A DNA stretch of 64,000 nucleotides from Komagataeibacter xylinus (GTDB lineage Bacteria > Pseudomonadota > Alphaproteobacteria > Acetobacterales > Acetobacteraceae): the NCBI RefSeq assembly GCF_009834365.1, contig NZ_CP041348.1:3137001-3201000 (forward strand). The letters run 5' to 3'. Positions 1 to 64,000 of this stretch are shown piece by piece (positions within the stretch are counted from its first letter, which is position 1; each line of letters begins with the position of its first letter). The translations under genes were made by a program, and so were the position numbers. Under the pieces are notes generated by a model. That model had not been told where the DNA came from, did not search any database, and saw nothing but the letters and a program-made list of their open reading frames with translations.

Positions 1-833
1 AGCACGTCACCGCGCGCCATATCCTCGAGCGCCAGCTTGCGCGAGGGGTCGGCACCAGGGTTCATCTTGCGCGCGCGCGCCACCTGGCCGTCATCTTCAA
101 ACATGAGGCGGCCCTGCATCTGCCCATGCACGCAGCGCACGGCGGCGGCGGCCAGCACGCCTTCGGGCGCGCCGCCGGAACCGACATAGAGATCGATCTC
201 GCTATCATCGAGACAGGCGGCAATGGCGGCAGCCACGTCGCCATCGCTCAGCAGGGTTACACGCGCGCCCGCGGCACGGGCGCGGGCGATCAGCTCCTCA
301 TGGCGCTCACGGTCGAGCGTGCAGAGCATGAGGTCGGACACCGCGCATTTCTTGGCCTGTGCCAGTGACTTGAGGTTGGCCTCGATGGTGCTGTCGAGAT
401 CCACCACGCCCTCGGGCAGATAGGGGCCGACGACGATCTTGTCCATGTAGATGTCAGGCGCATGCAGGAAGTTGCCGCTTTCAGCCAGTGCGACCACCGT
501 CAGGGCGTTGGGCAGGTTCTTGGCGCACAGGTTGGTGCCTTCCAGCGGGTCCACGGCAATATCCATGCCCGGGCCGCCCGAGCCGACCTTCTCGCCAATG
601 AACAGCATCGGCGCTTCGTCCATCTCGCCTTCGCCAATCACCACGGTGCCATCGATGGCGACCGTATCGAACGCGCGCCGCATGGCCTCCACCGCCGCGC
701 CATCGGCTTCGTTCTTGAGGCCACGACCGGTCCAGGCCGATGCGGCGACCGCAGCCGCCTCGGTTACGCGCACGAGTTCAAGGGCGAGATTGCGATCGGT
801 AACCTGATAGGGATTATGCCGTGTGGTGGTCAT
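1..833 (-). CDS. glpX: Class II fructose-1,6-bisphosphatase GlpX (3' end outside window)
   Basis: Hydrolyses fructose-1,6-bisphosphate to fructose-6-phosphate in gluconeogenesis. The visible 277 codons begin MTTTRHNPYQV. They carry the GlpX pattern: an N-terminal helix with WTGRGLKNEADGAAVEAMR, then IDGTVVIGEGEMDEAP, then the metal-binding DIAVDPLEGTNLCA, and later YVGSGGAPEGVLAAAA. The family is about 320-340 residues, so roughly 50 residues lie beyond position 1. The gene begins 34 bases after the glpK stop on the same strand, which makes it the third gene of a glpD-glpK-glpX operon. The role in glycerol-driven gluconeogenesis is inferred from this context. The identification is secure; only the C-terminus is unseen. 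Confidence 0.93.
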   Translation of the reverse strand, partial: MTTTRHNPYQVTDRNLALELVRVTEAAAVAASAWTGRGLKNEADGAAVEAMRRAFDTVAIDGTVVIGEGEMDEAPMLFIGEKVGSGGPGMDIAVDPLEGTNLCAKNLPNALTVVALAESGNFLHAPDIYMDKIVVGPYLPEGVVDLDSTIEANLKSLAQAKKCAVSDLMLCTLDRERHEELIARARAAGARVTLLSDGDVAAAIAACLDDSEIDLYVGSGGAPEGVLAAAAVRCVHGQMQGRLMFEDDGQVARARKMNPGADPSRKLALEDMARGDV

Positions 834-867
834 GAAACACTCTTTTCCTGTTGGTCAATAGTCTTGA

Positions 868-2367
868 TTACGCAGCAACGGTGGAACTGAGCGTGCGGCG
901 GACTGCCACATGCCATCCGGCTACCATAGTATCGCGCTGCGCCTTGTCCATCATCGGGCGGAACAGATGTCCGCGTGTCCAGGTGCCTTCCAGTTCGGCT
1001 ATGCTCTCCCAAACTCCTGTCGCCAGCCCTGCCAGGAAGGCAGCGCCAAGCGCCGTGGTCTCGACCTGTCGGGGCCGCTCCACCGGGGTCAGCAGCATAT
1101 CGGCCAGGAACTGGCAGAACCAGTCATTGACCGACATGCCGCCATCAACACGCAGTGCGTTGAGCTTGCCACCGCCATCTTCATGCATGGCGTCCATCAG
1201 GTCCATGGTCTGGTATGCTACCGATTCCAGCGCCGCGCGCGCAATGTGCGCCGCCGTGGCATCCAGCGTAAGGCCACAGATCAGGCCACGGGCGTCGGGG
1301 TCCCAGTGCGGCGCGCCAAGGCCCACGAAGCCGGGCACCATATACACGCCGTGACTGTGCGGCACGCGGGTGGCCATGTCATCGGTCTGGGAGGCATGGG
1401 TGATGAGGCTCAGCCCGTCGCGCAGCCAGCGGATGGCCGCACCCGCAACGAAAATCGAGCCTTCAAGGGCATAGGTCGTCTCGGCCCCGATGCGGTAGGC
1501 GATGGTGGTGAGCATCCGGTTTTCGGACATGACGGGTTTGGTGCCGGTGTTGAGCAGCGCGAAGCAGCCCGTGCCGTAAGTGGCCTTGGCAGTGCCGGGG
1601 CGGAAGCAGGCCTGCCCCACCATGGCAGCGTTCTGGTCGCCCGCCATGCCTGCAACCTTGAGTGGCTCGCCAAACAGGTCGGGCGCCGTCTCGCCAAACA
1701 CTTCGCTGTTGGTTTTCACTTCCGGCAGGATGGCGCGCGGCACCTTGAACAGGGCCAGCAATTCGTCATCCCACGCGCAGGTATGGATGTTGAACAGGAG
1801 CGTGCGCGAGGCGTTGGTGGTATCGGTGGCGTGCACGCGGCCGCCGGTCAGCCGCCACAGAAGAAAGCTGTCGATGGTGCCGCAGGCGAGTTCGCCCTTC
1901 TCGGCGCGTGCGCGCGCACCTTCCACGTTATCGAGAATCCACGCAATCTTGGTGGCCGAGAAATAGGGGTCGAGCAGCAGGCCGGTGCGCTCGCGCACGA
2001 AGGGCTCCAGCCCCTCCTCATGCATGCGCGCGCAGACGGGCGTGGTGCGCCGGTCCTGCCAGACAATGGCGCGGTGGATGGGTTTGCCGGTCGCACGGTC
2101 CCACACCACGATGGTTTCGCGCTGGTTGGTAATGCCGATGCCCGCGATCACGCCGGGGCCGCCGGCCTTTTCAATCGCCTCACGCGCGGTAGAGAGAACA
2201 TTGGACCAGATTTCCTCCGGGTCATGCTCCACCCATCCCTGGCTCGGATAATGCTGGGCAAACTCGATGCGGGAGACGGAAATGGCCGTGATATCGCGGT
2301 CGAACACGATGCTGCGGGTCGAGGTCGTTCCCTGGTCGATGGCGAGAATTCTGTTCTTCTTGTTCAT
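868..2367 (-). CDS. glpK: Glycerol kinase
   Basis: ATP-dependent phosphorylation of glycerol to sn-glycerol-3-phosphate in the cytoplasm, trapping glycerol brought in by GlpF. The product is about 499 residues, the normal length. It has the FGGY-kinase N-terminal phosphate loop [10 protein letters not shown] near residues 9-18, the ATPase motif YGTGCF, and a C-terminal FGGY signature around [13 protein letters not shown]. The ATG at 2367 was preferred over one six codons upstream because it is preceded by GGAGAA at good spacing and gives the canonical start [13 protein letters not shown]. It lies 78 bases after glpD, with a strong hairpin in the gap, and 34 bases before glpX. Confidence 0.97.
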
Positions 2368-2404
2368 TATCTTCTCCTGCCCCAACAGGGCGGATGCGAG
2401 TTTG

Positions 2405-2431
2405 GGCCGCAGGCGTGTGACGCCTGCGGCC
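2405..2431. terminator. Perfect 11-bp hairpin between glpD and glpK
   Basis: GGCCGCAGGCG and CGCCTGCGGCC form a perfect 11-bp stem around a 5-base loop. The T-rich tail (TATTTTTTATTT) lies on the plus-strand side. In the direction of glp transcription (minus) the stem is followed by CAAACTC, so it is not a classical terminator there. It may instead be an mRNA-stabilising or processing hairpin that sets unequal glpD and glpK/glpX levels. Confidence 0.55.
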
Positions 2432-2445
2432 TGAGTATTTTTTAT

Positions 2446-4008
2446 TTATGCGGAAGCAGGCGCCATGCCCGGCCTGCGGGCCTTGAGGTAGGCCTCAAGG
2501 CGGGCCGTGTCCTCATCGGTCACATGCAGCCCGAGGCGGGAGCGGCGCCACAGGATATCCTGCGTGGTCTGCGCCCATTCGTTTGCGATCAGGTATTCCA
2601 CCTCCCGCACGCTCAGGCCTGCGCCAAACAGTTCGCCCATATCCTCCATGCTACGGGCATCACCTACGATCTCGGTGGCGCGCGAGCCGTAATTGCGCAC
2701 GAGGCGCCAGCTCAGGTCGGGGCCAAGGAACGGGGCCTGCGCGCGCAGGCGGGCCAGCGCGCCCTCGAACCCGCCCTCGCCCAGATCACCGCCGGGCAGC
2801 ACCTTGTCCGCCGTCCAGCCCGGTGCCGACAACACGGGCAGGAAGGGCTGGAGCTTCTCGATCGCATGCTCGGCCAGGCGGCGGTAGGTGGTGATCTTGC
2901 CGCCAAAGATGGACAGCATGGGCGCCTGGTTGCCCTGCGTGTCCACATCGAGCACATAGTCACGCGTCACGGCGGAGGCGTTCTTGGCCGCGTCATCATA
3001 AAGCGGGCGTACGCCGGCGTAGCTCCACACCACATCCGCAGGCGTTACCGGCTTGGCGAAGTAGCGGCTCACGCTCTCGCACAGGTAGCTGATTTCCTCG
3101 GGCGAGATCTCGACATCGCCGGGAGCCTGCGTCCATGGCACGTCGGTCGTGCCGATCAGGGTGAATTTCTGCTCGTAGGGAATGGTGAAGACGATGCGCT
3201 TGTCCGGGTTTTGCAGGATATAGGCCTGCGGCCCGTCAAACAGGCGTGGCACCACGATGTGGCTGCCCTTGACGAGGCGCACGTTCTTGGTGGAGTTCAC
3301 CTGCGCGCGCTCACGCAGCACTTCGCTCACCCACGGCCCACCGGCATTGACCAGCACGCGCGCACGCACGGTGGTGGTGGTACCATCGAGCATGTTCTCG
3401 ATATCGGCTTCCCACACGCCATTTACGCGGCGGGCACGGACCATGCGGGTGCGGGTGCGGATATCGGCCCCGCGCGCCTTGGCATCCATGGCGTTAAGCA
3501 CGACAAGGCGGCTGTCCTGCACCCAGCCATCGGAATAGGCGAAGCCGCGTGTGAGCTTGCCATTGAGCGGCTGGCCAGCCGATGACGTGCGGAAGTCGAG
3601 TGACTTGCACTTGGGCAGCGTCATGTTGGGTGCCAGGTGATCATACAGGAACAGGCCAAGGCGCAGCATCCATGCCGGGCGCGCCTGCGGTGTGTAGGGC
3701 AGCACGAAGCGCATGGGCCAGATGATGTGGGGAGCGATGCGCAGCAGCTTCTCGCGCTCGATCAGCGCCTCGCGCACCAGACGGAATTCATAATATTCCA
3801 GATAGCGCAGGCCGCCATGGATCAGCTTGGTGCTGGCCGATGAGGTGTGGCTGGCCAGATCATCCTGCTCGACAAGCAGGACCGATGCGCCGCGCCCGGC
3901 GGCATCGCGCGCTATGCCCGTGCCGTTCACACCCCCGCCCACGACCAGCAGGTCGAGCAGGCCACCCGGTGCCGGGGGGGTGCGGAATGTTTCGTCCATG
4001 GACGCCAT
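2446..4008 (-). CDS. glpD: Aerobic (FAD) glycerol-3-phosphate dehydrogenase
   Basis: Membrane-associated flavoenzyme oxidising sn-glycerol-3-phosphate to dihydroxyacetone phosphate and passing electrons to quinone. The product is about 520 residues, typical of GlpD. The N-terminal dinucleotide-binding motif LLVVGGGVNGTGIARDAAGR is followed by TKLIHGGLRYLEYYEF, the characteristic GlpD segment. IGTTDVPW and YAGVRPLYDD lie in the middle and the C-terminal GlpD domain runs to the end. ATG at 4008 was chosen because AGGAGG sits 10 bases upstream; a TTG six bases earlier is only 4 bases from that site. A GlpR-like palindrome lies 24 bases upstream of the start, so glycerol-phosphate-responsive repression of the glpD-K-X unit is likely. 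Confidence 0.97.
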   Translation of the reverse strand: MASMDETFRTPPAPGGLLDLLVVGGGVNGTGIARDAAGRGASVLLVEQDDLASHTSSASTKLIHGGLRYLEYYEFRLVREALIEREKLLRIAPHIIWPMRFVLPYTPQARPAWMLRLGLFLYDHLAPNMTLPKCKSLDFRTSSAGQPLNGKLTRGFAYSDGWVQDSRLVVLNAMDAKARGADIRTRTRMVRARRVNGVWEADIENMLDGTTTTVRARVLVNAGGPWVSEVLRERAQVNSTKNVRLVKGSHIVVPRLFDGPQAYILQNPDKRIVFTIPYEQKFTLIGTTDVPWTQAPGDVEISPEEISYLCESVSRYFAKPVTPADVVWSYAGVRPLYDDAAKNASAVTRDYVLDVDTQGNQAPMLSIFGGKITTYRRLAEHAIEKLQPFLPVLSAPGWTADKVLPGGDLGEGGFEGALARLRAQAPFLGPDLSWRLVRNYGSRATEIVGDARSMEDMGELFGAGLSVREVEYLIANEWAQTTQDILWRRSRLGLHVTDEDTARLEAYLKARRPGMAPASA

Positions 4009-4031
4009 AGTCAATGTTCCTCCTGATACTC

Positions 4032-4049
4032 ATGTTCGTAACCGAACAT
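4032..4049. promoter_or_regulatory. Putative GlpR operator of the glpDKX unit
   Basis: ATGTTCGTAACCGAACAT has perfect 7-base inverted arms (ATGTTCG/CGAACAT), which equal the arms of the E. coli GlpR operator consensus as I recall it; only the central four bases deviate. It lies just upstream of the glpD ribosome binding site. No glpR gene is present in the window. Confidence 0.7.
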
Positions 4050-4369
4050 TCTGATCGATTCAAGAGGCCGTGCGCACATTTCTGCATGCGGCATGGTTAA
4101 ATAATTCTTTCTTTTTCCATGTGCGATAGTGCCCGGCATTAGCCACAAATTCGCCATTCCGTGTAATTCATATGCCTCAGCGATTTTTGTGCATGTGCGA
4201 AATCGCGCATCCTGGTCCGCAACCCCATCCCTCACTTTCCATCACCACCACAACATCACCTGCCCCCGAATCCGGAATGTTGGAGAAATTTCATGAAATA
4301 TAATGAAATATATGGAAAAAGGAGACACTCTTACCCAACGGATCGCGCACACCCCTTTCCCGGCAAGGT

Positions 4370-4387
4370 ATGTTCGTTTAAGAACAT
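4370..4387. promoter_or_regulatory. Putative GlpR operator of glpF
   Basis: ATGTTCGTTTAAGAACAT is a second copy of the GlpR-type palindrome with one arm mismatch. It sits 76 bases upstream of the chosen glpF start and about 320 bases from the glpD copy, in the divergent intergenic region. Its position inside the longest possible glpF reading frame argues that the real glpF start is downstream at 4464. Confidence 0.65.
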
Positions 4388-4463
4388 TCCAGGGCTACAA
4401 ACCGGCCACAAGGCCGACAGCCCTTTCCCATCGAATGATAATAAAAGAATAAAGTGGGTTAAA

Positions 4464-5276
4464 ATGCTGAAAAACAGACAATTTCTGGGTGAACTCATAT
4501 CCGAATGCATCGCGGTCATGATCATCGTGCTGATCGGTGATTCGGTAGCTGCAATGTACGCGCTGTATGATCCCAGCCCCTACAAGCAGGCCTACTGGGG
4601 GGTGGCCGTTGTATGGGGGCTTGGCGTTACAATCGCCATCTACATTACCGGCAGCGTGTCAGGTACGCATGCCAACCCGGCCGTATCACTGGCTCTTGCA
4701 CTCTTTCGCGGGTTTTCGTGGCGCAAAGTGCCCGGCTACTGGGCAGCGCAGGTGCTGGGCGGCGTGATCGGGGCAACACTGGTCTATACGCTGTACCAGC
4801 CCGTAATCGACCATTACAACGCGGCGCATGGCCTCACCCGCGGCGCTGGCGGGGCGGCGGGAGTGTTCTTTACCCATCCGGGCGAGGGCATTACGCCGCT
4901 GCATGCCTTTGTTGATGAAATCATCCTGACCGGGCTGCTGGTCTTTGGCATCTTCGCCATAACGTGTGAATACAATACCGTCGCGCCCCAGGCCAATTCG
5001 GGCGCGCTGATCATTGGCCTGCTTGTTGCCAGCATCGGGGCGTGTTCGGGCTACCTCGAGGCATGGGCCATCAACCCCGCGCGTGACTTCGGGCCGCGGC
5101 TGTTCTGCTTTGTGGCGGGCTGGGGAGACTCCGCCCTGCCCGGACCGGACCATTTCTGGTGGGTGCCCATTGCCGGGCCGCTGGTTGGCGGAGTGGTGGG
5201 AGCCGGGTGCTACCAGTTCCTGATCCGTCCGTTCATTCCCCGCACCGCCACGTCACCCATTCCGCCCGCGCCATAA
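4464..5276 (+). CDS. glpF: Glycerol uptake facilitator (aquaglyceroporin)
   Basis: MIP-family channel for passive glycerol entry across the inner membrane. The 270-residue product has the six-helix MIP fold with both half-helix NPA motifs: GTHANPAVSLAL in the first half and INPARDFGPR in the second. The Asp after the second NPAR is the residue typical of glycerol-type rather than water-type channels. An in-frame ATG at 4293 with a good GGAGAAA site would add 57 residues. That extension is low-quality and contains the operator, so 4464 is preferred; it aligns with GlpF starts (MLKNRQFLGELISE). Divergent from glpD, so uptake and metabolism are likely co-regulated. Confidence 0.95.
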   Translation: MLKNRQFLGELISECIAVMIIVLIGDSVAAMYALYDPSPYKQAYWGVAVVWGLGVTIAIYITGSVSGTHANPAVSLALALFRGFSWRKVPGYWAAQVLGGVIGATLVYTLYQPVIDHYNAAHGLTRGAGGAAGVFFTHPGEGITPLHAFVDEIILTGLLVFGIFAITCEYNTVAPQANSGALIIGLLVASIGACSGYLEAWAINPARDFGPRLFCFVAGWGDSALPGPDHFWWVPIAGPLVGGVVGAGCYQFLIRPFIPRTATSPIPPAP

Positions 5277-5318
5277 CCGCCTGCTCAACATTCCGGCCAT
5301 GATCTGGTAAGATGTTCG

Positions 5319-5355
5319 GGCGCCGCCTTTATGTGATAGAGGCGGCGCCACGGGG
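5319..5355 (+). terminator. Rho-independent terminator after glpF
   Basis: GGCGCCGCCT and AGGCGGCGCC form a perfect 10-bp stem around 11 bases, 43 bases after the glpF stop. It is followed by ACGGGGCTTTTT. A second small hairpin (GGCTTTT/AAAAGCC) follows at once, so the site contains two stems in a row. Confidence 0.75.
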
Positions 5356-5396
5356 CTTTTTCTGCAAAAGCCTGCGACATTCTTTCAGGCGGAATC

Positions 5397-5843
5397 ATGA
5401 ACTGGGCGGCGCAAGAGCATCATTTCAGGTGGGACGGGACACTGCGCGATATTTACATCGCCCCCACCACCATGGCTGACTGGCAACACGTGCTGACCCG
5501 CCTGCGCCACGAACCCGCCCTGCTGGACTACCGGCTTGATGGCACACCCACCCCCTTGCCCGCAACCGTCAAAGACATGTTCGCCGCCGCCAAAAGCCAC
5601 GCCGCGACCCTTGCATGCCATCAGGGCAAGGTAGCCCCTGCCTGCCACTTCTTCAGCCCCGGACAGATCGAATTCGATCTTGATCCGCGCAACGTGCGGT
5701 CAGGCCACGACCTGCTGGACCTGCGGCACTTCATGACCACCCTCGCCCGTGCATGTGGCAGAACGGCTCTCCTGACCCATGAAAACGCACCTGAACTGGT
5801 CATTGCCCGCGTACTGCCCACCGGACGGATGCTCTGGCCCTGA
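5397..5843 (+). CDS. Conserved hypothetical protein, 148 residues
   Basis: No enzymatic motif is recognised. The protein is soluble, with no signal peptide or membrane segment. It begins MNWAAQEHHFRWDGTLRDIY and contains CHFFSPGQIEFDLDPR near residue 80-95 and LLTHENAPELVIARVL at the end. The pattern W-DGTLRDIY, then CHFF, then EFDxDPR reminds me of a small stand-alone family found in varied bacteria, sometimes near toxin genes, so an immunity-type role is conceivable but unproven. GGCGGAA precedes the ATG. Base composition is normal for the genome, unlike the AT-rich 700 bases that follow. It sits alone between the glpF terminator and that patch. Confidence 0.7.
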   Translation: MNWAAQEHHFRWDGTLRDIYIAPTTMADWQHVLTRLRHEPALLDYRLDGTPTPLPATVKDMFAAAKSHAATLACHQGKVAPACHFFSPGQIEFDLDPRNVRSGHDLLDLRHFMTTLARACGRTALLTHENAPELVIARVLPTGRMLWP

Positions 5844-6259
5844 GCCCGCGCCCTGCGAAGGCATTCTTACGTTTTGTAACATATTTTACCGTTGCCGTGC
5901 GGTTCCTTCCTTAATTTCACAAGGAATTTCATATTTCCTAATGTTGATATGTTATTTTATATAAATAGTGACAATACCAATAATCATCAAGGTTTATGCT
6001 ATAGTGACAATAATTAGGGTTGACAAAAGCAATAAAAAATGTAGTCATTTTCCCATACACCACCCCCCGCAAATATGCAGCTAACTGCGCCAGATGGCAT
6101 ACAACGCGACAGGGGGGCGGCGACAATTCAAAAAGATATCCTAGATTATTTCAGATGGAAATATTCCGTAGCGTGCGAGAAAACAAAAACAGCGCTCGAA
6201 AGATTTGATATTGCCCTTGGGCAATCTTTGCTGACTGGGCTCTGGTTATCGAACGTGTC

Positions 6260-6526
6260 GTGATTGGCCTGCACAGAACAAGGGAATACATTGCCGCCGT
6301 TCAGAATGAGGATAGCGATGACCTTTCCAAGTTTAAAAATATGGTCAAGGCGCTGGCCCTTTACTCGGAAGTCGGCATCAGGCCATACGACAATACTGAA
6401 AAATATCCGATGGCTGATCATGGACCATATTTTCAGTCACTATACATAGTCTCAATGATGCATACGAAACTGGTTGCGTCCTTGGAGATCCGTGCCTTGA
6501 CAATACCTTTCCCACAGAATGCCTGA
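6260..6526 (+). CDS. Possible small ORF in AT-rich patch (uncertain)
   Basis: An 88-codon frame starting GTG, with the product MIGLHRTREYIAAVQNEDSD and onwards; no family is recognised. Another frame at 6075-6263 ends just before it, so the pair could be a decayed gene broken by a frameshift. The whole stretch 5850-6700 is unusually AT-rich for this genome and holds no convincing gene. Given for completeness; it may be non-coding. Confidence 0.22.
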   Translation: MIGLHRTREYIAAVQNEDSDDLSKFKNMVKALALYSEVGIRPYDNTEKYPMADHGPYFQSLYIVSMMHTKLVASLEIRALTIPFPQNA

Positions 6527-6705
6527 ACAGCAACAGCATGGCCCGATCGGCGCTGGCCCTGTTCAGAACTTTCGACCCACAGCATGACAGGAGAAATTTA
6601 TTTGGGAAGATGCACATAATCCCTGTTTTTTTTGAGAATTTCAAAGAAAACAGAAGAGCGGTTGACCACCAGACATATCTCAGCAGAAAGGCAGTTGAAT
6701 ACATC

Positions 6706-7770
6706 ATGAATGATCAGAATAATAATGATGACAATGCCCCGTTCCTGGATCTTGATGTAATAGATAGCGAGGATTTTCTGGAGAGTTTCTTTTCTGATGA
6801 AGCAGAAGACGTGGAGCCCCTTCCCCACACGGCCGCCAGAGCGCAAAGCGCACCAGAACAACAGCCCGCCCCATCAACTGCTGATGAAACATGCGTGACC
6901 GTTTTCCCCACGCCCGTGCCGCAGGATCTCATCAACAGGCATTCAGGCCGCACAGGCACCAATAACCGGATTGGCCTGTTTGCCGAACTGAACCGCCCCC
7001 TGCCCCTTGCCGAACCCGAAACGCTCGACATGACCCCACTGATCGCGCGCTTTCCGCATGCGGCGCATGCCATCACTGAAATGGCCCGGGTGTTTAACAG
7101 CAGGCAGCGCTTTGGCAAATTCATCCGCCCCAAACCCATTTTGCTTGCAGGCCCCTCAGGGTGCGGCAAGACCAGTCTGGCGCGCGGTTTTTTTGAACAT
7201 ATCGGCCTACCGTTCGATACCAGGAACGTCGCCAGTATTCACGATACGTTTTACCTGACCGGCACCCACAAGGGTTTTTCCGAATCAGGGCCGTCACAAG
7301 TGATCGAGCGCATCGCCATGACCCGTTGCCCGAACATGGCATTCATCCTCGATGAAGTGGACAAGGTCTCCAACAATCCCCAGCACGGATGCCTGCAGGA
7401 TGCGCTGCTTGCGGTGGCGGACAAGAAGGAGGCGGAACATTTTCGCGATTTCTGGCTCGATCTCGACGCCGACCTGTCCTGGCTGTCATGGGTGTTTACC
7501 GTCAATGACCTTGATAAGGTCAGCCCGGCGCTCTGCTCGCGCTGCACCATCATCCCGCTCGAGGCCCCACAGCCTGAGCACATGCCCGCCATCGCCGCGA
7601 ACCTGATGCGCGAAATCGAAGCCGAACGTGGCCTGTGCCCCGGATGGTACCGCCTCTCCACCCTTGAACTGCGCGCGCTAGGTGAAGTCTTTCAGGGCGA
7701 CCTGCGCACTTTCAAGCGTTACGTGGAAGCCGTGGCGGATGATCAGGAAGACAACATGGCCCGCGCGTAA
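6706..7770 (+). CDS. Lon-like AAA+ ATPase without a protease domain
   Basis: About 354 residues. Residues 1-60 are acidic and Asn/Asp-rich (MNDQNNNDDNAPFLDLDVID) and residues 60-130 are a low-complexity linker. A single AAA+ module follows: Walker A GPSGCGKTS near residue 149, Walker B MAFILDEVDK near 211, sensor-1 Asn in VFTVND near 267, an arginine finger in LCSRC near 279, and a sensor-2-like GDLRTFKR near the end. The FRDFWLDLDADLSWLSWVFT segment strongly resembles the Lon ATPase core (FRDHYLDVPFDLS). There is no Lon N-domain and no Ser-Lys protease domain, so it probably remodels or unfolds proteins. The start is a choice; the frame is open to 6538. The upstream DNA is AT-rich, suggesting acquisition. 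Confidence 0.8.
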   Translation: MNDQNNNDDNAPFLDLDVIDSEDFLESFFSDEAEDVEPLPHTAARAQSAPEQQPAPSTADETCVTVFPTPVPQDLINRHSGRTGTNNRIGLFAELNRPLPLAEPETLDMTPLIARFPHAAHAITEMARVFNSRQRFGKFIRPKPILLAGPSGCGKTSLARGFFEHIGLPFDTRNVASIHDTFYLTGTHKGFSESGPSQVIERIAMTRCPNMAFILDEVDKVSNNPQHGCLQDALLAVADKKEAEHFRDFWLDLDADLSWLSWVFTVNDLDKVSPALCSRCTIIPLEAPQPEHMPAIAANLMREIEAERGLCPGWYRLSTLELRALGEVFQGDLRTFKRYVEAVADDQEDNMARA

Positions 7771-7803
7771 GCCACGCCACGCCACGCCACGCCACGCCAC
7801 GCC
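7771..7803. repeat. Pentanucleotide microsatellite (GCCAC)6
   Basis: Six perfect tandem copies of GCCAC plus a partial seventh begin at the base after the AAA+ ATPase TAA. They end nine bases before the lrp stop codon on the other strand. Copy number could change by slippage without altering either protein. Confidence 0.9.
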
Positions 7804-7811
7804 GGGGCAGC

Positions 7812-8255
7812 CTAACGCTGCACCACGGTGCGAATGGCAAAATTGCTCTGTATGCGGGCAACCCCGGGCATGCGCGAGAGTTCCTCCTTGTGAATGCGCT
7901 CGTAGTCAGCCGCATCACGCGCCTCGACGCGCACGAGGTAATCGGCATCCCCCGTCATCAGGTAGCATTCACGCACATCGGCGCATTCGCGCACGCGGGC
8001 TTCAAAACGGCGCAGGCATTCCTCCGTCTGCCGCTCCAGCGTGATCTGCACGATGACGGTGGTCATGCCATGCACCGAGCGCTCATCTACCAGGGCGCGA
8101 TAGCCACGTATAACCCCTTCTTTTTCCAGCATACGCACGCGGCGCAGGCAGGCCGAAGGCGACAGCCCCACCCGTTGGGCAAGATCCGCGTTGCTCATGC
8201 GTCCATCATGGCGGAGGTGGCGCAGGATGGCATCTGTCAGCCGATCGAAGGGCAT
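7812..8255 (-). CDS. Lrp/AsnC-family transcriptional regulator (likely dad regulator)
   Basis: A 147-residue protein with the full Lrp/AsnC layout. The N-terminal helix-turn-helix is DAILRHLRHDGRMSNADLAQ then VGLSPSACLRRVRMLE; a RAM/effector domain follows with DVRECYLMTGDADYLVRVEA. The start MPFDRLTDAIL at 8255 gives the usual length; the open frame extends 37 codons further into the divergent promoter. It is divergently arranged with alanine racemase and D-amino acid dehydrogenase, the standard position of the activator of D-alanine catabolism (DadR-like). It probably senses alanine and controls dadX-dadA, which is inferred from context. Confidence 0.9.
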   Translation of the reverse strand: MPFDRLTDAILRHLRHDGRMSNADLAQRVGLSPSACLRRVRMLEKEGVIRGYRALVDERSVHGMTTVIVQITLERQTEECLRRFEARVRECADVRECYLMTGDADYLVRVEARDAADYERIHKEELSRMPGVARIQSNFAIRTVVQR

Positions 8256-8308
8256 AGTGAATTTTCCGCTTATTTTCGTATATAATTGTGCGCAGGCGCT
8301 CGTTAATC

Positions 8309-8320
8309 GCATGATCATGC
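8309..8320. promoter_or_regulatory. Perfect palindrome in the lrp-dadX intergenic region
   Basis: GCATGATCATGC is a perfect 12-base palindrome lying between the two divergent start codons. It is a candidate binding site for the Lrp-family regulator. No experimental consensus was matched. Confidence 0.35.
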
Positions 8321-8392
8321 ACAAAACGACAGGACATTTTGTTACCACACGCATACGATCAGTCATGTTCCGCCCGATGGAGTAAGCGTGCC

Positions 8393-9577
8393 ATGCCTGA
8401 CCTGCCCTTCCCCCGGCCCCTGGCTTCAGGCTGGGCCCTTGACAGTGCTGGCGCCACGCTGGAAATCGATCTGGACGCCATCGCCGCCAATTACCGCCTG
8501 CTCGATGCCCGCACGGGCGCCGCCACCTGTGCGGCCGTAGTCAAGGCCGATGCCTATGGCCTGGGCGCTGACAGGCTCGCCCCCGTGCTGGAACAGGCCG
8601 GGGCGCGGGTTTTCTTTGTCGCCCATCTGGAAGAAGGCATCCGCCTGCGCCCGCATGTCTCGACCACGGCACGGATCTTTGTGCTGCATGGCCCCATGCC
8701 CGGCACCGAGGCGCTGTTCACCCGCCACGCCCTGCTGCCCGTGCTCAACAGCATGGAGCAGGTGGCCGGCTGGCGCACCCATGCGGCACAGGCGCAAAAA
8801 GTGCTGCCCGCCGCCCTGCAGGTTGATACCGGCATGTCACGCTTTGGCCTGTCGGAGGCGGATGTCACCACACTGGCACAGACCCCCGCCCTGCTTGCTG
8901 GCATCGACACCAGACTGGTCATGAGCCATCTTGCCTGCGCCGACACGCCCGAAAACCCGGCCAACGCCATGCAGCGTGACCGGCTGCGCGCCATGGCGGC
9001 CCGGCTGCCCGCGGCCCCATGGGCGCTTTCGGCCTCATCGGGCATCTTTCTTGGGCCGGACTATCATTTCAACCTCGTGCGCCCCGGCGCGGCGCTATAT
9101 GGCCTCGCCCCCAACGCGCAGGCTCCCAACCCGCTGCGCCCCACGGTCAGGCTACGCGCGCGCATCGTGCAGCGCCGCGCCATCGGCGCGGGGGATGGCG
9201 TGGGTTACGGCCTGACATGGCATGCTACCGGCCCCCGGCGCATTGCAACCCTGGGCATAGGCTATGCCGATGGCTTCCTGCGCAGCGGAGCAAAAGGCGG
9301 CGGCTGCGCGTGGCTTGGTGACTACCGGCTGCCCATCCTGGGGCGCATTTCCATGGATTCCACCACGGTGGATGTCAATGACGTGCCCGAAAGCGTGCTT
9401 GATGCCGCAACGCATGTGGACATGATCGGCCCGCGCCGCAGCGTGGACGACGTGGCCCGTGACGCGGGCACCATCGGCTACGAAGTGCTGACCGCACTGG
9501 GTTCGCGTTTCCATCGCACATACCGGCAGCCTGTCGCGTGCGATGCTTCTCCCCGCCAGAACAAGGCCTCCGTGTAA
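8393..9577 (+). CDS. dadX: Alanine racemase (catabolic DadX type by context)
   Basis: PLP-dependent interconversion of L- and D-alanine. The product is about 394 residues, with the PLP-lysine motif [14 protein letters not shown] near residue 51 and the opposite-face catalytic tyrosine region in [12 protein letters not shown]. The C-terminal beta domain ends [15 protein letters not shown] at 8393 was chosen over a TTG at 8339 because GGAG lies 10 bases upstream and the protein then starts just before the TIM-barrel fold. Its stop codon overlaps the dadA start by one base (TAATG), so the pair is translated as a unit that turns L-alanine into D-alanine and then pyruvate. Whether another alr gene serves peptidoglycan synthesis cannot be seen. 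Confidence 0.92.
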
Positions 9578-10833
9578 TGAAAATCATCGTACTGGGTAGT
9601 GGTGTCGTTGGCGTGACATCGGCATGGTATCTCGCGCAGGCGGGCCATGAGGTCACGGTTGTAGACCGCCAGCCCGAAGCCGGGCTTGAAACCAGCTTTG
9701 CCAATGCCGGGCAGGTCTCGCCGGGCTATTCCTCGCCATGGGCGGGGCCGGGCGTGCCGTTCAAGTCCATCAAGTGGCTGCTGATGAAGTATCGCCCCTT
9801 CGTGTTCTGGCCCATGCCCGACCCGCATCTGTGGAAGTGGCTGGTGCAGATGCTCGAGAACTGCACCACCACCGCCTATAACCGCAACAAAGGCCGCATG
9901 GTGCGCATTGCGGAATACAGCCGCGACATGATGATGGACCTGCGCGCCACCACCGCCATCACCTACGATGACCGCCAGCAGGGCACGCTGCAGGTGTTCC
10001 GCACCCAAAAGCAGCTTGACGGCATTGCAGGCGATATCCGCGTGCTCGAGCAGTATAACGTGCCCTATCAGGTGCTCACGCGTGAAGGTTGCGTGGAGGC
10101 CGAGCCGGGGCTGGCCGCATCGGCGCATAAAATCGTGGGCGGGCTGCGCCTGCCGGGTGACGAGACGGGCGATGCCTTCCTGTTCACCCAGCGCCTTGCC
10201 GCCAAGGCGGCCCAAGCCGGTGTCACTTTCCATTACGATACAAGCATCCGCGCCATGACATCCGAAGGCGGCCGCATTACCGGCATCGAGACCAGCCGGG
10301 GCCGGATGGTGGCGGATTCCTATGTCGTGTCGCTTGGCAGTTACTCGCCCGCCATGGTGCGCCGCCTTGGGCTTGACCTGCCGATCTATCCGGTCAAGGG
10401 CTACTCGCTCACCGCCGATATCGTGAACGAACAGCGCGCCCCGGTCTCGACCATCATGGACGAGACCTTCAAGATCGGCATCACCCGCCTTGGCAGCCGC
10501 ATCCGCATTGGCGGCACGGCGGAACTCGCGGGCTTCAGCACCAGGCTGCGCGCGCCGCGCCGCGAAACGCTGGAGCATTCGGTGACCGACCTCTTCCCCG
10601 GTGGCGGCAACATCCCCGCCGCGCGCTTCTGGACCGGCCTGCGCCCCATGACGCCCGATGGCACCCCCATCATCGGCCGCACGAAATATGACAACCTGTT
10701 CCTCAACACCGGCCACGGCACGCTGGGCTGGACCATGGCCTGCGGCTCGGGCAAGGTTCTGGCGGACATCATCTCCGGCCGCATGCCCGACATCCCGCAT
10801 GAAGATCTGGGCATCGTGCGTTACGGGCAGTAA
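9577..10833 (+). CDS. dadA: D-amino acid dehydrogenase small subunit
   Basis: FAD-dependent oxidative deamination of D-alanine and other D-amino acids to 2-oxo acids, feeding electrons to the respiratory chain. The 418-residue product has an N-terminal Rossmann motif [20 protein letters not shown], then [20 protein letters not shown], typical of DadA. The C-terminal substrate/FAD domain includes [16 protein letters not shown] and [18 protein letters not shown]. The start MKIIVLGSG overlaps the dadX stop by one base. Together with the divergent Lrp gene this is a complete dad catabolic module. Confidence 0.96.
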
Positions 10834-10837
10834 TCCT

Positions 10838-11788
10838 TCAGGGGCCTGCCGGGGGCGTAAACCCCTCCGGCAGTTCGCCACCACGTTCGCGCACGACACG
10901 ATAGACCGTGTTGCGCAGCCAGCGATGCACCGGATCGCCATCGCGCCGTGGGTGCCATGCCTGAAAGGAATGCACCGTAGGCAGCGCGAAGGGAAATTCG
11001 AACGCAGCGAGGTGCATCGAGCGGATGGGCAGGTAGTCGATGGCGATGCCTGGCAGCGGCAGGATCATGTCGGTCATGCGCAGGGTCTCGACCATGGCGT
11101 AATAGGTCGGCACCACCATCACCACGCGCCGCCGCAGGCCGAACTGCTCCTTGAGCACGGCATCGATCGGCCCATGCAGCCTGCCACGGCGCGATACGCT
11201 GATATGCTCATACCGCGCGATGGCTTCCGGCGTGATCCCTTCCGCCAGAATGGGGTGGTCGGCCCGCACGAGGGCGCGGAACGCGGTGGGGAAGATGCTC
11301 TGGCGGCGTATTTCGGGCCGCATGTCATCCGAGGCGCCGAGATACAGGTCGATATGCCCTTCGCGCAGGTCGTTGCTGGGTTCATCATCCGTTTCGGGCA
11401 CGAAGGTCAGGGTGCAGCCGGGGCAGTCATGGCGCAGGGCAGCAAGGATGGCCGCGCCAAACGCGCCCACGATCAGGTCATTGGCACGCAGCATGAAATG
11501 CGGCGACAGGCTGGCAATATCAGGGGTGTCCTGCTCTTCAAGCAGTGAATCAGCACCATCGACAATGGCGCGCAGCCGCTCACGCAGGCCGAGTGCAAAG
11601 GTGGTCACCACCATGCGCCGCCCCGATGCGACCAGAATCGGGTCATTGAACACCACGCGCAGCTTGGCAAGGCTGCGGCTCATGGCGGCCTCGCTCATCT
11701 GCAGCCTGCGCGCCGCGTGCGAGACGCCTTCCTCCTCGATCAGGGCCTGAAGGCTGCGGAGCAGGTCGAGATCATAGCGTTTTCTCAT
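10838..11788 (-). CDS. LysR-family transcriptional regulator (NodD/LinR-like)
   Basis: A 316-residue LTTR. The N-terminal winged helix-turn-helix starts MRKRYDLDLLRSLQALIEEE and continues GVSHAARRLQMSEAAMSRSL. The effector domain has the NodD/SyrM-like subgroup pattern with DDMRPEIRRQSIFPTAFRAL and HISVSRRGRLHGPID. The frame is open 42 codons upstream, but 11788 gives the standard LTTR beginning. It is convergent with dadA (four bases between stops) and has the FUSC transporter behind it on the same strand. The target and inducer are unknown; a role in aromatic or xenobiotic control is only a guess from the subgroup. Confidence 0.88.
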   Translation of the reverse strand: MRKRYDLDLLRSLQALIEEEGVSHAARRLQMSEAAMSRSLAKLRVVFNDPILVASGRRMVVTTFALGLRERLRAIVDGADSLLEEQDTPDIASLSPHFMLRANDLIVGAFGAAILAALRHDCPGCTLTFVPETDDEPSNDLREGHIDLYLGASDDMRPEIRRQSIFPTAFRALVRADHPILAEGITPEAIARYEHISVSRRGRLHGPIDAVLKEQFGLRRRVVMVVPTYYAMVETLRMTDMILPLPGIAIDYLPIRSMHLAAFEFPFALPTVHSFQAWHPRRDGDPVHRWLRNTVYRVVRERGGELPEGFTPPAGP

Positions 11789-11926
11789 GCTCCGTGCGTC
11801 TCCCCCTTGGCCGAACCGGACCGGATGCGTTGCGATTATCCTAAAAAACCGGATTTGACCAATCCGCAGCTTTATCAAAATCAGTAAAAAATTCTTGGTC
11901 TCATGCACCAGCATGCAGGCGGAATA

Positions 11927-14005
11927 TCATTCCACCCCGGCTTCCATCGCGCTCAGGCAGGCCGTGGCCGTGCGGGCAATGCCATCAAGGCAGGCCAGCA
12001 CCTCAAGCAGCCTTCCATTGCCGGGGTCGGCTTTTTCCAGCCGCGCCAGCCGCCTGCGCGCCGCCCGCACCACGGCTACCCCGCGCGGGCTGATGGGCCG
12101 GTAGCGCACCAACGCACGCAGCAGGGTGGTGATGATGTCCGTCGCTTCATCGCGCCGCTGGCGCTTGAGCCCGCGCAGCAGCAGGATGTTCAGCCCCACG
12201 GAGGAGAACATGAGCATGAGCCGAATGCCGCCGCCTGCCGTATGATCGCCCGCCTGCGCCGCGTGGCGCACCATGCGCCCGATCCGGTCAACGCTCGTGC
12301 CGATCCACCACTGGGGCGAGGGCGGTAGGGGCACGAGGCACAGCCGCCGCAGTTCACCCCGCATATGCGCGCCAAAACGCAGCCGCTCGGCCCGCGCCCT
12401 GAAGGGCAGCACAAGCCGGAACACCAGCACGCTCAGCCCGACCGCCAGCACCGTGTGCAGCGCGTTGTTGAGGAAGGCGATCTCATCCACCCGGCTCTGG
12501 TTGCCGGTCATGAGCAGGTTGGGCATGAGCAGCCCGTAGGCCGCAGCCGCCCCCGCCGTGCCCCGGTTGCACTTGGCAAGCCCGCCCACGAACAGGAAGA
12601 GGCCCAGCACGAAGGCCAGTTCCTCATAATCGCTCAGATAGGGTATCAGCCACAGGCTGAGGCACCCCGCCGCCACGGCGGACCATACCGCACCTGACAG
12701 GAAGCGCGTCGTGGCCACGACCGGGTTCTCACGCGTGGCGAACAGCCCGCACACCAGCGTGGTGATGGCAATGAACCCCATGCCACCCGGCCAGGCCGTG
12801 CATTCATACACAAGGGCGGCGAGCATGATGGCCACAGCTCCGCGCAGCCCGTTATGGAATGCGAGGCGGATATCACGGTGGCCGCCAAGGTGAAAGCGGA
12901 AGCGGTCATGCGGTGGCGGGCTGAAAATGGCATAGGCGTGGTCAAGCGCTATCTGCAGGTCATCCATGGTGGCGGCCAGCACGCCATGGGTCACGCGGGC
13001 CATCTCGTGCGCACCGCGTGCGGCACGCTGTTCGAACAGGGTGCGCAGATGCGTGACCTGCTCGTAGAGATCATCCAGCGCGCCTGCCTCAAGGCGGCAG
13101 GCGGCCAGCCGGTCACACAGATGCAGCAGTTGCCCGCGTGTATCGGCCAGGGCTGCATCATCGGCCAGCATGGCCCGCTCCGCGCCGCCAGACAGGCCGA
13201 CAAGGCGGGTGACCAGAATAGAGACCTCGGCCAGCACCGCGCGGGCATGATCGCCCGCATGCACCTGCCGCCCCATCTCGATAGCCGGAAACTCCAGCCC
13301 CTGATGCACCGATATCAGCATGCCGGAAAACTCACCGGCATGGACCAGTGTGTCACGCTCATGCAGCACGATCTCGCGTAGCAGGCCACCGAGCCGGTGC
13401 AGCACGTTTTCCACCTGCCCCACCATGGTGGCCTGCGCGCGCGTGGCAAGGTTGAAAGTGAACAGCACCCCCATCGCCGCCTCACACACCACGCCCAGCA
13501 CGATATAGCTGGCGCGCGACATGGCGATGAAAAACACGTTATCGGGCTCGGATGCCGCCGCCACCGCAATGATCGAGCACGTATAGCCCGACAGCACGAA
13601 CGCATAGGAGCGGAAGTTGAGGCAGAACGTGGCCAGAAAGCTGCACAGCCCGATCCATGTCGCAACGGCGGGAAAAAACAGCCATGACTGCTGCGGAAAG
13701 GCCCCGATGAACACCACGGCCGCCACCGCGCCGACCAGCGTGCCCACAATGCGCCACCGCGCCTTGGACATGCTCTCCCCACGCCGCACCTGGGCGACCG
13801 ACCACACGGTGGCGACCGCCCATTGCGGGCTGTCGAGTTCCATCCACAGCGCAATGGCAAGCGCTATGAGCGAGGCTGCCGTATTGCGCAGCGCAAAGCC
13901 CACGGCCTGCGGCGTGGGGCAGAGCAGCCAGCGCAGCCAGTCCATCGCCCACGGCCAGCGCAGGCGGGCAACCGGGTTGGGCATGAGCAAGCGGGACAGA
14001 TCCAT
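11927..14005 (-). CDS. FUSC-family inner-membrane transporter (AaeB/YccS-like efflux component)
   Basis: A 692-residue protein with the duplicated FUSC architecture. One block of about five to six transmembrane helices lies at residues 30-180 (VGFALRNTAASLIALAIALW onward). A long cytoplasmic segment rich in His and Arg spans about 190-370, and a second block lies at about 375-530 (GLRGAVAIMLAALVYECTAW onward). A soluble C-terminal tail follows. Family members such as AaeB export aromatic carboxylic acids with a membrane fusion protein. No AaeA-like or outer-membrane partner is adjacent here, so substrate and mechanism are unknown. The 293 bases between this gene and malic enzyme hold nothing recognisable. 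Confidence 0.85.
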   Translation of the reverse strand: MDLSRLLMPNPVARLRWPWAMDWLRWLLCPTPQAVGFALRNTAASLIALAIALWMELDSPQWAVATVWSVAQVRRGESMSKARWRIVGTLVGAVAAVVFIGAFPQQSWLFFPAVATWIGLCSFLATFCLNFRSYAFVLSGYTCSIIAVAAASEPDNVFFIAMSRASYIVLGVVCEAAMGVLFTFNLATRAQATMVGQVENVLHRLGGLLREIVLHERDTLVHAGEFSGMLISVHQGLEFPAIEMGRQVHAGDHARAVLAEVSILVTRLVGLSGGAERAMLADDAALADTRGQLLHLCDRLAACRLEAGALDDLYEQVTHLRTLFEQRAARGAHEMARVTHGVLAATMDDLQIALDHAYAIFSPPPHDRFRFHLGGHRDIRLAFHNGLRGAVAIMLAALVYECTAWPGGMGFIAITTLVCGLFATRENPVVATTRFLSGAVWSAVAAGCLSLWLIPYLSDYEELAFVLGLFLFVGGLAKCNRGTAGAAAAYGLLMPNLLMTGNQSRVDEIAFLNNALHTVLAVGLSVLVFRLVLPFRARAERLRFGAHMRGELRRLCLVPLPPSPQWWIGTSVDRIGRMVRHAAQAGDHTAGGGIRLMLMFSSVGLNILLLRGLKRQRRDEATDIITTLLRALVRYRPISPRGVAVVRAARRRLARLEKADPGNGRLLEVLACLDGIARTATACLSAMEAGVE

Positions 14006-14298
14006 CTAGGCCGCCCGACCCCGGCAGGGCTGGTCGCAGCCCATCCCCGCACGGGCTGCCCTGATGCGCATGCATGGTGGCCTCAGGACGCGGCTCCACA
14101 TCGGGCTGGGGCGCATGGGCAGGGTAACGTCACGGCAGCAGGCATTGTCTTGATGCAAAACCTGTACGTGTGCCCGCCTGCCAGGCACGGGGCTGTCGTG
14201 CCAATGCGTCTGACACGACGCCGCATTAAAACGCCGCATTCCTGAAACAGGACGGCATGAGATCGCCTACACGCAATTCCATGTGAAAATACCGGAAT

Positions 14299-16011
14299 TC
14301 AGGCTTTCTCGTACGGGCGATAGCGGGCGGTCCATACCGCATCACGCAGGGCGGTCTCAACATCGTGGTCGGCGGCCTGCGGGGCCACGCCTTCCTTCTG
14401 CCCCTGCATGATAACGGCGCGGGCCACGGTAGTGGCGACAAGCCGCAGTTCCGATACCGGTGGCAGCAGCGGCGCGGTCGTGGGGTCAGCCGCCTTGGCT
14501 GCGGGCGAGAGGGCGGCAAGCGCATGGGCGGCGGCAAGGAACATGCCATCGGTCATGCGCGTGATGCCACCGGCCACCACTGCGAGCCCCACGCCGGGAA
14601 AGACGTAGGAATTGTTGATCTGGTCAACCGGGCGCAGGCGACCGGCATATTCCACCGGCGCAAACGGGCCACCCGTGCCGATGATGGCGCGCCCCTGCGT
14701 CCAGGCCAGCAGGTCGGCGGGCGTGGCCTCGATATTGGCGGTGGGGTTGGACAGCGCGAAGATGACGGGCCGCGCCGCCTGCTGCGCCATCGGGGCCACG
14801 ATCTCGCGCGTGAACGCCCCGCCCTGCCCTGATGTGCCGATCAGCATGGTGGGCTGTACATGGGCCATGACCTCGGCCAGCGTAATGTGGGCGGCATCAT
14901 CCACGCGCCAGCCCGCCGCCACATCGGCAGGCTGGGCGAAAGGCTGCTGGCCTTCGGTCACACCCGGCATGCCTTCACGCACGAGGCCGTTGATATCAAC
15001 CATGAAGAAACGGCGGCTGGCCTCCTGCGCCGTCATGCCGCCTGCCACCATCATCTGCACCAGCAGGTCGGCAATGCCACAACCGGCGCCACCCGCGCCA
15101 AAAATGACGATCTTCTGCGCATCGAGCGGTGCGCCTCCGGCCCTGATGGCCGCAAGCAGCGCACCGGCGGTTACCCCCGCCGTGCCCTGAATGTCATCGT
15201 TATAGGTGCACATCTCGCCGCGATAACGGCGCAGGATGCGTAGCGCGTCAGCACCTGAAAGATCTTCCCAATGCAGGGCAATGTTGGGCCAGCGCGCGTT
15301 CACCGCCTGCACGAATTCGGCAATGAAGGCATCATATTCCGCACCCCGCACGCGGGCGTGCCGCCAGCCGATATATTCGGGGTCGGCCAGCAGGGTCTCG
15401 TTATCGGTGCCCATATCGAGCAGGATGGGCAGCGCGCGGGCGGGATCGAGGCCGCCACATGCGGTATAGAGCGAGAGCTTGCCAATGGGGATGCCCATGC
15501 CATTGGCCCCCTGGTCGCCAATGCCAAGGATGCTGCCGCCATCGCTCACCACGATCACGCGGACGCCATCAAACTGCGGGTTGGCCAGGATCTCGGCAAT
15601 GCGGCCGCGGTGGTCGGCATAGCTCAGGAACAGGCCGCGCGGGCGGGTCCAGATATGGCTGAACTCACGGCATGCCCGGCCAATGGCGGGGGTGTAGATG
15701 ATGGGCAGCCAGGCTTCGAGCGCCTCGTCGATAATGGCGTAGAAAAGCGTTTCGTTCCGGTCCTGGATTTCGCGTAGCGCAATATGTCGCGCAAAATTGT
15801 CCGGCAGGGCGGCGAGGCGTGCGCGGGCAAGGTCGGCCTGCTCGGCCAGGGTAGCGACGGATGCAGGCAGAAAGCCATGCAGCCCGAACAGGTCACGTTC
15901 GCGCCTGTCAAATGCATTTCCCTTGTTCAGCACAGGGCAATCCAGAAGTTCCCTGCCAGATAAAGCCGTTTTGAGGGAAGAGGAAAGCATGGCCCGCGCT
16001 GTATCCGACAT
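14299..16011 (-). CDS. maeA: NAD-dependent malic enzyme (SfcA/MaeA type)
   Basis: Oxidative decarboxylation of malate to pyruvate. From ATG 16011 the product is about 570 residues, the size of the large decarboxylating malic enzymes. Visible signatures are GLHGFLPASVATLAEQ near the N-terminus, LPIIYTPAIG, VVSDGGSILGIGDQGANGMG, CTYNDDIQGTAGVTAGALL with metal ligands, and the NAD-binding GAGGAGCGIADLL. SNPTANIEATPADLL follows near the C-terminus. The reading frame stays open another 187 codons upstream through the divergent LysR gene, but that is shadow. A LysR regulator is divergently encoded 118 bases away and may control it. Confidence 0.95.
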   Translation of the reverse strand: MSDTARAMLSSSLKTALSGRELLDCPVLNKGNAFDRRERDLFGLHGFLPASVATLAEQADLARARLAALPDNFARHIALREIQDRNETLFYAIIDEALEAWLPIIYTPAIGRACREFSHIWTRPRGLFLSYADHRGRIAEILANPQFDGVRVIVVSDGGSILGIGDQGANGMGIPIGKLSLYTACGGLDPARALPILLDMGTDNETLLADPEYIGWRHARVRGAEYDAFIAEFVQAVNARWPNIALHWEDLSGADALRILRRYRGEMCTYNDDIQGTAGVTAGALLAAIRAGGAPLDAQKIVIFGAGGAGCGIADLLVQMMVAGGMTAQEASRRFFMVDINGLVREGMPGVTEGQQPFAQPADVAAGWRVDDAAHITLAEVMAHVQPTMLIGTSGQGGAFTREIVAPMAQQAARPVIFALSNPTANIEATPADLLAWTQGRAIIGTGGPFAPVEYAGRLRPVDQINNSYVFPGVGLAVVAGGITRMTDGMFLAAAHALAALSPAAKAADPTTAPLLPPVSELRLVATTVARAVIMQGQKEGVAPQAADHDVETALRDAVWTARYRPYEKA

Positions 16012-16129
16012 AATGACCCGACATTGTGATAACGATTGAAAGAGGCGCAGGATACGGATCTGCACATCTTCGTGTAGGGCATGGGTGTGCACGCCAACCG
16101 TACGCCAAACGCAATCATGGAGCCGCCAG

Positions 16130-17035
16130 TTGCCCGACGAGATCAGTGACCTGAGATTTTTCTGCATCCTTGCCGCGGCGGGCAGCATTGCGGGGTGCGC
16201 GCGCGCCATGGGCCTCTCGCCTGCTGCCATGAGCCGCAGGCTGAGCACCATGGAGGCCCGGCTGGGCACGCGGCTGGTCACCCGTACCTCGCGCCATTTC
16301 GCGCTCACGGCCGAAGGGCAGCGCCTGCACGAGCATGCCGTGCGCATCATGCAGGAAGTAGAAGAGGCGGAAGCCGAACTGACGGCACGCGCAGGCATTC
16401 CGCGCGGGCTGCTGCGCGTGGGCGTGCCATCAGAGATCGGGCGCAAGATGCTTGCGGGCGTAGTGGCAGCCTTTGTGGAGCAGTACCCCGAGGTGACCGT
16501 GCACCTCACCCTGTCCGATGCCGGGCTGGATGTGATTGATGACGGGCTGGACATTGCCATCCGCCCCGGCATGCCGCCCGATCAGGAGGTGATGACCACC
16601 AGCCTGATCAACAGCCGCCGCGTGGTGTGCGCCTCGCCCGAATACCGTGACCGCAAGGGCCTGCCTGCCACCCCGCACGACCTGCTCAAGCACGACTGCA
16701 TCTGCCTGATCCGCCGCCAGCGCATCTTTAATGAATGGGTGTATTTTGATGGCAAGGCCCGCAAGGAAGTGCATGTCACCCCCCGCCTTGCCACATCAAG
16801 CAGCGAGGTTGTGCATGACTGGGCGGTGAGCGGGCGCGGCATTGCGCTGAAAGTACTGTGGGACATTGCCGATGACCTGAAATGCGGCAGGCTGATCGAA
16901 TGCCTCAGCACCTACAGGTGGGAGGATGTGACCCTGTGCGCGGTCTACCCCTCGCGCACGCATCTGCCCTCACGCACGAGGCTGTTCCTTGATTTCGTGC
17001 GCAAGGAGCTGCGGCAGGCCTATTTCGGCACATAG
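16130..17035 (+). CDS. LysR-family transcriptional regulator
   Basis: A 301-residue LTTR if started at the TTG at 16130, which is preceded by GGAG at 7 bases. It then begins MPDEISDLRFFCILAAAGSI, exactly where LTTRs normally begin; a GTG at 16085 would add 15 residues. The helix-turn-helix is CARAMGLSPAAMSRRLSTME and the effector domain follows, with RGLLRVGVPSEIGRKML and DIAIRPGMPPD. It belongs to the AaeR/DsdC-like subgroup used for aromatic or carbonyl responses. Divergent orientation to malic enzyme suggests that gene as the target. Convergent with the orphan histidine kinase. Confidence 0.87.
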   Translation: MPDEISDLRFFCILAAAGSIAGCARAMGLSPAAMSRRLSTMEARLGTRLVTRTSRHFALTAEGQRLHEHAVRIMQEVEEAEAELTARAGIPRGLLRVGVPSEIGRKMLAGVVAAFVEQYPEVTVHLTLSDAGLDVIDDGLDIAIRPGMPPDQEVMTTSLINSRRVVCASPEYRDRKGLPATPHDLLKHDCICLIRRQRIFNEWVYFDGKARKEVHVTPRLATSSSEVVHDWAVSGRGIALKVLWDIADDLKCGRLIECLSTYRWEDVTLCAVYPSRTHLPSRTRLFLDFVRKELRQAYFGT

Positions 17036-17041
17036 GCCCGA

Positions 17042-17170
17042 TCAGCCGGGATGGGTCGGGGCGCGATAGAAAAGACACACATCGCCGCTCTCCACCGCCG
17101 CAACCGGGTCTGCCGCCTGCACGTGCCATTCGTACCGCAACGGCCCGACCCATTGCCAGATGTCGGACAC
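17042..17170 (-). pseudogene. Possible short gene or C-terminal remnant after the histidine kinase
   Basis: A 42-codon frame (GTG start) reading VSDIWQWVGPLRYEWHVQAA and ending RAPTHPG. Its third codon positions are strongly GC-biased as in real genes here. It begins right after the histidine kinase stop, with no clear ribosome site, and no family is recognised. It could be a remnant of a longer gene, for example of a missing partner of the kinase, or a very small protein. Confidence 0.22.
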
Positions 17171-17197
17171 CAGTTCGGTCTCGGTCAGGATCGATAA

Positions 17198-18349
17198 TTA
17201 TAGGGCATTCGCGCTGCCCGGCAGCCATACCGTGCAGCAGGTACCCTGCCCCGGCGCGCTGGTGATATCGAGCCGCCCGCCATGCCGGTCAACGATATGG
17301 CGCACGATGGCCAGCCCAAGCCCCGTGCCCTGCTCGCCGCCTGCCCCCGGCGCGGGCGAGACACGGTAGAACCGCTCGGTCAGGCGCGGCAGGTGCTGTG
17401 GCGCGATACCCGGCCCGTTATCACGCACCGAGAGCAGCAGGCCGCCATTCTCCTGCCATTGCGCCGCGATTTCGATACGCGGTTCGGCTGGCGGCTGCGG
17501 CCTGCCATAACGCAGGGCGTTCTCGCTCAGATTGACCAGCACCTGCAATATCTGGTCCGCATCGCCGCGCAACGTGCCTGCGGGGGCGGGGTGCAGCACC
17601 AGGGCAGCGCGATCAGCCTCAGGCTTGCCCTGCACCTCATCATTGAAGCGGGCAAACAGGTCGGCCACCGCAATCATGCCCTGCGGGCGCTGGTGCTCGA
17701 GCATCTGCACGCGCGAGAGGTAGAGCAGCCGGTCGATCAGGCGCTGCATGCGGCTGGCCTGCCGGGCCATGATGGCAAGGAACTTGTGCCGCGCCGTGGC
17801 ATCATTGGCGGCCGGGCCCTGCAGGGTCTCGATAAAGCCGATCAGGGCGGCAAGCGGCGTGCGCAGTTCATGGCTGGCATGGGCCACGAAATCACTGCGT
17901 GCGCGATCGAGCGCGTCACGCGCCGTGGCATCAAGCAGCACCACAACGCAGGCGGGCTGCCCGTGCCATACCCCTGCCCTGACAAAAGCCTGCACCACGC
18001 GGCGCACCGGCACATCGGCCTCGATGGTGACCTCCGTCACCCCGCCGGGGCGCAGTTCGGCCACGGCGCGCTGGAGTGCGGGGTGGCGCACCAACATGCC
18101 CAGGCCCTCGGCAAATTCCACCTGCGCGCGGGCACCGGCATGCAAAAGCCGCCCACCCCGCGCCAGCACCAGCAGCGACACGGGCAGGTCATCGACCTGC
18201 ACCGTATCCTCATCCACGCCCACGGGTTCGGCCTGCAGGCGCACCGGGTAGCCCGACAGCCGCCCCGCCGCGCCATAACGCCACGCGCCGTACCCCCCAA
18301 GCAGCGCTCCCGCCGCAAAACCCATCACCACAAGCACAAGCGCCGACAC
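17198..18349 (-). CDS. Orphan sensor histidine kinase (PhoR-like)
   Basis: A membrane sensor kinase of about 383 residues. The GTG at 18349 is preferred because GGGGGAGAAGG lies at ideal spacing upstream; an ATG at 18403 is the alternative. It then starts with a single hydrophobic segment (SALVLVVMGFAAGALLGGYG). A PAS-like region follows, then the H-box FVAHASHELRTPLAALIGFI near residue 155, N-box LVNLSENALRYG, G1 DNGPGIAP and G2 GTGLGLAIVRHIVDRHGG. The single TM plus PAS plus HisKA layout matches PhoR. No response regulator or phosphate-transport gene is adjacent, which is unusual for PhoR, so the signal is uncertain. Confidence 0.88.
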   Translation of the reverse strand: MSALVLVVMGFAAGALLGGYGAWRYGAAGRLSGYPVRLQAEPVGVDEDTVQVDDLPVSLLVLARGGRLLHAGARAQVEFAEGLGMLVRHPALQRAVAELRPGGVTEVTIEADVPVRRVVQAFVRAGVWHGQPACVVVLLDATARDALDRARSDFVAHASHELRTPLAALIGFIETLQGPAANDATARHKFLAIMARQASRMQRLIDRLLYLSRVQMLEHQRPQGMIAVADLFARFNDEVQGKPEADRAALVLHPAPAGTLRGDADQILQVLVNLSENALRYGRPQPPAEPRIEIAAQWQENGGLLLSVRDNGPGIAPQHLPRLTERFYRVSPAPGAGGEQGTGLGLAIVRHIVDRHGGRLDITSAPGQGTCCTVWLPGSANAL

Positions 18350-18861
18350 ACCCTTCTCCCCCTTACGCGAGCCTGCCCCACGGCACCACAGGCGCGATAC
18401 CATGAATGGGAGAGCAGCGGAAACCAGAATGAATTGCGAAATAAAATTACAATTTGTGCGCTGCAAAATTAATATAGTTATTGCTTGTTTGACAATTTTA
18501 TAATTTTAGTCCATTCTCCTCTAAAGCTTGGAGATTGTCTGGAAAAGCCTGCCCACAAACGCCTGCAGGCCGCACGGCGGCCGAATGAAGTGCTTTCAGG
18601 CAAGCGTTGCCACAACACCGCCCTGAAAAAGACGGGATCTGAAAACTTTCATTCTTACCGGCGGTTTGTTTTAAACAATCTTCTAAAAAAACAAGAACAA
18701 TGGTGTCTCAAATCATGATCCAGTCCCTCCCGCGCAATAGCGCGCCTGTCGTTTTTCCCGCCACGTTCATGGTCCAGCCTCCCGGCTGAGGCTTGCATCC
18801 TTTTTTCCCGGCATTCCTGCCCCGTCCCATGATGGACCGGGCCGCGAGAAAATCGACAGAC
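18350..18861. other. Intergenic region upstream of the OprB gene
   Basis: No convincing gene. Positions 18455-18530 are very AT-rich (ATATAGTTATTGCTTG, TTGACAATTTTATAAT), probably promoter DNA for the kinase and/or the porin. A 77-codon frame at 18485-18718 has no family features and weak codon bias and is not called. Confidence 0.5.
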
Positions 18862-20589
18862 ATGACAAGACATATCTCCCCGCGCGCCAATGGGCGTGCG
18901 CGCGCGCCGTTTCCTCCCGGCTGGGGATGGCTGCTGGCCGCAGGCGCCACCGCGCTGGCCCCGGCCCAGCAGACCCATGCCCAGGCGGTTGACCCCGGCA
19001 TGAAGCCGGTGCCCTCCATCATGGCGCCTGGCGCGGTCTCGGCCATGCCCTCCGTTGGCATGACGCAGGAGGAACAGATCAGCATGCGCCTCGATGCCGA
19101 GCGGCTTGGCCCCCAGCCACAGGCCATCCGCAGGCCGCCCAACACGCCCATCCCGCCTAGCGGCGTGCCGGCCTTCCCGTCTGCGGGTCTTGCCACCATG
19201 AGCGTGGCTCCCGTCAGCAGCCCCGGTGACAACAAGGCTTTCCACCAGATCGAACTCGATGCGCTGACCCGCCATGAAGGTCCTTCCGGGCTGCTGCCCG
19301 GCTGGATCGATGCCCAGCATGACAGCGACCTGGAAGACCCATACTACGTACCCACCGCAGGCAGCGGCCACCTCGTGCCGCTGCTCGACCCGCTGCGCAG
19401 GCGCCTGCGCGACCACGGCGTGAGCTTCGCCTTTACCTACAAGGGCGAGGCGATGGGCGTGATTGATGGCGGCGTGCAGCGCGGCATGAGCTACGTGCAT
19501 GAACTGACCGCGCAGGTGAACTTCGACCTGGAGAAAATGGCCGGAATCAAGGGCTGGTCAGTCCATACGCTGGTGATGGAACGCGCAGGCCGCGCCGTGA
19601 GCCATGACCGGGTGGGCGAATATTACGTCAACCTGCAGGAAGTGTATGGCCTGTCGGGCAACGTGGTGGCGCATCTGGTTGATTTCTATGCTGAAAAGAA
19701 ACTGCTGAACAACCATCTCGACATCAGCTTCGGCCGCATGGCGCTGACCCATGTCTTTGCCACCTCACCGCTGCTGTGCTCGTTCATGGTCACCTGCTCG
19801 GCCCCCGTGGCGCTCAAGCTCGACCCCGGCTTTTCGGTCTACCCCAAGGCCACATGGGGCAGCCGCCTGCGCCTGCGCCCCACGCGTGACACAGCCATCC
19901 AGTTCGGTGCCTATTCGGTCAATGCGCTGACCGACAACCCCAGCGGCTGGGCGTGGGGCAGCGAGAAGGCGACCGGCGTGATGCTGCCGGTCGAGTTCAC
20001 ATGGCAGCCCTTCCTGACCCGTAACCGCCTGCCGGGGCATTACATACTGGGCTACGCACATGACACCACGCGCTACCCCGACGAGATCGGCATCGGCCTG
20101 CCCGCGGCCCTGCGCACGGCCGCAGGCCACCAGCGCTCGGCGCCGATGGACATGTTCTGGTTTGAAGGCGACCAGATGGTCTACCGCCGGGGCGGGCGCA
20201 ACCAGATGGCCGGTGGCTACCTGATGGCGGGCTACATCCATAACACGCCCCATGTCACATCCATCTCGGATGAAGCCTATGGCGGCCTGTCATTCGCAGG
20301 GGTCATTCCATCACGCGTGACCGACCGGCTGGGCATCATGTATTCATGGTACCATGTCAGCCACCGCAAGGAGGAAGGGCAGATTCTGCGTTATGAGGCC
20401 GGTTATTCGCTCGGTGCCACCGTGCGCGCACCGCAGACGGACTCCCACATCATCGAGGCCTATTACGCCATTGACGCCATGCCCGGCATACTGGTGCAGC
20501 CTGAATTCGAATACATGATCCGCCCCGGCGAGACCAAACACATCCCCAACGCGGCTCTCGTGGGGCTGAAGGTCATCGCCAACCTCTAG
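18862..20589 (+). CDS. oprB: Carbohydrate-selective porin, OprB family
   Basis: An outer-membrane beta-barrel for sugar diffusion. From ATG 18862 it is about 575 residues. It has a signal region (GWGWLLAAGATALAPAQQTHAQA) of about 40 residues and a Pro-rich linker to about residue 140. The OprB barrel follows: LRDHGVSFAFTYKGEAMGVI, VMERAGRAVSH, HLDISFGRMALTHVFATSPL, WGSRLRLRPTRDTAIQFGAY and many alternating hydrophobic/polar strands. The C-terminus ends LVGLKVIANL with no terminal Phe. Starts at 18829 or 18793 (TTG) are also possible. It has its own terminator, so it is probably a single-gene unit. OprB porins are numerous in acetic acid bacteria that oxidise sugars in the periplasm. Confidence 0.9.
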   Translation: MTRHISPRANGRARAPFPPGWGWLLAAGATALAPAQQTHAQAVDPGMKPVPSIMAPGAVSAMPSVGMTQEEQISMRLDAERLGPQPQAIRRPPNTPIPPSGVPAFPSAGLATMSVAPVSSPGDNKAFHQIELDALTRHEGPSGLLPGWIDAQHDSDLEDPYYVPTAGSGHLVPLLDPLRRRLRDHGVSFAFTYKGEAMGVIDGGVQRGMSYVHELTAQVNFDLEKMAGIKGWSVHTLVMERAGRAVSHDRVGEYYVNLQEVYGLSGNVVAHLVDFYAEKKLLNNHLDISFGRMALTHVFATSPLLCSFMVTCSAPVALKLDPGFSVYPKATWGSRLRLRPTRDTAIQFGAYSVNALTDNPSGWAWGSEKATGVMLPVEFTWQPFLTRNRLPGHYILGYAHDTTRYPDEIGIGLPAALRTAAGHQRSAPMDMFWFEGDQMVYRRGGRNQMAGGYLMAGYIHNTPHVTSISDEAYGGLSFAGVIPSRVTDRLGIMYSWYHVSHRKEEGQILRYEAGYSLGATVRAPQTDSHIIEAYYAIDAMPGILVQPEFEYMIRPGETKHIPNAALVGLKVIANL

Positions 20590-20608
20590 CCACGCCGCCC
20601 CTGCCCTG

Positions 20609-20637
20609 CCCCGCGCCCCGAAAGGCGCGGGGTTTTT
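20609..20637 (+). terminator. Rho-independent terminator after oprB
   Basis: CCCCGCGCC and GGCGCGGGG form a perfect 9-bp stem around a 6-base loop, followed by TTTTT, 20 bases after the oprB stop. Confidence 0.9.
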
Positions 20638-20662
20638 CATGCGCCGTGAATGAGAATGCGAA

Positions 20663-20774
20663 TTTGTTGCAATTATGTGACACATTGCAACAAAGCTCGC
20701 GAGGTCATATTGCGACTAATTATCAGAATCGATATTGCAACCTTCTGCAATTAAGAGGCTGTTGCAATATGACC
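20663..20774 (+). promoter_or_regulatory. Palindrome-rich leader of the TonB receptor gene
   Basis: The 106 bases before the receptor start carry repeated TTGCAA-type motifs. TTTGTTGCAAT at 20663-20673 and ATTGCAACAAA at 20684-20694 form a perfect 11-bp inverted repeat. GGTCATATTGC at 20703-20713 is perfectly complementary to GCAATATGACC at 20764-20774, which contains the ATG. ATATTGCAAC at 20732-20741 is perfectly complementary to GTTGCAATAT at 20761-20770, also covering the start. Thus the start codon can be buried by two competing stems. It may be an RNA switch, a multi-site operator, or both. Confidence 0.55.
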
Positions 20775-23177
20775 GATAAAACCATCCGCCAGAAACTCAG
20801 ACCATTCTCCCTGCTCACCGCCTCCATGGCCCTCGCCTGCGCCACCACCAGCGCGCATGCCGCGCAGGACACGGTGCCCGCAACAGATACGCAGGCCACC
20901 ACGCCTTCAGACGATGCGACGCCAAAGCACACCCAGAAGCAGGATTCCTATAACCATGAGGCGGAGCACGGGTTTGACGTAACCCACGTCACGGCCTCGC
21001 CCATGAACGTTCTGCATGAATCCATCGGCCTGAGCCGCATGCCGCAGGATGCCATGCACACGCCCCAGAACGTGAACGTGGTGCCGCAGGTGCTCATGCA
21101 ACAGCAAAATGTCAAATCGCTTGATGAGGCGCTGAAAAACGTGCCCGGCATCACCGCATCGGTGGGTGAAGGCGAAGGCGGCATGGCGGGCGATCAGTTC
21201 CTGATCCGTGGTTTTGCAGCCCAGAACGACATTTATGAAAACGGCCTGCGGGATTTTGGCGTCTATGCGCGCGACAGCTTCTATTATGACCATGTCTCGG
21301 TCATCAAGGGCCCGTCATCGGAGGTGTTCGGCAATGGCACCACGGGTGGCGCCATCAACATCGTGACCAAGACACCGCATCTGGGCAACAGCTATCAGGC
21401 CAGCTTCTCGGGCGGTAGCGGGTCGTATTATCGCGGCACGCTCGATGTAAACTACCAGATCAACAGCACCACCGCCTTCCGCCTGACCGGCATGGGCAAC
21501 GAGAACAACGTGGTCGGGCGCGACTACATCTATTCCCATCGCTGGGGCATTGCGCCCTCCATCGCGTTCGGGCTGGGCAAGAAGGTCTCGTTCGTTCTGG
21601 AATACTTCCACCAGAACGACAACCGCATCCCCGATTACGGCGTGCCGGTTGTCACCCCTAAAGGTGGCGTCGGCTACCCCGTGACCGAAAGGGGCGTCAG
21701 GCGCACCAACTGGTACGGCACGACCTACGACCAGGACAATACCAGCGATGACATGATCACCGGCCGCCTGACCGCCAAGGTCAGCCCCCTGCTCACGCTG
21801 TATAACGACATGCGCGGCGGCATCTTCCACCGCTATTTCTCGGCCTCGCAGGAGGCCTGCTCGAACATGTCATCCGGCGCGGCCTACAACAACAACATGA
21901 TCAACGGCAGCGTGCCATCGGCCACATGCCAGTCGGATTTCCTGTCCGGCAACGCGGCAAATGCGCAGGTGGCGCGTAATGGCGGCGTGGGCGGCCCCGA
22001 GCCTTACCGGCAGAGCGACTGGTCCATTCAGGATGTGTTCTCGGGTGTTGCACATCTTCACACCGGGCATATCCGCCACGAGATCATTGGCGGGTTTGAC
22101 ATTGAGTATGTGACCGATCACCGCCAGAACTACGCCTATGGCTCCAACCGCCCCAGCACCAGCCTGCTCAATCCCTCGCCCTACGTGCCCGGCCTGACGC
22201 TGGGCGACTGCAGCCAGTACCCCAACCGGCTGGTCAATATCGGCAACGGCGTGGGCCGCAAGTGCTACAAGGACAGTTCTGCGCTTGATGTGGGCTTCTT
22301 CCTGTCCGATCAGGTGTGGCTGACGAAAAACCTGTCGGTCAAAGCGGGTTTCCGGTGGGATCACTGGAACAGCACCTACAGTGCGACCGGCGGCAGCACG
22401 GCCACGCCCGATGTGAGCTATGGGCAGAACGAGACCACCATCAACCCTTCCGTCAGCCTGATGTACACCCCGCGCAACAACCTGATGGTGTATTTCAACT
22501 GGTCGGAATCCACCACGCCGCTCAGCCTGTATGTCACCAACAGTTCCGAGCCGATGACCTCCAAGAGCCAGAGTGCCGCCCCCGAGCGCAGCAGGCTGTA
22601 TGAGGTGGGCGCCAAATACAGCGCCTTCCACGACCGTATCGGCTTTACGGCAGCACTGTTCCGGCTGGAGAAAAACAACTCCACCCAGACCGACCCCACC
22701 ACGGGCGATGTCAGTGCAACGAGCGACCAGGAGCGCAACCAGGGGCTTGAACTCAGCGTATCAGGCACGCTGCTGCCCAACTGGATGTTCTATGGCACCT
22801 ACGCGCTGTATGACCCCACCATCACCAAGGCGGGTTCCACCTCATCCAAGCAGGGCGGGCAGATCCAGTACGTGCCCCATAACCAGGCCACCGCCTGGAC
22901 CAGCTACGAGATCGCACCACGCAAGCCGTGGAACATGACCATTGGCGGCGGCATCACCTGGCGGCAGGGCGTGTGGCTTGACCAGCTCAACACCGCCCGC
23001 GCACCCGCCACGGTGGAGTTCGACGCCATGGTCGCCCACCGCTTCAACAACAACTGGAAAGTGGCCATGAACGCCTATAACCTTGATAACCGGCTCAATT
23101 ATGGCAGCCTGTTCTCCAACCGGGTCACCCCTTCCGTAGGGCGGTCGTTCCTGTTCAACATCTCGGCGCAGTACTGA
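20769..23177 (+). CDS. TonB-dependent siderophore receptor (Fiu/catecholate-like)
   Basis: An outer-membrane receptor of about 802 residues. A Sec signal peptide (about residues 1-37, ending SAHAAQ) is followed by a linker and the plug domain, with QQQNVKSLDEALKNVPGITA, FLIRGFAAQNDIYENGLRDF and VIKGPSSEVFGNGTTGGAIN. The 22-strand barrel runs to the C-terminal FLFNISAQY, an outer-membrane insertion signal with a terminal aromatic residue. The start is MTDKTIRQKLRPF, since the upstream open frame is only leader. A YbiX/PiuC hydroxylase follows 29 bases later, the same pairing as E. coli fiu-ybiX. This suggests ferric catecholate uptake; the true ligand cannot be read from sequence. Confidence 0.95.
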   Translation: MTDKTIRQKLRPFSLLTASMALACATTSAHAAQDTVPATDTQATTPSDDATPKHTQKQDSYNHEAEHGFDVTHVTASPMNVLHESIGLSRMPQDAMHTPQNVNVVPQVLMQQQNVKSLDEALKNVPGITASVGEGEGGMAGDQFLIRGFAAQNDIYENGLRDFGVYARDSFYYDHVSVIKGPSSEVFGNGTTGGAINIVTKTPHLGNSYQASFSGGSGSYYRGTLDVNYQINSTTAFRLTGMGNENNVVGRDYIYSHRWGIAPSIAFGLGKKVSFVLEYFHQNDNRIPDYGVPVVTPKGGVGYPVTERGVRRTNWYGTTYDQDNTSDDMITGRLTAKVSPLLTLYNDMRGGIFHRYFSASQEACSNMSSGAAYNNNMINGSVPSATCQSDFLSGNAANAQVARNGGVGGPEPYRQSDWSIQDVFSGVAHLHTGHIRHEIIGGFDIEYVTDHRQNYAYGSNRPSTSLLNPSPYVPGLTLGDCSQYPNRLVNIGNGVGRKCYKDSSALDVGFFLSDQVWLTKNLSVKAGFRWDHWNSTYSATGGSTATPDVSYGQNETTINPSVSLMYTPRNNLMVYFNWSESTTPLSLYVTNSSEPMTSKSQSAAPERSRLYEVGAKYSAFHDRIGFTAALFRLEKNNSTQTDPTTGDVSATSDQERNQGLELSVSGTLLPNWMFYGTYALYDPTITKAGSTSSKQGGQIQYVPHNQATAWTSYEIAPRKPWNMTIGGGITWRQGVWLDQLNTARAPATVEFDAMVAHRFNNNWKVAMNAYNLDNRLNYGSLFSNRVTPSVGRSFLFNISAQY

Positions 23178-23206
23178 CCCGCAACCCTCAGCCAAGGTTT
23201 CAGCCC

Positions 23207-23896
23207 ATGCTGCTGCACATCCCCGCCCTGCTCAACGCCGATGAACTGGCCCATTGTCGCGCCCGGCTGCAAGGCGCTACATGGACCGATGGCCGCGAGA
23301 CGGCAGGCGTGCAGTCGGCAAAAACCAAGAACAACCTGCAACTGCCGCGCGATTCCGAGGCGTGCCGCGAGCTTGGCGAGATCGTGCTGCGCGCGCTCGG
23401 GCGCAATGCCCTGTTCAACAGCGCGGTGCTGCCCTACCGGGTCAGCCCGCCGCTGTTCAACCGCTACGAAGGCGGCATGCGCTTTGGTGCGCATGTCGAT
23501 AACGCCATACGCGGCATCCTTGCAGGCGGCATCCACACGCGCATCCGCACCGATGTGTCCTCCACGCTGTTCTTCTCCGACCCTGATGAGTATGACGGCG
23601 GTGAACTGACCATCCACGCCAATGGCAACGAGCAGGCCATAAAACTGCCCGCGGGCGACATGATTCTCTACCCCACCACGGTGCTGCACAGTGTAACCCC
23701 GGTCACGCGCGGGTGCAGGCTGGCAGCTTTTTTCTGGTCGCAGTCGATGATTGCGGAAGAGAGCCGCAGGCAGATCATGTTCGACCTCGACATGCAGGTC
23801 ACATCGCTGCGCGAACGGCTGGGGGATGCCGATCCTGCCGTGCTGTCACTGACCAACATCTACCATAACATGATGCGCCAGTGGTGCCTGCTGTGA
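23207..23896 (+). CDS. PKHD-type Fe(II)/2-oxoglutarate hydroxylase (YbiX/PiuC)
   Basis: A 229-residue protein of the PiuC/YbiX family. It begins MLLHIPALLNADELAHCRAR and has GRETAGVQSAKTKNNLQL. The dioxygenase core supplies the iron ligands in GAHVDNAI and in TVLHSVTPVTRG, and the Arg of the latter binds 2-oxoglutarate. The C-terminus ends LTNIYHNMMRQWCLL, typical of the family. It follows the TonB siderophore receptor closely and is probably co-transcribed. Family members occur beside catecholate receptors and are iron-regulated; their substrate is not firmly established. AAGG precedes the ATG by 10 bases. Confidence 0.93.
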   Translation: MLLHIPALLNADELAHCRARLQGATWTDGRETAGVQSAKTKNNLQLPRDSEACRELGEIVLRALGRNALFNSAVLPYRVSPPLFNRYEGGMRFGAHVDNAIRGILAGGIHTRIRTDVSSTLFFSDPDEYDGGELTIHANGNEQAIKLPAGDMILYPTTVLHSVTPVTRGCRLAAFFWSQSMIAEESRRQIMFDLDMQVTSLRERLGDADPAVLSLTNIYHNMMRQWCLL

Positions 23897-24122
23897 GCAA
23901 TTATCCGGTGGGGTAGCGGAAATATTTCCGATTTTTTGAATATTTTACGTGCTATTTCCGGATAACCTCTATAGGAAGGTCCTCACGGCTGGACTTTTCA
24001 GCTACGGACAAGATTTCAGAGCAGCTACACCAAGCGGCCTTATGGCATCCCCGATAAAACGAAAAGTCTCGATCCCATGCATGTTCGCGTGGGGGTGCCG
24101 GTTATTCTAAGGAGGCCAAATT
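23897..24122 (+). promoter_or_regulatory. Long leader of the cold-shock gene
   Basis: The 226 bases before the cold-shock start contain no ORF. They include an AT-rich segment (TTTTTTGAATATTTTACG) near 23930 that probably holds the promoter, then a GC-normal stretch likely to be a 5' untranslated region. The end has a strong ribosome site (AAGGAGG) 8 bases before ATG. Long structured leaders are typical of cspA-type genes. Confidence 0.45.
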
Positions 24123-24329
24123 ATGGCCGCAGGAACAGTTAAATGGTTCAACGCCCAGAAGGGCTTTGGATTTATCCAGCCTGATGACGGAAGCGCCGAT
24201 GCTTTCGTGCACATTTCTGCCGTTGAGCAGGCTGGCCAGCAGACCCTGTCCGAAGGGCAGGCCGTGACGTATGACCTCGAGCGGGGCCGTAACGGCAAGT
24301 CTTCTGCAGTCAATCTCAAGATTGGCTGA
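24123..24329 (+). CDS. Cold-shock protein, CspA family
   Basis: A 68-residue single cold-shock domain. The RNP-1 motif is in NAQKGFGFIQPDDGS and the RNP-2 motif in DAFVHISAVEQAG. It opens with MAAGTVKWFN and ends SSAVNLKIG. It binds single-stranded RNA/DNA and acts as an RNA chaperone in the cytoplasm. A strong AAGGAGG site precedes the ATG and a perfect terminator follows, so it is a single-gene unit. Confidence 0.97.
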   Translation: MAAGTVKWFNAQKGFGFIQPDDGSADAFVHISAVEQAGQQTLSEGQAVTYDLERGRNGKSSAVNLKIG

Positions 24330-24336
24330 TGAACTC

Positions 24337-24364
24337 GGCAGGAACTTCGGTTCCTGCCGTTTTT
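24337..24364 (+). terminator. Rho-independent terminator after the cold-shock gene
   Basis: CGGCAGGAAC, a TTCG tetraloop, and GTTCCTGCCG followed by TTTT give a perfect 10-bp stem with a very stable loop, just after the stop codon. Confidence 0.95.
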
Positions 24365-24387
24365 ATTTCTACCCTTTTTTACGCCTG

Positions 24388-24714
24388 ATGCTCGCCTTCC
24401 GGCTGATCGTGACAGCCCTGCTCTGCCTGCCCGCCTGCGTGGCCCGGGCGCAGATGCCCCAGCCCGGTGGCTGGAACGGAAGCGTGGTCCTGCCTGCCGC
24501 CCCTATGGCGCCAGCTTATGCCCCACCCTCACTGAACCATTTCGCCCCCCTGCCCCATGCGGGCATGCCGCCTTCGCGCAGCTTCACTGCCGGGTCGGAT
24601 GCGCCTTACGCGGGCGATTCATCACCCTCCTCCCAGCCCGACCGCTACGAGCAGGACTGGGCTGCGTTCGAGCGATCCGAACGTGCCATTGCCCGGCAGA
24701 TGGGCCACAGGTAG
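24388..24714 (+). CDS. Small secreted hypothetical protein
   Basis: A 108-residue product with a likely Sec signal peptide (MLAFRLIVTALLCLPACVAR, cleavage near AQ at about residue 22). The mature part is Pro/Ala/Ser-rich and ends in a charged segment, QDWAAFERSERAIARQMGHR. No family is recognised. The longer frame from 24271 overlaps the cold-shock gene and its terminator, so the internal ATG is used. The start follows the terminator by only 24 bases, so its own promoter must overlap the cold-shock 3' region or the two share read-through. Moderately sure it is real, from the signal peptide and codon bias. Confidence 0.55.
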   Translation: MLAFRLIVTALLCLPACVARAQMPQPGGWNGSVVLPAAPMAPAYAPPSLNHFAPLPHAGMPPSRSFTAGSDAPYAGDSSPSSQPDRYEQDWAAFERSERAIARQMGHR

Positions 24715-24772
24715 CAATACCGCGCCGTAGCATCCTGCCCCCCTTTCGGCCACAGACCCGTTCCGTATGGCA

Positions 24773-24820
24773 TTTTTGCAAAAAACTGTGTCAGGCGCGG
24801 CTTTTTTGAAAAAAAACAGT
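24773..24820. terminator. Possible bidirectional terminator between convergent genes
   Basis: TTTTTGCAAAAAA is followed by ACTGT ... TTTTTTGAAAAAAAACAGT, nested AT-rich inverted repeats between the secreted protein (plus) and the YhaN-like gene (minus). It could also be a decayed copy of the two-hairpin repeat seen elsewhere in the window, but similarity is too weak to say. Confidence 0.3.
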
Positions 24821-24863
24821 ATCAGCACCTGTGCAAGAATCTGGTTTGCGCGCCCTGCGGCTT

Positions 24864-27800
24864 TCAGTCCTGTATCGCAGCAACCGGACGCGTGCTGGCC
24901 AGCGCAGGCAGTTCAAGCAGGTTGATCGCAGCGCCTTCGGCCTGCATGGCGCGGGCCATGTCGCGTATGCTGTCATGATGGGTGAACAATAGCACCTGCG
25001 TAGTACGCGCAAATTCGGCCAGCACGTTCAGCGTGCTGTGGCTGCGGGCATCATCAAACTGCACCAGCAGGTCATCAGCAATAAACGGCAGTGGCTCGGT
25101 AGTACGGCAATAGGTCTCCACGCTGGCCAGCCGGAAGGCCAGGAAAAGCTGGTCGCGCGTGCCCGCACTCATCTCGCTTACCGCAACCGTGCTGCCATCG
25201 GGGCGCACGCCGCGCACCACGGGCTCGTTACTGGCGTCGAGTTCCGTCTGTATGCCGCCAAAGGCGCCACCGGTCGCCTGCGCCATAAACGTGCCCGCCT
25301 GCCTCACCAGCGGGTCCTGCACCTGCGCGCGCACCCGGTCCATGGCGGCGGCAATCAGGTTACGCGCCAGGGTCAGTTCGGCATATTCCTCAACAATGCG
25401 GTGCAGGCTGGTTATCGCCGCTTCGCGCCGGGCGGCAGCCTGCGGGGCCACGGTATTGTGTTCGAATGCGGCCAGAGCGCTTTCGGCATGCTGCTCGGTA
25501 CGCACGGCATCGTCACGAGCTGCGGCCAACTGCTCCTGCCGGGCCTGAAGAGCTGCAATTTCCGCCTGAAGTTCCGGCCCGTCACGCCCTTCAAGAGCTG
25601 CATGAAGCCCTGCGGGAGACTGGCCATCGGTCATGCAGGACAGGGTATGCAGCGCCTGTGCGTGAGCTTCAGCCACCTTGTCACGTTGTGCCAGACGCGT
25701 GGCAAGCTGGCGCAGCGCATCATTACCCTGCGCGTGGGTGCGGGCCTGAAGTGCCTCCAGCACACTGGCGGCGGCCTGCACGTCAGCTTCGCCCTGAACT
25801 ACCATATTGTTGGCCTTGTCGCGTTCGGGTTGCAGGGCTTCACGCTGGTGGCGGGCCTTCTGGGCCTCGCGCCAGTGCTGCTCCAACTCATGGGCAGCCA
25901 GTGCCGCGTCAGTGGGCAGGCTCAGGGCAAGATGAGGGCGCAACCCGTCAAGGTCGTGTGCCAGTTCGGCTTCATGTGCTGCGGCCTGCGCCGTGGCTTC
26001 ATCGAGTTCGGTCAACTGGATAATGGCGGCGGGTGCTGCCGCCCATTCATCGGCAAGGTTGCGGCCCGTCATGGGCAGGGCATCGGCGTTCAGGCCAATG
26101 GCCTGCATGGCAGGTGCCCAGCGGGCGGCCCATTGCTGCCGTTCGGCCTCAAGTGCCGCAGCCTGCCGGGCAAGCTGAGCGCGTTGGGGCATCAGGTCAT
26201 CATGTTCACGCCGCAGCCGGTCATATTCCTCATGCGCGCTGGCATGCAGGCGCAGGGCACGGGTCACGGCCTCCACGCAGGCGGCGGGCGGCAGGTCAGG
26301 GTCCACGCCCAGCATGCGGGCCAGATGTGCAAGCCCGTCACGCTGCACGGCCACCCTGATATGCTCGTGCTCAAGAGCCGCGTGCTCGGTGGCGACCTGT
26401 TCGGCCTCGGCCAGCGCATCGCCACGCTGCTGCACGAATGCCTCGAGTGCCGCAGGCGTGGCCGCATGGGCCATGATGACGGAAAAGGGCGTGATGAATG
26501 CCTGCCAGTGCCGGGCAATCTGCCGTGCCGTATCATCCAGATTACGCTCATGGCAGGCGATCCTGTCGCTACACTGGGCAATGTCGTGGCGCAGCGCCTC
26601 GATGCGGGCAAGGCGGTCAGCCTGTGCCAGCAACTGGCGTGACAGGCTGTCCGCCTGCGTAATGGCACTCTCCAGCATCGTGACATTATGCTGGCGGGTA
26701 GCGGAGGGCGTGGTGGTGTCCGCACCCAGATAACCATCACGGATGGCATGCCACGCGCTATCGCGCTGCGCGCGGGCGGCGTGCAGCATTTCGGGCGTAA
26801 TGGTGTTGCCCGTTTGCTCAAGCCGCGCAAGTTCGGGGCGCAGGGTAGCCAGCCTTTCGCGCTCCGTGGTCAGGGCCTGCGTGATGCGCTCATTGTGGAT
26901 GTGCAGCCGCTGCTGCTCCGCGCCCGCTTCGCGCACGGCCTGCGCATCGGGGCACGGCAGGGCCTGCAGGGCCGCAACCGAGCCGACACCCAGCGTTCTG
27001 AGCCGCGCATCAAGCCTTTCCTGAATTGCGGCAAGGCTGTCCCTGCGCAGTTCAAGGCGCCTGATCTCGGCTGGCAGGGCAGCAAAGGCGGTGGCATCCG
27101 CATCCACAGGCCGATCGTGCCCCTGCCCCCGCAGGGTGTCGAGGCGGGTTGCCTTGCGGGCCAGGGCAAGGTCGGTCTCAGCGATCCGCTGCTCCAGCGC
27201 AGTAGCCGTATTGCGCCACTGCATCTGGGCATCGGCCATCTGGCGTATTTCTTCAAGCACCACGCGCTCGGGCATGAACTGGCGCAGGTCCGCATCCGGT
27301 CCCTTGTTGAGCCACTGGCGCAGGCTGGCAAGACTGAGGTTGATCTGCTGGCGTTTGGCCTCACGTTCGGGCCGGGCCGCGCGATTACGCCGGACCACCT
27401 CACCCAGCGCAATGACATGCTCCACGCGTGCACCCTGCGCAATGAGCTGGGCCTGCTCTGGTGGAACAGCCGTCTGGCGCTGCAGCCGCTCTGCCTGCGT
27501 GCAGGCAGCGGCGTGGCTGGCCTGGGCGGCGGCACTGACATCAAGGGCTGCGGTAATTTGTGCTCCCATGCCGGTGGGCAGCGGGTCGAGGTCGGCCAGC
27601 GTTGCGCGTTCGGCTTCCAGCAGGGTCAGGGCGTGGAGCTGGGGCAAGGCTTTTACAAGCTGTTCAAGCCGCGCGTGCAGGCGGCGTAGTTCGGCCTGTT
27701 CACGGTCGAAATCGGCCCGTTGCTGGCGGGCCGCGTCACGCTGCTGGCAATGGCTGGTATAGGCCTCATGCGTAAGCGAGGCTTCCTTCAGTCTGTCCTG

Positions 27801-28376
27801 TGCCGCGCGAAAGGCATCGGCAGCCTTGTAGAAGGCCCGCTCCGCCGCGCGACGGGGCGCGAACAGGGCCGCGCGCTTTTCATCAATCTCGGCCAGGCGT
27901 GTCATGAGGGCACGTAGCCCGCCGCCTGCCTCCACGATCAGCCGCCCGATATCACCATTGGCTTTGAGCAGGGCCGCCCCCCCGCTGCGCAGGGTTGCAT
28001 CATTGAGGCCGAACAGGGCGGTAAAGCGCTCGCGCGTCATGCCGCCAAGGGCGGGGGCCAGCACGTCATCACTGACCGGCTGGCCATCGAGGCTGGCCAG
28101 CGTGCGGGTGCGGCCCTTGCGGCGGCTCAGTTCAAGCATGGTGCCGTTGGCCAGCATGAGGCAGGCCTCCAGCCGTATCCTGTCATTGCCGAACACCGCA
28201 CCCGCATCCGACTGGTTGGGAATGCCGAACAGAAAATCGGTCATGGCGGAAAGCGTGGTGCTTTTGCCGGCCTCGTTCGGGCCATGAATGACATGCAGGC
28301 CGGGAACGGCGCCAAAATCCAGTTCCAGATTTTCAATGGCGCCATAGCGGATGATGCGCAGGTTACGAATGTGCAT
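24864..28376 (-). CDS. YhaN-like AAA (SbcC/Rad50-type) ATPase
   Basis: An SMC-like protein of about 1170 residues. The N-terminal ABC half is MHIRNLRIIRYGAIENLELD with Walker A GPNEAGKSTTLSA near residue 36. A very long central region (about 160-980) is rich in Glu, Ala, Gln and Arg and is predicted coiled coil. The C-terminal half has the ABC signature VSEMSAGTRDQLFLAFRLA and a Walker B/D-loop LPFIADDLLVQFDD. No zinc-hook CxxC was seen. It starts 14 bases before the end of the upstream nuclease gene, so the two are translationally coupled, as in SbcC-SbcD or yhaN-yhaO. A role in DNA end processing or repair is inferred. Confidence 0.9.
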   Translation of the reverse strand: MHIRNLRIIRYGAIENLELDFGAVPGLHVIHGPNEAGKSTTLSAMTDFLFGIPNQSDAGAVFGNDRIRLEACLMLANGTMLELSRRKGRTRTLASLDGQPVSDDVLAPALGGMTRERFTALFGLNDATLRSGGAALLKANGDIGRLIVEAGGGLRALMTRLAEIDEKRAALFAPRRAAERAFYKAADAFRAAQDRLKEASLTHEAYTSHCQQRDAARQQRADFDREQAELRRLHARLEQLVKALPQLHALTLLEAERATLADLDPLPTGMGAQITAALDVSAAAQASHAAACTQAERLQRQTAVPPEQAQLIAQGARVEHVIALGEVVRRNRAARPEREAKRQQINLSLASLRQWLNKGPDADLRQFMPERVVLEEIRQMADAQMQWRNTATALEQRIAETDLALARKATRLDTLRGQGHDRPVDADATAFAALPAEIRRLELRRDSLAAIQERLDARLRTLGVGSVAALQALPCPDAQAVREAGAEQQRLHIHNERITQALTTERERLATLRPELARLEQTGNTITPEMLHAARAQRDSAWHAIRDGYLGADTTTPSATRQHNVTMLESAITQADSLSRQLLAQADRLARIEALRHDIAQCSDRIACHERNLDDTARQIARHWQAFITPFSVIMAHAATPAALEAFVQQRGDALAEAEQVATEHAALEHEHIRVAVQRDGLAHLARMLGVDPDLPPAACVEAVTRALRLHASAHEEYDRLRREHDDLMPQRAQLARQAAALEAERQQWAARWAPAMQAIGLNADALPMTGRNLADEWAAAPAAIIQLTELDEATAQAAAHEAELAHDLDGLRPHLALSLPTDAALAAHELEQHWREAQKARHQREALQPERDKANNMVVQGEADVQAAASVLEALQARTHAQGNDALRQLATRLAQRDKVAEAHAQALHTLSCMTDGQSPAGLHAALEGRDGPELQAEIAALQARQEQLAAARDDAVRTEQHAESALAAFEHNTVAPQAAARREAAITSLHRIVEEYAELTLARNLIAAAMDRVRAQVQDPLVRQAGTFMAQATGGAFGGIQTELDASNEPVVRGVRPDGSTVAVSEMSAGTRDQLFLAFRLASVETYCRTTEPLPFIADDLLVQFDDARSHSTLNVLAEFARTTQVLLFTHHDSIRDMARAMQAEGAAINLLELPALASTRPVAAIQD

Positions 28377-29625
28377 CGCGACTTTCTTCGGGGTTTTCCA
28401 CCAATGACAGCGCCAGATCCACCGCGCGGGCGGGTATGTCGGCTGCAAGCCCCGCGCGCAGGGCCTCGGTGCGGGTATGGGCGGGCATGCGGTCGATCAC
28501 GGCGGCAAGGATGGCATCAAGTTCCGCACGCAGGGCCTCAGGTGTTGCGCTGGCGCGGATATCGGCGGCAATACGCCCGCCAGTGGAGGTATCGGGCACG
28601 GGGGCACGGATGGTAGGCGCATGGGTCTGGACCTTGAGGCGTTCGAGCCAGATCTCATCGGAGATGCTGGCCAGAACGGTCTCGACCTCAAGCGTCAGGT
28701 CACGTGCGTTGCGGATCAGCCCCGCATGCAGTGCTGTTGCGCCTGCCAGTTCCAGCCGCAGGGCAATGGGGCGGCCATCTGCTTCGCGCACCACGCCCTC
28801 GACTGCATGGCGGATCAGGCCGGTCATCTCGCCGTGCGTGGTGGCGGTAGACAGGTCAACCCGCACGCTGGCCCAGCGCACCACGTCGAGCACCTGATGG
28901 GCCACATCCACCACGCTGCCCGCGCGCACGCTCACCAGTGAGGCTCCTTTCGGCCCGCCCTCGCGCGCGTGGCGGCCCTGCAGGTTGCCCGCATAGACCA
29001 CATAGGGGTCGCGATGCAGGATCTCGCGCGTATGCACATGCCCCAGCGCCCAGTACTGGTAGCCATGATTGACCAGCTGCTCGACCGTGCAGGGTGCGTA
29101 AGGCTCATGCCCCTCGCGCCCCTGGCAGGCCGTGTGCAGGATGCCGATATTGAACAGGCCGGGCACCGGGGCGGGATAGTGCCGGGCAATATTGTCGGTC
29201 ACATCACGGCGGCCGAAGCTGCGGCCATGCACGGCAACACCCAGATCCTCCATCACCTGTGTTTCGGCCTTGCGGGTATCGAACAGGTGCACGTTATCGG
29301 TCACGTGCAGGTGGCGCACAAAGCGGTTCTCGGCATCATGATTGCCCAGAATCATGAACACGCGGATACCCGCCTGCTTCAGCCGCGCCATGCCGTTGAC
29401 AAAAAACAGCCCGCACTGCGCATCGCGCAGGTCGCCATCAAACACGTCGCCTGCCAGCACCACAAAGCGGCAGGCACTGCTGATGGCAAGGTCGATCATG
29501 TCCGTAAAAGCCCGGCGCGAGGCATCGCCAATCAGGCGGGCATATTCATCCGACCGCGCCCCCAGGCCCCGCAGCGGGCTGTCGAGATGCAGGTCGGCGG
29601 CATGAAGAAAGCGGAATTCGTTCAT
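28363..29625 (-). CDS. YhaO-like DNA repair metallophosphoesterase (SbcD/Mre11 type)
   Basis: About 420 residues with the calcineurin-like phosphoesterase motifs of SbcD/Mre11: HAADLHLDSPLRG at the N-terminus, VLAGDVFDGD, MILGNHDAENR, and YWALGHVHTREI. The C-terminal part (about 270-420) is a capping/ATPase-interaction region. ATG at 29625 fits the family start (MNEFRFLHAADLH); another ATG is six codons earlier. The 3' end overlaps the YhaN-like ATPase by 14 bases, so the pair should form a nuclease-ATPase complex acting on DNA ends. The exact substrate is unknown. Confidence 0.92.
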   Translation of the reverse strand: MNEFRFLHAADLHLDSPLRGLGARSDEYARLIGDASRRAFTDMIDLAISSACRFVVLAGDVFDGDLRDAQCGLFFVNGMARLKQAGIRVFMILGNHDAENRFVRHLHVTDNVHLFDTRKAETQVMEDLGVAVHGRSFGRRDVTDNIARHYPAPVPGLFNIGILHTACQGREGHEPYAPCTVEQLVNHGYQYWALGHVHTREILHRDPYVVYAGNLQGRHAREGGPKGASLVSVRAGSVVDVAHQVLDVVRWASVRVDLSTATTHGEMTGLIRHAVEGVVREADGRPIALRLELAGATALHAGLIRNARDLTLEVETVLASISDEIWLERLKVQTHAPTIRAPVPDTSTGGRIAADIRASATPEALRAELDAILAAVIDRMPAHTRTEALRAGLAADIPARAVDLALSLVENPEESRDAHS

Positions 29626-29664
29626 GCCGCCATCGTACTCCATTGAAAGCGGATGTAAATGTAA

Positions 29665-31134
29665 TCAGGCGTCCGGATCGGTAATGTCAGTGCAGATGTA
29701 TTTCATCTCCAGATATTCATCCATGCCGTAGCGCGAACCCTCACGCCCCATGCCCGACTGCTTGATGCCGCCAAAGGGAGCAACCTCGTTGGAGATCAGG
29801 CCGGTATTATGGCCCACCATGCCGTATTCCAGCGCTTCCGCCACACGGCAGGCGCGGGCATGGTCGCGGGTGAAGAAATAGGCGGCCAAGCCATATTCCG
29901 TATCATTGGCCATGGCGATGGCTTCCGCCTCGGTGTGAAAGCGCATGAGCGGAGCCACCGGGCCGAAGGTTTCCTCATGGGCGATGCGCATCGCGGGTGT
30001 GACATCGCGCAGCACGGTGGGGCGGTAGAACAGCGCGCCCTCGCGGTCGCGCGTGCCGCCACACAGCACGCCCGCGCCCTTTGTCACGGCATCACGCACA
30101 TGGGCTTCCACCTTGTCACGCGCGCCTGCACTGATCAGCGGACCGATAACGGAATTGGGCGCATTGCCCGGCCCCACATGCAGCCCGTCCACCACCTTGG
30201 CGAAGCGGGTGGCGAAATCATCATAAATACTGTCATGCACCAGAAAACGGTTGGCACACACGCAGGTCTGGCCGGCGTTGCGGAATTTGGCGGCGATGGC
30301 GCTTTTGATGGCCTGTTCGATATGCGCATCCTCAAACACGATGAAGGGCGCGTTGCCACCAAGTTCAAGCGACAGGCGCTTGAGCGTGGGGGCCGACTGC
30401 GCCATGAGAATGCGCCCGACCTGCGTCGAGCCGGTAAAGGACAGCTTGCGGATGGCAGGACTTGCGCACAGCGCCTTGCCCAGCCGCACGCCATCACCGG
30501 GCAGCACCTGCACCAGCCCTGCGGGCACGCCTGCCTGATGGGCGAGTTCGACCAGTGCAAGCGCGGTGAGCGGGGTCAGTTCCGATGGCTTGATGATGAT
30601 GGCACAACCCGCGGCCAGGGCGGGGGCGGCCTTGCGGGTAATCATGGCGGCGGGGAAATTCCACGGCGTAATCGCGGCACACACCCCCACAGGCTGGCGG
30701 ATCACGCTCAGCCGGGTGGCAGGATTGGTGGGAGGGATCACATCGCCGTAGCCGCGCATGGCCTCGGCTGCGAACCATAGCAGGAAGCTTGCGGCATAGC
30801 GGATTTCGCCCGCCGCTTCCGCGCGTGGCTTGCCCTGCTCGGTCACGATCAGGGTGGCGAGGTCATCAAGGTTGTCCATGACCAGATCATGCCAGCGTGC
30901 CAGAATCACCTGCCGCTGGGCGCCGGTGCGGTTGCGCCATTGTGCCTGTGCCGCCACGGCCGCCTCAATGGCGCGTGCCACATCCGCCGCCCCGCATTCC
31001 GCCACTTCCGCCACCTCTGCGCCGGTGGCCGGGTTATGCACCGCGCGGCGCGCGCCATTCAGTGCGGGGGTCCATTCGCCGTGAATGAACGCATCCTTGC
31101 GCAAAAGCGATGTATTGGCGAGATGCACGGTCAT
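29665..31134 (-). CDS. gabD: Succinate-semialdehyde dehydrogenase (NAD(P)+)
   Basis: Oxidises succinate semialdehyde to succinate, the last step of GABA degradation. The 489-residue product has the aldehyde dehydrogenase core: WNFPAAMITRKAAPALAAGC (cofactor site), FTGSTQVGRILM, the catalytic Glu in LSLELGGNAPFIVF, and the catalytic Cys in NAGQTCVCANRF. The C-terminal GGIKQSGMGREGSRYGMDEY is typical of GabD. The start MTVHLANTSLL was preferred over an in-frame ATG 26 codons upstream. A LysR gene is divergently encoded 366 bases away. Related semialdehyde substrates such as glutarate semialdehyde remain possible. Confidence 0.93.
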   Translation of the reverse strand: MTVHLANTSLLRKDAFIHGEWTPALNGARRAVHNPATGAEVAEVAECGAADVARAIEAAVAAQAQWRNRTGAQRQVILARWHDLVMDNLDDLATLIVTEQGKPRAEAAGEIRYAASFLLWFAAEAMRGYGDVIPPTNPATRLSVIRQPVGVCAAITPWNFPAAMITRKAAPALAAGCAIIIKPSELTPLTALALVELAHQAGVPAGLVQVLPGDGVRLGKALCASPAIRKLSFTGSTQVGRILMAQSAPTLKRLSLELGGNAPFIVFEDAHIEQAIKSAIAAKFRNAGQTCVCANRFLVHDSIYDDFATRFAKVVDGLHVGPGNAPNSVIGPLISAGARDKVEAHVRDAVTKGAGVLCGGTRDREGALFYRPTVLRDVTPAMRIAHEETFGPVAPLMRFHTEAEAIAMANDTEYGLAAYFFTRDHARACRVAEALEYGMVGHNTGLISNEVAPFGGIKQSGMGREGSRYGMDEYLEMKYICTDITDPDA

Positions 31135-31500
31135 GGTCAGGCTCCGATCGGGCGCAGTGGCGGGTTGGATAATGCTTATGCCTTCATCAGGGATCACGTC
31201 CGATGTCGTCAATGCCGCACAGGGTCAGGACGTGGCGCAACCTGTGGCTGCCCCCCCGTTTGGCCTGCACGAGCGCGGATCGTGACGTCCGTGCCGCCAT
31301 GGCAGGCGTGCCATGCACCTGAGGTATATCCTTTCCGCCTGCTACCCGCATGCGTGGGAGCTGGCCTGAAACCACCCGTGCCCATGCCGGGCGCTGCTGG
31401 CGCGCGCCAGGCAAGGGTAGCGGCGCATGGGCCCAGGCCAGTGGTGCGCCCTGTCATTGTCAGATAAGTATGAGACCGTTTTTATCAGGATGGATGTGGC
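31135..31500. other. Divergent gabD-lysR intergenic region
   Basis: 366 bases with no supported gene; several short frames here have no family features. It should hold both promoters and LysR binding sites. AT content rises only near 31455-31500 (AGATAAGTATGAGACCG and TTTTTATCAGGATG), probably the LysR gene promoter. No clear operator palindrome was found. Confidence 0.4.
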
Positions 31501-32403
31501 GTGTTTCTGCGACAGTTGACCTATCTCATAGCGCTTGATCGCTACCGGCACTTCTCCCGCGCTGCGGAAAGCTGCGGCGTGTCGCAGCCTGCGCTCTCCT
31601 CGGCCATACGCCAGCTTGAGACTGAACTGGGCATTACCATCATTCGCCGCACGCGCCGCTTCAATGGCCTGACCGATGAGGGGCAGCGCGTGCTCGACTG
31701 GGCACGCCAGACGCTGGCAGCCCTTGATGGCCTGCGGCAGGAAGCTGCCTTCGCGCAGGCAGTGGCGGGCGGGTCGCTGTCCATCGGTGTGATGCCGCCT
31801 GCGCTCCAGGCCTCGCCAGTGCTGCTGGAGAGTTTTCGCACCGCCATTCCCGGCCTGCACCTGCAGGTGCACCTTGGCTCATGTGCCGACACCATTCACC
31901 GCCTGCGCCAGCAGCAGCTTGATCTGGGGCTGGTCTATCTTGACCAGATCCCCCCTGATGGCCCCTTTGAGGCCCTGCCGCTCTATACCGAACAGCATGT
32001 GCTGGTGGCAGCCGAGCCGTTCGTGCTGCCCATGGGCCGACGCGAGTGGCACACCCTGGCCGACCTGCCGCTGTGCCTGCTCAGCACGGAAATGCGCACC
32101 CGCCAGATCGTGGATGCGGCCTTTCGCGGGGCAGGAGTGACGCCCCTCATCGTCATGGAAACCAATTCGCTTGAAGTGCTGCATGCCGAACTGCTGGCCG
32201 GGCGGCTGGCCAGCATCCTGCCCGTTGCCGCCCTGCCCACCCATACGGGGCATGGCCGCCTGCAGGTGCGCCCGCTGGGGCCATGCGCAACACCCGAAGT
32301 GGGTCTGGCGCGACTGACGCAGTCCCTGCCCACCGCATTGACCGTGCGGGTATGGGAGATCGCGGCAAACGTGGACATGCGCGACATCTTCGCCCTTGGG
32401 TAA
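31501..32403 (+). CDS. LysR-family transcriptional regulator (CynR-like)
   Basis: A 300-residue LTTR starting with GTG. The helix-turn-helix is FSRAAESCGVSQPALSSAIR near residues 18-37, with QLETELGITIIRRTRR following. The effector domain begins SLSIGVMPPALQASP. This subgroup (CynR/formate-dehydrogenase regulator-like) often has the N-terminal pattern RQLTYLIALDRYRHFSRAA. Divergent from gabD, so it may control succinate semialdehyde use. Its TAA lies inside a strong hairpin shared with the convergent Gln-rich gene. Confidence 0.9.
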   Translation: MFLRQLTYLIALDRYRHFSRAAESCGVSQPALSSAIRQLETELGITIIRRTRRFNGLTDEGQRVLDWARQTLAALDGLRQEAAFAQAVAGGSLSIGVMPPALQASPVLLESFRTAIPGLHLQVHLGSCADTIHRLRQQQLDLGLVYLDQIPPDGPFEALPLYTEQHVLVAAEPFVLPMGRREWHTLADLPLCLLSTEMRTRQIVDAAFRGAGVTPLIVMETNSLEVLHAELLAGRLASILPVAALPTHTGHGRLQVRPLGPCATPEVGLARLTQSLPTALTVRVWEIAANVDMRDIFALG

Positions 32404-32442
32404 AGCCGCAACCGGGGAACAGCGATAAAAACCCCGGCTTTA
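32401..32442. terminator. Bidirectional terminator between lysR and the Gln-rich gene
   Basis: TAAAGCCG and CGGCTTTA form a perfect outer stem that includes the LysR stop codon. An alternative inner pairing, CCGGGG/CCCCGG, has the loop AACAGCGATAAAAA. It lies between convergent genes. Confidence 0.6.
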
Positions 32443-32467
32443 CATTACGCCATGGCCCGGGCCGTGT

Positions 32468-32971
32468 TTATCGGCCCCATCCCTGACCGAACTGCTGCAT
32501 CTGCTGCTGCTGTTGCTGCTGCATCTGCATGCGCTGCTGGCCAAGCTGATCTTGCTGCTGGCGGAACTGCTGGTCCATCTGCTGGGCCTGCTGGTCGCGC
32601 TGCTGGCGGATCTGCTCGCGCTGGCGCTCGATCTGTTCACGGCCGCCGGGCTGGTTGCCCATCTGCCGGGCCTGCTGGTCAAGCTGCATGTTCTGCTGAC
32701 GGAACTGTTGGTCCATCTGCTGGCGTTGCTGATCACGCTGCATGCGCATCTGCTCGCGTTGCTGGTCAAGCTGCATCTGCTGCTGGCGGAACTGCTGGTC
32801 CATCTGCTGGCGCTGCTGGTCGCGCTGCATGCGCATCTGCGCGTCCTGCTGCTCACGCTGCATGCGCTGCTGCATGTCGGGCTGGGCCTGGGCCATGCCT
32901 GCAGCCATCAGGCCGCCTGCAACCGCAAATACTGCAAGGCGATGGAAAGATCGGGCGGAAAGACGGGCCAT
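32468..32971 (-). CDS. Exported Gln/Met/Arg-rich repeat protein
   Basis: A 167-residue protein. An N-terminal signal peptide (RLAVFAVAGGLMAAGMAQAQ, cleaved near residue 29) is followed by low-complexity sequence built almost only from Q, R, M and D. About three imperfect repeats of roughly 29-35 residues share the core QQMDQQFRQQ and the start MRMQRDQQ. The C-terminus is a poly-Gln run ending FGQGWGR. The mature part should be one long charged helix or coiled coil in the periplasm. The opposite strand has a 170-codon Leu-rich open frame, which is the mirror of CAG codons and lacks a ribosome site; the signal peptide decides for the minus strand. Function unknown. Confidence 0.75.
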   Translation of the reverse strand: MARLSARSFHRLAVFAVAGGLMAAGMAQAQPDMQQRMQREQQDAQMRMQRDQQRQQMDQQFRQQQMQLDQQREQMRMQRDQQRQQMDQQFRQQNMQLDQQARQMGNQPGGREQIERQREQIRQQRDQQAQQMDQQFRQQQDQLGQQRMQMQQQQQQQMQQFGQGWGR

Positions 32972-33012
32972 GACGGTTTCCTTCTGTTACAAACCCCTTC
33001 CTTCCTACAGGA

Positions 33013-33888
33013 TCAGGGCTGGTAATCCAGCCCGATATCCATGACGCGCACGGTATGCGTCAGCCAACCCAGCGAGATCAGGTCCACCCCGGCCTGAGCC
33101 ACGGCGGTGACCGTATCGGGCGTAATCCCGCCCGAGGCCTCGGTTATGGCTCGGCCATTCACCAGTTTCACGGCTTCGCGCAGCGTGTCAGGCGGCATGT
33201 TGTCGAGCAGGAACACATCCACGCCGCCGGTCTCAAGCCCCTCGCGCAGTTGTTCCAGCGTGTCCACCTCCAGTTCGATGCGCACCAGATGGCCCGCCGC
33301 CGCCCGCGCACGCTCAACCGCAGGCCTGACGCCACCGGCAAAGGCAAGGTGGTTGTCCTTGATCAGGATCGCATCATCCAGGCCAAAACGGTGGTTGCTG
33401 CCGCCGCCTGCCCGCACGGCGTATTTCTGGATGGCACGCAGGCCGGGCATGGTCTTGCGCGTGCAGGTGATACGGGCACGGTAAGGCCGCACAAGGTCAA
33501 CCACCGCTGCCGTAGCAGTCGCGATGCCGCTGAGATGCGACAGGAAGTTCAGCCCCACCCGCTCGCCTGACAGGATGCCGCGTGCCGGGCCTTCCACCGT
33601 GGCCAGCACGTCGCCCGGCCCGACCCTGCCGCCATCGCGCAGCTTTGGGGTGAAGGCGATGCGCCGGTCCATCAGGGCAAAGGACAGGCGCGCCATATCC
33701 AGCCCCGCGATCACGCCTTCCTGCCGCGCCACAAAGGCAGCGCGGACGATGGTGTCGCCATCTCCGATCACGGCATCGGTAGTGAGATCGCCCGCACGGC
33801 CCAGATCCTCGAGCAGGCCCGCGCGCACGAGGGGTTCGAGCATGATGTCGGGCAAGGGATGGAGCATGGGGGCGTTTCTTTCCTTCAT
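33013..33888 (-). CDS. nadC: Nicotinate-nucleotide pyrophosphorylase (quinolinate phosphoribosyltransferase)
   Basis: Converts quinolinate and PRPP to nicotinate mononucleotide, CO2 and pyrophosphate, the third step of de novo NAD synthesis. The 291-residue product has the QPRTase pattern: GLLEDLGRAGDLTTDAVI at the N-terminus, LNFLSHLSGIATATA, CTRKTMPGLRAIQKYAVRAG, HRFGLDDAILIKDNH, and EASGGITPDTV near the end. The ATG at 33888 overlaps the nadB stop as ATGA; another ATG seven codons later is possible. It is the last gene of nadA-nadB-nadC. Confidence 0.96.
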   Translation of the reverse strand: MKERNAPMLHPLPDIMLEPLVRAGLLEDLGRAGDLTTDAVIGDGDTIVRAAFVARQEGVIAGLDMARLSFALMDRRIAFTPKLRDGGRVGPGDVLATVEGPARGILSGERVGLNFLSHLSGIATATAAVVDLVRPYRARITCTRKTMPGLRAIQKYAVRAGGGSNHRFGLDDAILIKDNHLAFAGGVRPAVERARAAAGHLVRIELEVDTLEQLREGLETGGVDVFLLDNMPPDTLREAVKLVNGRAITEASGGITPDTVTAVAQAGVDLISLGWLTHTVRVMDIGLDYQP

Positions 33889-35420
33889 TGGGGCGTAGCC
33901 ACGGGCGCGTCCACCGGCACGCGCAGGCGGGCAAGGTCTGCCAGTGTGAGGCGCGAGGCATGGGCCGTGGGTGCCGTGTGCGGATAATCGCTGCGGAAAT
34001 GCCCGCCCCGGCTTTCGGTGCGCATCAGGGCCGCGTGCATGATGGCGGCGCAGACCAGCCGGGCATCACCTTGTGGCTGGGCAAGCACCTGCCGTAGCCC
34101 GGCCTCAAGCTCCGCCCCGCTGCGGATGACGCCGGCATACCGGCTCATGAGCCGCCGCAGGCCAACCGGCGGCGGCGTCCATGCCGGCCCCGTGGCGGCC
34201 ACACTGGTCACGGGCCGGACCGGGCGGTCATGACCATCAAGCGCCTGGCCGATCCATGTGCCGAACGAGACCGCCTCCAGCAGGGAATTGCTGGCCAGCC
34301 GGTTGGCCCCGTGCAGGCCGGTGCAGGCGACCTCGCCCGCGGCCCACAGGCCCGGCACGCCGGTGCGCCCTGCATGGTCCACCGCTACGCCGCCCATATG
34401 ATAATGGGCGGCGGGCCGCACCGGGATGGGCTGCGTGAGCGGATCGATGCCATGCGCCGCGCACAGCGCGGAAATGGCCGGGAAATGCTGCGTAAAAGCG
34501 GCCCCGATGGCCTTGCGGGCATCAAGATAGACCGTGTGCCCTTCCATCATGTGTCGCCACACCGCGCGCGATACGGCATCACGCGTGGCGAGTTCCTCGG
34601 TAAAGCGGGCGCCGGTCTCGTCAATCAGGGTGGCGCCCTCGCCCCGCACGGCCTCGCTGACAAGGCACAGGCGCTGGCCATCCGCCCCGGCGGAGAGCGC
34701 GGTGGGGTGAAACTGCACGAACTCCATGTTGCCCAGCACGGCGCCAGCCCGCGCCGCAATGGCCAGCCCGCTGCCCGTGGCGCCGGCGGGATTGGTGGTA
34801 TCGGCAAACAGGCCGCCCACGCCGCCCGTGGCCAGCACGATGGCGGTGGCAGGCAAGGTGACTTCCGTGCCCGCGATGACGGCCTGCAGACCCGCCACCG
34901 CGCCATCATGCAGTACCAGATCACGCGCGTGGGCCTGTTCGATGACCGTAATGCGCGGGGTGCGCCGCACGCGGGCGATCAGGGCGCGCATGATGGCAGC
35001 CCCCGTTGCGTCCTCGCCCGCATGCACGATGCGGCGGCGCGCATGGGCGGCCTCCAGCCCGCGTTGCAGGCTGCCATCGGGGTTGCGGTCCCATGACACG
35101 CCGAATGCTGCAAGGCGCTCGACAGCAGCAGGGCCATCATCGGTTACCCGCGCCACAATGGCGGGATCGCACAGGCCAGCGCCTGCGGCCAGCGTATCAG
35201 CCGCGTGCAGGCCGGGCGTGTCATCCGCGCCCACGGCGGCCGCAAGCCCCCCCTGCGCCAGCCAGCTTGCGGCATGGGGCGGGCGTATTTCATCCAGCCT
35301 GCCCGCGCACAGCAGCACGCATGGCCGCGTGGTGGAGAGCGCGGTCATGACCCCCGCCAGCCCCGCCCCCACGATGAGCGGCTGCCCCACAAGCGACGGC
35401 AGTGGCGGGAGGGCGGTCAT
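33885..35420 (-). CDS. nadB: L-aspartate oxidase
   Basis: A flavoprotein oxidising L-aspartate to iminoaspartate, the first step of NAD synthesis. The 511-residue product has an FAD motif at the N-terminus ([14 protein letters not shown]) and [20 protein letters not shown]. It also has [20 protein letters not shown], the fumarate-reductase-like active-site segment [20 protein letters not shown], and [20 protein letters not shown]. The start overlaps the nadA stop by four bases (ATGA) and its stop overlaps the nadC start in the same way, so the three proteins are translationally coupled. Confidence 0.96.
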
Positions 35421-36397
35421 ATCGCCAGCATGCGCTCGACGGCACGGCGGCCACGGCTGGCCATTTCCGGGTCGAGCGTGACCTCATGCGTCATGTTTTC
35501 CAGCGACTGGCGAATATTGGCCAGCGTGATGCGCTTCATATGCGGGCACATGTTGCACGGCCGGATGAACTCGGTCTGCGGATAGCGCACGGCCAGGTTG
35601 TCGCTCATGGAGCACTCGGTCACGAGCAGGATGCGCCCACCCTTATGGTCGCGCACGTAATCATCCATCATGGCGGTAGAACCGCTGAAATCCGATACCG
35701 CCACGACCTCGGGCGGGCATTCGGGGTGGGCCAGCACCACCAGGCCGGGATGGTCGGCACGCATGCGCTCGATCTCGCCGGGCGTAAAGCGCTCATGCAC
35801 CTCGCAATGGCCCGCCCAGGTAATCATCTTGATGCCGGTCTCGGCCTCGATGTTGCGGGCAAGATATTCATCGGGGATCATGATGACCCGGTCCGTGCCC
35901 AGGCTTTCCACCACGCGTTTGGCATTGCCCGAGGTGCAGCAGATATCGCTCTCGGCCTTTACCTCGGCAGAGGTGTTCACATACGTCACCACCGGCACGC
36001 CGGGGTAGCGCTGGCGCAGAAGGCGCACATCGGCCCCCGTGATGGAATCGGCCAGAGAGCAGCCTGCCTTGAGGTCAGGGATCAGCACGGTGCTGTGCGG
36101 GTTGAGCATCTTGGCGGTCTCGGCCATGAAATGCACGCCCGCCATCACGATCACGTCGGCATCGGTATTCTGCGCCTCACGCGCCAGGGCGAGGCTGTCT
36201 CCACGGATATCGGACACGCAATGGAAGATTTCCGGCGTCTGGTAGTTATGCGCCAGAATAACGGCGTTGCGCTCGCGCTTGAGGGTCTCGATCGCGCGGA
36301 TATCCTCGACAAAGGTCTCCCATTCCATTTCAGGGACCAGATGACGCACCCGGTCATACAGCCCGTCCGTTCCGCCACGTGGCGCAATCTGGTTCAT
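35417..36397 (-). CDS. nadA: Quinolinate synthase
   Basis: A [4Fe-4S] enzyme condensing iminoaspartate with dihydroxyacetone phosphate to quinolinate. The 326-residue product contains three conserved cysteine contexts: [13 protein letters not shown] near residue 115, [10 protein letters not shown] and [15 protein letters not shown] near 285-300. It also has [15 protein letters not shown] and [15 protein letters not shown], both typical of NadA. ATG at 36397 is chosen over an upstream in-frame start because GGGAGAA lies at good spacing and the operator-like palindrome lies between the two. First gene of nadABC; the NrtR-type regulator is encoded just upstream on the same strand. Confidence 0.97.
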
Positions 36398-36430
36398 GCC
36401 TGTTCTCCCTTCCCATTCCCGCATGCCATT

Positions 36431-36449
36431 TATGCTCATATTGAGTATA
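36431..36449. promoter_or_regulatory. Palindrome upstream of nadA, candidate NrtR operator
   Basis: TATGCTCATATTGAGTATA has 8-base inverted arms (TATGCTCA/TGAGTATA, one mismatch) around a 3-base centre. It lies 34 bases upstream of the nadA start and downstream of the nrtR-like gene. Proximity to an NrtR-family regulator makes it the obvious operator candidate. The assignment is inference. Confidence 0.55.
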
Positions 36450-36535
36450 AGTCAGGCCGCAGGGACCGGCCCCACACTTCCAGAGCGAAACTGCCCGCTT
36501 GTCAATCAGGATTTTCGTGAGGTGAGCCCGTTCTC

Positions 36536-37438
36536 TCAGGGCTGCACCAGCGGGATCTTGGTGCCAACGAACTGCCGCGCCTGCCGCACCTCCCCACAGA
36601 AGCGGAACAGACGGGCCGGGCGGCCGCCGGTATTTTCCTCGATTTCGCCTGTTTCTTCAACCAGTTGCTGCTGCATGATCAGGCGGCGGAAATTCTGCTT
36701 GTGCACATGCACACCCGACAGGCTTTCCATCACGCGCTGGAGCTGGAGCAGGGTGAAGGCCTCGGGCATGAGTTCAAACACAACCGGGCGATAACGTATT
36801 CTTGCACGCAGCCGCGCCATGGCTGTTGCCAGAATGCGACGGTGGTCATGGTGCATGGGCTGCCCCGGCACCGCGCGATCGGGCGGGCAGCCCGCCTCGG
36901 CCACCAGCCCTGCCTCATACAGCAGTTCGTAACGCTGGAGCACCAGTTCGTCATTCCAGGCCACCATGTCGCCAATGGCGAACAGGCTGACACAGCGCTG
37001 CCACTGCCGCACGCGCTCGGCGGCGTGGCCCATGCCCGCCACCCAGTGGCACAGCAGGCGCTCGATCAGGGCCAGGCTGGCGCGCCCCTCGTCGCCCTTG
37101 CAGTTCTCCCACGGGAAATAGTCGTACCAGTCGCGCCACCCCGTCTCGCCCGCGTGGCTGCGCGTGAGCGCAAGGTAGGAAATGGCGATCATCCGCCCCT
37201 GCGTGCTCGACAGGATGCGGTCATGATCGGCAAAGGTGTAGAGTTGCTCGACATGCCCGATGGGATGGCCGGTCTGGCGCTCGACCCACGCCCTGACGCC
37301 TGCCTGCAGCGAGCGATGCGTGCTTTCCAGCGGACCGGAAGGCAGCTGCCGCCCATGGTCGATGGTCATGACCTGGGGAACATCCCCCCGCACGGCCGTC
37401 AGGACAGCGATCAGCTCGATCATCATATGGGTTGTCAT
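36536..37438 (-). CDS. nrtR: NrtR-family (Nudix-related) regulator of NAD metabolism
   Basis: A 300-residue protein with an N-terminal Nudix-like fold (residues 5-150) in which the catalytic Nudix box is degenerate: the REUXEE core is replaced by RSLQAGVRAWVERQTG. A C-terminal winged helix covers about 220-300, with FELMPEAFTLLQLQRVMESL and HKQNFRRLIMQQQLVEETGE. That combination is the NrtR architecture, in which the Nudix part senses ADP-ribose and the wing binds DNA. The middle part (about 70-200) is longer than in short NrtR proteins. It lies 138 bases upstream of nadABC in the same direction, with a palindrome in the gap, so repression of NAD synthesis is the likely role. Confidence 0.85.
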   Translation of the reverse strand: MTTHMMIELIAVLTAVRGDVPQVMTIDHGRQLPSGPLESTHRSLQAGVRAWVERQTGHPIGHVEQLYTFADHDRILSSTQGRMIAISYLALTRSHAGETGWRDWYDYFPWENCKGDEGRASLALIERLLCHWVAGMGHAAERVRQWQRCVSLFAIGDMVAWNDELVLQRYELLYEAGLVAEAGCPPDRAVPGQPMHHDHRRILATAMARLRARIRYRPVVFELMPEAFTLLQLQRVMESLSGVHVHKQNFRRLIMQQQLVEETGEIEENTGGRPARLFRFCGEVRQARQFVGTKIPLVQP

Positions 37439-37492
37439 GGCGGGCGGAAACCTATCACGCCATGGCCCGGTTTGGGGAGGGATTTTCCTGTC

Positions 37493-38401
37493 TTACCCCG
37501 CGCACGGGCAAATGGCGATGCGAATGGGCTGGTCATTGATCTGCGCGCGTATGGCGGTCTGGCCATGCGCATCGCCATCGCTCTGCACGGGCAGGCCGGT
37601 GGGAGCGGGAATGGCAACCGTGGTGGCCCGCAGCACCGTCACATCCTTCTGGCGGGGCAGCGTGCCGCGCAGCAGGGCCAGCCCGTAGCGCAGGGTGGCC
37701 CATGGCCCGGCACTGCCAAACAGCACGACGGAGAACGCCTTCTCCGCCTGCATGGAAGCAGGTACGAGCATATGCTGACCTGCATACAGCGCCCCTTTCG
37801 AGATGATGGCGGACGAGGCTTCATGCACCGTGCCATCCACCTCCACACGCAGCACGGGATAGCGGTAGCCCCACAGCGCCCGCAGCACCGACACCACATA
37901 GGCCGCGCGGCCCACCGCCTTTTTCAGCCGGGGCGAAACGGTATGGACCACATGGGCATCAAACCCCACCCCCGCCATCTGCACGAAAAGCGATTTGCCC
38001 TGCGCCGTATGCAGCACGCCCGGCCACACGGTGGTACTGGTGCCCGCGATGATACTGCGCGCAAGTGCCCTTTCATCAAACGGCAGGTCGAGTTCACGCG
38101 CCAGCACGTTGGCCGTGCCAACAGGCAGCACCGCCAGCACCACATCGGAGCCCGCAAGCCCGCGCGCCACTTCGGCCACGGTGCCATCGCCGCCGGTCGC
38201 AACGACATGGCTGCACCCGCCGTGACGCACCGCCGCGCGCGCCAGTTCGGTGGCATGACCCCGGTCGCGCGTATGGACAACCTGCACCGCAACACCCGCG
38301 CGGCGCAGGGCCCCGGCAAGACGGGTGGCATGGCCCGAACGCCGCCGCCCTGCGGTGGGGTTGACGATAATGGTAACGGATCGTGACGCCTGCATGGCCA
38401 T
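37493..38401 (-). CDS. Diacylglycerol/lipid kinase family protein
   Basis: About 302 residues of the DAGK/YegS catalytic fold. It has VTIIVNPTAGRRRSGHATRL at the N-terminus, the nucleotide-binding ATGGDGTVAEVARGL near residue 65, and LPVGTANVLARELDLP. A C-terminal beta domain contains AGVGFDAHVVHTVSPRLKKA. Such enzymes phosphorylate diacylglycerol, sphingoid or similar lipids using ATP. The substrate is not predictable, and sphingolipids occur in acetic acid bacteria, so a sphingoid substrate is possible. The start is either of two close ATGs (38401 or 38395). It stands alone, upstream of nrtR on the same strand. Confidence 0.88.
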   Translation of the reverse strand: MAMQASRSVTIIVNPTAGRRRSGHATRLAGALRRAGVAVQVVHTRDRGHATELARAAVRHGGCSHVVATGGDGTVAEVARGLAGSDVVLAVLPVGTANVLARELDLPFDERALARSIIAGTSTTVWPGVLHTAQGKSLFVQMAGVGFDAHVVHTVSPRLKKAVGRAAYVVSVLRALWGYRYPVLRVEVDGTVHEASSAIISKGALYAGQHMLVPASMQAEKAFSVVLFGSAGPWATLRYGLALLRGTLPRQKDVTVLRATTVAIPAPTGLPVQSDGDAHGQTAIRAQINDQPIRIAICPCAG

Positions 38402-38702
38402 AGCGTGTAGAACACCACGGGCGAAATGACTACCGGCCCCATTCAGCGGGCCATGCCCCAGGACAGGCCAGCACAGCACCCCGCCGTTATGCTGGAAAAC
38501 CAGCGCGTTATGTCATCATGGCCTGCCTCCGCTCCCCTTTACAGACGGTGCGGCTTCCTGTCCTAATGATGTGCATGAAAGTGAAACGATTACAGATGCA
38601 CGGGCAAGACCACGCCTGTCAGGCACTGACACGGGCTGCCCTGGTTGAGGCGGATTTCTCCCCCACAGGTGGCCCGCCCGTCATGTGCTCCGCGCTGGCA
38701 CA
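38402..38702. other. Intergenic region between lipid kinase and permease
   Basis: About 300 bases of divergent promoter region. A 66-codon frame at 38518-38718 overlaps the permease start and shows no family features. Nothing else supported. Confidence 0.35.
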
Positions 38703-40085
38703 ATGGCAGACATCATGACTGACGGCACACCCCCCTGCTCCGCCCGGCCTGCATCGGTGCTCAGGCAGCGCCACATCATCATGATTGCGTTGGGCGGTGC
38801 CATCGGGGCCGGGCTGTTCGTGGGCAGCAGTGCGGCCATTGCTGCGGTGGGTCCTGCGGTGCTACTGGGCTTTGTCGCAGTGGGCATGCTGGTCATGCTC
38901 GTCATGCGCATGCTGGGGGAAATGGTGATTGCGAGCCCCGGCAAGGGATCGTTCGTGGAATATATCCGCACGGCCCATGGCAATGGTGCTGCGTTTACCA
39001 CGGGGTGGCTGTACTGGTTTTTCTGGCTGGTGGCGCTGGGCAGCGAGGCGATTGCAGGCGCGATCCTGTTGCATGACTGGATCAGGCTGCCGGTCTGGGC
39101 GCTGGCTACAGCGCTGATCGTGGCGCTGAACCTGGTCAACCGCATGGCGGTGCATATTTTTGGCGAATGCGAGTTCTGGCTCTCGCTCATCAAGGTAGCC
39201 AGCATCGTGGCCTTTGTGGTGGCAGGCACCCTGTACGTGGCGCATGTTTTTGGCCCCGGCGTGCCGGTCGTGCACAATGCAACGGGTCACGGCGGGCTGT
39301 TCCCCAATGGCGGGATGGGGGTGCTGTCCATCATCCCCACCCTTCTGTTCACCATGATCGGCTCGGAAATCGCGACCGTGGCCGCCGGTGAATCCGCCGA
39401 ACCGGCCAGGAACGTGGCCTATGTCACCCGCAGCCTCGGCACGCGCATCATGCTGTTCTACAGCCTGTCCATCGCGCTGATCCTGATGATCGTGCCATGG
39501 TGGACCATTGTGCCCGGTCATTCGCCCTTTGTGGCGGCCATGCAGGTCATGGGCATTCCGGGAGCGGCTGCGTGCATGCGGGTGGTGGTGCTGACGGCGG
39601 TGCTGTCGTGCATGAACTCCAGCCTTTACATCACCTCGCGCATTCTGGCCGAACTCGCCCGCCATGGCGATGCGCCCGCCCTGCTGCAGCGCCGCAACCG
39701 CCAGAACACGCCGGTCAATGCCATCATGGCCAATTCACTGGCCGGCGGCGTGGTGGCGTTTTCCTCCATCCTGGCACCTGATACGGTGTTCTCCTTCCTG
39801 CTCAGTTGCAGCGGGGGCGTGATCCTGCTGGTCTATTCGCTGATCGTCACTGCCTATGTGGTCACGCGCCGCGCGGCCACGCCCGCCATGCGCCAGGCGT
39901 GCTTTCGGCTGCCGTTCTTTCCCGTCATCAACATTGCAACGCTGGGGGGCGTGCTGGTCATTTTCGGGGCGATGCTGCTCAATCCGTCGCAGCGCATGAC
40001 TGCTCTGGCCAGCCTGGGCACGACAGTGTTTTTTGTGCTGATCCACGCCCTGCGCCGCAAAAAAGCTGGCCTGATTTCAGGCTGA
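38703..40085 (+). CDS. Amino acid permease, APC superfamily (GabP/AAT-like)
   Basis: A 12-helix inner-membrane amino acid:proton symporter of about 460 residues. The N-terminal cytoplasmic tail leads into the APC signature HIIMIALGGAIGAGLFVGSS. Conserved segments include GEMVIASPGKGSFVEYIRTA, GWLYWFFWLVALGSEAIAGA, TMIGSEIATVAAGESAEPAR, and MNSSLYITSRILAELARHGD. The pattern is closest to the AAT family containing GabP, CycA and AroP. With gabD in the neighbourhood a GABA role is possible but unproven. The start could be GTG 38685, ATG 38703 or ATG 38715; none has a strong ribosome site. Its 3' end overlaps the convergent ArsC-like gene by 9 bases. Confidence 0.9.
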   Translation: MADIMTDGTPPCSARPASVLRQRHIIMIALGGAIGAGLFVGSSAAIAAVGPAVLLGFVAVGMLVMLVMRMLGEMVIASPGKGSFVEYIRTAHGNGAAFTTGWLYWFFWLVALGSEAIAGAILLHDWIRLPVWALATALIVALNLVNRMAVHIFGECEFWLSLIKVASIVAFVVAGTLYVAHVFGPGVPVVHNATGHGGLFPNGGMGVLSIIPTLLFTMIGSEIATVAAGESAEPARNVAYVTRSLGTRIMLFYSLSIALILMIVPWWTIVPGHSPFVAAMQVMGIPGAAACMRVVVLTAVLSCMNSSLYITSRILAELARHGDAPALLQRRNRQNTPVNAIMANSLAGGVVAFSSILAPDTVFSFLLSCSGGVILLVYSLIVTAYVVTRRAATPAMRQACFRLPFFPVINIATLGGVLVIFGAMLLNPSQRMTALASLGTTVFFVLIHALRRKKAGLISG

Positions 40086-40448
40086 AGCGGGTCGGGCCTG
40101 CGGCAGGATCTCGAACAGCATCTCCTTCGGGCGGCACGGGCGGGCCTGCGTGTCGGTCATGACGACGGGGCGGTTGAGCAGGATGGGGTGTGCGGCGATG
40201 GCATCAAGGATCTGCCCATCGCTCAGCGCAGGGTTGTCGAGCCCGAGTTCGCCGTAGGGCGTGCCGCGCTCGCGCAGCAGGTCGCGTACCGGCACGACCA
40301 GCCTGCTGGCCAGCACGTCGAGTTCGGCCCGCGTGGGCGGTGTCCTGAGGTATTCCACCACCACGGGCTCGATCCCGGCGGCCCGGATCAGGGCCAGCAC
40401 GTTGCGCGAGGTGCCACAGGCACGGTTATGGTACAAGGTTACGATCAT
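40077..40448 (-). CDS. arsC: ArsC-family arsenate reductase-like protein
   Basis: A 123-residue thioredoxin-fold protein of the ArsC/Spx family. The active Cys is in VTLYHNRACGTSRNVLALIR near residue 11. VVVEYLRTPPTRAELDVLAS, a partial RERGTPYGELGLDN segment and LLNRPVVMTDTQARPCRPKE follow. The GSH/glutaredoxin-type ArsC enzymes reduce arsenate to arsenite. No arsenite pump or ArsR is adjacent, so the arsenic role is uncertain, and YffB-like proteins have the same fold. The ATG at 40448 fits the family start. It overlaps the permease gene tail to tail by 9 bases. Confidence 0.87.
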   Translation of the reverse strand: MIVTLYHNRACGTSRNVLALIRAAGIEPVVVEYLRTPPTRAELDVLASRLVVPVRDLLRERGTPYGELGLDNPALSDGQILDAIAAHPILLNRPVVMTDTQARPCRPKEMLFEILPQARPASA

Positions 40449-40545
40449 GGCATGCCCCACATGGCGCGAGAGGAACAATCAGATGGGCCTAGCGGTCCGG
40501 CCATGGTGGTCCACCATTTCCGCACGGACGTAAAGGGGCTGCTGT

Positions 40546-41223
40546 TCAGAAAGGAATTTCATCCGCGCAGATCGCCGTTTTCGCTGCAATGCGGTAGGTA
40601 TCGATGAACTGCGCATCACGCGGAAAGTGGAACTGTCGTAACGGCGGCACGGGCGAGGCTTGCTCCTCCGGCACGTCAACGGGCAGGATCAGGCCTGCCT
40701 TGAGGTTTTCGCTGACCAGATCGACTACAAACGGAATTTGCGTTCTGTTGACAATATTGGCCGTTGCAATGACATGCGCGCCCTTGAGCACGTAGGCATT
40801 ATGCTGGCTGTCAAAGCACACGCTCAAACCGGCATCGACATCGCGCATGGCCGTGACGATGGTAGTGCGGATATGCGCCATCTCCTGCGTAAAGCCCACC
40901 CATGCCGCCCTGATGGCCTGCATGTAGGCAATGTGATGACGGATCAGGGTGCGCATGGATGCGACATTTTCCCGCACCTCGATGCCGAAAGACGGAAAGA
41001 CAGTCCACCCCTCCTTTTCAAACGCGATGAGGGTCGAGCCACGCAGGGCCAGCTTCCGGCCTTTGTAAAGAAGCAGGTCAAAATCCTCAGTTGCACCGGA
41101 GGGATAGACCTGATCGACAAACGTGCTGATATTGGAAAAATCGTCACCCGAACGCATTTCCAGCAGGAAGTGCTCCCGGTCATCGCGCCGGTAAAAGATA
41201 TTTCCTGTCAGATCATCCGTCAT
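40546..41223 (-). CDS. Hypothetical protein, 225 residues
   Basis: No family is recognised. It is soluble, with no signal peptide or TM segment. It begins [21 protein letters not shown] mid-region hydrophobic/aromatic part ([32 protein letters not shown]) leads to a C-terminal segment with [20 protein letters not shown] and [16 protein letters not shown]. Codon use is normal for the genome. It is divergent from trhO with about 120 bases between starts. Confidence 0.65.
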
Positions 41224-41343
41224 GTTGCCCGGCCCTGCTGGCGTTGCGGCGCATGGTGCATTCAGGCCGCGGTTCAGCTATATAGCATGGCTTCATGTAT
41301 CCGCATGCCCGCATGTGGCCGTTTCCAGCGCAGGGTTGCCAGT

Positions 41344-42387
41344 GTGACAGATCCATCCCCTTCTTCCGCGTCTCCTGTGGCAGAACTGCCCATCCGCGTC
41401 GCGGCCCTTTATCACTTCACCCCGTTTGCGGATGTTGGCGCCGTGCGGGAGCACCTGCTCGCCGCCTGCCATGAACTGGGCATACGCGGCATATTGCTGG
41501 TGGCGCATGAAGGGATCAATGGCACCATTGCCGGAACAGATGCGGCGATTGATGCCATACTGGCCATCATCCGCGCCCTGCCCGACTGTGCCGGGCTTGA
41601 GGTGAAGTTCTCGCGCGCGCCTGCGCTGCCGTTTCACCGCATGAAGGTGCGCATCAAGCGCGAGATCGTGACCATGGGCATCGACGGCCTCGACCCACGC
41701 CGTGACGTGGGCCACTACGTGCCGCCCGAGGACTGGAATGCCCTGATTTCAGACCCCGACACCATCGTGATCGACACCCGCAATGATTATGAGGTGGCGA
41801 TTGGCACCTTTCGCGGCGCGATTGATCCGGGCACGAAAACCTTCCGTGAATTTCCGCAATGGTTCCGCGAACGTCAGGCCGAACTGCTGCACGAAGGCCG
41901 CACGCCCAAAATTGCCATGTTCTGCACCGGCGGCATCCGCTGCGAGAAAGCCACCGCCTTTGTCCGTGCCGAAGGGGTGGAGGACGTGTTTCACTTGCAG
42001 GGTGGCATCCTGAAATACCTTGAAACCGTGCCCGAGGCCCAGAGCCTGTGGGAAGGCGAATGCTTTGTGTTTGACCAGCGCGTGAGCGTAGGCCACGGGC
42101 TCGCACCCGGCACGTTCGACATATGCCACGCCTGCCGCACGCCCCTCAGCGCCGCGGACCGGCAGTCACCCGATTATGAGGAAGGCGTGCGCTGCCCGCA
42201 TTGCAGCACGGACCGCACCGAGGCCCAGCGCCAGCGCTATGCCGAACGCGAACGCCAGATCCAGCTGGCCAGAAGCCGCGGCGCCCACCACATGGGTCTG
42301 CCGCTGCCGGTTGGCGCAACTGATGGCGCAGAAGCGCCAAAAGAAGTTGCTCCATCTGCACAGAAGCAGAAGGTCGTTCCAAAATAA
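41344..42387 (+). CDS. trhO: tRNA uridine(34) hydroxylase, rhodanese family (TrhO/YceA)
   Basis: Adds the hydroxyl group of 5-hydroxyuridine at the tRNA wobble position, an O2-dependent route to cmo5U/mo5U. From GTG 41344 (AGGG 8 bases upstream) the product is 347 residues, matching E. coli TrhO. It has the N-terminal acylphosphatase-like part ([37 protein letters not shown]). The rhodanese domain follows with [20 protein letters not shown] and the active-site Cys in [16 protein letters not shown] Cys-rich tail has CHACRTPLS and RCPHC, as in the family. The open frame runs 228 codons further upstream through the divergent gene but is not coding there. Confidence 0.93.
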
Positions 42388-42454
42388 TGGCCCGCCATAC
42401 AGGCCAATGCGCAGGAGGTGCGCAACCTTTTCAAGAGACTATTAAAAAAAGAAC

Positions 42455-42531
42455 AGTTTCGGGGTGTCGCCTCTTTTTTAAAGGCGGCATTTTCCGAAGC
42501 TGTTTGCAAAACAGCTTCACCAAAAATCTTT
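42455..42531 (+). repeat. Two-hairpin interspersed element, copy A
   Basis: Outer arms AGTTTCGGGGTG and CACCAAAAATCTTT enclose hairpin 1 (CGCCTCTTTTTTAAAGGCG) and hairpin 2 (GAAGCTGTTT/AAACAGCTTC). It lies 67 bases after trhO in an AT-rich gap and would terminate trhO transcription. Hairpin 2 uses a different base pair from the other copies yet still pairs perfectly. Confidence 0.75.
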
Positions 42532-42753
42532 ATGATTTAAGGGTATTATTGATCCTGTCTTTTCAAATACCCTCTCCAGAATCAAAAACACACCACATCC
42601 TGAATTTTCTTTTTCTCCGAACAGGGTGGCAGGAAAGTTAATACAGACAGGAAAAATAAAGAAGAGATCACGTTTAAATATTTTGATGATAAATTTAAAA
42701 AAGTTTCCTAATCCTGCAATAAAGAAAATAATTCTTATCCATACTCTTCCGAT

Positions 42754-43248
42754 ATGGCGGAAAGTTTATGCCATCTGTTTAAAAATTATGGTGGAGACTC
42801 GTTTAACGGTGGTTTGTACAGAATTGTAAAACCGGAAGACATCAAGACATGGTCAGAACGTGTTTGCCTGGCATTCCCCGATTACGAAAAAACAATGATA
42901 TGCTTTGGATATGATTGGCTTGGCAGGGTATTTGCGACCAAAAATCCGGGAAAAGGCGATCATATATCATTGTTTGAATCAGAAACGGGCGATGTATTCA
43001 ACATTGAAGGCGATATTTTTTCATTCCACAATGACGAGCTGGTCAGATATGGCGATGCTGCCCTGGCAGAAAATTTCTTCGCAGAATGGCAGGCAGCAAC
43101 TGGTTTATCATTGAAATACAATGAATGCGTTTCCTATAAAATACCCCCATTCCTGAGCGGAAAGGATGAGATCGATAATTTGTACGTAGAAGATATTGAT
43201 GTTTCCTGGAATATTATCGGACAAATACTAAACAAGATACGTGGATAA
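42754..43248 (+). CDS. Tdi1-like (DUF1851-type) T6SS immunity protein, orphan
   Basis: A 164-residue protein, mostly soluble and acidic, from an AT-rich island (42540-43490). The C-terminal part, GDAALAENFFAEWQAATGLS then YNECVSYKIPPFLSGKDEID and DVSWNIIGQILNKIRG, resembles the Tdi1 C-terminal domain of type VI secretion DNase-immunity proteins. The N-terminal FKNYGGDSFNGGLYRI is also family-like. The frame is open 14 codons upstream of the ATG, so the start is uncertain. No toxin, Hcp, VgrG or Rhs gene is adjacent. It may be a stand-alone antidote against toxins of neighbours. Low GC suggests horizontal transfer. Confidence 0.7.
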   Translation: MAESLCHLFKNYGGDSFNGGLYRIVKPEDIKTWSERVCLAFPDYEKTMICFGYDWLGRVFATKNPGKGDHISLFESETGDVFNIEGDIFSFHNDELVRYGDAALAENFFAEWQAATGLSLKYNECVSYKIPPFLSGKDEIDNLYVEDIDVSWNIIGQILNKIRG

Positions 43249-43489
43249 AAAATACAAATTATTGGGCATCTGCACGTAAATTGCATATCCATGTCCCGCA
43301 TCGCATGGCGTTCACCGGGCTGGTGTTTTGCGGGGCAGCTGATCATCCTGTCATGAGAATGGTTGTGTGTGGTAAAGCTTCTTTCACGAAGGCCGTAAGG
43401 CACGCTGCATTAAAAAACAGACGGTGTGCGAAAATTTTTTTATGCAATAATTTGTTTTTAAACAGCTTTTTATCGGGAGCACAGACTGG

Positions 43490-45385
43490 TTGAACGCTGA
43501 GACCGAACCATCACGCCCTTCTTCCCCCCGGCCGGGAACGCACCAGCCATGGTCCGCGCGGCTGAAGCGGCGCTTTGGCGTGTATGCCCATGTACCGCGC
43601 ATGTTCCGCCAGATCTGGCAGTGCAGTCCGGCGCTGACGGTAGCCAGCATCTGCCTGCGGCTGGTGCAGGCCATCCAGCCGCCGCTGGCGCTGTATCTGG
43701 GCAAGCTTATTGTTGATGAGGTCATCCGCCTTGGCGGCCATGCCATGCCCGCCGGGTCACTGGCCCACTGGGCGCTGCATGGTCCGGCCACGCGGCTGGA
43801 ACTCTGGATCGCGCTGGAATTCGCGCTCATCATCCTGTCTGACCTGACATCACGCGCCATCTCGCTGGTCGATGGGCTGCTCAATGAGCGCTATATCAAT
43901 TCTGTCAGCCTTGCGCTGATGGAACATTCCGCAACGCTCGACCTGCAGCAGTTCGAATCAAGCGCGTTGCAAGACCTGCTAGAGCGCGCGCGCCGCCAGG
44001 CCTCGGGGCGTAACAACCTGCTGGTGCAACTGTTCAACATCGCCCAGACCACGGTCACGGCGCTGGTGCTGGCGGCAGGAGTCATGGCGTTTGCGCCATG
44101 GCTGGTGGTGGTACTGCTCATAGCCCTGCTGCCTGCTGCTGCGGGGGAAGCGCATTTCAACGCCGAGGGCTACCGCCTGATCCGCGCCAAGACCGCCGAG
44201 CGCCGCGAGATGGAATATCTGCGCCATGTCGGCTCCAGTGCGGAACATGCCAAGGAACTCAAGCTGTTTGGCCTTGGCGGCTTTCTGGTCGGGCGCTTCA
44301 GCACGGCTGCGGCCACCGTGCTGGAACAGAACCGCAGGCTGGCGCTGCGCCGGTTTGCATGGAGCGGGGCGTTCGCCGCCATCGGCTCGGTGGCGTATTA
44401 TGGCGTCTATATCGTGATTGTGTGGGACACGGTGCGCGGGCGCTTCTCGGTGGGTGACCTGACCTTTCTGTCAGGCTCGTTCCTGCGGCTGCACGGGCTG
44501 CTGTCGAGCCTGCTGCTCGGCGTGACGCAAACCGCCAGTCAGGCGCAGTATCTTGATGATTTCTTCACGTTTCTCGACCTGCGCCCGGCCATCCTCTCGC
44601 CCCCCGTGGCACGTCCCTTCCCTTCGCCCATCCGCCAGGGCATCCGCTTCGAGAATGTGGGCTTCCGCTATCCCGGCACGGACAGGTGGGCCCTGCGCGG
44701 CCTTGATCTGCACATTGGCGCGGGCGAGACTGTGGCGCTGGTTGGTGAGAACGGAGCAGGCAAGACCACGATCGTGAAGCTGCTCACCCGGCTTTATGAA
44801 CCCGATGAGGGGCAGATCACGGTTGATGGTGTTGATCTGCGCGACATGGACCTTGCCGACCTGCGTGCCCATATCGGCGTGATCTTTCAGGATTTCATCC
44901 GCTACAGCCTGACCGCATCGGAAAACATTGCCGTGGGCCGGATTGAAGCACTCGATGACACCACACGCATTACCGCCGCCGCCCATGAGGGGCTGGCTGA
45001 TGCCGTACTGGCCAAACTGCCCATGGGCCTTGACCAGCCTCTGGGCAAGCGGGTGGCCATGGGGCGCGAACTCTCGGGCGGCGAGTGGCAGAAAATCGCC
45101 ATATCGCGCGCCTATATGCGCGATGCCGACCTGCTGATCCTTGATGAACCGACCTCGGCACTTGATGCCCGGGCCGAAACGGATGTGTTCGAGCGCCTGC
45201 GCGCGCTGCGCCAGGGCAAGGCGGCGCTGGTCATTTCGCACCGTTTTTCCACCGTGCGTACGGCAGACCGCATCGTGGTGCTCGAGCATGGGCGCGTGCT
45301 TGAAGCAGGCACGCATGAACAGCTCCTGGCCCAGGGCGGGCGCTATGCGGAACTGTTTGAATTACAGGCGGCGGGGTACCAGTAG
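43490..45385 (+). CDS. ABC exporter, fused permease and ATPase (MsbA/LapB-like)
   Basis: A 631-residue half-transporter that should work as a homodimer. Residues 60-360 form the six-helix ABC transmembrane domain (SPALTVASICLRLVQAIQPP, ALVLAAGVMAFAPWLVVVLL, FAAIGSVAYYGVYIVIVW). The ATPase domain has Walker A GENGAGKTTIVKLLTRLYEP near residue 420, signature LSGGEWQKIAISRAYMRDAD near 527, Walker B LLILDEPTSALD, and H-loop LVISHRFSTVRTADR. TTG at 43490 with GGGAG 10 bases upstream is the likely start. The substrate (lipid, peptide or drug) is unknown. Convergent with an SDR gene. Confidence 0.9.
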   Translation: MNAETEPSRPSSPRPGTHQPWSARLKRRFGVYAHVPRMFRQIWQCSPALTVASICLRLVQAIQPPLALYLGKLIVDEVIRLGGHAMPAGSLAHWALHGPATRLELWIALEFALIILSDLTSRAISLVDGLLNERYINSVSLALMEHSATLDLQQFESSALQDLLERARRQASGRNNLLVQLFNIAQTTVTALVLAAGVMAFAPWLVVVLLIALLPAAAGEAHFNAEGYRLIRAKTAERREMEYLRHVGSSAEHAKELKLFGLGGFLVGRFSTAAATVLEQNRRLALRRFAWSGAFAAIGSVAYYGVYIVIVWDTVRGRFSVGDLTFLSGSFLRLHGLLSSLLLGVTQTASQAQYLDDFFTFLDLRPAILSPPVARPFPSPIRQGIRFENVGFRYPGTDRWALRGLDLHIGAGETVALVGENGAGKTTIVKLLTRLYEPDEGQITVDGVDLRDMDLADLRAHIGVIFQDFIRYSLTASENIAVGRIEALDDTTRITAAAHEGLADAVLAKLPMGLDQPLGKRVAMGRELSGGEWQKIAISRAYMRDADLLILDEPTSALDARAETDVFERLRALRQGKAALVISHRFSTVRTADRIVVLEHGRVLEAGTHEQLLAQGGRYAELFELQAAGYQ

Positions 45386-45403
45386 CGCCCCGCCGCCCGC
45401 GGC

Positions 45404-46177
45404 CTACTTGGTGGTGTAACCGCCATTGACCAGAATGGTCTGCCCGGTCATCCACCACCCTTCCGATACGATGAAACGGATATAGGGGGCTATATCCTCG
45501 ATCTCGGTCAGGCCGGTCCGGCTGAAGGGGGAAAGTGCTGCGGCCGATTTGTGGTAAGCCACGGCCTCGGGTGCTTCCTGCCCATAAAAGAAAGGCGTAT
45601 CCATCGGGCCCGGCCCGATCGCGTTGACCGAAATGCCACGCGCGCCATATTCCTTCGACGCCGCGCGGGTAAAGTGCTCCACCGCCGCCTTCGAGCCAGC
45701 ATAGGTAGAATAGAACGGCGTATAAGCTCCAAGCAGCGAGGTGACGAGCGTCAGCAGCTTGCCATTATCGTTCAGGTGGGTGCCCGCTTCCTTGATGAAG
45801 AAATACGCAACGCGCGTATTGACCGCGAACATGGCATCGAACTCGGCCTCGGTTGTCTCGGCAATCGGCTTCTTGAGCACCTGGCCTACGGTGTTGATGG
45901 CAATGTCTGGGCGGCCGATGGCGGCCACCGTATCGGCGAACAGTTTGGCCACCGCACCGTTTGCGGTCAGGTCGGCCTGAAAGGCCACGGCCTTTACACC
46001 TGCCGCCTTCAGCGCCGCCAGTGTTTTCTCGGCCTCGGGCCTGGCGGCCGCGCTGTGGTAGTGAATGGCAATGGCTTTTGCGCCATGGGCTGCAAGGTCA
46101 TGCGCCACGAGCGCACCAAGATTCTTGGCCCCGCCTGTAATGAGAACCGTCTTACCCTTGATGCTGTGATCTACCAT
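45404..46177 (-). CDS. Short-chain dehydrogenase/reductase
   Basis: A 257-residue classical SDR: TVLITGGAKNLGALVAHDLA (cofactor motif TGGxxxLG), INTVGQ replacing the usual NAG motif, SLLGAYTPFYSTYAGSKAAV with the catalytic Ser-Tyr-Lys, and a C-terminal TGQTILVNGGYTTK. A longer frame continues upstream, but MVDHSIKGKTVLITGG is the natural start. The substrate is unknown; the family is broad. A LysR gene is divergently encoded 127 bases away and a palindrome lies between them, so induction by the substrate through that LTTR is likely. Confidence 0.92.
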   Translation of the reverse strand: MVDHSIKGKTVLITGGAKNLGALVAHDLAAHGAKAIAIHYHSAAARPEAEKTLAALKAAGVKAVAFQADLTANGAVAKLFADTVAAIGRPDIAINTVGQVLKKPIAETTEAEFDAMFAVNTRVAYFFIKEAGTHLNDNGKLLTLVTSLLGAYTPFYSTYAGSKAAVEHFTRAASKEYGARGISVNAIGPGPMDTPFFYGQEAPEAVAYHKSAAALSPFSRTGLTEIEDIAPYIRFIVSEGWWMTGQTILVNGGYTTK

Positions 46178-46267
46178 ATCGAGCCTCCGTTCATGCGTGG
46201 CAAGCGCGGGTGGCGCTTTTGCTATCCGCACAGTATCAGTTAGGATCTGGCTATAAAGTTCCATTTT

Positions 46268-46284
46268 CTGACAACACCTGTCAG
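46268..46284. promoter_or_regulatory. Palindrome in the SDR-LysR intergenic region
   Basis: CTGACA and TGTCAG form perfect 6-base arms around ACACC, 21 bases before the LysR start. Size and position suit an LTTR autoregulatory site. Confidence 0.4.
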
Positions 46285-46304
46285 GAATAACGAACAAACA
46301 CCCA

Positions 46305-47243
46305 ATGTATGCCGGGGTTGCCGTGGATCGTATCGACCTGTTCCGTATCTTCACCCGCGTGGTGGAAACCACCAGCTTCACCCGCGCTGCCGATACGCTC
46401 AACATGCCGCGCTCCTCGGTCTCGGCCGCCATACAGGAACTCGAGAACCGGCTGGGCACAAGGCTGCTGGCCCGCACCACCCGCTCCGTCACCCCAACGC
46501 CCGATGGCACAGCGTTCTACGAGCACTGCGTGCGGCTGGTCACGGATGTGGAGGAAGCCGAAACCCTGTTTCAAAAAGATCGCACCGCGCCGCGTGGCCT
46601 GCTGCGGGTGAACCTGCCCGGGCGCATCGGGCGGCTGATCGTGGCCCCTGCCCTGCCTGCCTTCCTGCGCGACTACCCCGATATCGACATCGAGCTTGGT
46701 GTAAGCGACCGCACCGTGAACCTGATCGAGGATGGCATCGACTGCGTGCTGCGCGTCGGCCCGCTGGCGGACTCAGCATTGATTGCACGGCAGTTGGGTG
46801 AACTGCCGCTCATCAACGTGGCCAGCCCCACCTATCTGGCGCGCCGGGGCACGCCGCGCACGCCAGCCGACCTGCCGCAGCACGAGGCCGTGCGCTACGC
46901 CTCGCCCGCCACTGGCCGGGTGGAAGCATGGGAATGGATGGCGGACGGCACGGTGCATGGTTTGCAGATGCCCGGCCGGGTTACGGTCAACAGCGCCGAA
47001 GCCCTCGTGGCCTGCGCCCTGGCCGGTCTGGGGCTGATACAGGTGCCAGCCTATGATGTGCGCCACCATATTGCAGCGGGCGAACTCATTGACGTCATGC
47101 CCCGGTGGCGGCCCGAACCCATGCCCATGGCACTGCTCTACCCCCATCGCCGCCATCTGTCGCGCCGGGTGCAGGTGTTTGCCGACTGGCTTGCAACGCT
47201 GCTAGCGGAGGCAATGGATGAACACCCTGGCGAGGCGAATTGA
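46305..47243 (+). CDS. LysR-family transcriptional regulator
   Basis: A 312-residue LTTR. The helix-turn-helix is SFTRAADTLNMPRSSVSAAI near residue 24-43, followed by QELENRLGTRLLARTTRSVT. The effector domain (RGLLRVNLPGRIGRLIVAPA onward) includes DCVLRVGPLADSALIARQLG and LGLIQVPAYDVRHHIAAGEL. A GTG six codons into the frame is an alternative start (VDRIDLFRIF). It is divergent from the SDR gene, the classic LTTR/target layout. It is convergent with nhaA, and an interspersed two-hairpin element lies in the gap. Confidence 0.9.
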   Translation: MYAGVAVDRIDLFRIFTRVVETTSFTRAADTLNMPRSSVSAAIQELENRLGTRLLARTTRSVTPTPDGTAFYEHCVRLVTDVEEAETLFQKDRTAPRGLLRVNLPGRIGRLIVAPALPAFLRDYPDIDIELGVSDRTVNLIEDGIDCVLRVGPLADSALIARQLGELPLINVASPTYLARRGTPRTPADLPQHEAVRYASPATGRVEAWEWMADGTVHGLQMPGRVTVNSAEALVACALAGLGLIQVPAYDVRHHIAAGELIDVMPRWRPEPMPMALLYPHRRHLSRRVQVFADWLATLLAEAMDEHPGEAN

Positions 47244-47251
47244 TAAAGTAA

Positions 47252-47321
47252 AAGTTTCCGGGTGCTGCTTTTAAAAGCAGCGTTCTTTCGAGGCTTTTTG
47301 CAAAAAATCCACCAGAAACTT
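47252..47321 (+). repeat. Two-hairpin interspersed element, copy C
   Basis: Outer arms AAGTTTCCGGGTG and CACCAGAAACTT enclose hairpin 1 (perfect CTGCTTTT/AAAAGCAG) and hairpin 2 (GGCTTTTTGC with AAAAAATCC, including one G-U pair). It fills the gap between the convergent LysR gene and nhaA, ending next to the nhaA stop. Confidence 0.75.
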
Positions 47322-48446
47322 CTATGACCTGCCCCCAAAACGGAGCCATGCCCAGCCCGACAGCGCAGCAATAAGGGAGCCTGCGAATATGCCCAGCTTC
47401 GCAGCCCCCACCAGGGCAGCATCCGTAAAGGCGAGGCTGGCAATGAACAGGCTGATGGTAAAGCCAATGCCACATAAAAGCGAAAGCCCGAACAGCATGT
47501 GCCCCGAGGTCGCCTCCGGCAGGCTTGCCACCCCCAGTCTGGCCGCCAGCACGCTTGCGCCAAAAACGCCCACGGGTTTGCCTACTACCAGCCCCAGCAT
47601 GACCCCAAGCGGCACAGGGGCCAGCAGCATGCCCATATGCGCCCCAGCAAGCGAGACGCCCACATTGAGGAAACCAAACAGCGGCAGCACCAGCCATGTT
47701 ACAACCGCATTCAGGCCCGGTCGGGCCAGCGGGGCGGGCAGGCAGGCGCCAACCGCCACACCCGCCAGCGTTGGCTGCACGCCTGCGCGCACGCACAGCC
47801 CCCATAACAGCACGCCACCCAGCCCATAAACGCCAGCATTGACCACCCCGCAGCGACGGGCCGCAACCAGCCCCGCCAGCACCATGCAGGCCCCCCCCAG
47901 CGCAGGCCAGCAGGGTGCTGAACCGTAGAAGACCGCAATCACCCCGATGCCCAGCAGATCATCAAAAACCGCCAGCGCCATGAGCCACACCCGTGCTGCC
48001 GGGGCTACGCGCGCACCGAGCAGCAGGATGATGGGCAGGGTAAAGGCCGCATCGGTTGCAATCGGTATGGCCCATCCCCGCGCTGCCTCCGCCGCACCAC
48101 GGGTTATGAGGATGTAGGTAAGGGCCGGAGCCACCATGCCGCCCAGCGCGCCAATCAGCGGCAGGGCAACCCTGCGGGGTGAGGAAAGATGGCCATCGCT
48201 GATTTCCTGCCTGATTTCGAGGATGATGGTCAGGAAAAACAGCGCCATCAGCCCATCGGACACCCAGGCGGTCAAAGTGCGTGGCCCTTCTGCGCCCAGA
48301 ATGGAAACGCTGAACGGCCACTGCGCCACCGCCCCATAAGCGCCGGCCCATGGCGAATTGGCCAGTCCGAACCCCAACACGGATGCCAGCAGCAATGCGC
48401 AGGCGCCCCCTGCGGGGGAACGCCAGAAAGCAGTCGGAACACTCAT
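47322..48446 (-). CDS. nhaA: Na+/H+ antiporter NhaA
   Basis: Inner-membrane sodium/proton antiporter. From ATG 48446 the product is 374 residues, near the usual 380-390. It shows the NhaA signatures: LTAWVSDGLMALFFLTIILE, PIATDAAFTLPIILLLGARV with the first conserved Asp, and LMALAVFDDLLGIGVIAVFY with the paired essential Asp residues. LVVGKPVGVFGASVLAARLG follows near the C-terminus. The open frame extends 43 codons upstream, but that part lacks homology. A CPA1-type antiporter gene is upstream on the same strand, separated by a truncated copy of the interspersed element. Role in pH and Na+ homeostasis. Confidence 0.95.
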   Translation of the reverse strand: MSVPTAFWRSPAGGACALLLASVLGFGLANSPWAGAYGAVAQWPFSVSILGAEGPRTLTAWVSDGLMALFFLTIILEIRQEISDGHLSSPRRVALPLIGALGGMVAPALTYILITRGAAEAARGWAIPIATDAAFTLPIILLLGARVAPAARVWLMALAVFDDLLGIGVIAVFYGSAPCWPALGGACMVLAGLVAARRCGVVNAGVYGLGGVLLWGLCVRAGVQPTLAGVAVGACLPAPLARPGLNAVVTWLVLPLFGFLNVGVSLAGAHMGMLLAPVPLGVMLGLVVGKPVGVFGASVLAARLGVASLPEATSGHMLFGLSLLCGIGFTISLFIASLAFTDAALVGAAKLGIFAGSLIAALSGWAWLRFGGRS

Positions 48447-48552
48447 CCCGCTGTCATTGCACCCGAACGCAGCCGCATTGCAATAACCGGCCCCACCACA
48501 CAAACACGGGGCAAAAAGCGTAACCACAAAACAGACGATCCAGCATACAAAA

Positions 48553-48592
48553 ATTCTTGGTGAAGCTTTTTTCAAAAAGCTTCGAATAACGC
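48553..48592 (-). repeat. Two-hairpin interspersed element, copy D (truncated)
   Basis: In minus orientation it holds only the right half: connector AGCGTTATTC, hairpin 2 (GAAGCTTTTTGAAAAAAGCTTC) and outer arm ACCAAGAATTTT. Hairpin 1 and the left arm are absent. It lies between the CPA1 antiporter stop and nhaA. Confidence 0.6.
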
Positions 48593-48615
48593 TGGGGATG
48601 ATTGAAAAAACCTGC

Positions 48616-50214
48616 TCAGATCAAAGCCCCTTCCGCTGTCATCTGCTGCAGGTCGAGTTCATGTTCAAGCTGGTGCAGCACGGCGTCATGGATCTCGCCA
48701 CTGCGGTGCAGGCGCAGCAGTTCGGCGCGGCCTGCCTTTATGGTGGCCAGCAGGGCGCGGTAATGGGCATCCTGCCGCCCCTGCAGCGCCTCCTGCTCGT
48801 GGCTGAAACGCTCGGCCAGTTCCGCACGGTAGGCATATTGCTCAAGCAGGCGGTCATGCACCAGTTGTCCCTCCGCATCATAGGCCAGATGTTGCATGAC
48901 GCGCTCCTGCACGCGGGCAATCAGGGCGCGCGCCTGCGAGACCGACAGGTAATGCCGCTGCCCCGGCACCTGCCCGCGCGCGCCCTCCGTCATGCGGATC
49001 AGCCAGCCGATGGTAGTGCCCTGGCCCAGCACGGTTGCCAAAATGACCACGAAGGTCGCGATCTGCATGATGTCGCGCTCGGGCATGCCCTCGGGCAGCG
49101 CCAGCACGATGGCCAGACTGACCACGCCACGCATGCCGCACCACCCCATGACGACAACATAGGTCATGAACCCCCGTACGCCTGGCCGCCGTGATGGCGG
49201 CACGCAGGCGATGCGCAGCCCCTCGGTCATGGCCATCCACACAAAGCGCGATATCATGACCGCCAGCACAATGCCCATGACGGGGCCGAACACATCCTGC
49301 ACCACCCAGCCCGTGCCCCTGTGGCGCAGCACGATGGCATGCAGCGCCATGCCGATCAGCACGAAAACGAGGGATTCCAGCAAAAACACCAGCACCTCCC
49401 ACACCGCTGCCCAGCGCAGGCGCTCATCGGCGCTGAACACGTCATGCTGCCGCCACCCCAGCACCAGCCCCGCCACAACCGTGGTGATGACCCCCGACGC
49501 CCCGAGCCACTCGCCACCGATATAGGCCACCCAGGGCAGCAGCAGCGTCATGGTAATGCTCAGGATCCGGTCGCGCACCCGGCGCAGCAGCCTGATCCAC
49601 AGCCATCCCAGCCCGCCGCCCACCACCAGCCCGCCCATGGCCAGCCATGCAAAGGTGACAGTGGCATGAACAAGACTGAACGAGCCGGTCAGCACCGCAA
49701 CGGTGGCAAAGCGGTAGATGACAAGGCTCGCCGCGTCATCCAGCAGGCTTTCGCCTTCCAGCAGCGTCGTGATCCGCTCCGGCAGGACCACGTGCTTGAG
49801 CACGGCCTTGGCCGCCACCGCATCGGGTGGGGCGACAATGGCGCCCAGCACGAAACACCCCGCCCACGGCATGGAGGGAATAAGCCAGTGCGCGGCCAGC
49901 CCCACGGCAAATGTGGTGAACGCAACCCCGCCCACCGCAAGTTGCAGGATACCAAACAGGTGCAGGCGAAACGCATGCCAGACGGAAAAATACGCCCCCG
50001 CCAGCAAAAGCGGCGGCAGGAACACGATCAGCACCAGGTCAGGATCGATTTCAAGCACCGGCAGGCCGGGGGCAAGCGCAATGGCAATGCCGCCCAGCAC
50101 AAGGGCTGCAGCCGGTGGCAGGCGCATCTTGCGCGCGGCCAGTTCCAGCCCGACGATAAGCACGATCAGCATGAGGATATACTCAAAGCGCGCTACATTG
50201 GACATGAACATCAT
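48616..50214 (-). CDS. Na+/H+ antiporter, CPA1 family (NhaP/YjcE-like)
   Basis: About 532 residues with 12 predicted helices and a cytoplasmic tail. Signatures are LELAARKMRLPPAAALVLGG at the N-terminus, LVLIVFLPPLLLAGAYFSVW, GAIVAPPDAVAAKAVLKHVV with the PPDAVA motif, and LLEGESLLDDAASLVIYRFA with the ion-site Asp pair. GWCGMRGVVSLAIVLALPEG with the essential Arg follows later. The tail (about 420-532) is charged and rich in His and Gln, perhaps regulatory. Starts at 50214 or 50205 are both possible. It is followed by nhaA on the same strand, so two unrelated Na+/H+ antiporter families sit in tandem. Confidence 0.93.
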   Translation of the reverse strand: MMFMSNVARFEYILMLIVLIVGLELAARKMRLPPAAALVLGGIAIALAPGLPVLEIDPDLVLIVFLPPLLLAGAYFSVWHAFRLHLFGILQLAVGGVAFTTFAVGLAAHWLIPSMPWAGCFVLGAIVAPPDAVAAKAVLKHVVLPERITTLLEGESLLDDAASLVIYRFATVAVLTGSFSLVHATVTFAWLAMGGLVVGGGLGWLWIRLLRRVRDRILSITMTLLLPWVAYIGGEWLGASGVITTVVAGLVLGWRQHDVFSADERLRWAAVWEVLVFLLESLVFVLIGMALHAIVLRHRGTGWVVQDVFGPVMGIVLAVMISRFVWMAMTEGLRIACVPPSRRPGVRGFMTYVVVMGWCGMRGVVSLAIVLALPEGMPERDIMQIATFVVILATVLGQGTTIGWLIRMTEGARGQVPGQRHYLSVSQARALIARVQERVMQHLAYDAEGQLVHDRLLEQYAYRAELAERFSHEQEALQGRQDAHYRALLATIKAGRAELLRLHRSGEIHDAVLHQLEHELDLQQMTAEGALI

Positions 50215-50492
50215 ACCTGTCTCAGCCGGGCCTGTGCCTTTAACGCACAAGCCATGCCATCGATATCTGACAAAATATTCATGGCCATGAGTGGAAATAA
50301 TTCATGTCTTTTTGGTGTCGCTGCGCACCAGTCAATCAATCATGACTACGTGCATGAAATAAAATACTGACACCGCCATGAAACGGCACCGCACGGTGTC
50401 CGTTCATGCCATGCAGGCGGCTCTTCCGCCCCGCGCGCCTGCACCATCGCCTTTACATGCGCCCACCCACTCCAGACAAAGGAGAACAGCCG

Positions 50493-50675
50493 ATGGATGC
50501 ACCCTGCACCCGCCCGGCACAAGGCCCGGACAAGCCCAAGGCCACGGTCAGATCCCCATCCCTCATACTGGCGTCCCCACGGCCCGATACACCACCGGCG
50601 CAGGCCCGGCCCTGCCTGTCGCACCGTCTCGCCAACCCGGCGCAACAGCCAAGGAAAAGCCTTTTCCGCAAATGA
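50493..50675 (+). CDS. Possible small basic protein upstream of the glucan synthase
   Basis: A 60-codon frame with a textbook ribosome site (AAGGAGAACAGCCG then ATG). The product MDAPCTRPAQGPDKPKATVR and onwards is Pro/Arg/Lys-rich, has no hydrophobic segment and matches no family I know. It ends 52 bases before the glucan synthase start. The strong ribosome site is the main evidence; it could be a leader peptide or a genuine small protein. The remainder of 50215-50727 shows nothing else supported. Confidence 0.4.
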   Translation: MDAPCTRPAQGPDKPKATVRSPSLILASPRPDTPPAQARPCLSHRLANPAQQPRKSLFRK

Positions 50676-50727
50676 AAACACAGGGGCGCATGGCGGTTTA
50701 GCGTCATGCGCCCGGCTGGAGCATGAC

Positions 50728-53700
50728 ATGAACGCCACCACACGCCCCTCTCAACCCGGTGGTGCGTTGCGCTCCTGGCTGGCGCGCCTGCCCCGATGGA
50801 CCGCCCAACCGGCATGGCAGGAAGATGCAGCACCGGTCAGAAGCGAGATTTTTGGCCCCGAACGGCTCGAAGCCCACGCCAGAAGCCTGGCCGCGGCCCA
50901 GACCATCACCCCGGACCCGCGCGGATACGGGCAGCCCCTGTCACGCAGGCTGGCGCAGAACAGCGCCTTCCTGCGCGCGGCCGATGTCCGCATTACCGAG
51001 GCCATTCAGGCCGGCAGGCAACTGACCCCCGCCGCGCAGTGGCTGGCCGATAATTACGCCCTGATCGACATGCAGATCCGCGAGACGGACCTCGACCTGC
51101 CGCCGGGCTATTACGCGCGCCTGCCCAAGCTTGCGAGCGGACCGTTTGCCGGCCTGCCACGGGTGTTTGGCGTGACATGGGCGCTCGTGGCGCATACCGA
51201 CAGCAATATCCAGCCCGCCATGCTCTACGCCTATCTGCTGGCCTACCAGAGTGTGACACCACTGAACATTGGCGAACTGTGGGCCGTATCCATCACGCTG
51301 CGCATCGTGCTGATCGAGAACCTGCGCCGGGTCACGAGCGCCATCATGGCCAACAATGCCAGCAGGCGCGAAGCCGATGCCCTGGCGGACCGGCTTGCAG
51401 CCTGCCGGCAGGACACGCCCGCTGCCCTGTCCGCCCTGCTCGCCTCGGTGGCGCCACACACGCTCACCCATGCGTTTACCGCCCAGCTTGCCCACCGCTC
51501 GCGCGGGCTGGACCCGGAAAAGGACCCCGCCCTGATATGGCTGGCGCAACGCCTGGCCGACCGGGGCACCACCATGGATGACGCGGTGCACGACGACCTG
51601 CTTGAACAGGGCGCGTTCAACGCCACCATCCGCAACATCATCACCAGCCTGCGCCTGATCGCGGGGTTTGACTGGACCGAGGCTTTCGAGCGGGTCTGCC
51701 TCGTCAACCGGGTGTTTGCGGCGTATGACAGTTTCACCAAGGCTGATTTTGCCAGCCGCGACCTGTATCGCAAGGCCATAGAGGAACTCGCGCGCGGCAG
51801 CGAACTGAGCGAAATCGCCATAGCCGAACGCGCGGTGGCCCTGGCCCGGCAGGCCGAGACCACCACGCCTGATGACCCGCGCCGCGCCGACCCCGGCTAT
51901 TACCTGCTCATGGCCGGACGGACACGGCTTGAGAACGCCATCGGTTTTCGTCCCCCTGCCAAGCTCACGCTGGTGCGGGCATTCTGCGCACGCGGCATTA
52001 TGGCCTACAGCACTGTCGTCACCGCGCTGACGCTGCTGTTCCTCACCCTGCCGCTGTGGTTGTGCGATGCCGCGATGGGGGGGGCTTCATGGCTGCTGGC
52101 GGCGCTGGCCTTCGTGCCCGCATCCGAGGCGGCGGTAGCGTGCGTGAACCGCCTGGCGCTTGAGGTCATACAGGCCACCGCCCTGCCGGGATTTGAGTTC
52201 AGGGAGGGAATTCCAGCCACACAACGCAGTATGGTGGTGGTGCCCGCCCTGCTCACCTCGCCCGCCACCGTAGCCGCCCTGCTGGCCCGCATCGAGGTGC
52301 ATTACCTTGCCACGCGTGATGACGCAGTGCACTTCGCCCTCCTGACCGACTGGCCCGACAACCCCAACCCGGACGCGCCTGATGACCAGCCCCTGCTGGC
52401 AGCGGCTCTGGCGGGGGTGGCAAAACTCAACCACAAATATGGCCCCGCCCCCGGTGGCACGCGCTTTTTCGTGCTGCACCGCAGGCGGGTATGGGTGGAG
52501 AGCGAACAGGTCTGGATGGGCTGGGAGCGCAAGCGTGGCAAGCTGCACGAACTCAACCGCCTGCTGCGCGGCGCGACCGACACCACCTTCATGCCAGCAG
52601 CACACCCCCTGCCACAGGCCATAAAATACATCATCACGCTTGATGCCGACACGCGCCTGCCGCTTGAAACCGTGCGCCGCCTGATCGGCAAGATCGCCCA
52701 TCCGCTCAATGCCCCGCGCTTCGACCCCGTATCGGGCCGGGTGCATGAAGGCTATGCCATCCTCCAGCCCCGGGTAACGCCTGCCCTGCCGGTGGGCCAC
52801 CACAGCACGCTGTTCCAGCGCATCTATGCCAGCGCCAGCGGCATAGATGCCTATTCCGCCGCCGTGTCCGACCTGTACCAGGACATGTTTGGCGAAGGGT
52901 CATATGCGGGCAAGGGCATATACGACATCGACGCCTTCGAGGCCGCCCTTGCACAGCGCGTGCCGGAATCCACGCTGCTCAGCCATGACCTGTTCGAGGG
53001 CATTTTTGCCCGCGCGGGACTGGTGTCCGACATCGAGGTGGTGGAGGAATTTCCCACCGATTACCTTGTCGCCGCCCAGCGCCTGCATCGCTGGACACGC
53101 GGCGACTGGCAGCTTCTGCCATGGGTCGTGTCGGGTGCGGGCCACACGCCACGCAGCCACGTTTCCGGCATCGCGCAGTGGAAGATGCTCGACAACCTGC
53201 GCCGTACGCTCAGCATGCCGCTGGCACTTGCAGCACTGGTGGGGGCGTGGTTCCTGCCTTTTCATGTGGCCCTTGTCTGGACCGCCTTCATGCTGCTGGC
53301 CATTGCCCTGCCCGCCTTCCTGCCCGTGCTGGCCGACCTCATGCCCCGGCAGGAATGGATCACGCTGCGCAGCTATTTCAGCGTGCTGGGGGCTGCCAGC
53401 GCCGAGGCAGGCGTGATGACCTTCCTCAACATCACCTTCCTGGCCCATCAGGCCAGCTTCATGGCCGATGCGATCGGGCGCACGCTGGTGCGCGTGTTCA
53501 TCACGCGGCGGCACATGCTGCAATGGGTACCGGCCGACCAGTTGACCGACCGCATGCGCCCCGGCCTTGCGGGGTATTACGGGCATATGCTGTCGGGGCC
53601 GGTGATCGCGGCTGGCATTACATCTGGCGTCAGCCTGTGGGCACCGTGGAGCCTGTTCGTGTGCGTGCCGGCGGCGGTGCTGTGGGGGCTTTCGCCCGCC

Positions 53701-56700
53701 ATTGCCATGTGGGCCAGCCGCACGCCGGTCATTGCCGCGCGCTCGCGCCCCTCGCGCACCGATATCCGCGCCCTGCGCATGACGGCGCGGCGGACATGGC
53801 GCTTTTTCGAGACCTATGTCACCCCCGCCGACAACATGCTGCCGCCTGACAATTTTCAGGAAGATCCCACCCCCCTGCTGGCGCGTCGCACCTCGCCCGC
53901 CAATATCGGCCTCTACCTGCTGTGCACCATCAGCGCGCGTGATTTTGGCTGGGCCGGGCTGGCTGATACCGTAGCCCGGCTGGAGGCGACCTTCGCCACC
54001 CTGGCGCGCATGCCACGCTACCGGGGGCATTTCCACAACTGGTATGCAACCGATGACCTGCGCCCGCTCGAGCCTGCCTATGTCTCGAGCGTAGATAGCG
54101 GCAACATGGCCGGTCACCTCATTGCGCTGGCCAGCGCGTGCCAGCGCTGGGCGGAACGCGGGCCGGAAACCGATCCGTGGCGCGAAGGCATTACCGATGC
54201 GCTCAACATCGCCATGGCCGACCTCACCTTCAGCAAGGGCGTGCGCCGCAATCATAGCACGCCCGAGCGGCAGCTGCTGCGCCTGCTCACGGGGCTGAAA
54301 AACGCGGTCCTGTCCGACACTGCCGCCCGGTCGGCAGCCGAACTCGCCCGCCTGCGCCGCCAGGCGGCGGCGGCGGTCGATCATGCCGCCGTGCTGTACA
54401 GCAACCTGCCCGACACGGCGCCTGACATCGCAACAGACCTGCTGTTCTGGGTCGCTGCCCCCCTGCGCGCGCTGGAGAGCCACGAGCGCGACCTTGACCC
54501 GGACCTGTACGCAGGCCTTGGGCCGCGCCTTATGGCCATCGCGCAGGCGGCACGGCACATGGCGCAGGAGATGGATTTCAAATTCCTGTGCGACCCCGCC
54601 CGCAAGCTGCTCTCGATCGGCTACCTTGTAACGGAAGATACGCAGGACACGAACTGCTACGACCTTCTGGCCTCCGAAGCACGGCTGGCGGTGTTTTTCG
54701 CCATCGCCAAGGGCGACATGCCCGCCCAGGACTGGTTCCGTCTTGGCCGCTCCATCACTCCGGTGGGCAACGGGGCGGCGCTGGTGTCGTGGTCGGGCTC
54801 GATGTTTGAATATCTCATGCCCTCGCTGGTCATGCGCGCGCCCATGGGCAGCCTGCTCGAACAGACCAATACGCTGATCGTGCAGCGCCAGATCGCCTAC
54901 GGGCAGGCACGCGGCCTGCCGTGGGGCATATCGGAATCGGCCTATAACGTGCGCGACCTGGAATATACCTACCAGTATTCCAACTTCGGCGTGCCGGGAC
55001 TGGGGCTCAAGCGCGGGCTGGGGCTGGACCGGGTCGTGGCCCCCTACGCCACGGCGCTTGCCGCCATGGTCGACCCGCAAAAGGCAGTGGCCAACCTGTA
55101 CGTGCTGGAAAAAACCGGCGCGCTGGGCCGGTACGGGTTTTATGAATCACTCGATTACACGCCCGGCCGCGTGCCTGACCGCAGCCCTGTCGCGATCATA
55201 CGGGCCTATATGGCGCACCATCAGGGCATGTCGATCCTTGCGGTGGCCGATACGCTCATGGGGGGTATCATGCGCACGCGCTTTCATGATGATCCGCTCA
55301 TGGCCTCGGCCGAACTGCTGTTGCAGGAACGCGCGCCGCGCCGGGGTGCCGTGGCCCGGCCCCTCCCGCTTGAAGATGACAGCAAGGTGCCCGCCCCGGC
55401 CGTCACAATGCCTGCGGGCCGTTATCTTGACCGGGCCGACACGGTGCAGCCGGTAACCCATCTGCTTTCCAACGGGCGGTACACGGTCATGCTCACGGCA
55501 GCGGGGTCGGGCTACAGCCGCTGGCTCGGCCACGCCATCACGCGCTGGCGCGAGGACATGACATGCGATGAATACGGCCAGTACATCTACCTGCGCGACC
55601 GCAGCACGGGCCGGGTATGGTCCGCCACAATGCAGCCCTGCGCCGCGCGACCCGATGAATACGGCGTGGCCTTTCATGAAGACCGCGCCGAGTTCGGCCG
55701 CCGTGACGGCAACCTGACCACGACACTGGAAATATTCGTCTCCGCCGAGGATGACGCCGAGGCCCGCCAGCTTTCGCTCTACAACGCAGGCAGCGAGGCA
55801 ATGGAGCTTGAGGTCACCAGCTACAGCGAACTGGCCCTGCTTGGGCAGGATGCCGATCTGGCGCACCCGGCCTTCACCAAGCTGTTCGTGCAGACCGAAT
55901 ACCTGGCCGAATCCCGCGCGCTGATTGCCACCCGCCGCAGGCGCGCGCCCGATGAGGCCGGGATATGGGTGGCGCAGATGGCCGTGTGTGACAGCGCAGT
56001 CGAGGTGGAAACCGACCGCGCCCACTTTATCGGCCGCCGCCATGATGTGCATGACCCCGCGGCCCTAAATGCGCACGCACGCCTGTCGGGTGCCATCGGC
56101 ACGGTGCTCGACCCGGCCTTTGCCATCCGCACCACGCTCTCCATCCGCCCTGGCGCCATGGCGCGCCTCACGTTGTGGACCATGGCAGCCCCCACCCGCG
56201 CCGCCCTGCTGGACATGATCGACACCCATCAGGACACCACTGCCTTCGAGCGCGTGCGCACGCTGGCCTGGACGCAGGCGCAGGTGCAGTTGCGCCATCT
56301 CGACATCAGCCCCACCACAGCGGACCTGTTCCAGCGCCTTGCGGGCCACATCCTATACGCAGGTCCGGCCCTGCGTGCCGATGCCGCGACCATTGCCCGA
56401 GGTGCCGGGCCGCAGCCGCTGCTGTGGGCGCAGGGCATTTCAGGCGACCTGCCGCTGCTCGTGCTGCGCATAAGGGCGGCGGATGACACGGCTCTGGTGC
56501 GCCTGTTGCTTGTGGCGCAGGAATATCTGCGCCTCAAGCAGGTGGCGGTGGATCTTGTCATCATCAATGAACATCCGTCCTCCTACATGCAGGACCTGCA
56601 GGTGGCACTCGACCAGATGGTGCATGCCACGCCGCGCACGCCCAGTACGGCGGGTTCGGTGCGCGTGCTGCGTGCCGATCTCGTAACACCCGTGGTGCTG

Positions 56701-58515
56701 GATCTGATCGTGTCGATTGCGCGCGTGGTGCTGGTGGCAGGCCAGGGGCTGGCCGAACAGCTTGACCTGGCCGAAGGCCCGCTGGCACGCTCCCGCCCGC
56801 CCGCGCCCGCCGTGCCGCGCCAGCCCGCCACGGCCTTTGGCGCGCCACCGGTGCCAGCGCTTGAATTCTTTAACGGACATGGTGGCTTTGCACAGGACGG
56901 GCGCGAATACATCATCGTGCTTGGCCCCGGCCAGACCACGCCCGCGCCGTGGGTCAACATCATCACCAACGAGACATTCGGCTTTCAGGTCACGGCGGAA
57001 GGCAGCGGCCATACCTGGTCGGGCAACAGCCGCGAGCACCAGCTCACCCCGTGGTCGAACGACCCGGTCAGCGACCATGCCGGCGAGATCATCTACCTGC
57101 GCGACGAGAACAGCGGCACGCTGTGGTGCCCTGCTGCTGCGACACGGCGCGACGCGGCAGCAACCTACGTCACCCGCCACGGGCGCGGCTACACACGGCA
57201 GGACCGCGTAGCCCACGGCATTGCCAGCACGCTTTTGCAGTACGTGCCGCCTACTGATGCGGTCAAGATCACGCGCATACAACTGCGCAACCTGTCGGCC
57301 CAGCCGCGCACCCTGTCGGTCACGGCCTATGTGGAATGGGTGCTCGGCCCCGCGCGCAGCAAGTCCGCCCCCTTCATCCTGACCGAGCGCGATGGCGAAA
57401 CGGGTGCTCTGTTCGCACACAACCGCTGGCAGGCGGAATATGCCGGGCGCGTCGCCTTTGTCGATATGGGCGGCTACCTGAGTGCGAGTTCCGGGGATCG
57501 CACGGCCTTCATCGGGCGCAATGGCAGTGTGGAGAACCCTGCCGCCTTCACCCGCCCAAACGGCGTGCAGGGCCGCACCGGCGCGGGGCTGGACCCGTGC
57601 GGCGTGGTGCAGACCATGGCCACCCTGCCGCCGGGCGGGCGTGTCGAGATCGTGTTCCTGCTGGGCGAAGGTGAAAACGAGGCCGACGCCCGCCGCCTCA
57701 TCACCCATTACCGCTCAGCCAATCTTGACCGCGTGCTAGAAGACGCAACCGCCCGGTGGGAGCAGGTGACCGGCTCCATACAGGTCAGCACGCCCGACCG
57801 CTCGCTCGACATCATGCTCAATGGCTGGCTGCTGTACCAGACGTTAGCCAGCCGGGTCTGGGCACGGGCGGGCTTCTATCAGGCCAGCGGGGCCTATGGC
57901 TTTCGCGACCAGCTGCAAGATGGCATGGCGCTGGCGCTATGCCGCCCCGCAGCCGTGCGCGCCCACCTTTTGCGCGCGGCCAGCCGCCAGTTTGTGGAGG
58001 GCGACGTGCAGCACTGGTGGCTGCCCCAGACCGGCGCGGGCGTGCGCACCCATATCTCCGATGACCGGGCATGGCTTGCCTATACGGTGGCGCATTATGT
58101 CAGCACAACGGGCGACGGCGGGGTGCTTGACGAGATCATCCCCTTCCTCGAAGCACCGCCCCTGCCAATCGAAGAACATGACCGCTTCATGATCCCGACG
58201 GTCTCATCGCAAACGGGCACCCTGTTCGAGCACTGCGCCCGCGCGCTCGATCATGCGCTGGCCACCGGCGCGCATGGCCTGCCGCTGATGGGCACGGGTG
58301 ACTGGAACGACGGCATGAACCGCGTGGGCGAACATGGCAGGGGCGAGAGCGTGTGGCTGGGCTGGTTCCTGCACGCGGCCCTGGGCACCTTCATTCCGCT
58401 GGCGCGCCCGGGGCGAAAACGCGCGCGCCCAGGCATGGGAAGCACACAGGCAGGCCCTAGCAACAGCACTCGAGGCCACGTGGGACGGCGACTGGTACCT
58501 GCGCGCCTATTTTGA
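50728..58515 (+). CDS. ndvB: Cyclic beta-1,2-glucan synthase (NdvB/ChvB/Cgs-like), frameshifted near the 3' end
   Basis: A giant inner-membrane enzyme making cyclic beta-glucan for the periplasm. From ATG 50728 this frame encodes 2595 residues. Domains in order: N-terminal soluble part; TM helices near 424-470; GT84 glycosyltransferase with DADTRLP near 637 and a downstream HRWTRGDWQ motif; further TM clusters near 830-1000; a glycoamylase-like domain near 1070-1480 (NWYATDDLRPLEPAYVSSVD, GISESAYNV); two GH94-type beta domains near 1570-1820 and 2045-2350. The GH94 catalytic barrel has GDWNDGMN near 2525. Near residue 2561 one extra base shifts the frame, and the protein ends early in PARLF. 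Restored, it would be about 2850 residues, like Brucella Cgs. Confidence 0.9.
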   Translation: MNATTRPSQPGGALRSWLARLPRWTAQPAWQEDAAPVRSEIFGPERLEAHARSLAAAQTITPDPRGYGQPLSRRLAQNSAFLRAADVRITEAIQAGRQLTPAAQWLADNYALIDMQIRETDLDLPPGYYARLPKLASGPFAGLPRVFGVTWALVAHTDSNIQPAMLYAYLLAYQSVTPLNIGELWAVSITLRIVLIENLRRVTSAIMANNASRREADALADRLAACRQDTPAALSALLASVAPHTLTHAFTAQLAHRSRGLDPEKDPALIWLAQRLADRGTTMDDAVHDDLLEQGAFNATIRNIITSLRLIAGFDWTEAFERVCLVNRVFAAYDSFTKADFASRDLYRKAIEELARGSELSEIAIAERAVALARQAETTTPDDPRRADPGYYLLMAGRTRLENAIGFRPPAKLTLVRAFCARGIMAYSTVVTALTLLFLTLPLWLCDAAMGGASWLLAALAFVPASEAAVACVNRLALEVIQATALPGFEFREGIPATQRSMVVVPALLTSPATVAALLARIEVHYLATRDDAVHFALLTDWPDNPNPDAPDDQPLLAAALAGVAKLNHKYGPAPGGTRFFVLHRRRVWVESEQVWMGWERKRGKLHELNRLLRGATDTTFMPAAHPLPQAIKYIITLDADTRLPLETVRRLIGKIAHPLNAPRFDPVSGRVHEGYAILQPRVTPALPVGHHSTLFQRIYASASGIDAYSAAVSDLYQDMFGEGSYAGKGIYDIDAFEAALAQRVPESTLLSHDLFEGIFARAGLVSDIEVVEEFPTDYLVAAQRLHRWTRGDWQLLPWVVSGAGHTPRSHVSGIAQWKMLDNLRRTLSMPLALAALVGAWFLPFHVALVWTAFMLLAIALPAFLPVLADLMPRQEWITLRSYFSVLGAASAEAGVMTFLNITFLAHQASFMADAIGRTLVRVFITRRHMLQWVPADQLTDRMRPGLAGYYGHMLSGPVIAAGITSGVSLWAPWSLFVCVPAAVLWGLSPAIAMWASRTPVIAARSRPSRTDIRALRMTARRTWRFFETYVTPADNMLPPDNFQEDPTPLLARRTSPANIGLYLLCTISARDFGWAGLADTVARLEATFATLARMPRYRGHFHNWYATDDLRPLEPAYVSSVDSGNMAGHLIALASACQRWAERGPETDPWREGITDALNIAMADLTFSKGVRRNHSTPERQLLRLLTGLKNAVLSDTAARSAAELARLRRQAAAAVDHAAVLYSNLPDTAPDIATDLLFWVAAPLRALESHERDLDPDLYAGLGPRLMAIAQAARHMAQEMDFKFLCDPARKLLSIGYLVTEDTQDTNCYDLLASEARLAVFFAIAKGDMPAQDWFRLGRSITPVGNGAALVSWSGSMFEYLMPSLVMRAPMGSLLEQTNTLIVQRQIAYGQARGLPWGISESAYNVRDLEYTYQYSNFGVPGLGLKRGLGLDRVVAPYATALAAMVDPQKAVANLYVLEKTGALGRYGFYESLDYTPGRVPDRSPVAIIRAYMAHHQGMSILAVADTLMGGIMRTRFHDDPLMASAELLLQERAPRRGAVARPLPLEDDSKVPAPAVTMPAGRYLDRADTVQPVTHLLSNGRYTVMLTAAGSGYSRWLGHAITRWREDMTCDEYGQYIYLRDRSTGRVWSATMQPCAARPDEYGVAFHEDRAEFGRRDGNLTTTLEIFVSAEDDAEARQLSLYNAGSEAMELEVTSYSELALLGQDADLAHPAFTKLFVQTEYLAESRALIATRRRRAPDEAGIWVAQMAVCDSAVEVETDRAHFIGRRHDVHDPAALNAHARLSGAIGTVLDPAFAIRTTLSIRPGAMARLTLWTMAAPTRAALLDMIDTHQDTTAFERVRTLAWTQAQVQLRHLDISPTTADLFQRLAGHILYAGPALRADAATIARGAGPQPLLWAQGISGDLPLLVLRIRAADDTALVRLLLVAQEYLRLKQVAVDLVIINEHPSSYMQDLQVALDQMVHATPRTPSTAGSVRVLRADLVTPVVLDLIVSIARVVLVAGQGLAEQLDLAEGPLARSRPPAPAVPRQPATAFGAPPVPALEFFNGHGGFAQDGREYIIVLGPGQTTPAPWVNIITNETFGFQVTAEGSGHTWSGNSREHQLTPWSNDPVSDHAGEIIYLRDENSGTLWCPAAATRRDAAATYVTRHGRGYTRQDRVAHGIASTLLQYVPPTDAVKITRIQLRNLSAQPRTLSVTAYVEWVLGPARSKSAPFILTERDGETGALFAHNRWQAEYAGRVAFVDMGGYLSASSGDRTAFIGRNGSVENPAAFTRPNGVQGRTGAGLDPCGVVQTMATLPPGGRVEIVFLLGEGENEADARRLITHYRSANLDRVLEDATARWEQVTGSIQVSTPDRSLDIMLNGWLLYQTLASRVWARAGFYQASGAYGFRDQLQDGMALALCRPAAVRAHLLRAASRQFVEGDVQHWWLPQTGAGVRTHISDDRAWLAYTVAHYVSTTGDGGVLDEIIPFLEAPPLPIEEHDRFMIPTVSSQTGTLFEHCARALDHALATGAHGLPLMGTGDWNDGMNRVGEHGRGESVWLGWFLHAALGTFIPLARPGRKRARPGMGSTQAGPSNSTRGHVGRRLVPARLF

Positions 58516-59281
58516 TGACGGCACGCCACTGGGGTCGCATACCAGCGCGGAATGCCAGATCGATGCCATATCCCAGTCATGGTCGGTGCTGTCCGGCGTG
58601 GGCGCACCCGACCGGGTGGCCCATGCCATGCGCTCGGTGCGCGCACGGCTGGTGCGCGCCGATGAAGGGCTGGTGCTGGTACTCGCCCCGCCCTTTGACA
58701 CCATCGGCCCTGATCCGGGCTATATTCGTGGCTACCCGCCCGGCATACGTGAAAATGGCGGCCAGTACACCCATGCCGCCCTGTGGACCGTCATGGCCTT
58801 CGCAGCACTGGGCGACGGGGCGCAGGCGCATGCCCTGCTGCACCTCATCAACCCCATTAACCACAGCCTGACCGCCGAAGCCGCCGGACGTTACCGGCTG
58901 GAACCCTATGTTGTCGCAGCCGACATCTATTCCCGCCCGCCGCATGTGGGGCGCGGCGGCTGGTCGTGGTACACCGGATCGGCCGGGTGGATGCAGCGCG
59001 TGGGCGTGGAAACCCTGCTTGGCCTGCGCGTGCTGGGCACGACGCTGGTTGTTGACCCGTGCATTCCGCCCGGGTGGCCCGAATTCACGGCGCAGTTGCG
59101 CTGGCGCACCGCCACCTACGCCATAACGGTCAGCAACCCCGAGCATGTAAGCACGGGCGTGCGCCATGTCGTGCTCGATGGCGCGGCCCTGCCCGCCACC
59201 GACCCGATCGGGATGGTGGATGATGGCGCGATCCATATCGTGACCGTTACACTCGGGCCGCCACCGCAGGGAGTTGCATGA
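58334..59281 (+). pseudogene. C-terminal GH94 part of the glucan synthase in the +1 frame
   Basis: The true continuation of the upstream glucan synthase. From about 58414 this frame reads GENARAQAWEAHRQALATAL, then GDWYLRAYFDDGTPLGSHTS, SQSWSVLSG, and GIRENGGQYTHAALWTVMAF. It ends with the GH94 barrel segment GGWSWYTGSAGWMQRVGVET. All are standard cyclic-glucan-synthase C-terminal motifs. Homology begins only at the shift point, so the annotated start is nominal. Removing one G from the GGGG run at 58410-58413 would join the two frames seamlessly. Natural inactivation, phase variation or a sequencing error are all possible. Confidence 0.85.
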
Positions 59282-59347
59282 CGGATGGATGTGGTTTCAG
59301 GCGCAGCGGCATCACTTATTAATTTACCACCACCCGTGCAAAAGGCC

Positions 59348-59372
59348 CGAACCATCCCCCGCGTGTGCCGTT
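59348..59372 (+). promoter_or_regulatory. Possible EcfG-type (general stress) promoter
   Basis: CGAAC, 16 bases, then CGTT. This matches the alphaproteobacterial EcfG consensus GGAAC-N16/17-CGTT except for the first base. It lies 64 bases before the small hydrophilic protein gene. A weak call, but position and spacing fit. Confidence 0.35.
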
Positions 59373-59435
59373 GACTGACAGACAGCAGAAAAGACGCGGT
59401 TTTTTACTGCTGCCTTTCCATAAAGGACAGGGATC

Positions 59436-59693
59436 ATGTCTTACCTTACGCACCAGCGCGCGCGTGGCGGCGATGCCCCTTCAACCCCCGTGGATGAAGG
59501 CCATGCCGCCCCAAAGGCTGAAGGGCACGGCAAGCCCCGCAAGGGCGAGGACGAGCCGGAATCCAGCCTCGACAATGACGAACGGGTCGAAGCCACCAGC
59601 CACAAAGGCACGCAGCAGCACTGCGCCGAAGGCTGCGACGAACACGCCCACCCCGAAAACCAGCACGGCGCAACGCCTGCCAGAAAACCCTGA
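59436..59693 (+). CDS. Small hydrophilic protein, 85 residues
   Basis: Very polar product (MSYLTHQRARGGDAPSTPVD and onwards), rich in His, Glu, Lys, Gly and Pro, with no hydrophobic stretch; likely disordered. The ATG follows AAGGACAGGG closely, a good ribosome site. No family is recognised. An overlapping minus-strand frame (59481-59699) would encode a two-helix membrane peptide; it has no ribosome site and is disfavoured, though it cannot be excluded. A possible EcfG-type promoter lies upstream, which would suit a stress-protection role, but this is inference. Confidence 0.5.
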   Translation: MSYLTHQRARGGDAPSTPVDEGHAAPKAEGHGKPRKGEDEPESSLDNDERVEATSHKGTQQHCAEGCDEHAHPENQHGATPARKP

Positions 59694-59841
59694 CGGCACG
59701 ACGGGCAGTCCGTTCAGTATTCATGCCCGCATTCACACCGCGCAGAAGTATTCACACGGCACGCAGGCGCATGATGCAACCTTTGCCAAGCGTGATGTCT
59801 TTAATGCGTGGTGCACCCCAAAAATGAAAGAAGACACAACC

Positions 59842-60216
59842 ATGAAAAAGATTCTGCATTCCACCTTGCTTGCAGCCGTCGTGGCAAGTGTACCCGCCCT
59901 TGCCGTAGCGCAGTCCGACATGGGCGGCGCGGCAGCCCCCACGGCCAATTCGGCGGCCTCGCAGGTGGGTCGCAACCCGCCCTCGGCCACCTCCACAAAC
60001 GGCCAGCGCGTCGAACCGTCGGACAAGCTGTGGAACAATCCGCGCACCGTGGACGAACAGCCCGGCACGCAGCCGCCGAACAATAATGATTCCTCTGGCA
60101 GCGCCACCCCGAATGGCCACAGCCACAGCTACAGCCATACCCATCCCGGATCGGAAGGGCGCAGCAGCCGCGGCGGGAACAAGACACCCTCCCCCGCTGA
60201 TAGCAGCGAACAGTAA
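59842..60216 (+). CDS. Secreted hypothetical protein, low-complexity C-terminus
   Basis: A 124-residue product beginning MKKILHSTLLAAVVASVPAL with a clear Sec signal peptide cleaved near AVAQS (about residue 24). The mature part is Asn/Ser/Pro/Gly-rich, with NPRTVDEQPGTQPPNNNDSS and a His/Ser stretch (GHSHSYSHTHPGSEG) that could bind metal. No fold is recognised. An upstream in-frame extension to 59365 is not coding. It sits in a run of small polar proteins between the glucan synthase and a DJ-1 protein. Confidence 0.65.
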   Translation: MKKILHSTLLAAVVASVPALAVAQSDMGGAAAPTANSAASQVGRNPPSATSTNGQRVEPSDKLWNNPRTVDEQPGTQPPNNNDSSGSATPNGHSHSYSHTHPGSEGRSSRGGNKTPSPADSSEQ

Positions 60217-60281
60217 GCCATGCAGCCACACGGAGCCTGCGCCCGATACTGTGCGGCTCCGTGCCTTATGTGAGAACAGGC

Positions 60282-60428
60282 ATGTACCTTCCCTGTGGCC
60301 AGCCGCCCATGCCCCCGCCGGGCCCACCACCGCCATTGCGTGACCCGCCGCCGGCAGGACCAGACGGTCCCGATCCGTTTGATGACCCGCCGCCCCCACC
60401 ACCACCACTCCAGAACAAGGACACATGA
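60282..60428 (+). CDS. Proline-rich microprotein, 48 residues
   Basis: ATG 60282 opens MYLPCGQPPMPPPGPPPPLR and ends PPPPPPPLQNKDT; about half the residues are proline. GAGAACAGG precedes the ATG. The stop overlaps the next start by four bases (ATGA), which suggests translational coupling and supports reality. The opposite strand shows a long Gly-rich shadow frame. Function unknown; poly-proline segments usually mediate protein contacts. Confidence 0.4.
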   Translation: MYLPCGQPPMPPPGPPPPLRDPPPAGPDGPDPFDDPPPPPPPLQNKDT

Positions 60429-60595
60429 TCATGTCCAGCAGCCCTGACCCCAAGGAAGAAAAACAGCCCACCCCCGCCGAGGAACATGAAGACGAAGGCC
60501 GCGACGAAGCGCTTGACGAGAGCTTTCCCGCCAGCGACCCGCCTTCGCAGGGGCGCACCACCGGCCCACGCTCACAGCCGCACAATACGAAGTGA
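60425..60595 (+). CDS. Small acidic protein with DESFPASDPPS motif
   Basis: A 56-residue polar protein (MIMSSSPDPKEEKQPTPAEE onward) containing EALDESFPASDPPSQG near residues 29-45. I recognise LDESFPASDPPS as a recurring motif of tiny uncharacterised proteins in Proteobacteria, often near stress genes. The start overlaps the preceding stop (ATGA); an alternative ATG is two codons downstream. It is followed by interspersed element copy B, which would act as terminator. Confidence 0.6.
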   Translation: MIMSSSPDPKEEKQPTPAEEHEDEGRDEALDESFPASDPPSQGRTTGPRSQPHNTK

Positions 60596-60671
60596 GCTGT
60601 CATCCCTATTCGGCATGATGGGGCCCGTTGAAAGGGTGCCTGAAAATAAATCATTCATGGGAAACGATAAG

Positions 60672-60744
60672 AGTTTTTGGGTGCCGCCTTTTTAAAAAAG
60701 GCGGCGTTCTGTGAAGTTTTTTGAAAAAAGCTTCACCAAAAACT
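60672..60744 (+). repeat. Two-hairpin interspersed element, copy B
   Basis: Outer arms AGTTTTTGGGTG and CACCAAAAACT enclose hairpin 1 (GCCGCCTTTTT/AAAAAGGCGGC) and hairpin 2 (GTGAAGTTTTTT/AAAAAAGCTTCAC, one bulge). It is preceded by GATAAG and followed by a T-run. It lies between the small acidic protein and the DJ-1 gene. Confidence 0.8.
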
Positions 60745-60882
60745 TTTTTACGACAGGCAGGCCATCTGCCTGCCAAACACCTTTGAAGCGGGCGCAGCCC
60801 CCCCCTTTTCCGGGGGCGGTTCATGCCCGTGCAGGCACCAGCCTGCAGCAATACCTTATTTTACAGCAGACGGAGAACAGCC

Positions 60883-61515
60883 ATGGCCATCCATGCATCC
60901 GGCGCAATGTCAGACTCATCCATACATAGTTCCAGCCCGCAGGCCCCCACGGCTCACGGCACGCTGGCTGGCCGCACCATAGCCTTTCTGGCCACCAATG
61001 GCGTGGAGGATGTGGAACTGAGCGAACCGGCGGCAGCCCTGCGCGCGGCTGGCGCCCATACGGTGCTTGTCGCCCCCGAAGCCGGTGAAATCCAGGCCAT
61101 GAAAGCCGATGTAAACCCCACCCGGCGGCTACATGTGGACATGCCGGTCGACAAGGCCAGCGCCGATGATTTTGACGGTCTTGTCCTGCCCGGCGGCACG
61201 ACCAGCCCCGACCACCTGCGCATGGACGAGCAGGCCGTAGGCTTCGTGCGGGCATTCGTGCAGGCGGGCAAGCCCATTGCCGCCATCTGCCATGGTGCAT
61301 GGACGCTGATCAACGCCGAGGGCGTGCGCGGGCACACACTCACCTCATGGCCCTCGCTGCGCGTGGACCTGACCAATGCAGGCGCGCACTGGGTGGACCG
61401 CGAGGTGGTGAGCGATGGCACGCTGGTCACATCGCGCAACCCGCATGACCTCAAGGCGTTCTGCCCGGCCATCATCGCCCTGTTTGCCAAAGCCCCCCAG
61501 CGCGCAGCGCAGTAA
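60883..61515 (+). CDS. DJ-1/PfpI-family protein (YhbO/Gsp18-like)
   Basis: A 210-residue protein of the DJ-1/PfpI superfamily. An extra polar N-terminus of about 35 residues precedes the core LAGRTIAFLATNGVEDVELS. Then come DFDGLVLPGGTTSPDHLRMD and the nucleophile elbow PIAAICHGAWTLINAEGVRG (Cys near residue 145). The tail has DREVVSDGTLVTSRNPHDLK, typical of type 1 glutamine amidotransferase-like stress proteins. YhbO-type members protect against oxidative, acid and glyoxal stress. CGGAGAA lies just upstream of the ATG. Its neighbours suggest a stress locus. Confidence 0.93.
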   Translation: MAIHASGAMSDSSIHSSSPQAPTAHGTLAGRTIAFLATNGVEDVELSEPAAALRAAGAHTVLVAPEAGEIQAMKADVNPTRRLHVDMPVDKASADDFDGLVLPGGTTSPDHLRMDEQAVGFVRAFVQAGKPIAAICHGAWTLINAEGVRGHTLTSWPSLRVDLTNAGAHWVDREVVSDGTLVTSRNPHDLKAFCPAIIALFAKAPQRAAQ

Positions 61516-61530
61516 AGGGAGGGCACCGAG

Positions 61531-62301
61531 ATGATGAAGAACCCGACTTTCCTGCGCTATTACGCCACCACCATGCTGTGCGCGGGCGCTGCCACGCTGG
61601 GGGCCGGTTTTGTGGCCTGGTGGCGCGGGCGCAGGGTTGAAGCCGATGCCCCCGTGGCCACGGCGCACGCATCCCCGCCCGCAGCCCACCCCGAACCGCA
61701 TGAGCGCGAACCCGCCGAAACCGACACGACACGGCAGGTCGCGCGCAAGATGATCCAGTATTTTGTCATTCCGCTGTGGCTGACAGCTGGCCTGACCGAC
61801 TGGTGGTGCCACCGCCGCACGGATATCGAGCACACGACCGGGCTGAAGGAAACCGGCATCCATCTGCTCATGCTCGGCGAAGCCGCCTTCCCGGTGCTGG
61901 CGGGCCTGTTCCTGGAAATCGACGCCCCGGTGCTGTCGCTGATGATCGCGTCGTTTTTCGTGCATGAAGCCACGGCGATGTGGGATGTAAGCTATGCCGT
62001 AACCCGGCGCGAGGTACAGCCCGTCGAGCAGCATGTGCACAGCTTTCTTGAAATGGTACCACTGCTGGCCGTTGCACTGGTGGCCGTGCTGCACTGGCCG
62101 CAGCTTCAGGCGCTGCTGGGGCGCAAGGTGATCCGCTCCCACCCCATCCGCCTCAAGCGCGTACCGCTGGGCCTGCGCTACGCTCTGGGCGCGCTCGGGG
62201 CCATGGCCGTGTTCGAGGTGCTGCCCTATTGCGAGGAAGCCCTGCGCGACTGGAAAGCCAATCCTGGCCGCCTCACGCCGCCCGCAGGGCAGCCAGCGTA
62301 A
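61531..62301 (+). CDS. Conserved His-rich integral membrane protein
   Basis: A 256-residue protein with about five hydrophobic segments: residues 10-30, 75-92 (MIQYFVIPLWLTAGLTDWW), 107-140, 175-190 and 215-232. Conserved-looking polar residues lie at membrane edges: DWWCHRRTDIEH, GLKETGIHLLM, FFVHEATAMWDVSYA, and QPVEQHVHSFLEMVP. The His/Glu/Asp spacing resembles a membrane metal site of the fatty-acid-hydroxylase or heme/diiron kind, but no known family is certain. GGGAGGGCACCGAG precedes the ATG. It begins 15 bases after the DJ-1 gene, so it is likely co-transcribed with it. Confidence 0.75.
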   Translation: MMKNPTFLRYYATTMLCAGAATLGAGFVAWWRGRRVEADAPVATAHASPPAAHPEPHEREPAETDTTRQVARKMIQYFVIPLWLTAGLTDWWCHRRTDIEHTTGLKETGIHLLMLGEAAFPVLAGLFLEIDAPVLSLMIASFFVHEATAMWDVSYAVTRREVQPVEQHVHSFLEMVPLLAVALVAVLHWPQLQALLGRKVIRSHPIRLKRVPLGLRYALGALGAMAVFEVLPYCEEALRDWKANPGRLTPPAGQPA

Positions 62302-62330
62302 AATGCTACAACAATCCTGTAACCGGGAGA

Positions 62331-62390
62331 AGTTTTTTATAACGCTTCATCAAACGCCGCCTTTTTGAAAAAAGGCGGCACCAAAAAACT
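62331..62390 (-). repeat. Two-hairpin interspersed element, copy E (hairpin 2 decayed)
   Basis: In minus orientation: GATAAGAGTTTTTT, then intact hairpin 1 (GCCGCCTTTTTTCAAAAAGGCGGC), then a degenerate remnant of hairpin 2 (TGAAGCGTTAT) and the outer arm AAAAAACT. It follows the His-rich membrane protein gene. Confidence 0.7.
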
Positions 62391-62515
62391 CTTATCTTCA
62401 ATTTGATCGGGGCAACGTCATGCCCTTACGCGCCTGCATACCAGACAGATTTGGAGCAGAATAATATCGGCGCCGGGGCTTCGCAGGGCGGGGTATTGTG
62501 TGGCATAGGCATGCA

Positions 62516-62848
62516 ATGCAAATGCGTCGCATTAATGAACCTGTTCCTCACATAGAGCACACCGTGGCACCTGACCGGCTTGCGCGCACCGCACGCCTCA
62601 ACCGCAACAGGGTGGCCTGTGCCGTAGTCGCCTGCCTGCTGGCTTATGGCGTCGCCCGGCTGCTGGTGGCGGGCATTGCCGCAGGTACTGCCGGGACCGA
62701 CCGCGTCCATCTGGGTCAGATGATCGCGCTTTTTGGCCTGCCAGTCATGGTGGTGGTGGGTTTTGGCGCATGGAAACGGCATACGGGGTTGCTGCTGGTA
62801 GCGGGCTGTGGCGGCCTTGCCGTGGGCCTGAGGCTGTTTGCAGCCTGA
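62516..62848 (+). CDS. Small membrane protein upstream of the PepSY protein (DUF3649-like)
   Basis: About 110 residues with a polar N-terminus, then helices VACAVVACLLAYGVARLLVA, HLGQMIALFGLPVMVVVGFG and TGLLLVAGCGGLAVGLRLFA. Short three-helix proteins of this kind (DUF3649-like) typically precede PepSY-TM proteins in siderophore-uptake clusters. The stop overlaps the next start (TGATG). The start is unclear: GTG 62498, ATG 62516 or 62522. Function unknown, presumably assisting iron uptake. Confidence 0.65.
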   Translation: MQMRRINEPVPHIEHTVAPDRLARTARLNRNRVACAVVACLLAYGVARLLVAGIAAGTAGTDRVHLGQMIALFGLPVMVVVGFGAWKRHTGLLLVAGCGGLAVGLRLFAA

Positions 62849-64000
62849 TGCGCGAAACCCTGCGTACCCGCCTTGGCTGGCTGCATGGCTGGCTTGGCTA
62901 TGGGGCCGGGCTGGTGCTGACCTGCATCTTCGCCACTGGCAGCGTTGCGGTGTTCAATATGGAAATCACGCGCTGGATGCAGCCCGAAGTGCAGCTGACC
63001 ACCCCTGTGCCGCCTGGCGCTGCGGCGCTTGATGCGGCCACGCGTCTGGTCGCAGCCGGGCAGGCCCGTGGCGTATCAGCCTTTATCGCCCTGCCCTCGG
63101 TCCGCTCGTCCACGCTGGACGTGCTGCATTACAATGGCCATGAATTTGTTGGCGCGCAGCTTGACCCGGCCACGGGCGAGGTCATACCGGCGCGCGTCAC
63201 GGCAGGAGGTGGGCTGTTCTATAACTTTCACCATACCCTGTTTCTTGGCCCGCAGGCGGGCACGGTTATTGTCAATATTGCCGGAATGGCCCTTCTGGTT
63301 GCCATTATATCCGGCGTTGTCATTCATCTGCACGCGCTGCTGCCTGATATCATCCTGCTGCGCCTTTCGGCGGCCCGGCTGCGGGCGTGGCTTGATGCGC
63401 ATCTGCTGGCGGGCGTGCTGTTCCTGCCCTTCATGGTCATGATGGCCTATACGGGCGTGCTGGTTAAGGCAGACATGATCGTGCCTGCGGCCCCGCGCCC
63501 CGTGCGGTCTTTGCAGGTATCTGCGCCGCCCCCTACCCCGATGCCGGACATAACGCAATTGCGGCTGGCACCCCTGCTGGCTCAGGCGCGTGCCAGTCTC
63601 GCGGGCCAGGAGCCGGGTTTCATTCTTTTTGCACCGCAGCGCGTATCCATCTTCGCGGGTGACGCCAGCAGCGCGTTCATCACCCGTGACCATGCCGATT
63701 TCAGCCTACCCGAGGGGCGCCCCCTTCCGGTCGATACAACCACCACCCCCATCGCCCGCACCATGCAGTTCATGCACGGGGTGCATTATGCCCGTTTTGC
63801 GCCGCCGGGTTTACGGTGGCTGTATTTCCTGTCCGGCCTGTGCGGCACCGCTGTCATGGCCAGCGGGCTGGTCCTGTTCGTGATGAAGCGCCGCCGCCAT
63901 GCGGGCCACACAGGGGCACACCGGCTGGCCGATGGGCTGAACATGGCGGTCATTGCCGGGCTACCCGCTGCCATGCTGGCGTTTTTGGAGGGCAACCGGC
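62848..64000 (+). CDS. PepSY-associated TM protein (PiuB-like), 3' end outside window
   Basis: About 384 codons visible without a stop. It opens MRETLRTRLGWLHGWLGYGA with the first TM, has a PepSY-like periplasmic region (ALDAATRLVAAGQARGVSAF), then FYNFHHTLFLGPQAG and further TM segments (IVNIAGMALLVAIISGVVIH, LLAGVLFLPFMVMMAYTGVL, WLYFLSGLCGTAVMASGLVL). Conserved His residues in the helices (WLHGW, NFHHTLF, MQFMHGVHYA) are typical of the PiuB/FoxB-like family, which is thought to reduce ferric siderophores or bind heme in the inner membrane. The start shares one base with the preceding stop. A TonB receptor may lie nearby outside the window. Confidence 0.9.
   Translation, partial: MRETLRTRLGWLHGWLGYGAGLVLTCIFATGSVAVFNMEITRWMQPEVQLTTPVPPGAAALDAATRLVAAGQARGVSAFIALPSVRSSTLDVLHYNGHEFVGAQLDPATGEVIPARVTAGGGLFYNFHHTLFLGPQAGTVIVNIAGMALLVAIISGVVIHLHALLPDIILLRLSAARLRAWLDAHLLAGVLFLPFMVMMAYTGVLVKADMIVPAAPRPVRSLQVSAPPPTPMPDITQLRLAPLLAQARASLAGQEPGFILFAPQRVSIFAGDASSAFITRDHADFSLPEGRPLPVDTTTTPIARTMQFMHGVHYARFAPPGLRWLYFLSGLCGTAVMASGLVLFVMKRRRHAGHTGAHRLADGLNMAVIAGLPAAMLAFLEGNR

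Follow-up and report, generated by a model that had tools for sequence, protein, structure and literature searches.

The window, a stretch of 64,000 nucleotides of Komagataeibacter xylinus DNA, contains five intergenic sites which are members of one large family of dispersed repeats, and the ends, target duplications and empty sites of fuller copies support their identification as worn copies of a MITE. In the account that we favour, and which we hold to be very probable as a whole, a non-autonomous MITE of IS5/IS1031 type is mobilized in trans, seeds gene ends, undergoes inversion of its core in place, and leaves behind hairpins that are retained in 3′ untranslated regions.

Copies in the window

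An earlier note on this DNA described five two-hairpin sites, here called A to E. All five were found at the reported places, both with a covariance model (R1) and by inspection of the sequence, and placement by the model agrees with the note that A, B and C are on the plus strand and D and E on the minus strand. Copy B has the most intact core in the window (60666..60749, +; 100.5 bits with R1). Its predicted fold consists of a left outer arm (P1, 60669..60680, +), hairpin 1 (60683..60705, +), hairpin 2 (60712..60735, +) and a right outer arm (P1, 60736..60747, +). The core of copy A, with outer arms and both hairpins, occupies 42449..42533 (+; 69.3 bits), and that of copy C occupies 47247..47325 (+; 66.4 bits). 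The stem variants given previously for A, B and C match the sequence (hairpin 1 of B is GCCGCC/GGCGGC). The outer arm of C had been said to change on both sides (GTTTCCGG/CCAGAAAC), which is correct for a single pair, where T-A has become C-G; the adjacent T to C is uncompensated.

Copy D is truncated in that it lacks the left half, leaving only hairpin 2 and the right arm (48547..48592, −). It scores 32.9 bits over a model span of 48547–48637, of which only about 48547–48592 is homologous, and it matches copy B as an inverted repeat at 85%. Copy E (62326..62396, −; 61.1 bits) has an intact left half and a decayed hairpin 2. The extent originally assigned to the element, namely the core alone, is too short: in copy A the core is followed at 42534..42575 (+) by what remains of the extension that full-length units have on their right (nhmmer match of 42532–42575 to this part of a full-length copy; E 0.015).

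The five sites had all been placed at gene ends. Our own gene calls, made with a home-made hexamer caller that gets some calls wrong, agree with this for A, C, D and E. Copy C starts 3 nt past the stop of a LysR-type gene (46305–47243) and abuts the stop of a convergent Na+/H+ antiporter gene (47322–48575), both assigned with Pfam, while copy E lies 24 nt beyond the stop of gene 61531–62301. The case is less clear for B, where the upstream gene is ambiguous (ORFs 59365–60216, +, and 59752–60654, −, with a Pfam domain in neither).

The full unit and its insertion sites

In fuller copies the whole unit is about 162 bp long (130–165 bp), non-coding, and has 15-bp inverted-repeat ends (GAGACTGTTTGAAAA). 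The exact end TTTTCAAACAGTCTC was found in 18 of the 19 genomes of the genus, compared to 0 for a reversed-pattern control. We collected 32 full units, scoring the ends with two mismatches allowed. Identical 3-bp duplications flank 26 of them, against 6.9 expected from re-paired flanks, and 24 of these 26 have the form TNA. The 3-bp duplication is missing at 6 of the 32, and a 4-bp duplication was seen at 0 of 32.

Recent insertions are seen in relatives, matched by empty sites elsewhere. For the insertion G007:C29, the joined flanks align over 256–260 nt with 98–100% identity in 12 other genomes, among them that of the window, on its plasmid contig C2. This empty site reads ATGAAGAAGTAA and closes an open frame, providing its TAA stop; at that target the TAA stop codon is kept by the duplication. 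The earlier note had suggested a MITE-like nature and had proposed a search for target duplications and empty sites, and the ends, duplications and empty sites together support the suggestion. Most copies are without ends and keep a core of about 85 nt, and these would be the older ones. Two full-length units (L437 and L438) sit inside older copies.

Size and spread of the family

Model R1 was built partly from window copies and includes all five of them, so that the independent proof of a family comes from the rest of the genome. Here the model gave at least 150 chromosomal matches, with about 230 estimated by sampling, which rules out the outcome of few or no copies elsewhere that had been named as contrary to the proposal. 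A sample of 744 kb of the chromosome held 49 places of at least 30 bits, and one of 120 kb of plasmid held 0. A BLAST search of the same genome with copy B gave at least 42 rows, including itself and two palindrome partners, with 40 of 281 candidates scored. The model matched all 19 genomes of the genus (that of the window among them), the counts per genome being lower bounds where 150 was reached. A family-wide survey, which used stricter filters and scored 22 candidates per genome, gave matches in 30 of 200 genomes and 18 of 102 genera.

Membership of a known Rfam RNA family was rejected, as the Rfam 15 covariance models gave no match in window positions 40000–64000 at E up to 1. The element also had no match in the phage collection. 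A literature search, with most subscription journals outside its coverage, found no described family of these repeats in acetic acid bacteria. In the sections consulted, PMC4686929 mentions MITEs in general terms only, and PMC3733652 deals with CGTC repeats that are absent from Acetobacteraceae.

The sections consulted of PMC3733652 list RUP, NEMIS, ERIC, Bcr1, Nezha and EFAR as bacterial MITEs, and according to them such elements are structured, are transcribed and lie next to genes. The element joins this already known group. It resembles the listed members in size (70–300 bp), in having terminal repeats (15–30 bp) and in being non-coding, although they have other hosts and the likeness concerns these general features; those sections say nothing of a TNA target at stop codons or of orthologous cores in opposite orientation. 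A further short bacterial MITE recognized by its ends and target duplications, and surveyed family-wide, is MITEAba12 of Acinetobacter (111–114 bp, 9-bp duplications, 90 copies over about 31 genomes), which, in the part of PMC6382973 consulted, is predicted to be weakly structured and to have no terminators. In contrast, our element has 3-bp TNA duplications, at least 100 copies in many genomes, strong hairpins and a gene-end bias.

The element is also similar to REP/BIME sequences, which are palindromic, extragenic and present in more than 100 copies per genome (PMC2817692): it is comparable in size and copy number, is palindromic and lies outside genes on their 3′ side. It is nevertheless very improbable that it belongs to the REP/BIME type and owes its mobility to a RAYT transposase. 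The element has terminal repeats and 3-bp TNA duplications instead, and a Y1_Tnp (PF01797) protein is absent from all 19 genomes of the genus (a control search was positive in 5 of 14 known genomes). The missing RAYT speaks against REP/RAYT membership, which was rejected.

The candidate transposase

Judged from ends and target, the likely mover is an IS5/IS1031-type transposase. The IS1031 group favours a TNA target with a 3-bp repeat (PMC12016507, as far as the sections consulted go), and the element shares with this group both GAG-type ends and a 3-bp TNA target duplication. The genome has 29 DUF4096 matches, 24 of them above the cut-off, and it is a resident transposase of this group that would act in trans on the ends of the unit. 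A resident IS1031-like IS is 930 bp long with ends GAGCCTGATCCGAAAGTT, and has duplications TTA, TTA and CTA at three of the five loci carrying that transposase. The element differs in being non-coding and in having ends unlike those of resident ISs with resolved ends; by eye, only 10 of 15 positions are alike between the IS1031-like and MITE ends. No IS with the MITE's own ends was found, either with exact ends in the 19 genomes of the genus or among the IS5-family loci of the genome itself, and the wider-spaced exact end pairs examined as IS candidates turned out to be MITE-length pairs or unpaired.

Position relative to genes

Beyond the window, too, copies lie mostly between convergent genes or just past an upstream stop, and rarely between divergent genes, in line with the gene-end location originally described. 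In the sampled chromosome a copy is present in 24 of 66 convergent gaps, 21 of 216 tandem gaps and 1 of 63 divergent gaps (convergent vs. divergent, Fisher p 1.6e-7), and for tandem copies the median distance to the stop of the gene upstream is 17.5 nt (n = 22). Full-length copies are biased in the same way (12 convergent, 11 tandem and 0 divergent in 30 examined), and the gene-end pattern therefore need not reflect function. It may arise from target choice (TNA, AT-rich) together with loss of insertions from promoters and genes. As a stop codon can itself serve as target, insertion at a gene end need not be harmful.

Conservation and folding of the hairpins

At orthologous sites, hairpins 1 and 2 both have an identity of 0.880, compared to 0.763 for flanking non-coding DNA and 0.892 for coding DNA. 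At 13 of 14 sites the hairpins are better conserved than the flank (p 8.5e-4), whereas outer arms and unpaired positions drift at the pace of flanking DNA. Identities were pooled over 15 sites and the per-site test used 14 (13 for hairpin 2 alone); of the 90 combinations of a sampled site with a relative, 76 gave a usable orthologue.

It had been proposed for the element in general that structure is kept while sequence changes, and this is supported for hairpin 1 only. Hairpin 1 has 12 double changes where 4.5 ± 1.7 were expected, and none of 1000 shuffles gave as many. The sequence of hairpin 2 is conserved, but without such an excess (4 double changes vs. 2.9 expected), and the outer arms are mixed, with 10 double changes vs. 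7.6 expected (163 of 1000 shuffles as high) and 125 broken pairs vs. 135.6 in shuffles (7 of 1000 as low). The set comprised 66 rows and 12 of 20 sites. Flipped orthologues were removed, a row had to form at least 20 of the 30 pairs with E no higher than 1e-9, and a site had to retain at least three rows; this filter favours paired rows, although the shuffles were drawn from the same rows.

The intact copies had been suggested to fold into a three-way junction. For copy B this is the minimum-energy RNA fold (−35.3 kcal/mol, z −6.35), but copy A prefers another long hairpin, and the best fold of copy C is not the junction (z −1.67). Given the mixed outer-arm result, with no excess of double changes, and the drift of these arms at the pace of the flank, selection for the junction has little support. 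The broken pairs in P1, fewer than in 993 of 1000 shuffles, speak a little for the junction. On the question of RNA or cruciform, a comparison of G·U with A·C on the transcript strand did not favour RNA (36 vs. 25, p = 0.2).

It is possible, though on balance doubtful, that the cores are neutral debris of a mere MITE, the arms of small-loop hairpins being corrected by template switching and gene ends being simply tolerated sites. Local correction of this kind predicts what is seen, in that double changes are significantly in excess in hairpin 1 alone and not in the far-apart outer arms; the gene-end bias of full-length, presumably recent insertions fits as well, and the reversed cores described below suggest that palindrome-driven events occur here. 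However, hairpin 2, whose loop is about as short and whose identity is also 0.880, shows no such excess, and hairpins close to coding-level identity, above the flank at 13 of 14 sites, are better conserved than neutral flanks.

A possible role at transcript ends

The cores may plausibly act as terminators or in some other way at mRNA 3′ ends. In the account favoured here, the settled hairpins would persist as a 3′-UTR stem–loop module by which transcripts arriving from either side are ended or protected, so that its orientation would hardly matter. A more specific proposal, overlapping with this, is that the copies are mobile bidirectional terminators whose hairpins halt RNA polymerase arriving from either of two convergent genes. 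We regard this as a real possibility, somewhat short of an even chance. It would suit the occupation of over a third of the sampled convergent gaps (24/66), and a simple intrinsic-terminator rule (GC-rich hairpin followed by a T run) is passed by 11 of 49 copies; in the relatives G017, G007 and G014, the position of copy E is occupied, by eye, by an unrelated hairpin and then T. Other terminators are, however, no scarcer in gaps with a copy than in gaps without (convergent 4/24 vs. 6/42; tandem 0/21 vs. 12/195, p 0.61), some copies adjoin strong ordinary terminators, and the U run comes after the outer stem, whose conservation does not exceed that of the flank.

Reversed cores

In two Gluconobacter species pairs (L074/L076 and L045/L077) the core is reversed, while arms and flanks are in register. 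Inversion in place would produce this arrangement. Re-insertion, or replacement by another copy via the shared arms, could also do so, and has precedents in the second copy beside or within the first at Komagataeibacter sites 9 and 10 and in the nested units L437 and L438. Moreover, the inner parts of L074 and L076 are only slightly closer to each other (52/56 alike) than to a copy at the other site (46–50/57, n = 4 Gluconobacter copies). We nonetheless consider replacement unlikely: both pairs keep the arms and both coding flanks in register with no extra sequence, other than 16 extra nt in L077, and within each pair the two members share a variant of hairpin 1 particular to that pair (TTCCGCC/GGCGGAG and TGTCGCC/GTGAC, respectively).

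Inversion in place has a parallel in chloroplast DNA, where small inversions of 5–50 bp occur between 11–24 bp repeats (Kim and Lee 2005, as cited in the consulted part of PMC12928735). Here a 56-nt inner segment of an intergenic stem–loop is reversed between arms of about 12–16 bp, with the difference that the host is bacterial and the segment lies within a dispersed mobile-element remnant. The reversed cores thus look like a bacterial counterpart of chloroplast small inversions.

Implications

Much more tentatively than the account as a whole, and as something less likely than not, we suggest that a stop-codon-friendly TNA target seeds gene ends, that the host adopts the hairpins as a reversible, orientation-blind 3′-end module serving about one third of convergent pairs, and that inversion in place is regular. 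The element shows a route by which a transposon settles harmlessly at gene ends. Judging from its copy number, it may be among the commonest dispersed repeats of bacterial-cellulose and vinegar bacteria. Its copies form a natural series, from full unit to nested unit to worn core to reversed core, which allows the adoption of mobile DNA as 3′-UTR structure to be tested.

Distribution of the element

The five sequences listed in the earlier note were found at the positions claimed for them in the window sequence, with copies A (42449-42533), C (47247-47325) and B (60666-60749) on the plus strand, and D (48547-48592) and E (62326-62396) on the minus strand. A BLAST search with copy B (60665-60755) against its own genome (G000; 3.98 Mb in 4 contigs, the window being C1:3137001-3201000) gave 42 rows, the best 40 of 281 first-look candidates being scored.

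A covariance model of the core (R1) was built on 33 aligned copies, and has three parts: the outer arms (P1) and the two hairpins that they enclose (H1 and H2). It gave at least 150 matches in this genome, and every match listed is on the 3.53-Mb chromosome. Within 744 kb of chromosome (34 stretches of 20 kb and the window), 49 places score at least 30 bits, which extrapolates to about 230 chromosomal copies; six plasmid stretches (120 kb) contain none. Two weak matches in the window, at 24752-24833 (-) and 5306-5385 (+), score 21.4 and 21.0 bits and may be decayed copies. The listed copies appear by impression to be denser at about 0.4-1.75 Mb of the chromosome. Those at C1:1933428 and C1:1946161, about 12.7 kb apart, have identical flanks in the stretch displayed, and probably arose by duplication of one segment, not by separate insertions.

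The earlier note had proposed counting copies in related genomes also. R1 matches occur in 19 of 19 genus genomes including this one (39 to at least 150 per genome), and in 30 of 200 genomes and 18 of 102 genera sampled across the family, where matches above 100 bits were seen only in the genus and one other (g73). Named records among the matches listed for the right-end 16-mer include Komagataeibacter, Novacetimonas, Gluconacetobacter entanii, Gluconobacter and Acetobacter garciniae, together with chance matches in unrelated taxa. A search of 72,556 public plasmid records found the unit in 5, each from Komagataeibacter or Novacetimonas, and no phage record matched.

The complete unit and its target

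Conservation stops sharply at the core boundary in the flanks of 54 own copies. When 212 distinct full-length cores were pooled from this genome, relatives and named records, about one in ten had an end motif at the expected distance (TTTTCAAACAG-type 25, CTGTTTGAAAA-type 20; with 2 mismatches tolerated, some of these are chance). These motifs led to a longer unit, a MITE of about 162 bp with 15-bp terminal inverted repeats. All but one of the 19 genus genomes contain exact TTTTCAAACAGTCTC (reversed control, 0), frequently in inverted pairs with a spacing of 147. At 29 loci with an exact end, the core is present in 24 and a second end in 15. Two units, L437 and L438, are inserted within older copies.

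CTGTTTAAAAACAAATTATTGCATAAAAAAAT at window 43420-43466 (-) resembles the unit's left extension with no recognized core, and is a possible solitary end remnant. A palindrome of about 60 nt at L207:11726-11790 has both TIR-like ends without the two-hairpin core, and is perhaps another MITE type. Single-hairpin sequences ending CACCAAAAACTTTTAT, apparently past gene ends, at L047:967 and L093:6327 (unclassified MAG NGEE_A_bin7) are possible relatives.

Target duplications and empty sites, which the earlier note had suggested seeking, were both found. An identical 3-bp duplication flanks 26 of 32 distinct full units (6.9 expected from re-paired flanks) and is missing from the other 6; it is TNA in 24 cases, and CAA and ATA in the remaining two. 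In 12 other genomes, including on the own plasmid contig C2, the joined flanks of one unit in a relative (G007:C29) align over the junction for 256-260 nt with identities of 98-100%. The remaining 11 joined flanks gave junction-spanning matches that were of lower identity (at most about 93%) or split, and remnants are present in some. The G007:C29 site ends an open frame in the own genome, ...ATGAAGAAGTAA, and the duplicated TAA is therefore a stop codon. A predicted stop coincides exactly with six of the 30 full units that were examined, although two of these, L413 and L416, have a left flank in common and are probably one event. Two own copies that have kept an end, L375 and L376, follow TAA and TGA.

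Candidate transposase

The own genome has 29 DUF4096 (IS5-family) matches, 24 of them above the cut-off. A resident IS1031-like group of 930 bp, with ends GAGCCTGATCCGAAAGTT, has 3-bp duplications TTA, TTA and CTA in the three copies whose ends were resolved, out of five loci with the same transposase score. The IS1031 group is described as preferring TNA and generating a 3-bp repeat (PMC12016507). A transposase of this type is the likely mover of the MITE. A second resident IS has ends of GAACCTGTTTGGAAAATC type. No IS with the MITE's own ends was found by exact-end search of 19 genus genomes or among wider-spaced end pairs. A RAYT mover was rejected, as no Y1_Tnp protein was found in any of 19 genus genomes. 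At L371 (C1:1852305-1852394) there is a short, sub-threshold piece of DUF4096 (IS5-family) sequence, with a full-length MITE copy of this genome about 150 nt away.

Placement at gene ends

In sampled gaps of at least 20 nt, copies occupy 24 of 66 convergent, 21 of 216 tandem and 1 of 63 divergent gaps (convergent vs divergent, Fisher p 1.6e-7). A collection of 164 unique copies drawn from this genome and other loci, which in part samples similar copies, had 136 that could be used; 77 of them are convergent, 45 tandem and 6 divergent, with 8 at an edge. Tandem copies lie at medians of 17.5 nt past the upstream stop and 82.5 nt ahead of the next start (n = 22), with 14 in the same orientation as the upstream gene and 8 opposite. 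The 30 full units examined (12 convergent, 11 tandem, 0 divergent, 2 called within a gene, 5 unplaced) already avoid divergent gaps, and any function therefore comes later than target choice, purging or the two together. The earlier note had suggested bidirectional terminators; a terminator test on element copies was neutral. At copy E's place (window 62301-62400), orthologues in three relatives (G017, G007, G014) have an unrelated hairpin followed by T.

Conservation of the core

Fifteen sampled own sites were compared with six relatives, about 90-95% identical at compared genes (76 of 90 intervals usable). A recognizable core is present in 65 of the 76 intervals, and in 12 of 24 for the five window sites; lost cores frequently leave core ends behind. 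Relative to the own copy, H1 and H2 each have an identity of 0.880, P1 has 0.762 and unpaired positions 0.739; the value is 0.763 in flanking non-coding sequence and 0.892 in coding sequence. The whole core, at 0.805, is only slightly above the flank. Of 14 sites, 13 have hairpins more conserved than the flank (p 8.5e-4); taken singly, H1 exceeds the flank at 10 of 14 (p 0.013) and H2 at 10 of 13 (p 0.011), whereas P1 does so at only 6 of 14 (p 0.63). The proposed three-way junction matches the fold of copy B, but it is not clearly the feature that has been conserved.

The suggested covariation was borne out for H1, with 12 pairing-preserving double changes against a null of 4.5 +- 1.7 (0 of 1000 within-site shuffles), but not for H2 (4 against 2.9 +- 1.4; 304 of 1000) or P1 (10 against 7.6 +- 2.0; 163 of 1000). 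Broken pairs, with shuffled values in brackets, number 29 (37.6) in H1, 49 (50.5) in H2 and 125 (135.6) in P1, the P1 count being as low in 7 of 1000 shuffles. A similar pattern could also arise with no selection, if one hairpin arm were overwritten from its partner. One-sided hairpin changes on the transcript strand are G.U in 36 cases and A.C in 25 (p 0.2), a difference that favours neither an RNA nor a DNA structure.

Reversed cores

In two Gluconobacter pairs, L074 (G. oxydans) with L076 (G. potus) and L045 (G. albidus) with L077 (G. oxydans), the inner part is reverse-complemented while coding flanks, stop codons and outer arms are in register. The inner parts match in their own register at 52/56 columns (35/59 opposite) in the first pair, and at 51/72 (41/74 opposite) in the second, which has hairpin variants in common and 16 extra nt in L077. 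Inner parts from the two different sites match at 46-50 of 57 columns where there is no long gap, and therefore overall identity separates inversion from replacement only weakly. The H1 variants, common within a pair and unlike between pairs, favour inversion. The nearest known process, as outlined in PMC12928735, is small inversion in chloroplast DNA, of 5-50 bp between repeats of 11-24 bp.

Reversal was also flagged in seven orthologues from Komagataeibacter, at sites 2, 5, 9 and 10. At sites 9 and 10, where second copies are present, it may be by re-insertion. At site 10 in G007 (L328) and site 9 in G006, a second copy lies beside or within the first and was not seen in the other relatives compared; each is probably a recent insertion, placed in an older copy or alongside it.

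Relation to known elements

No description of this MITE family in acetic acid bacteria was found in the titles and abstract openings given by searches of open-access literature. Its kind is already known, because structured, transcribed, gene-adjacent bacterial MITEs are outlined in PMC3733652. The value of the family for study lies in a stop-codon target with the stop preserved, a hairpin core that outlives its ends, and reversed cores.
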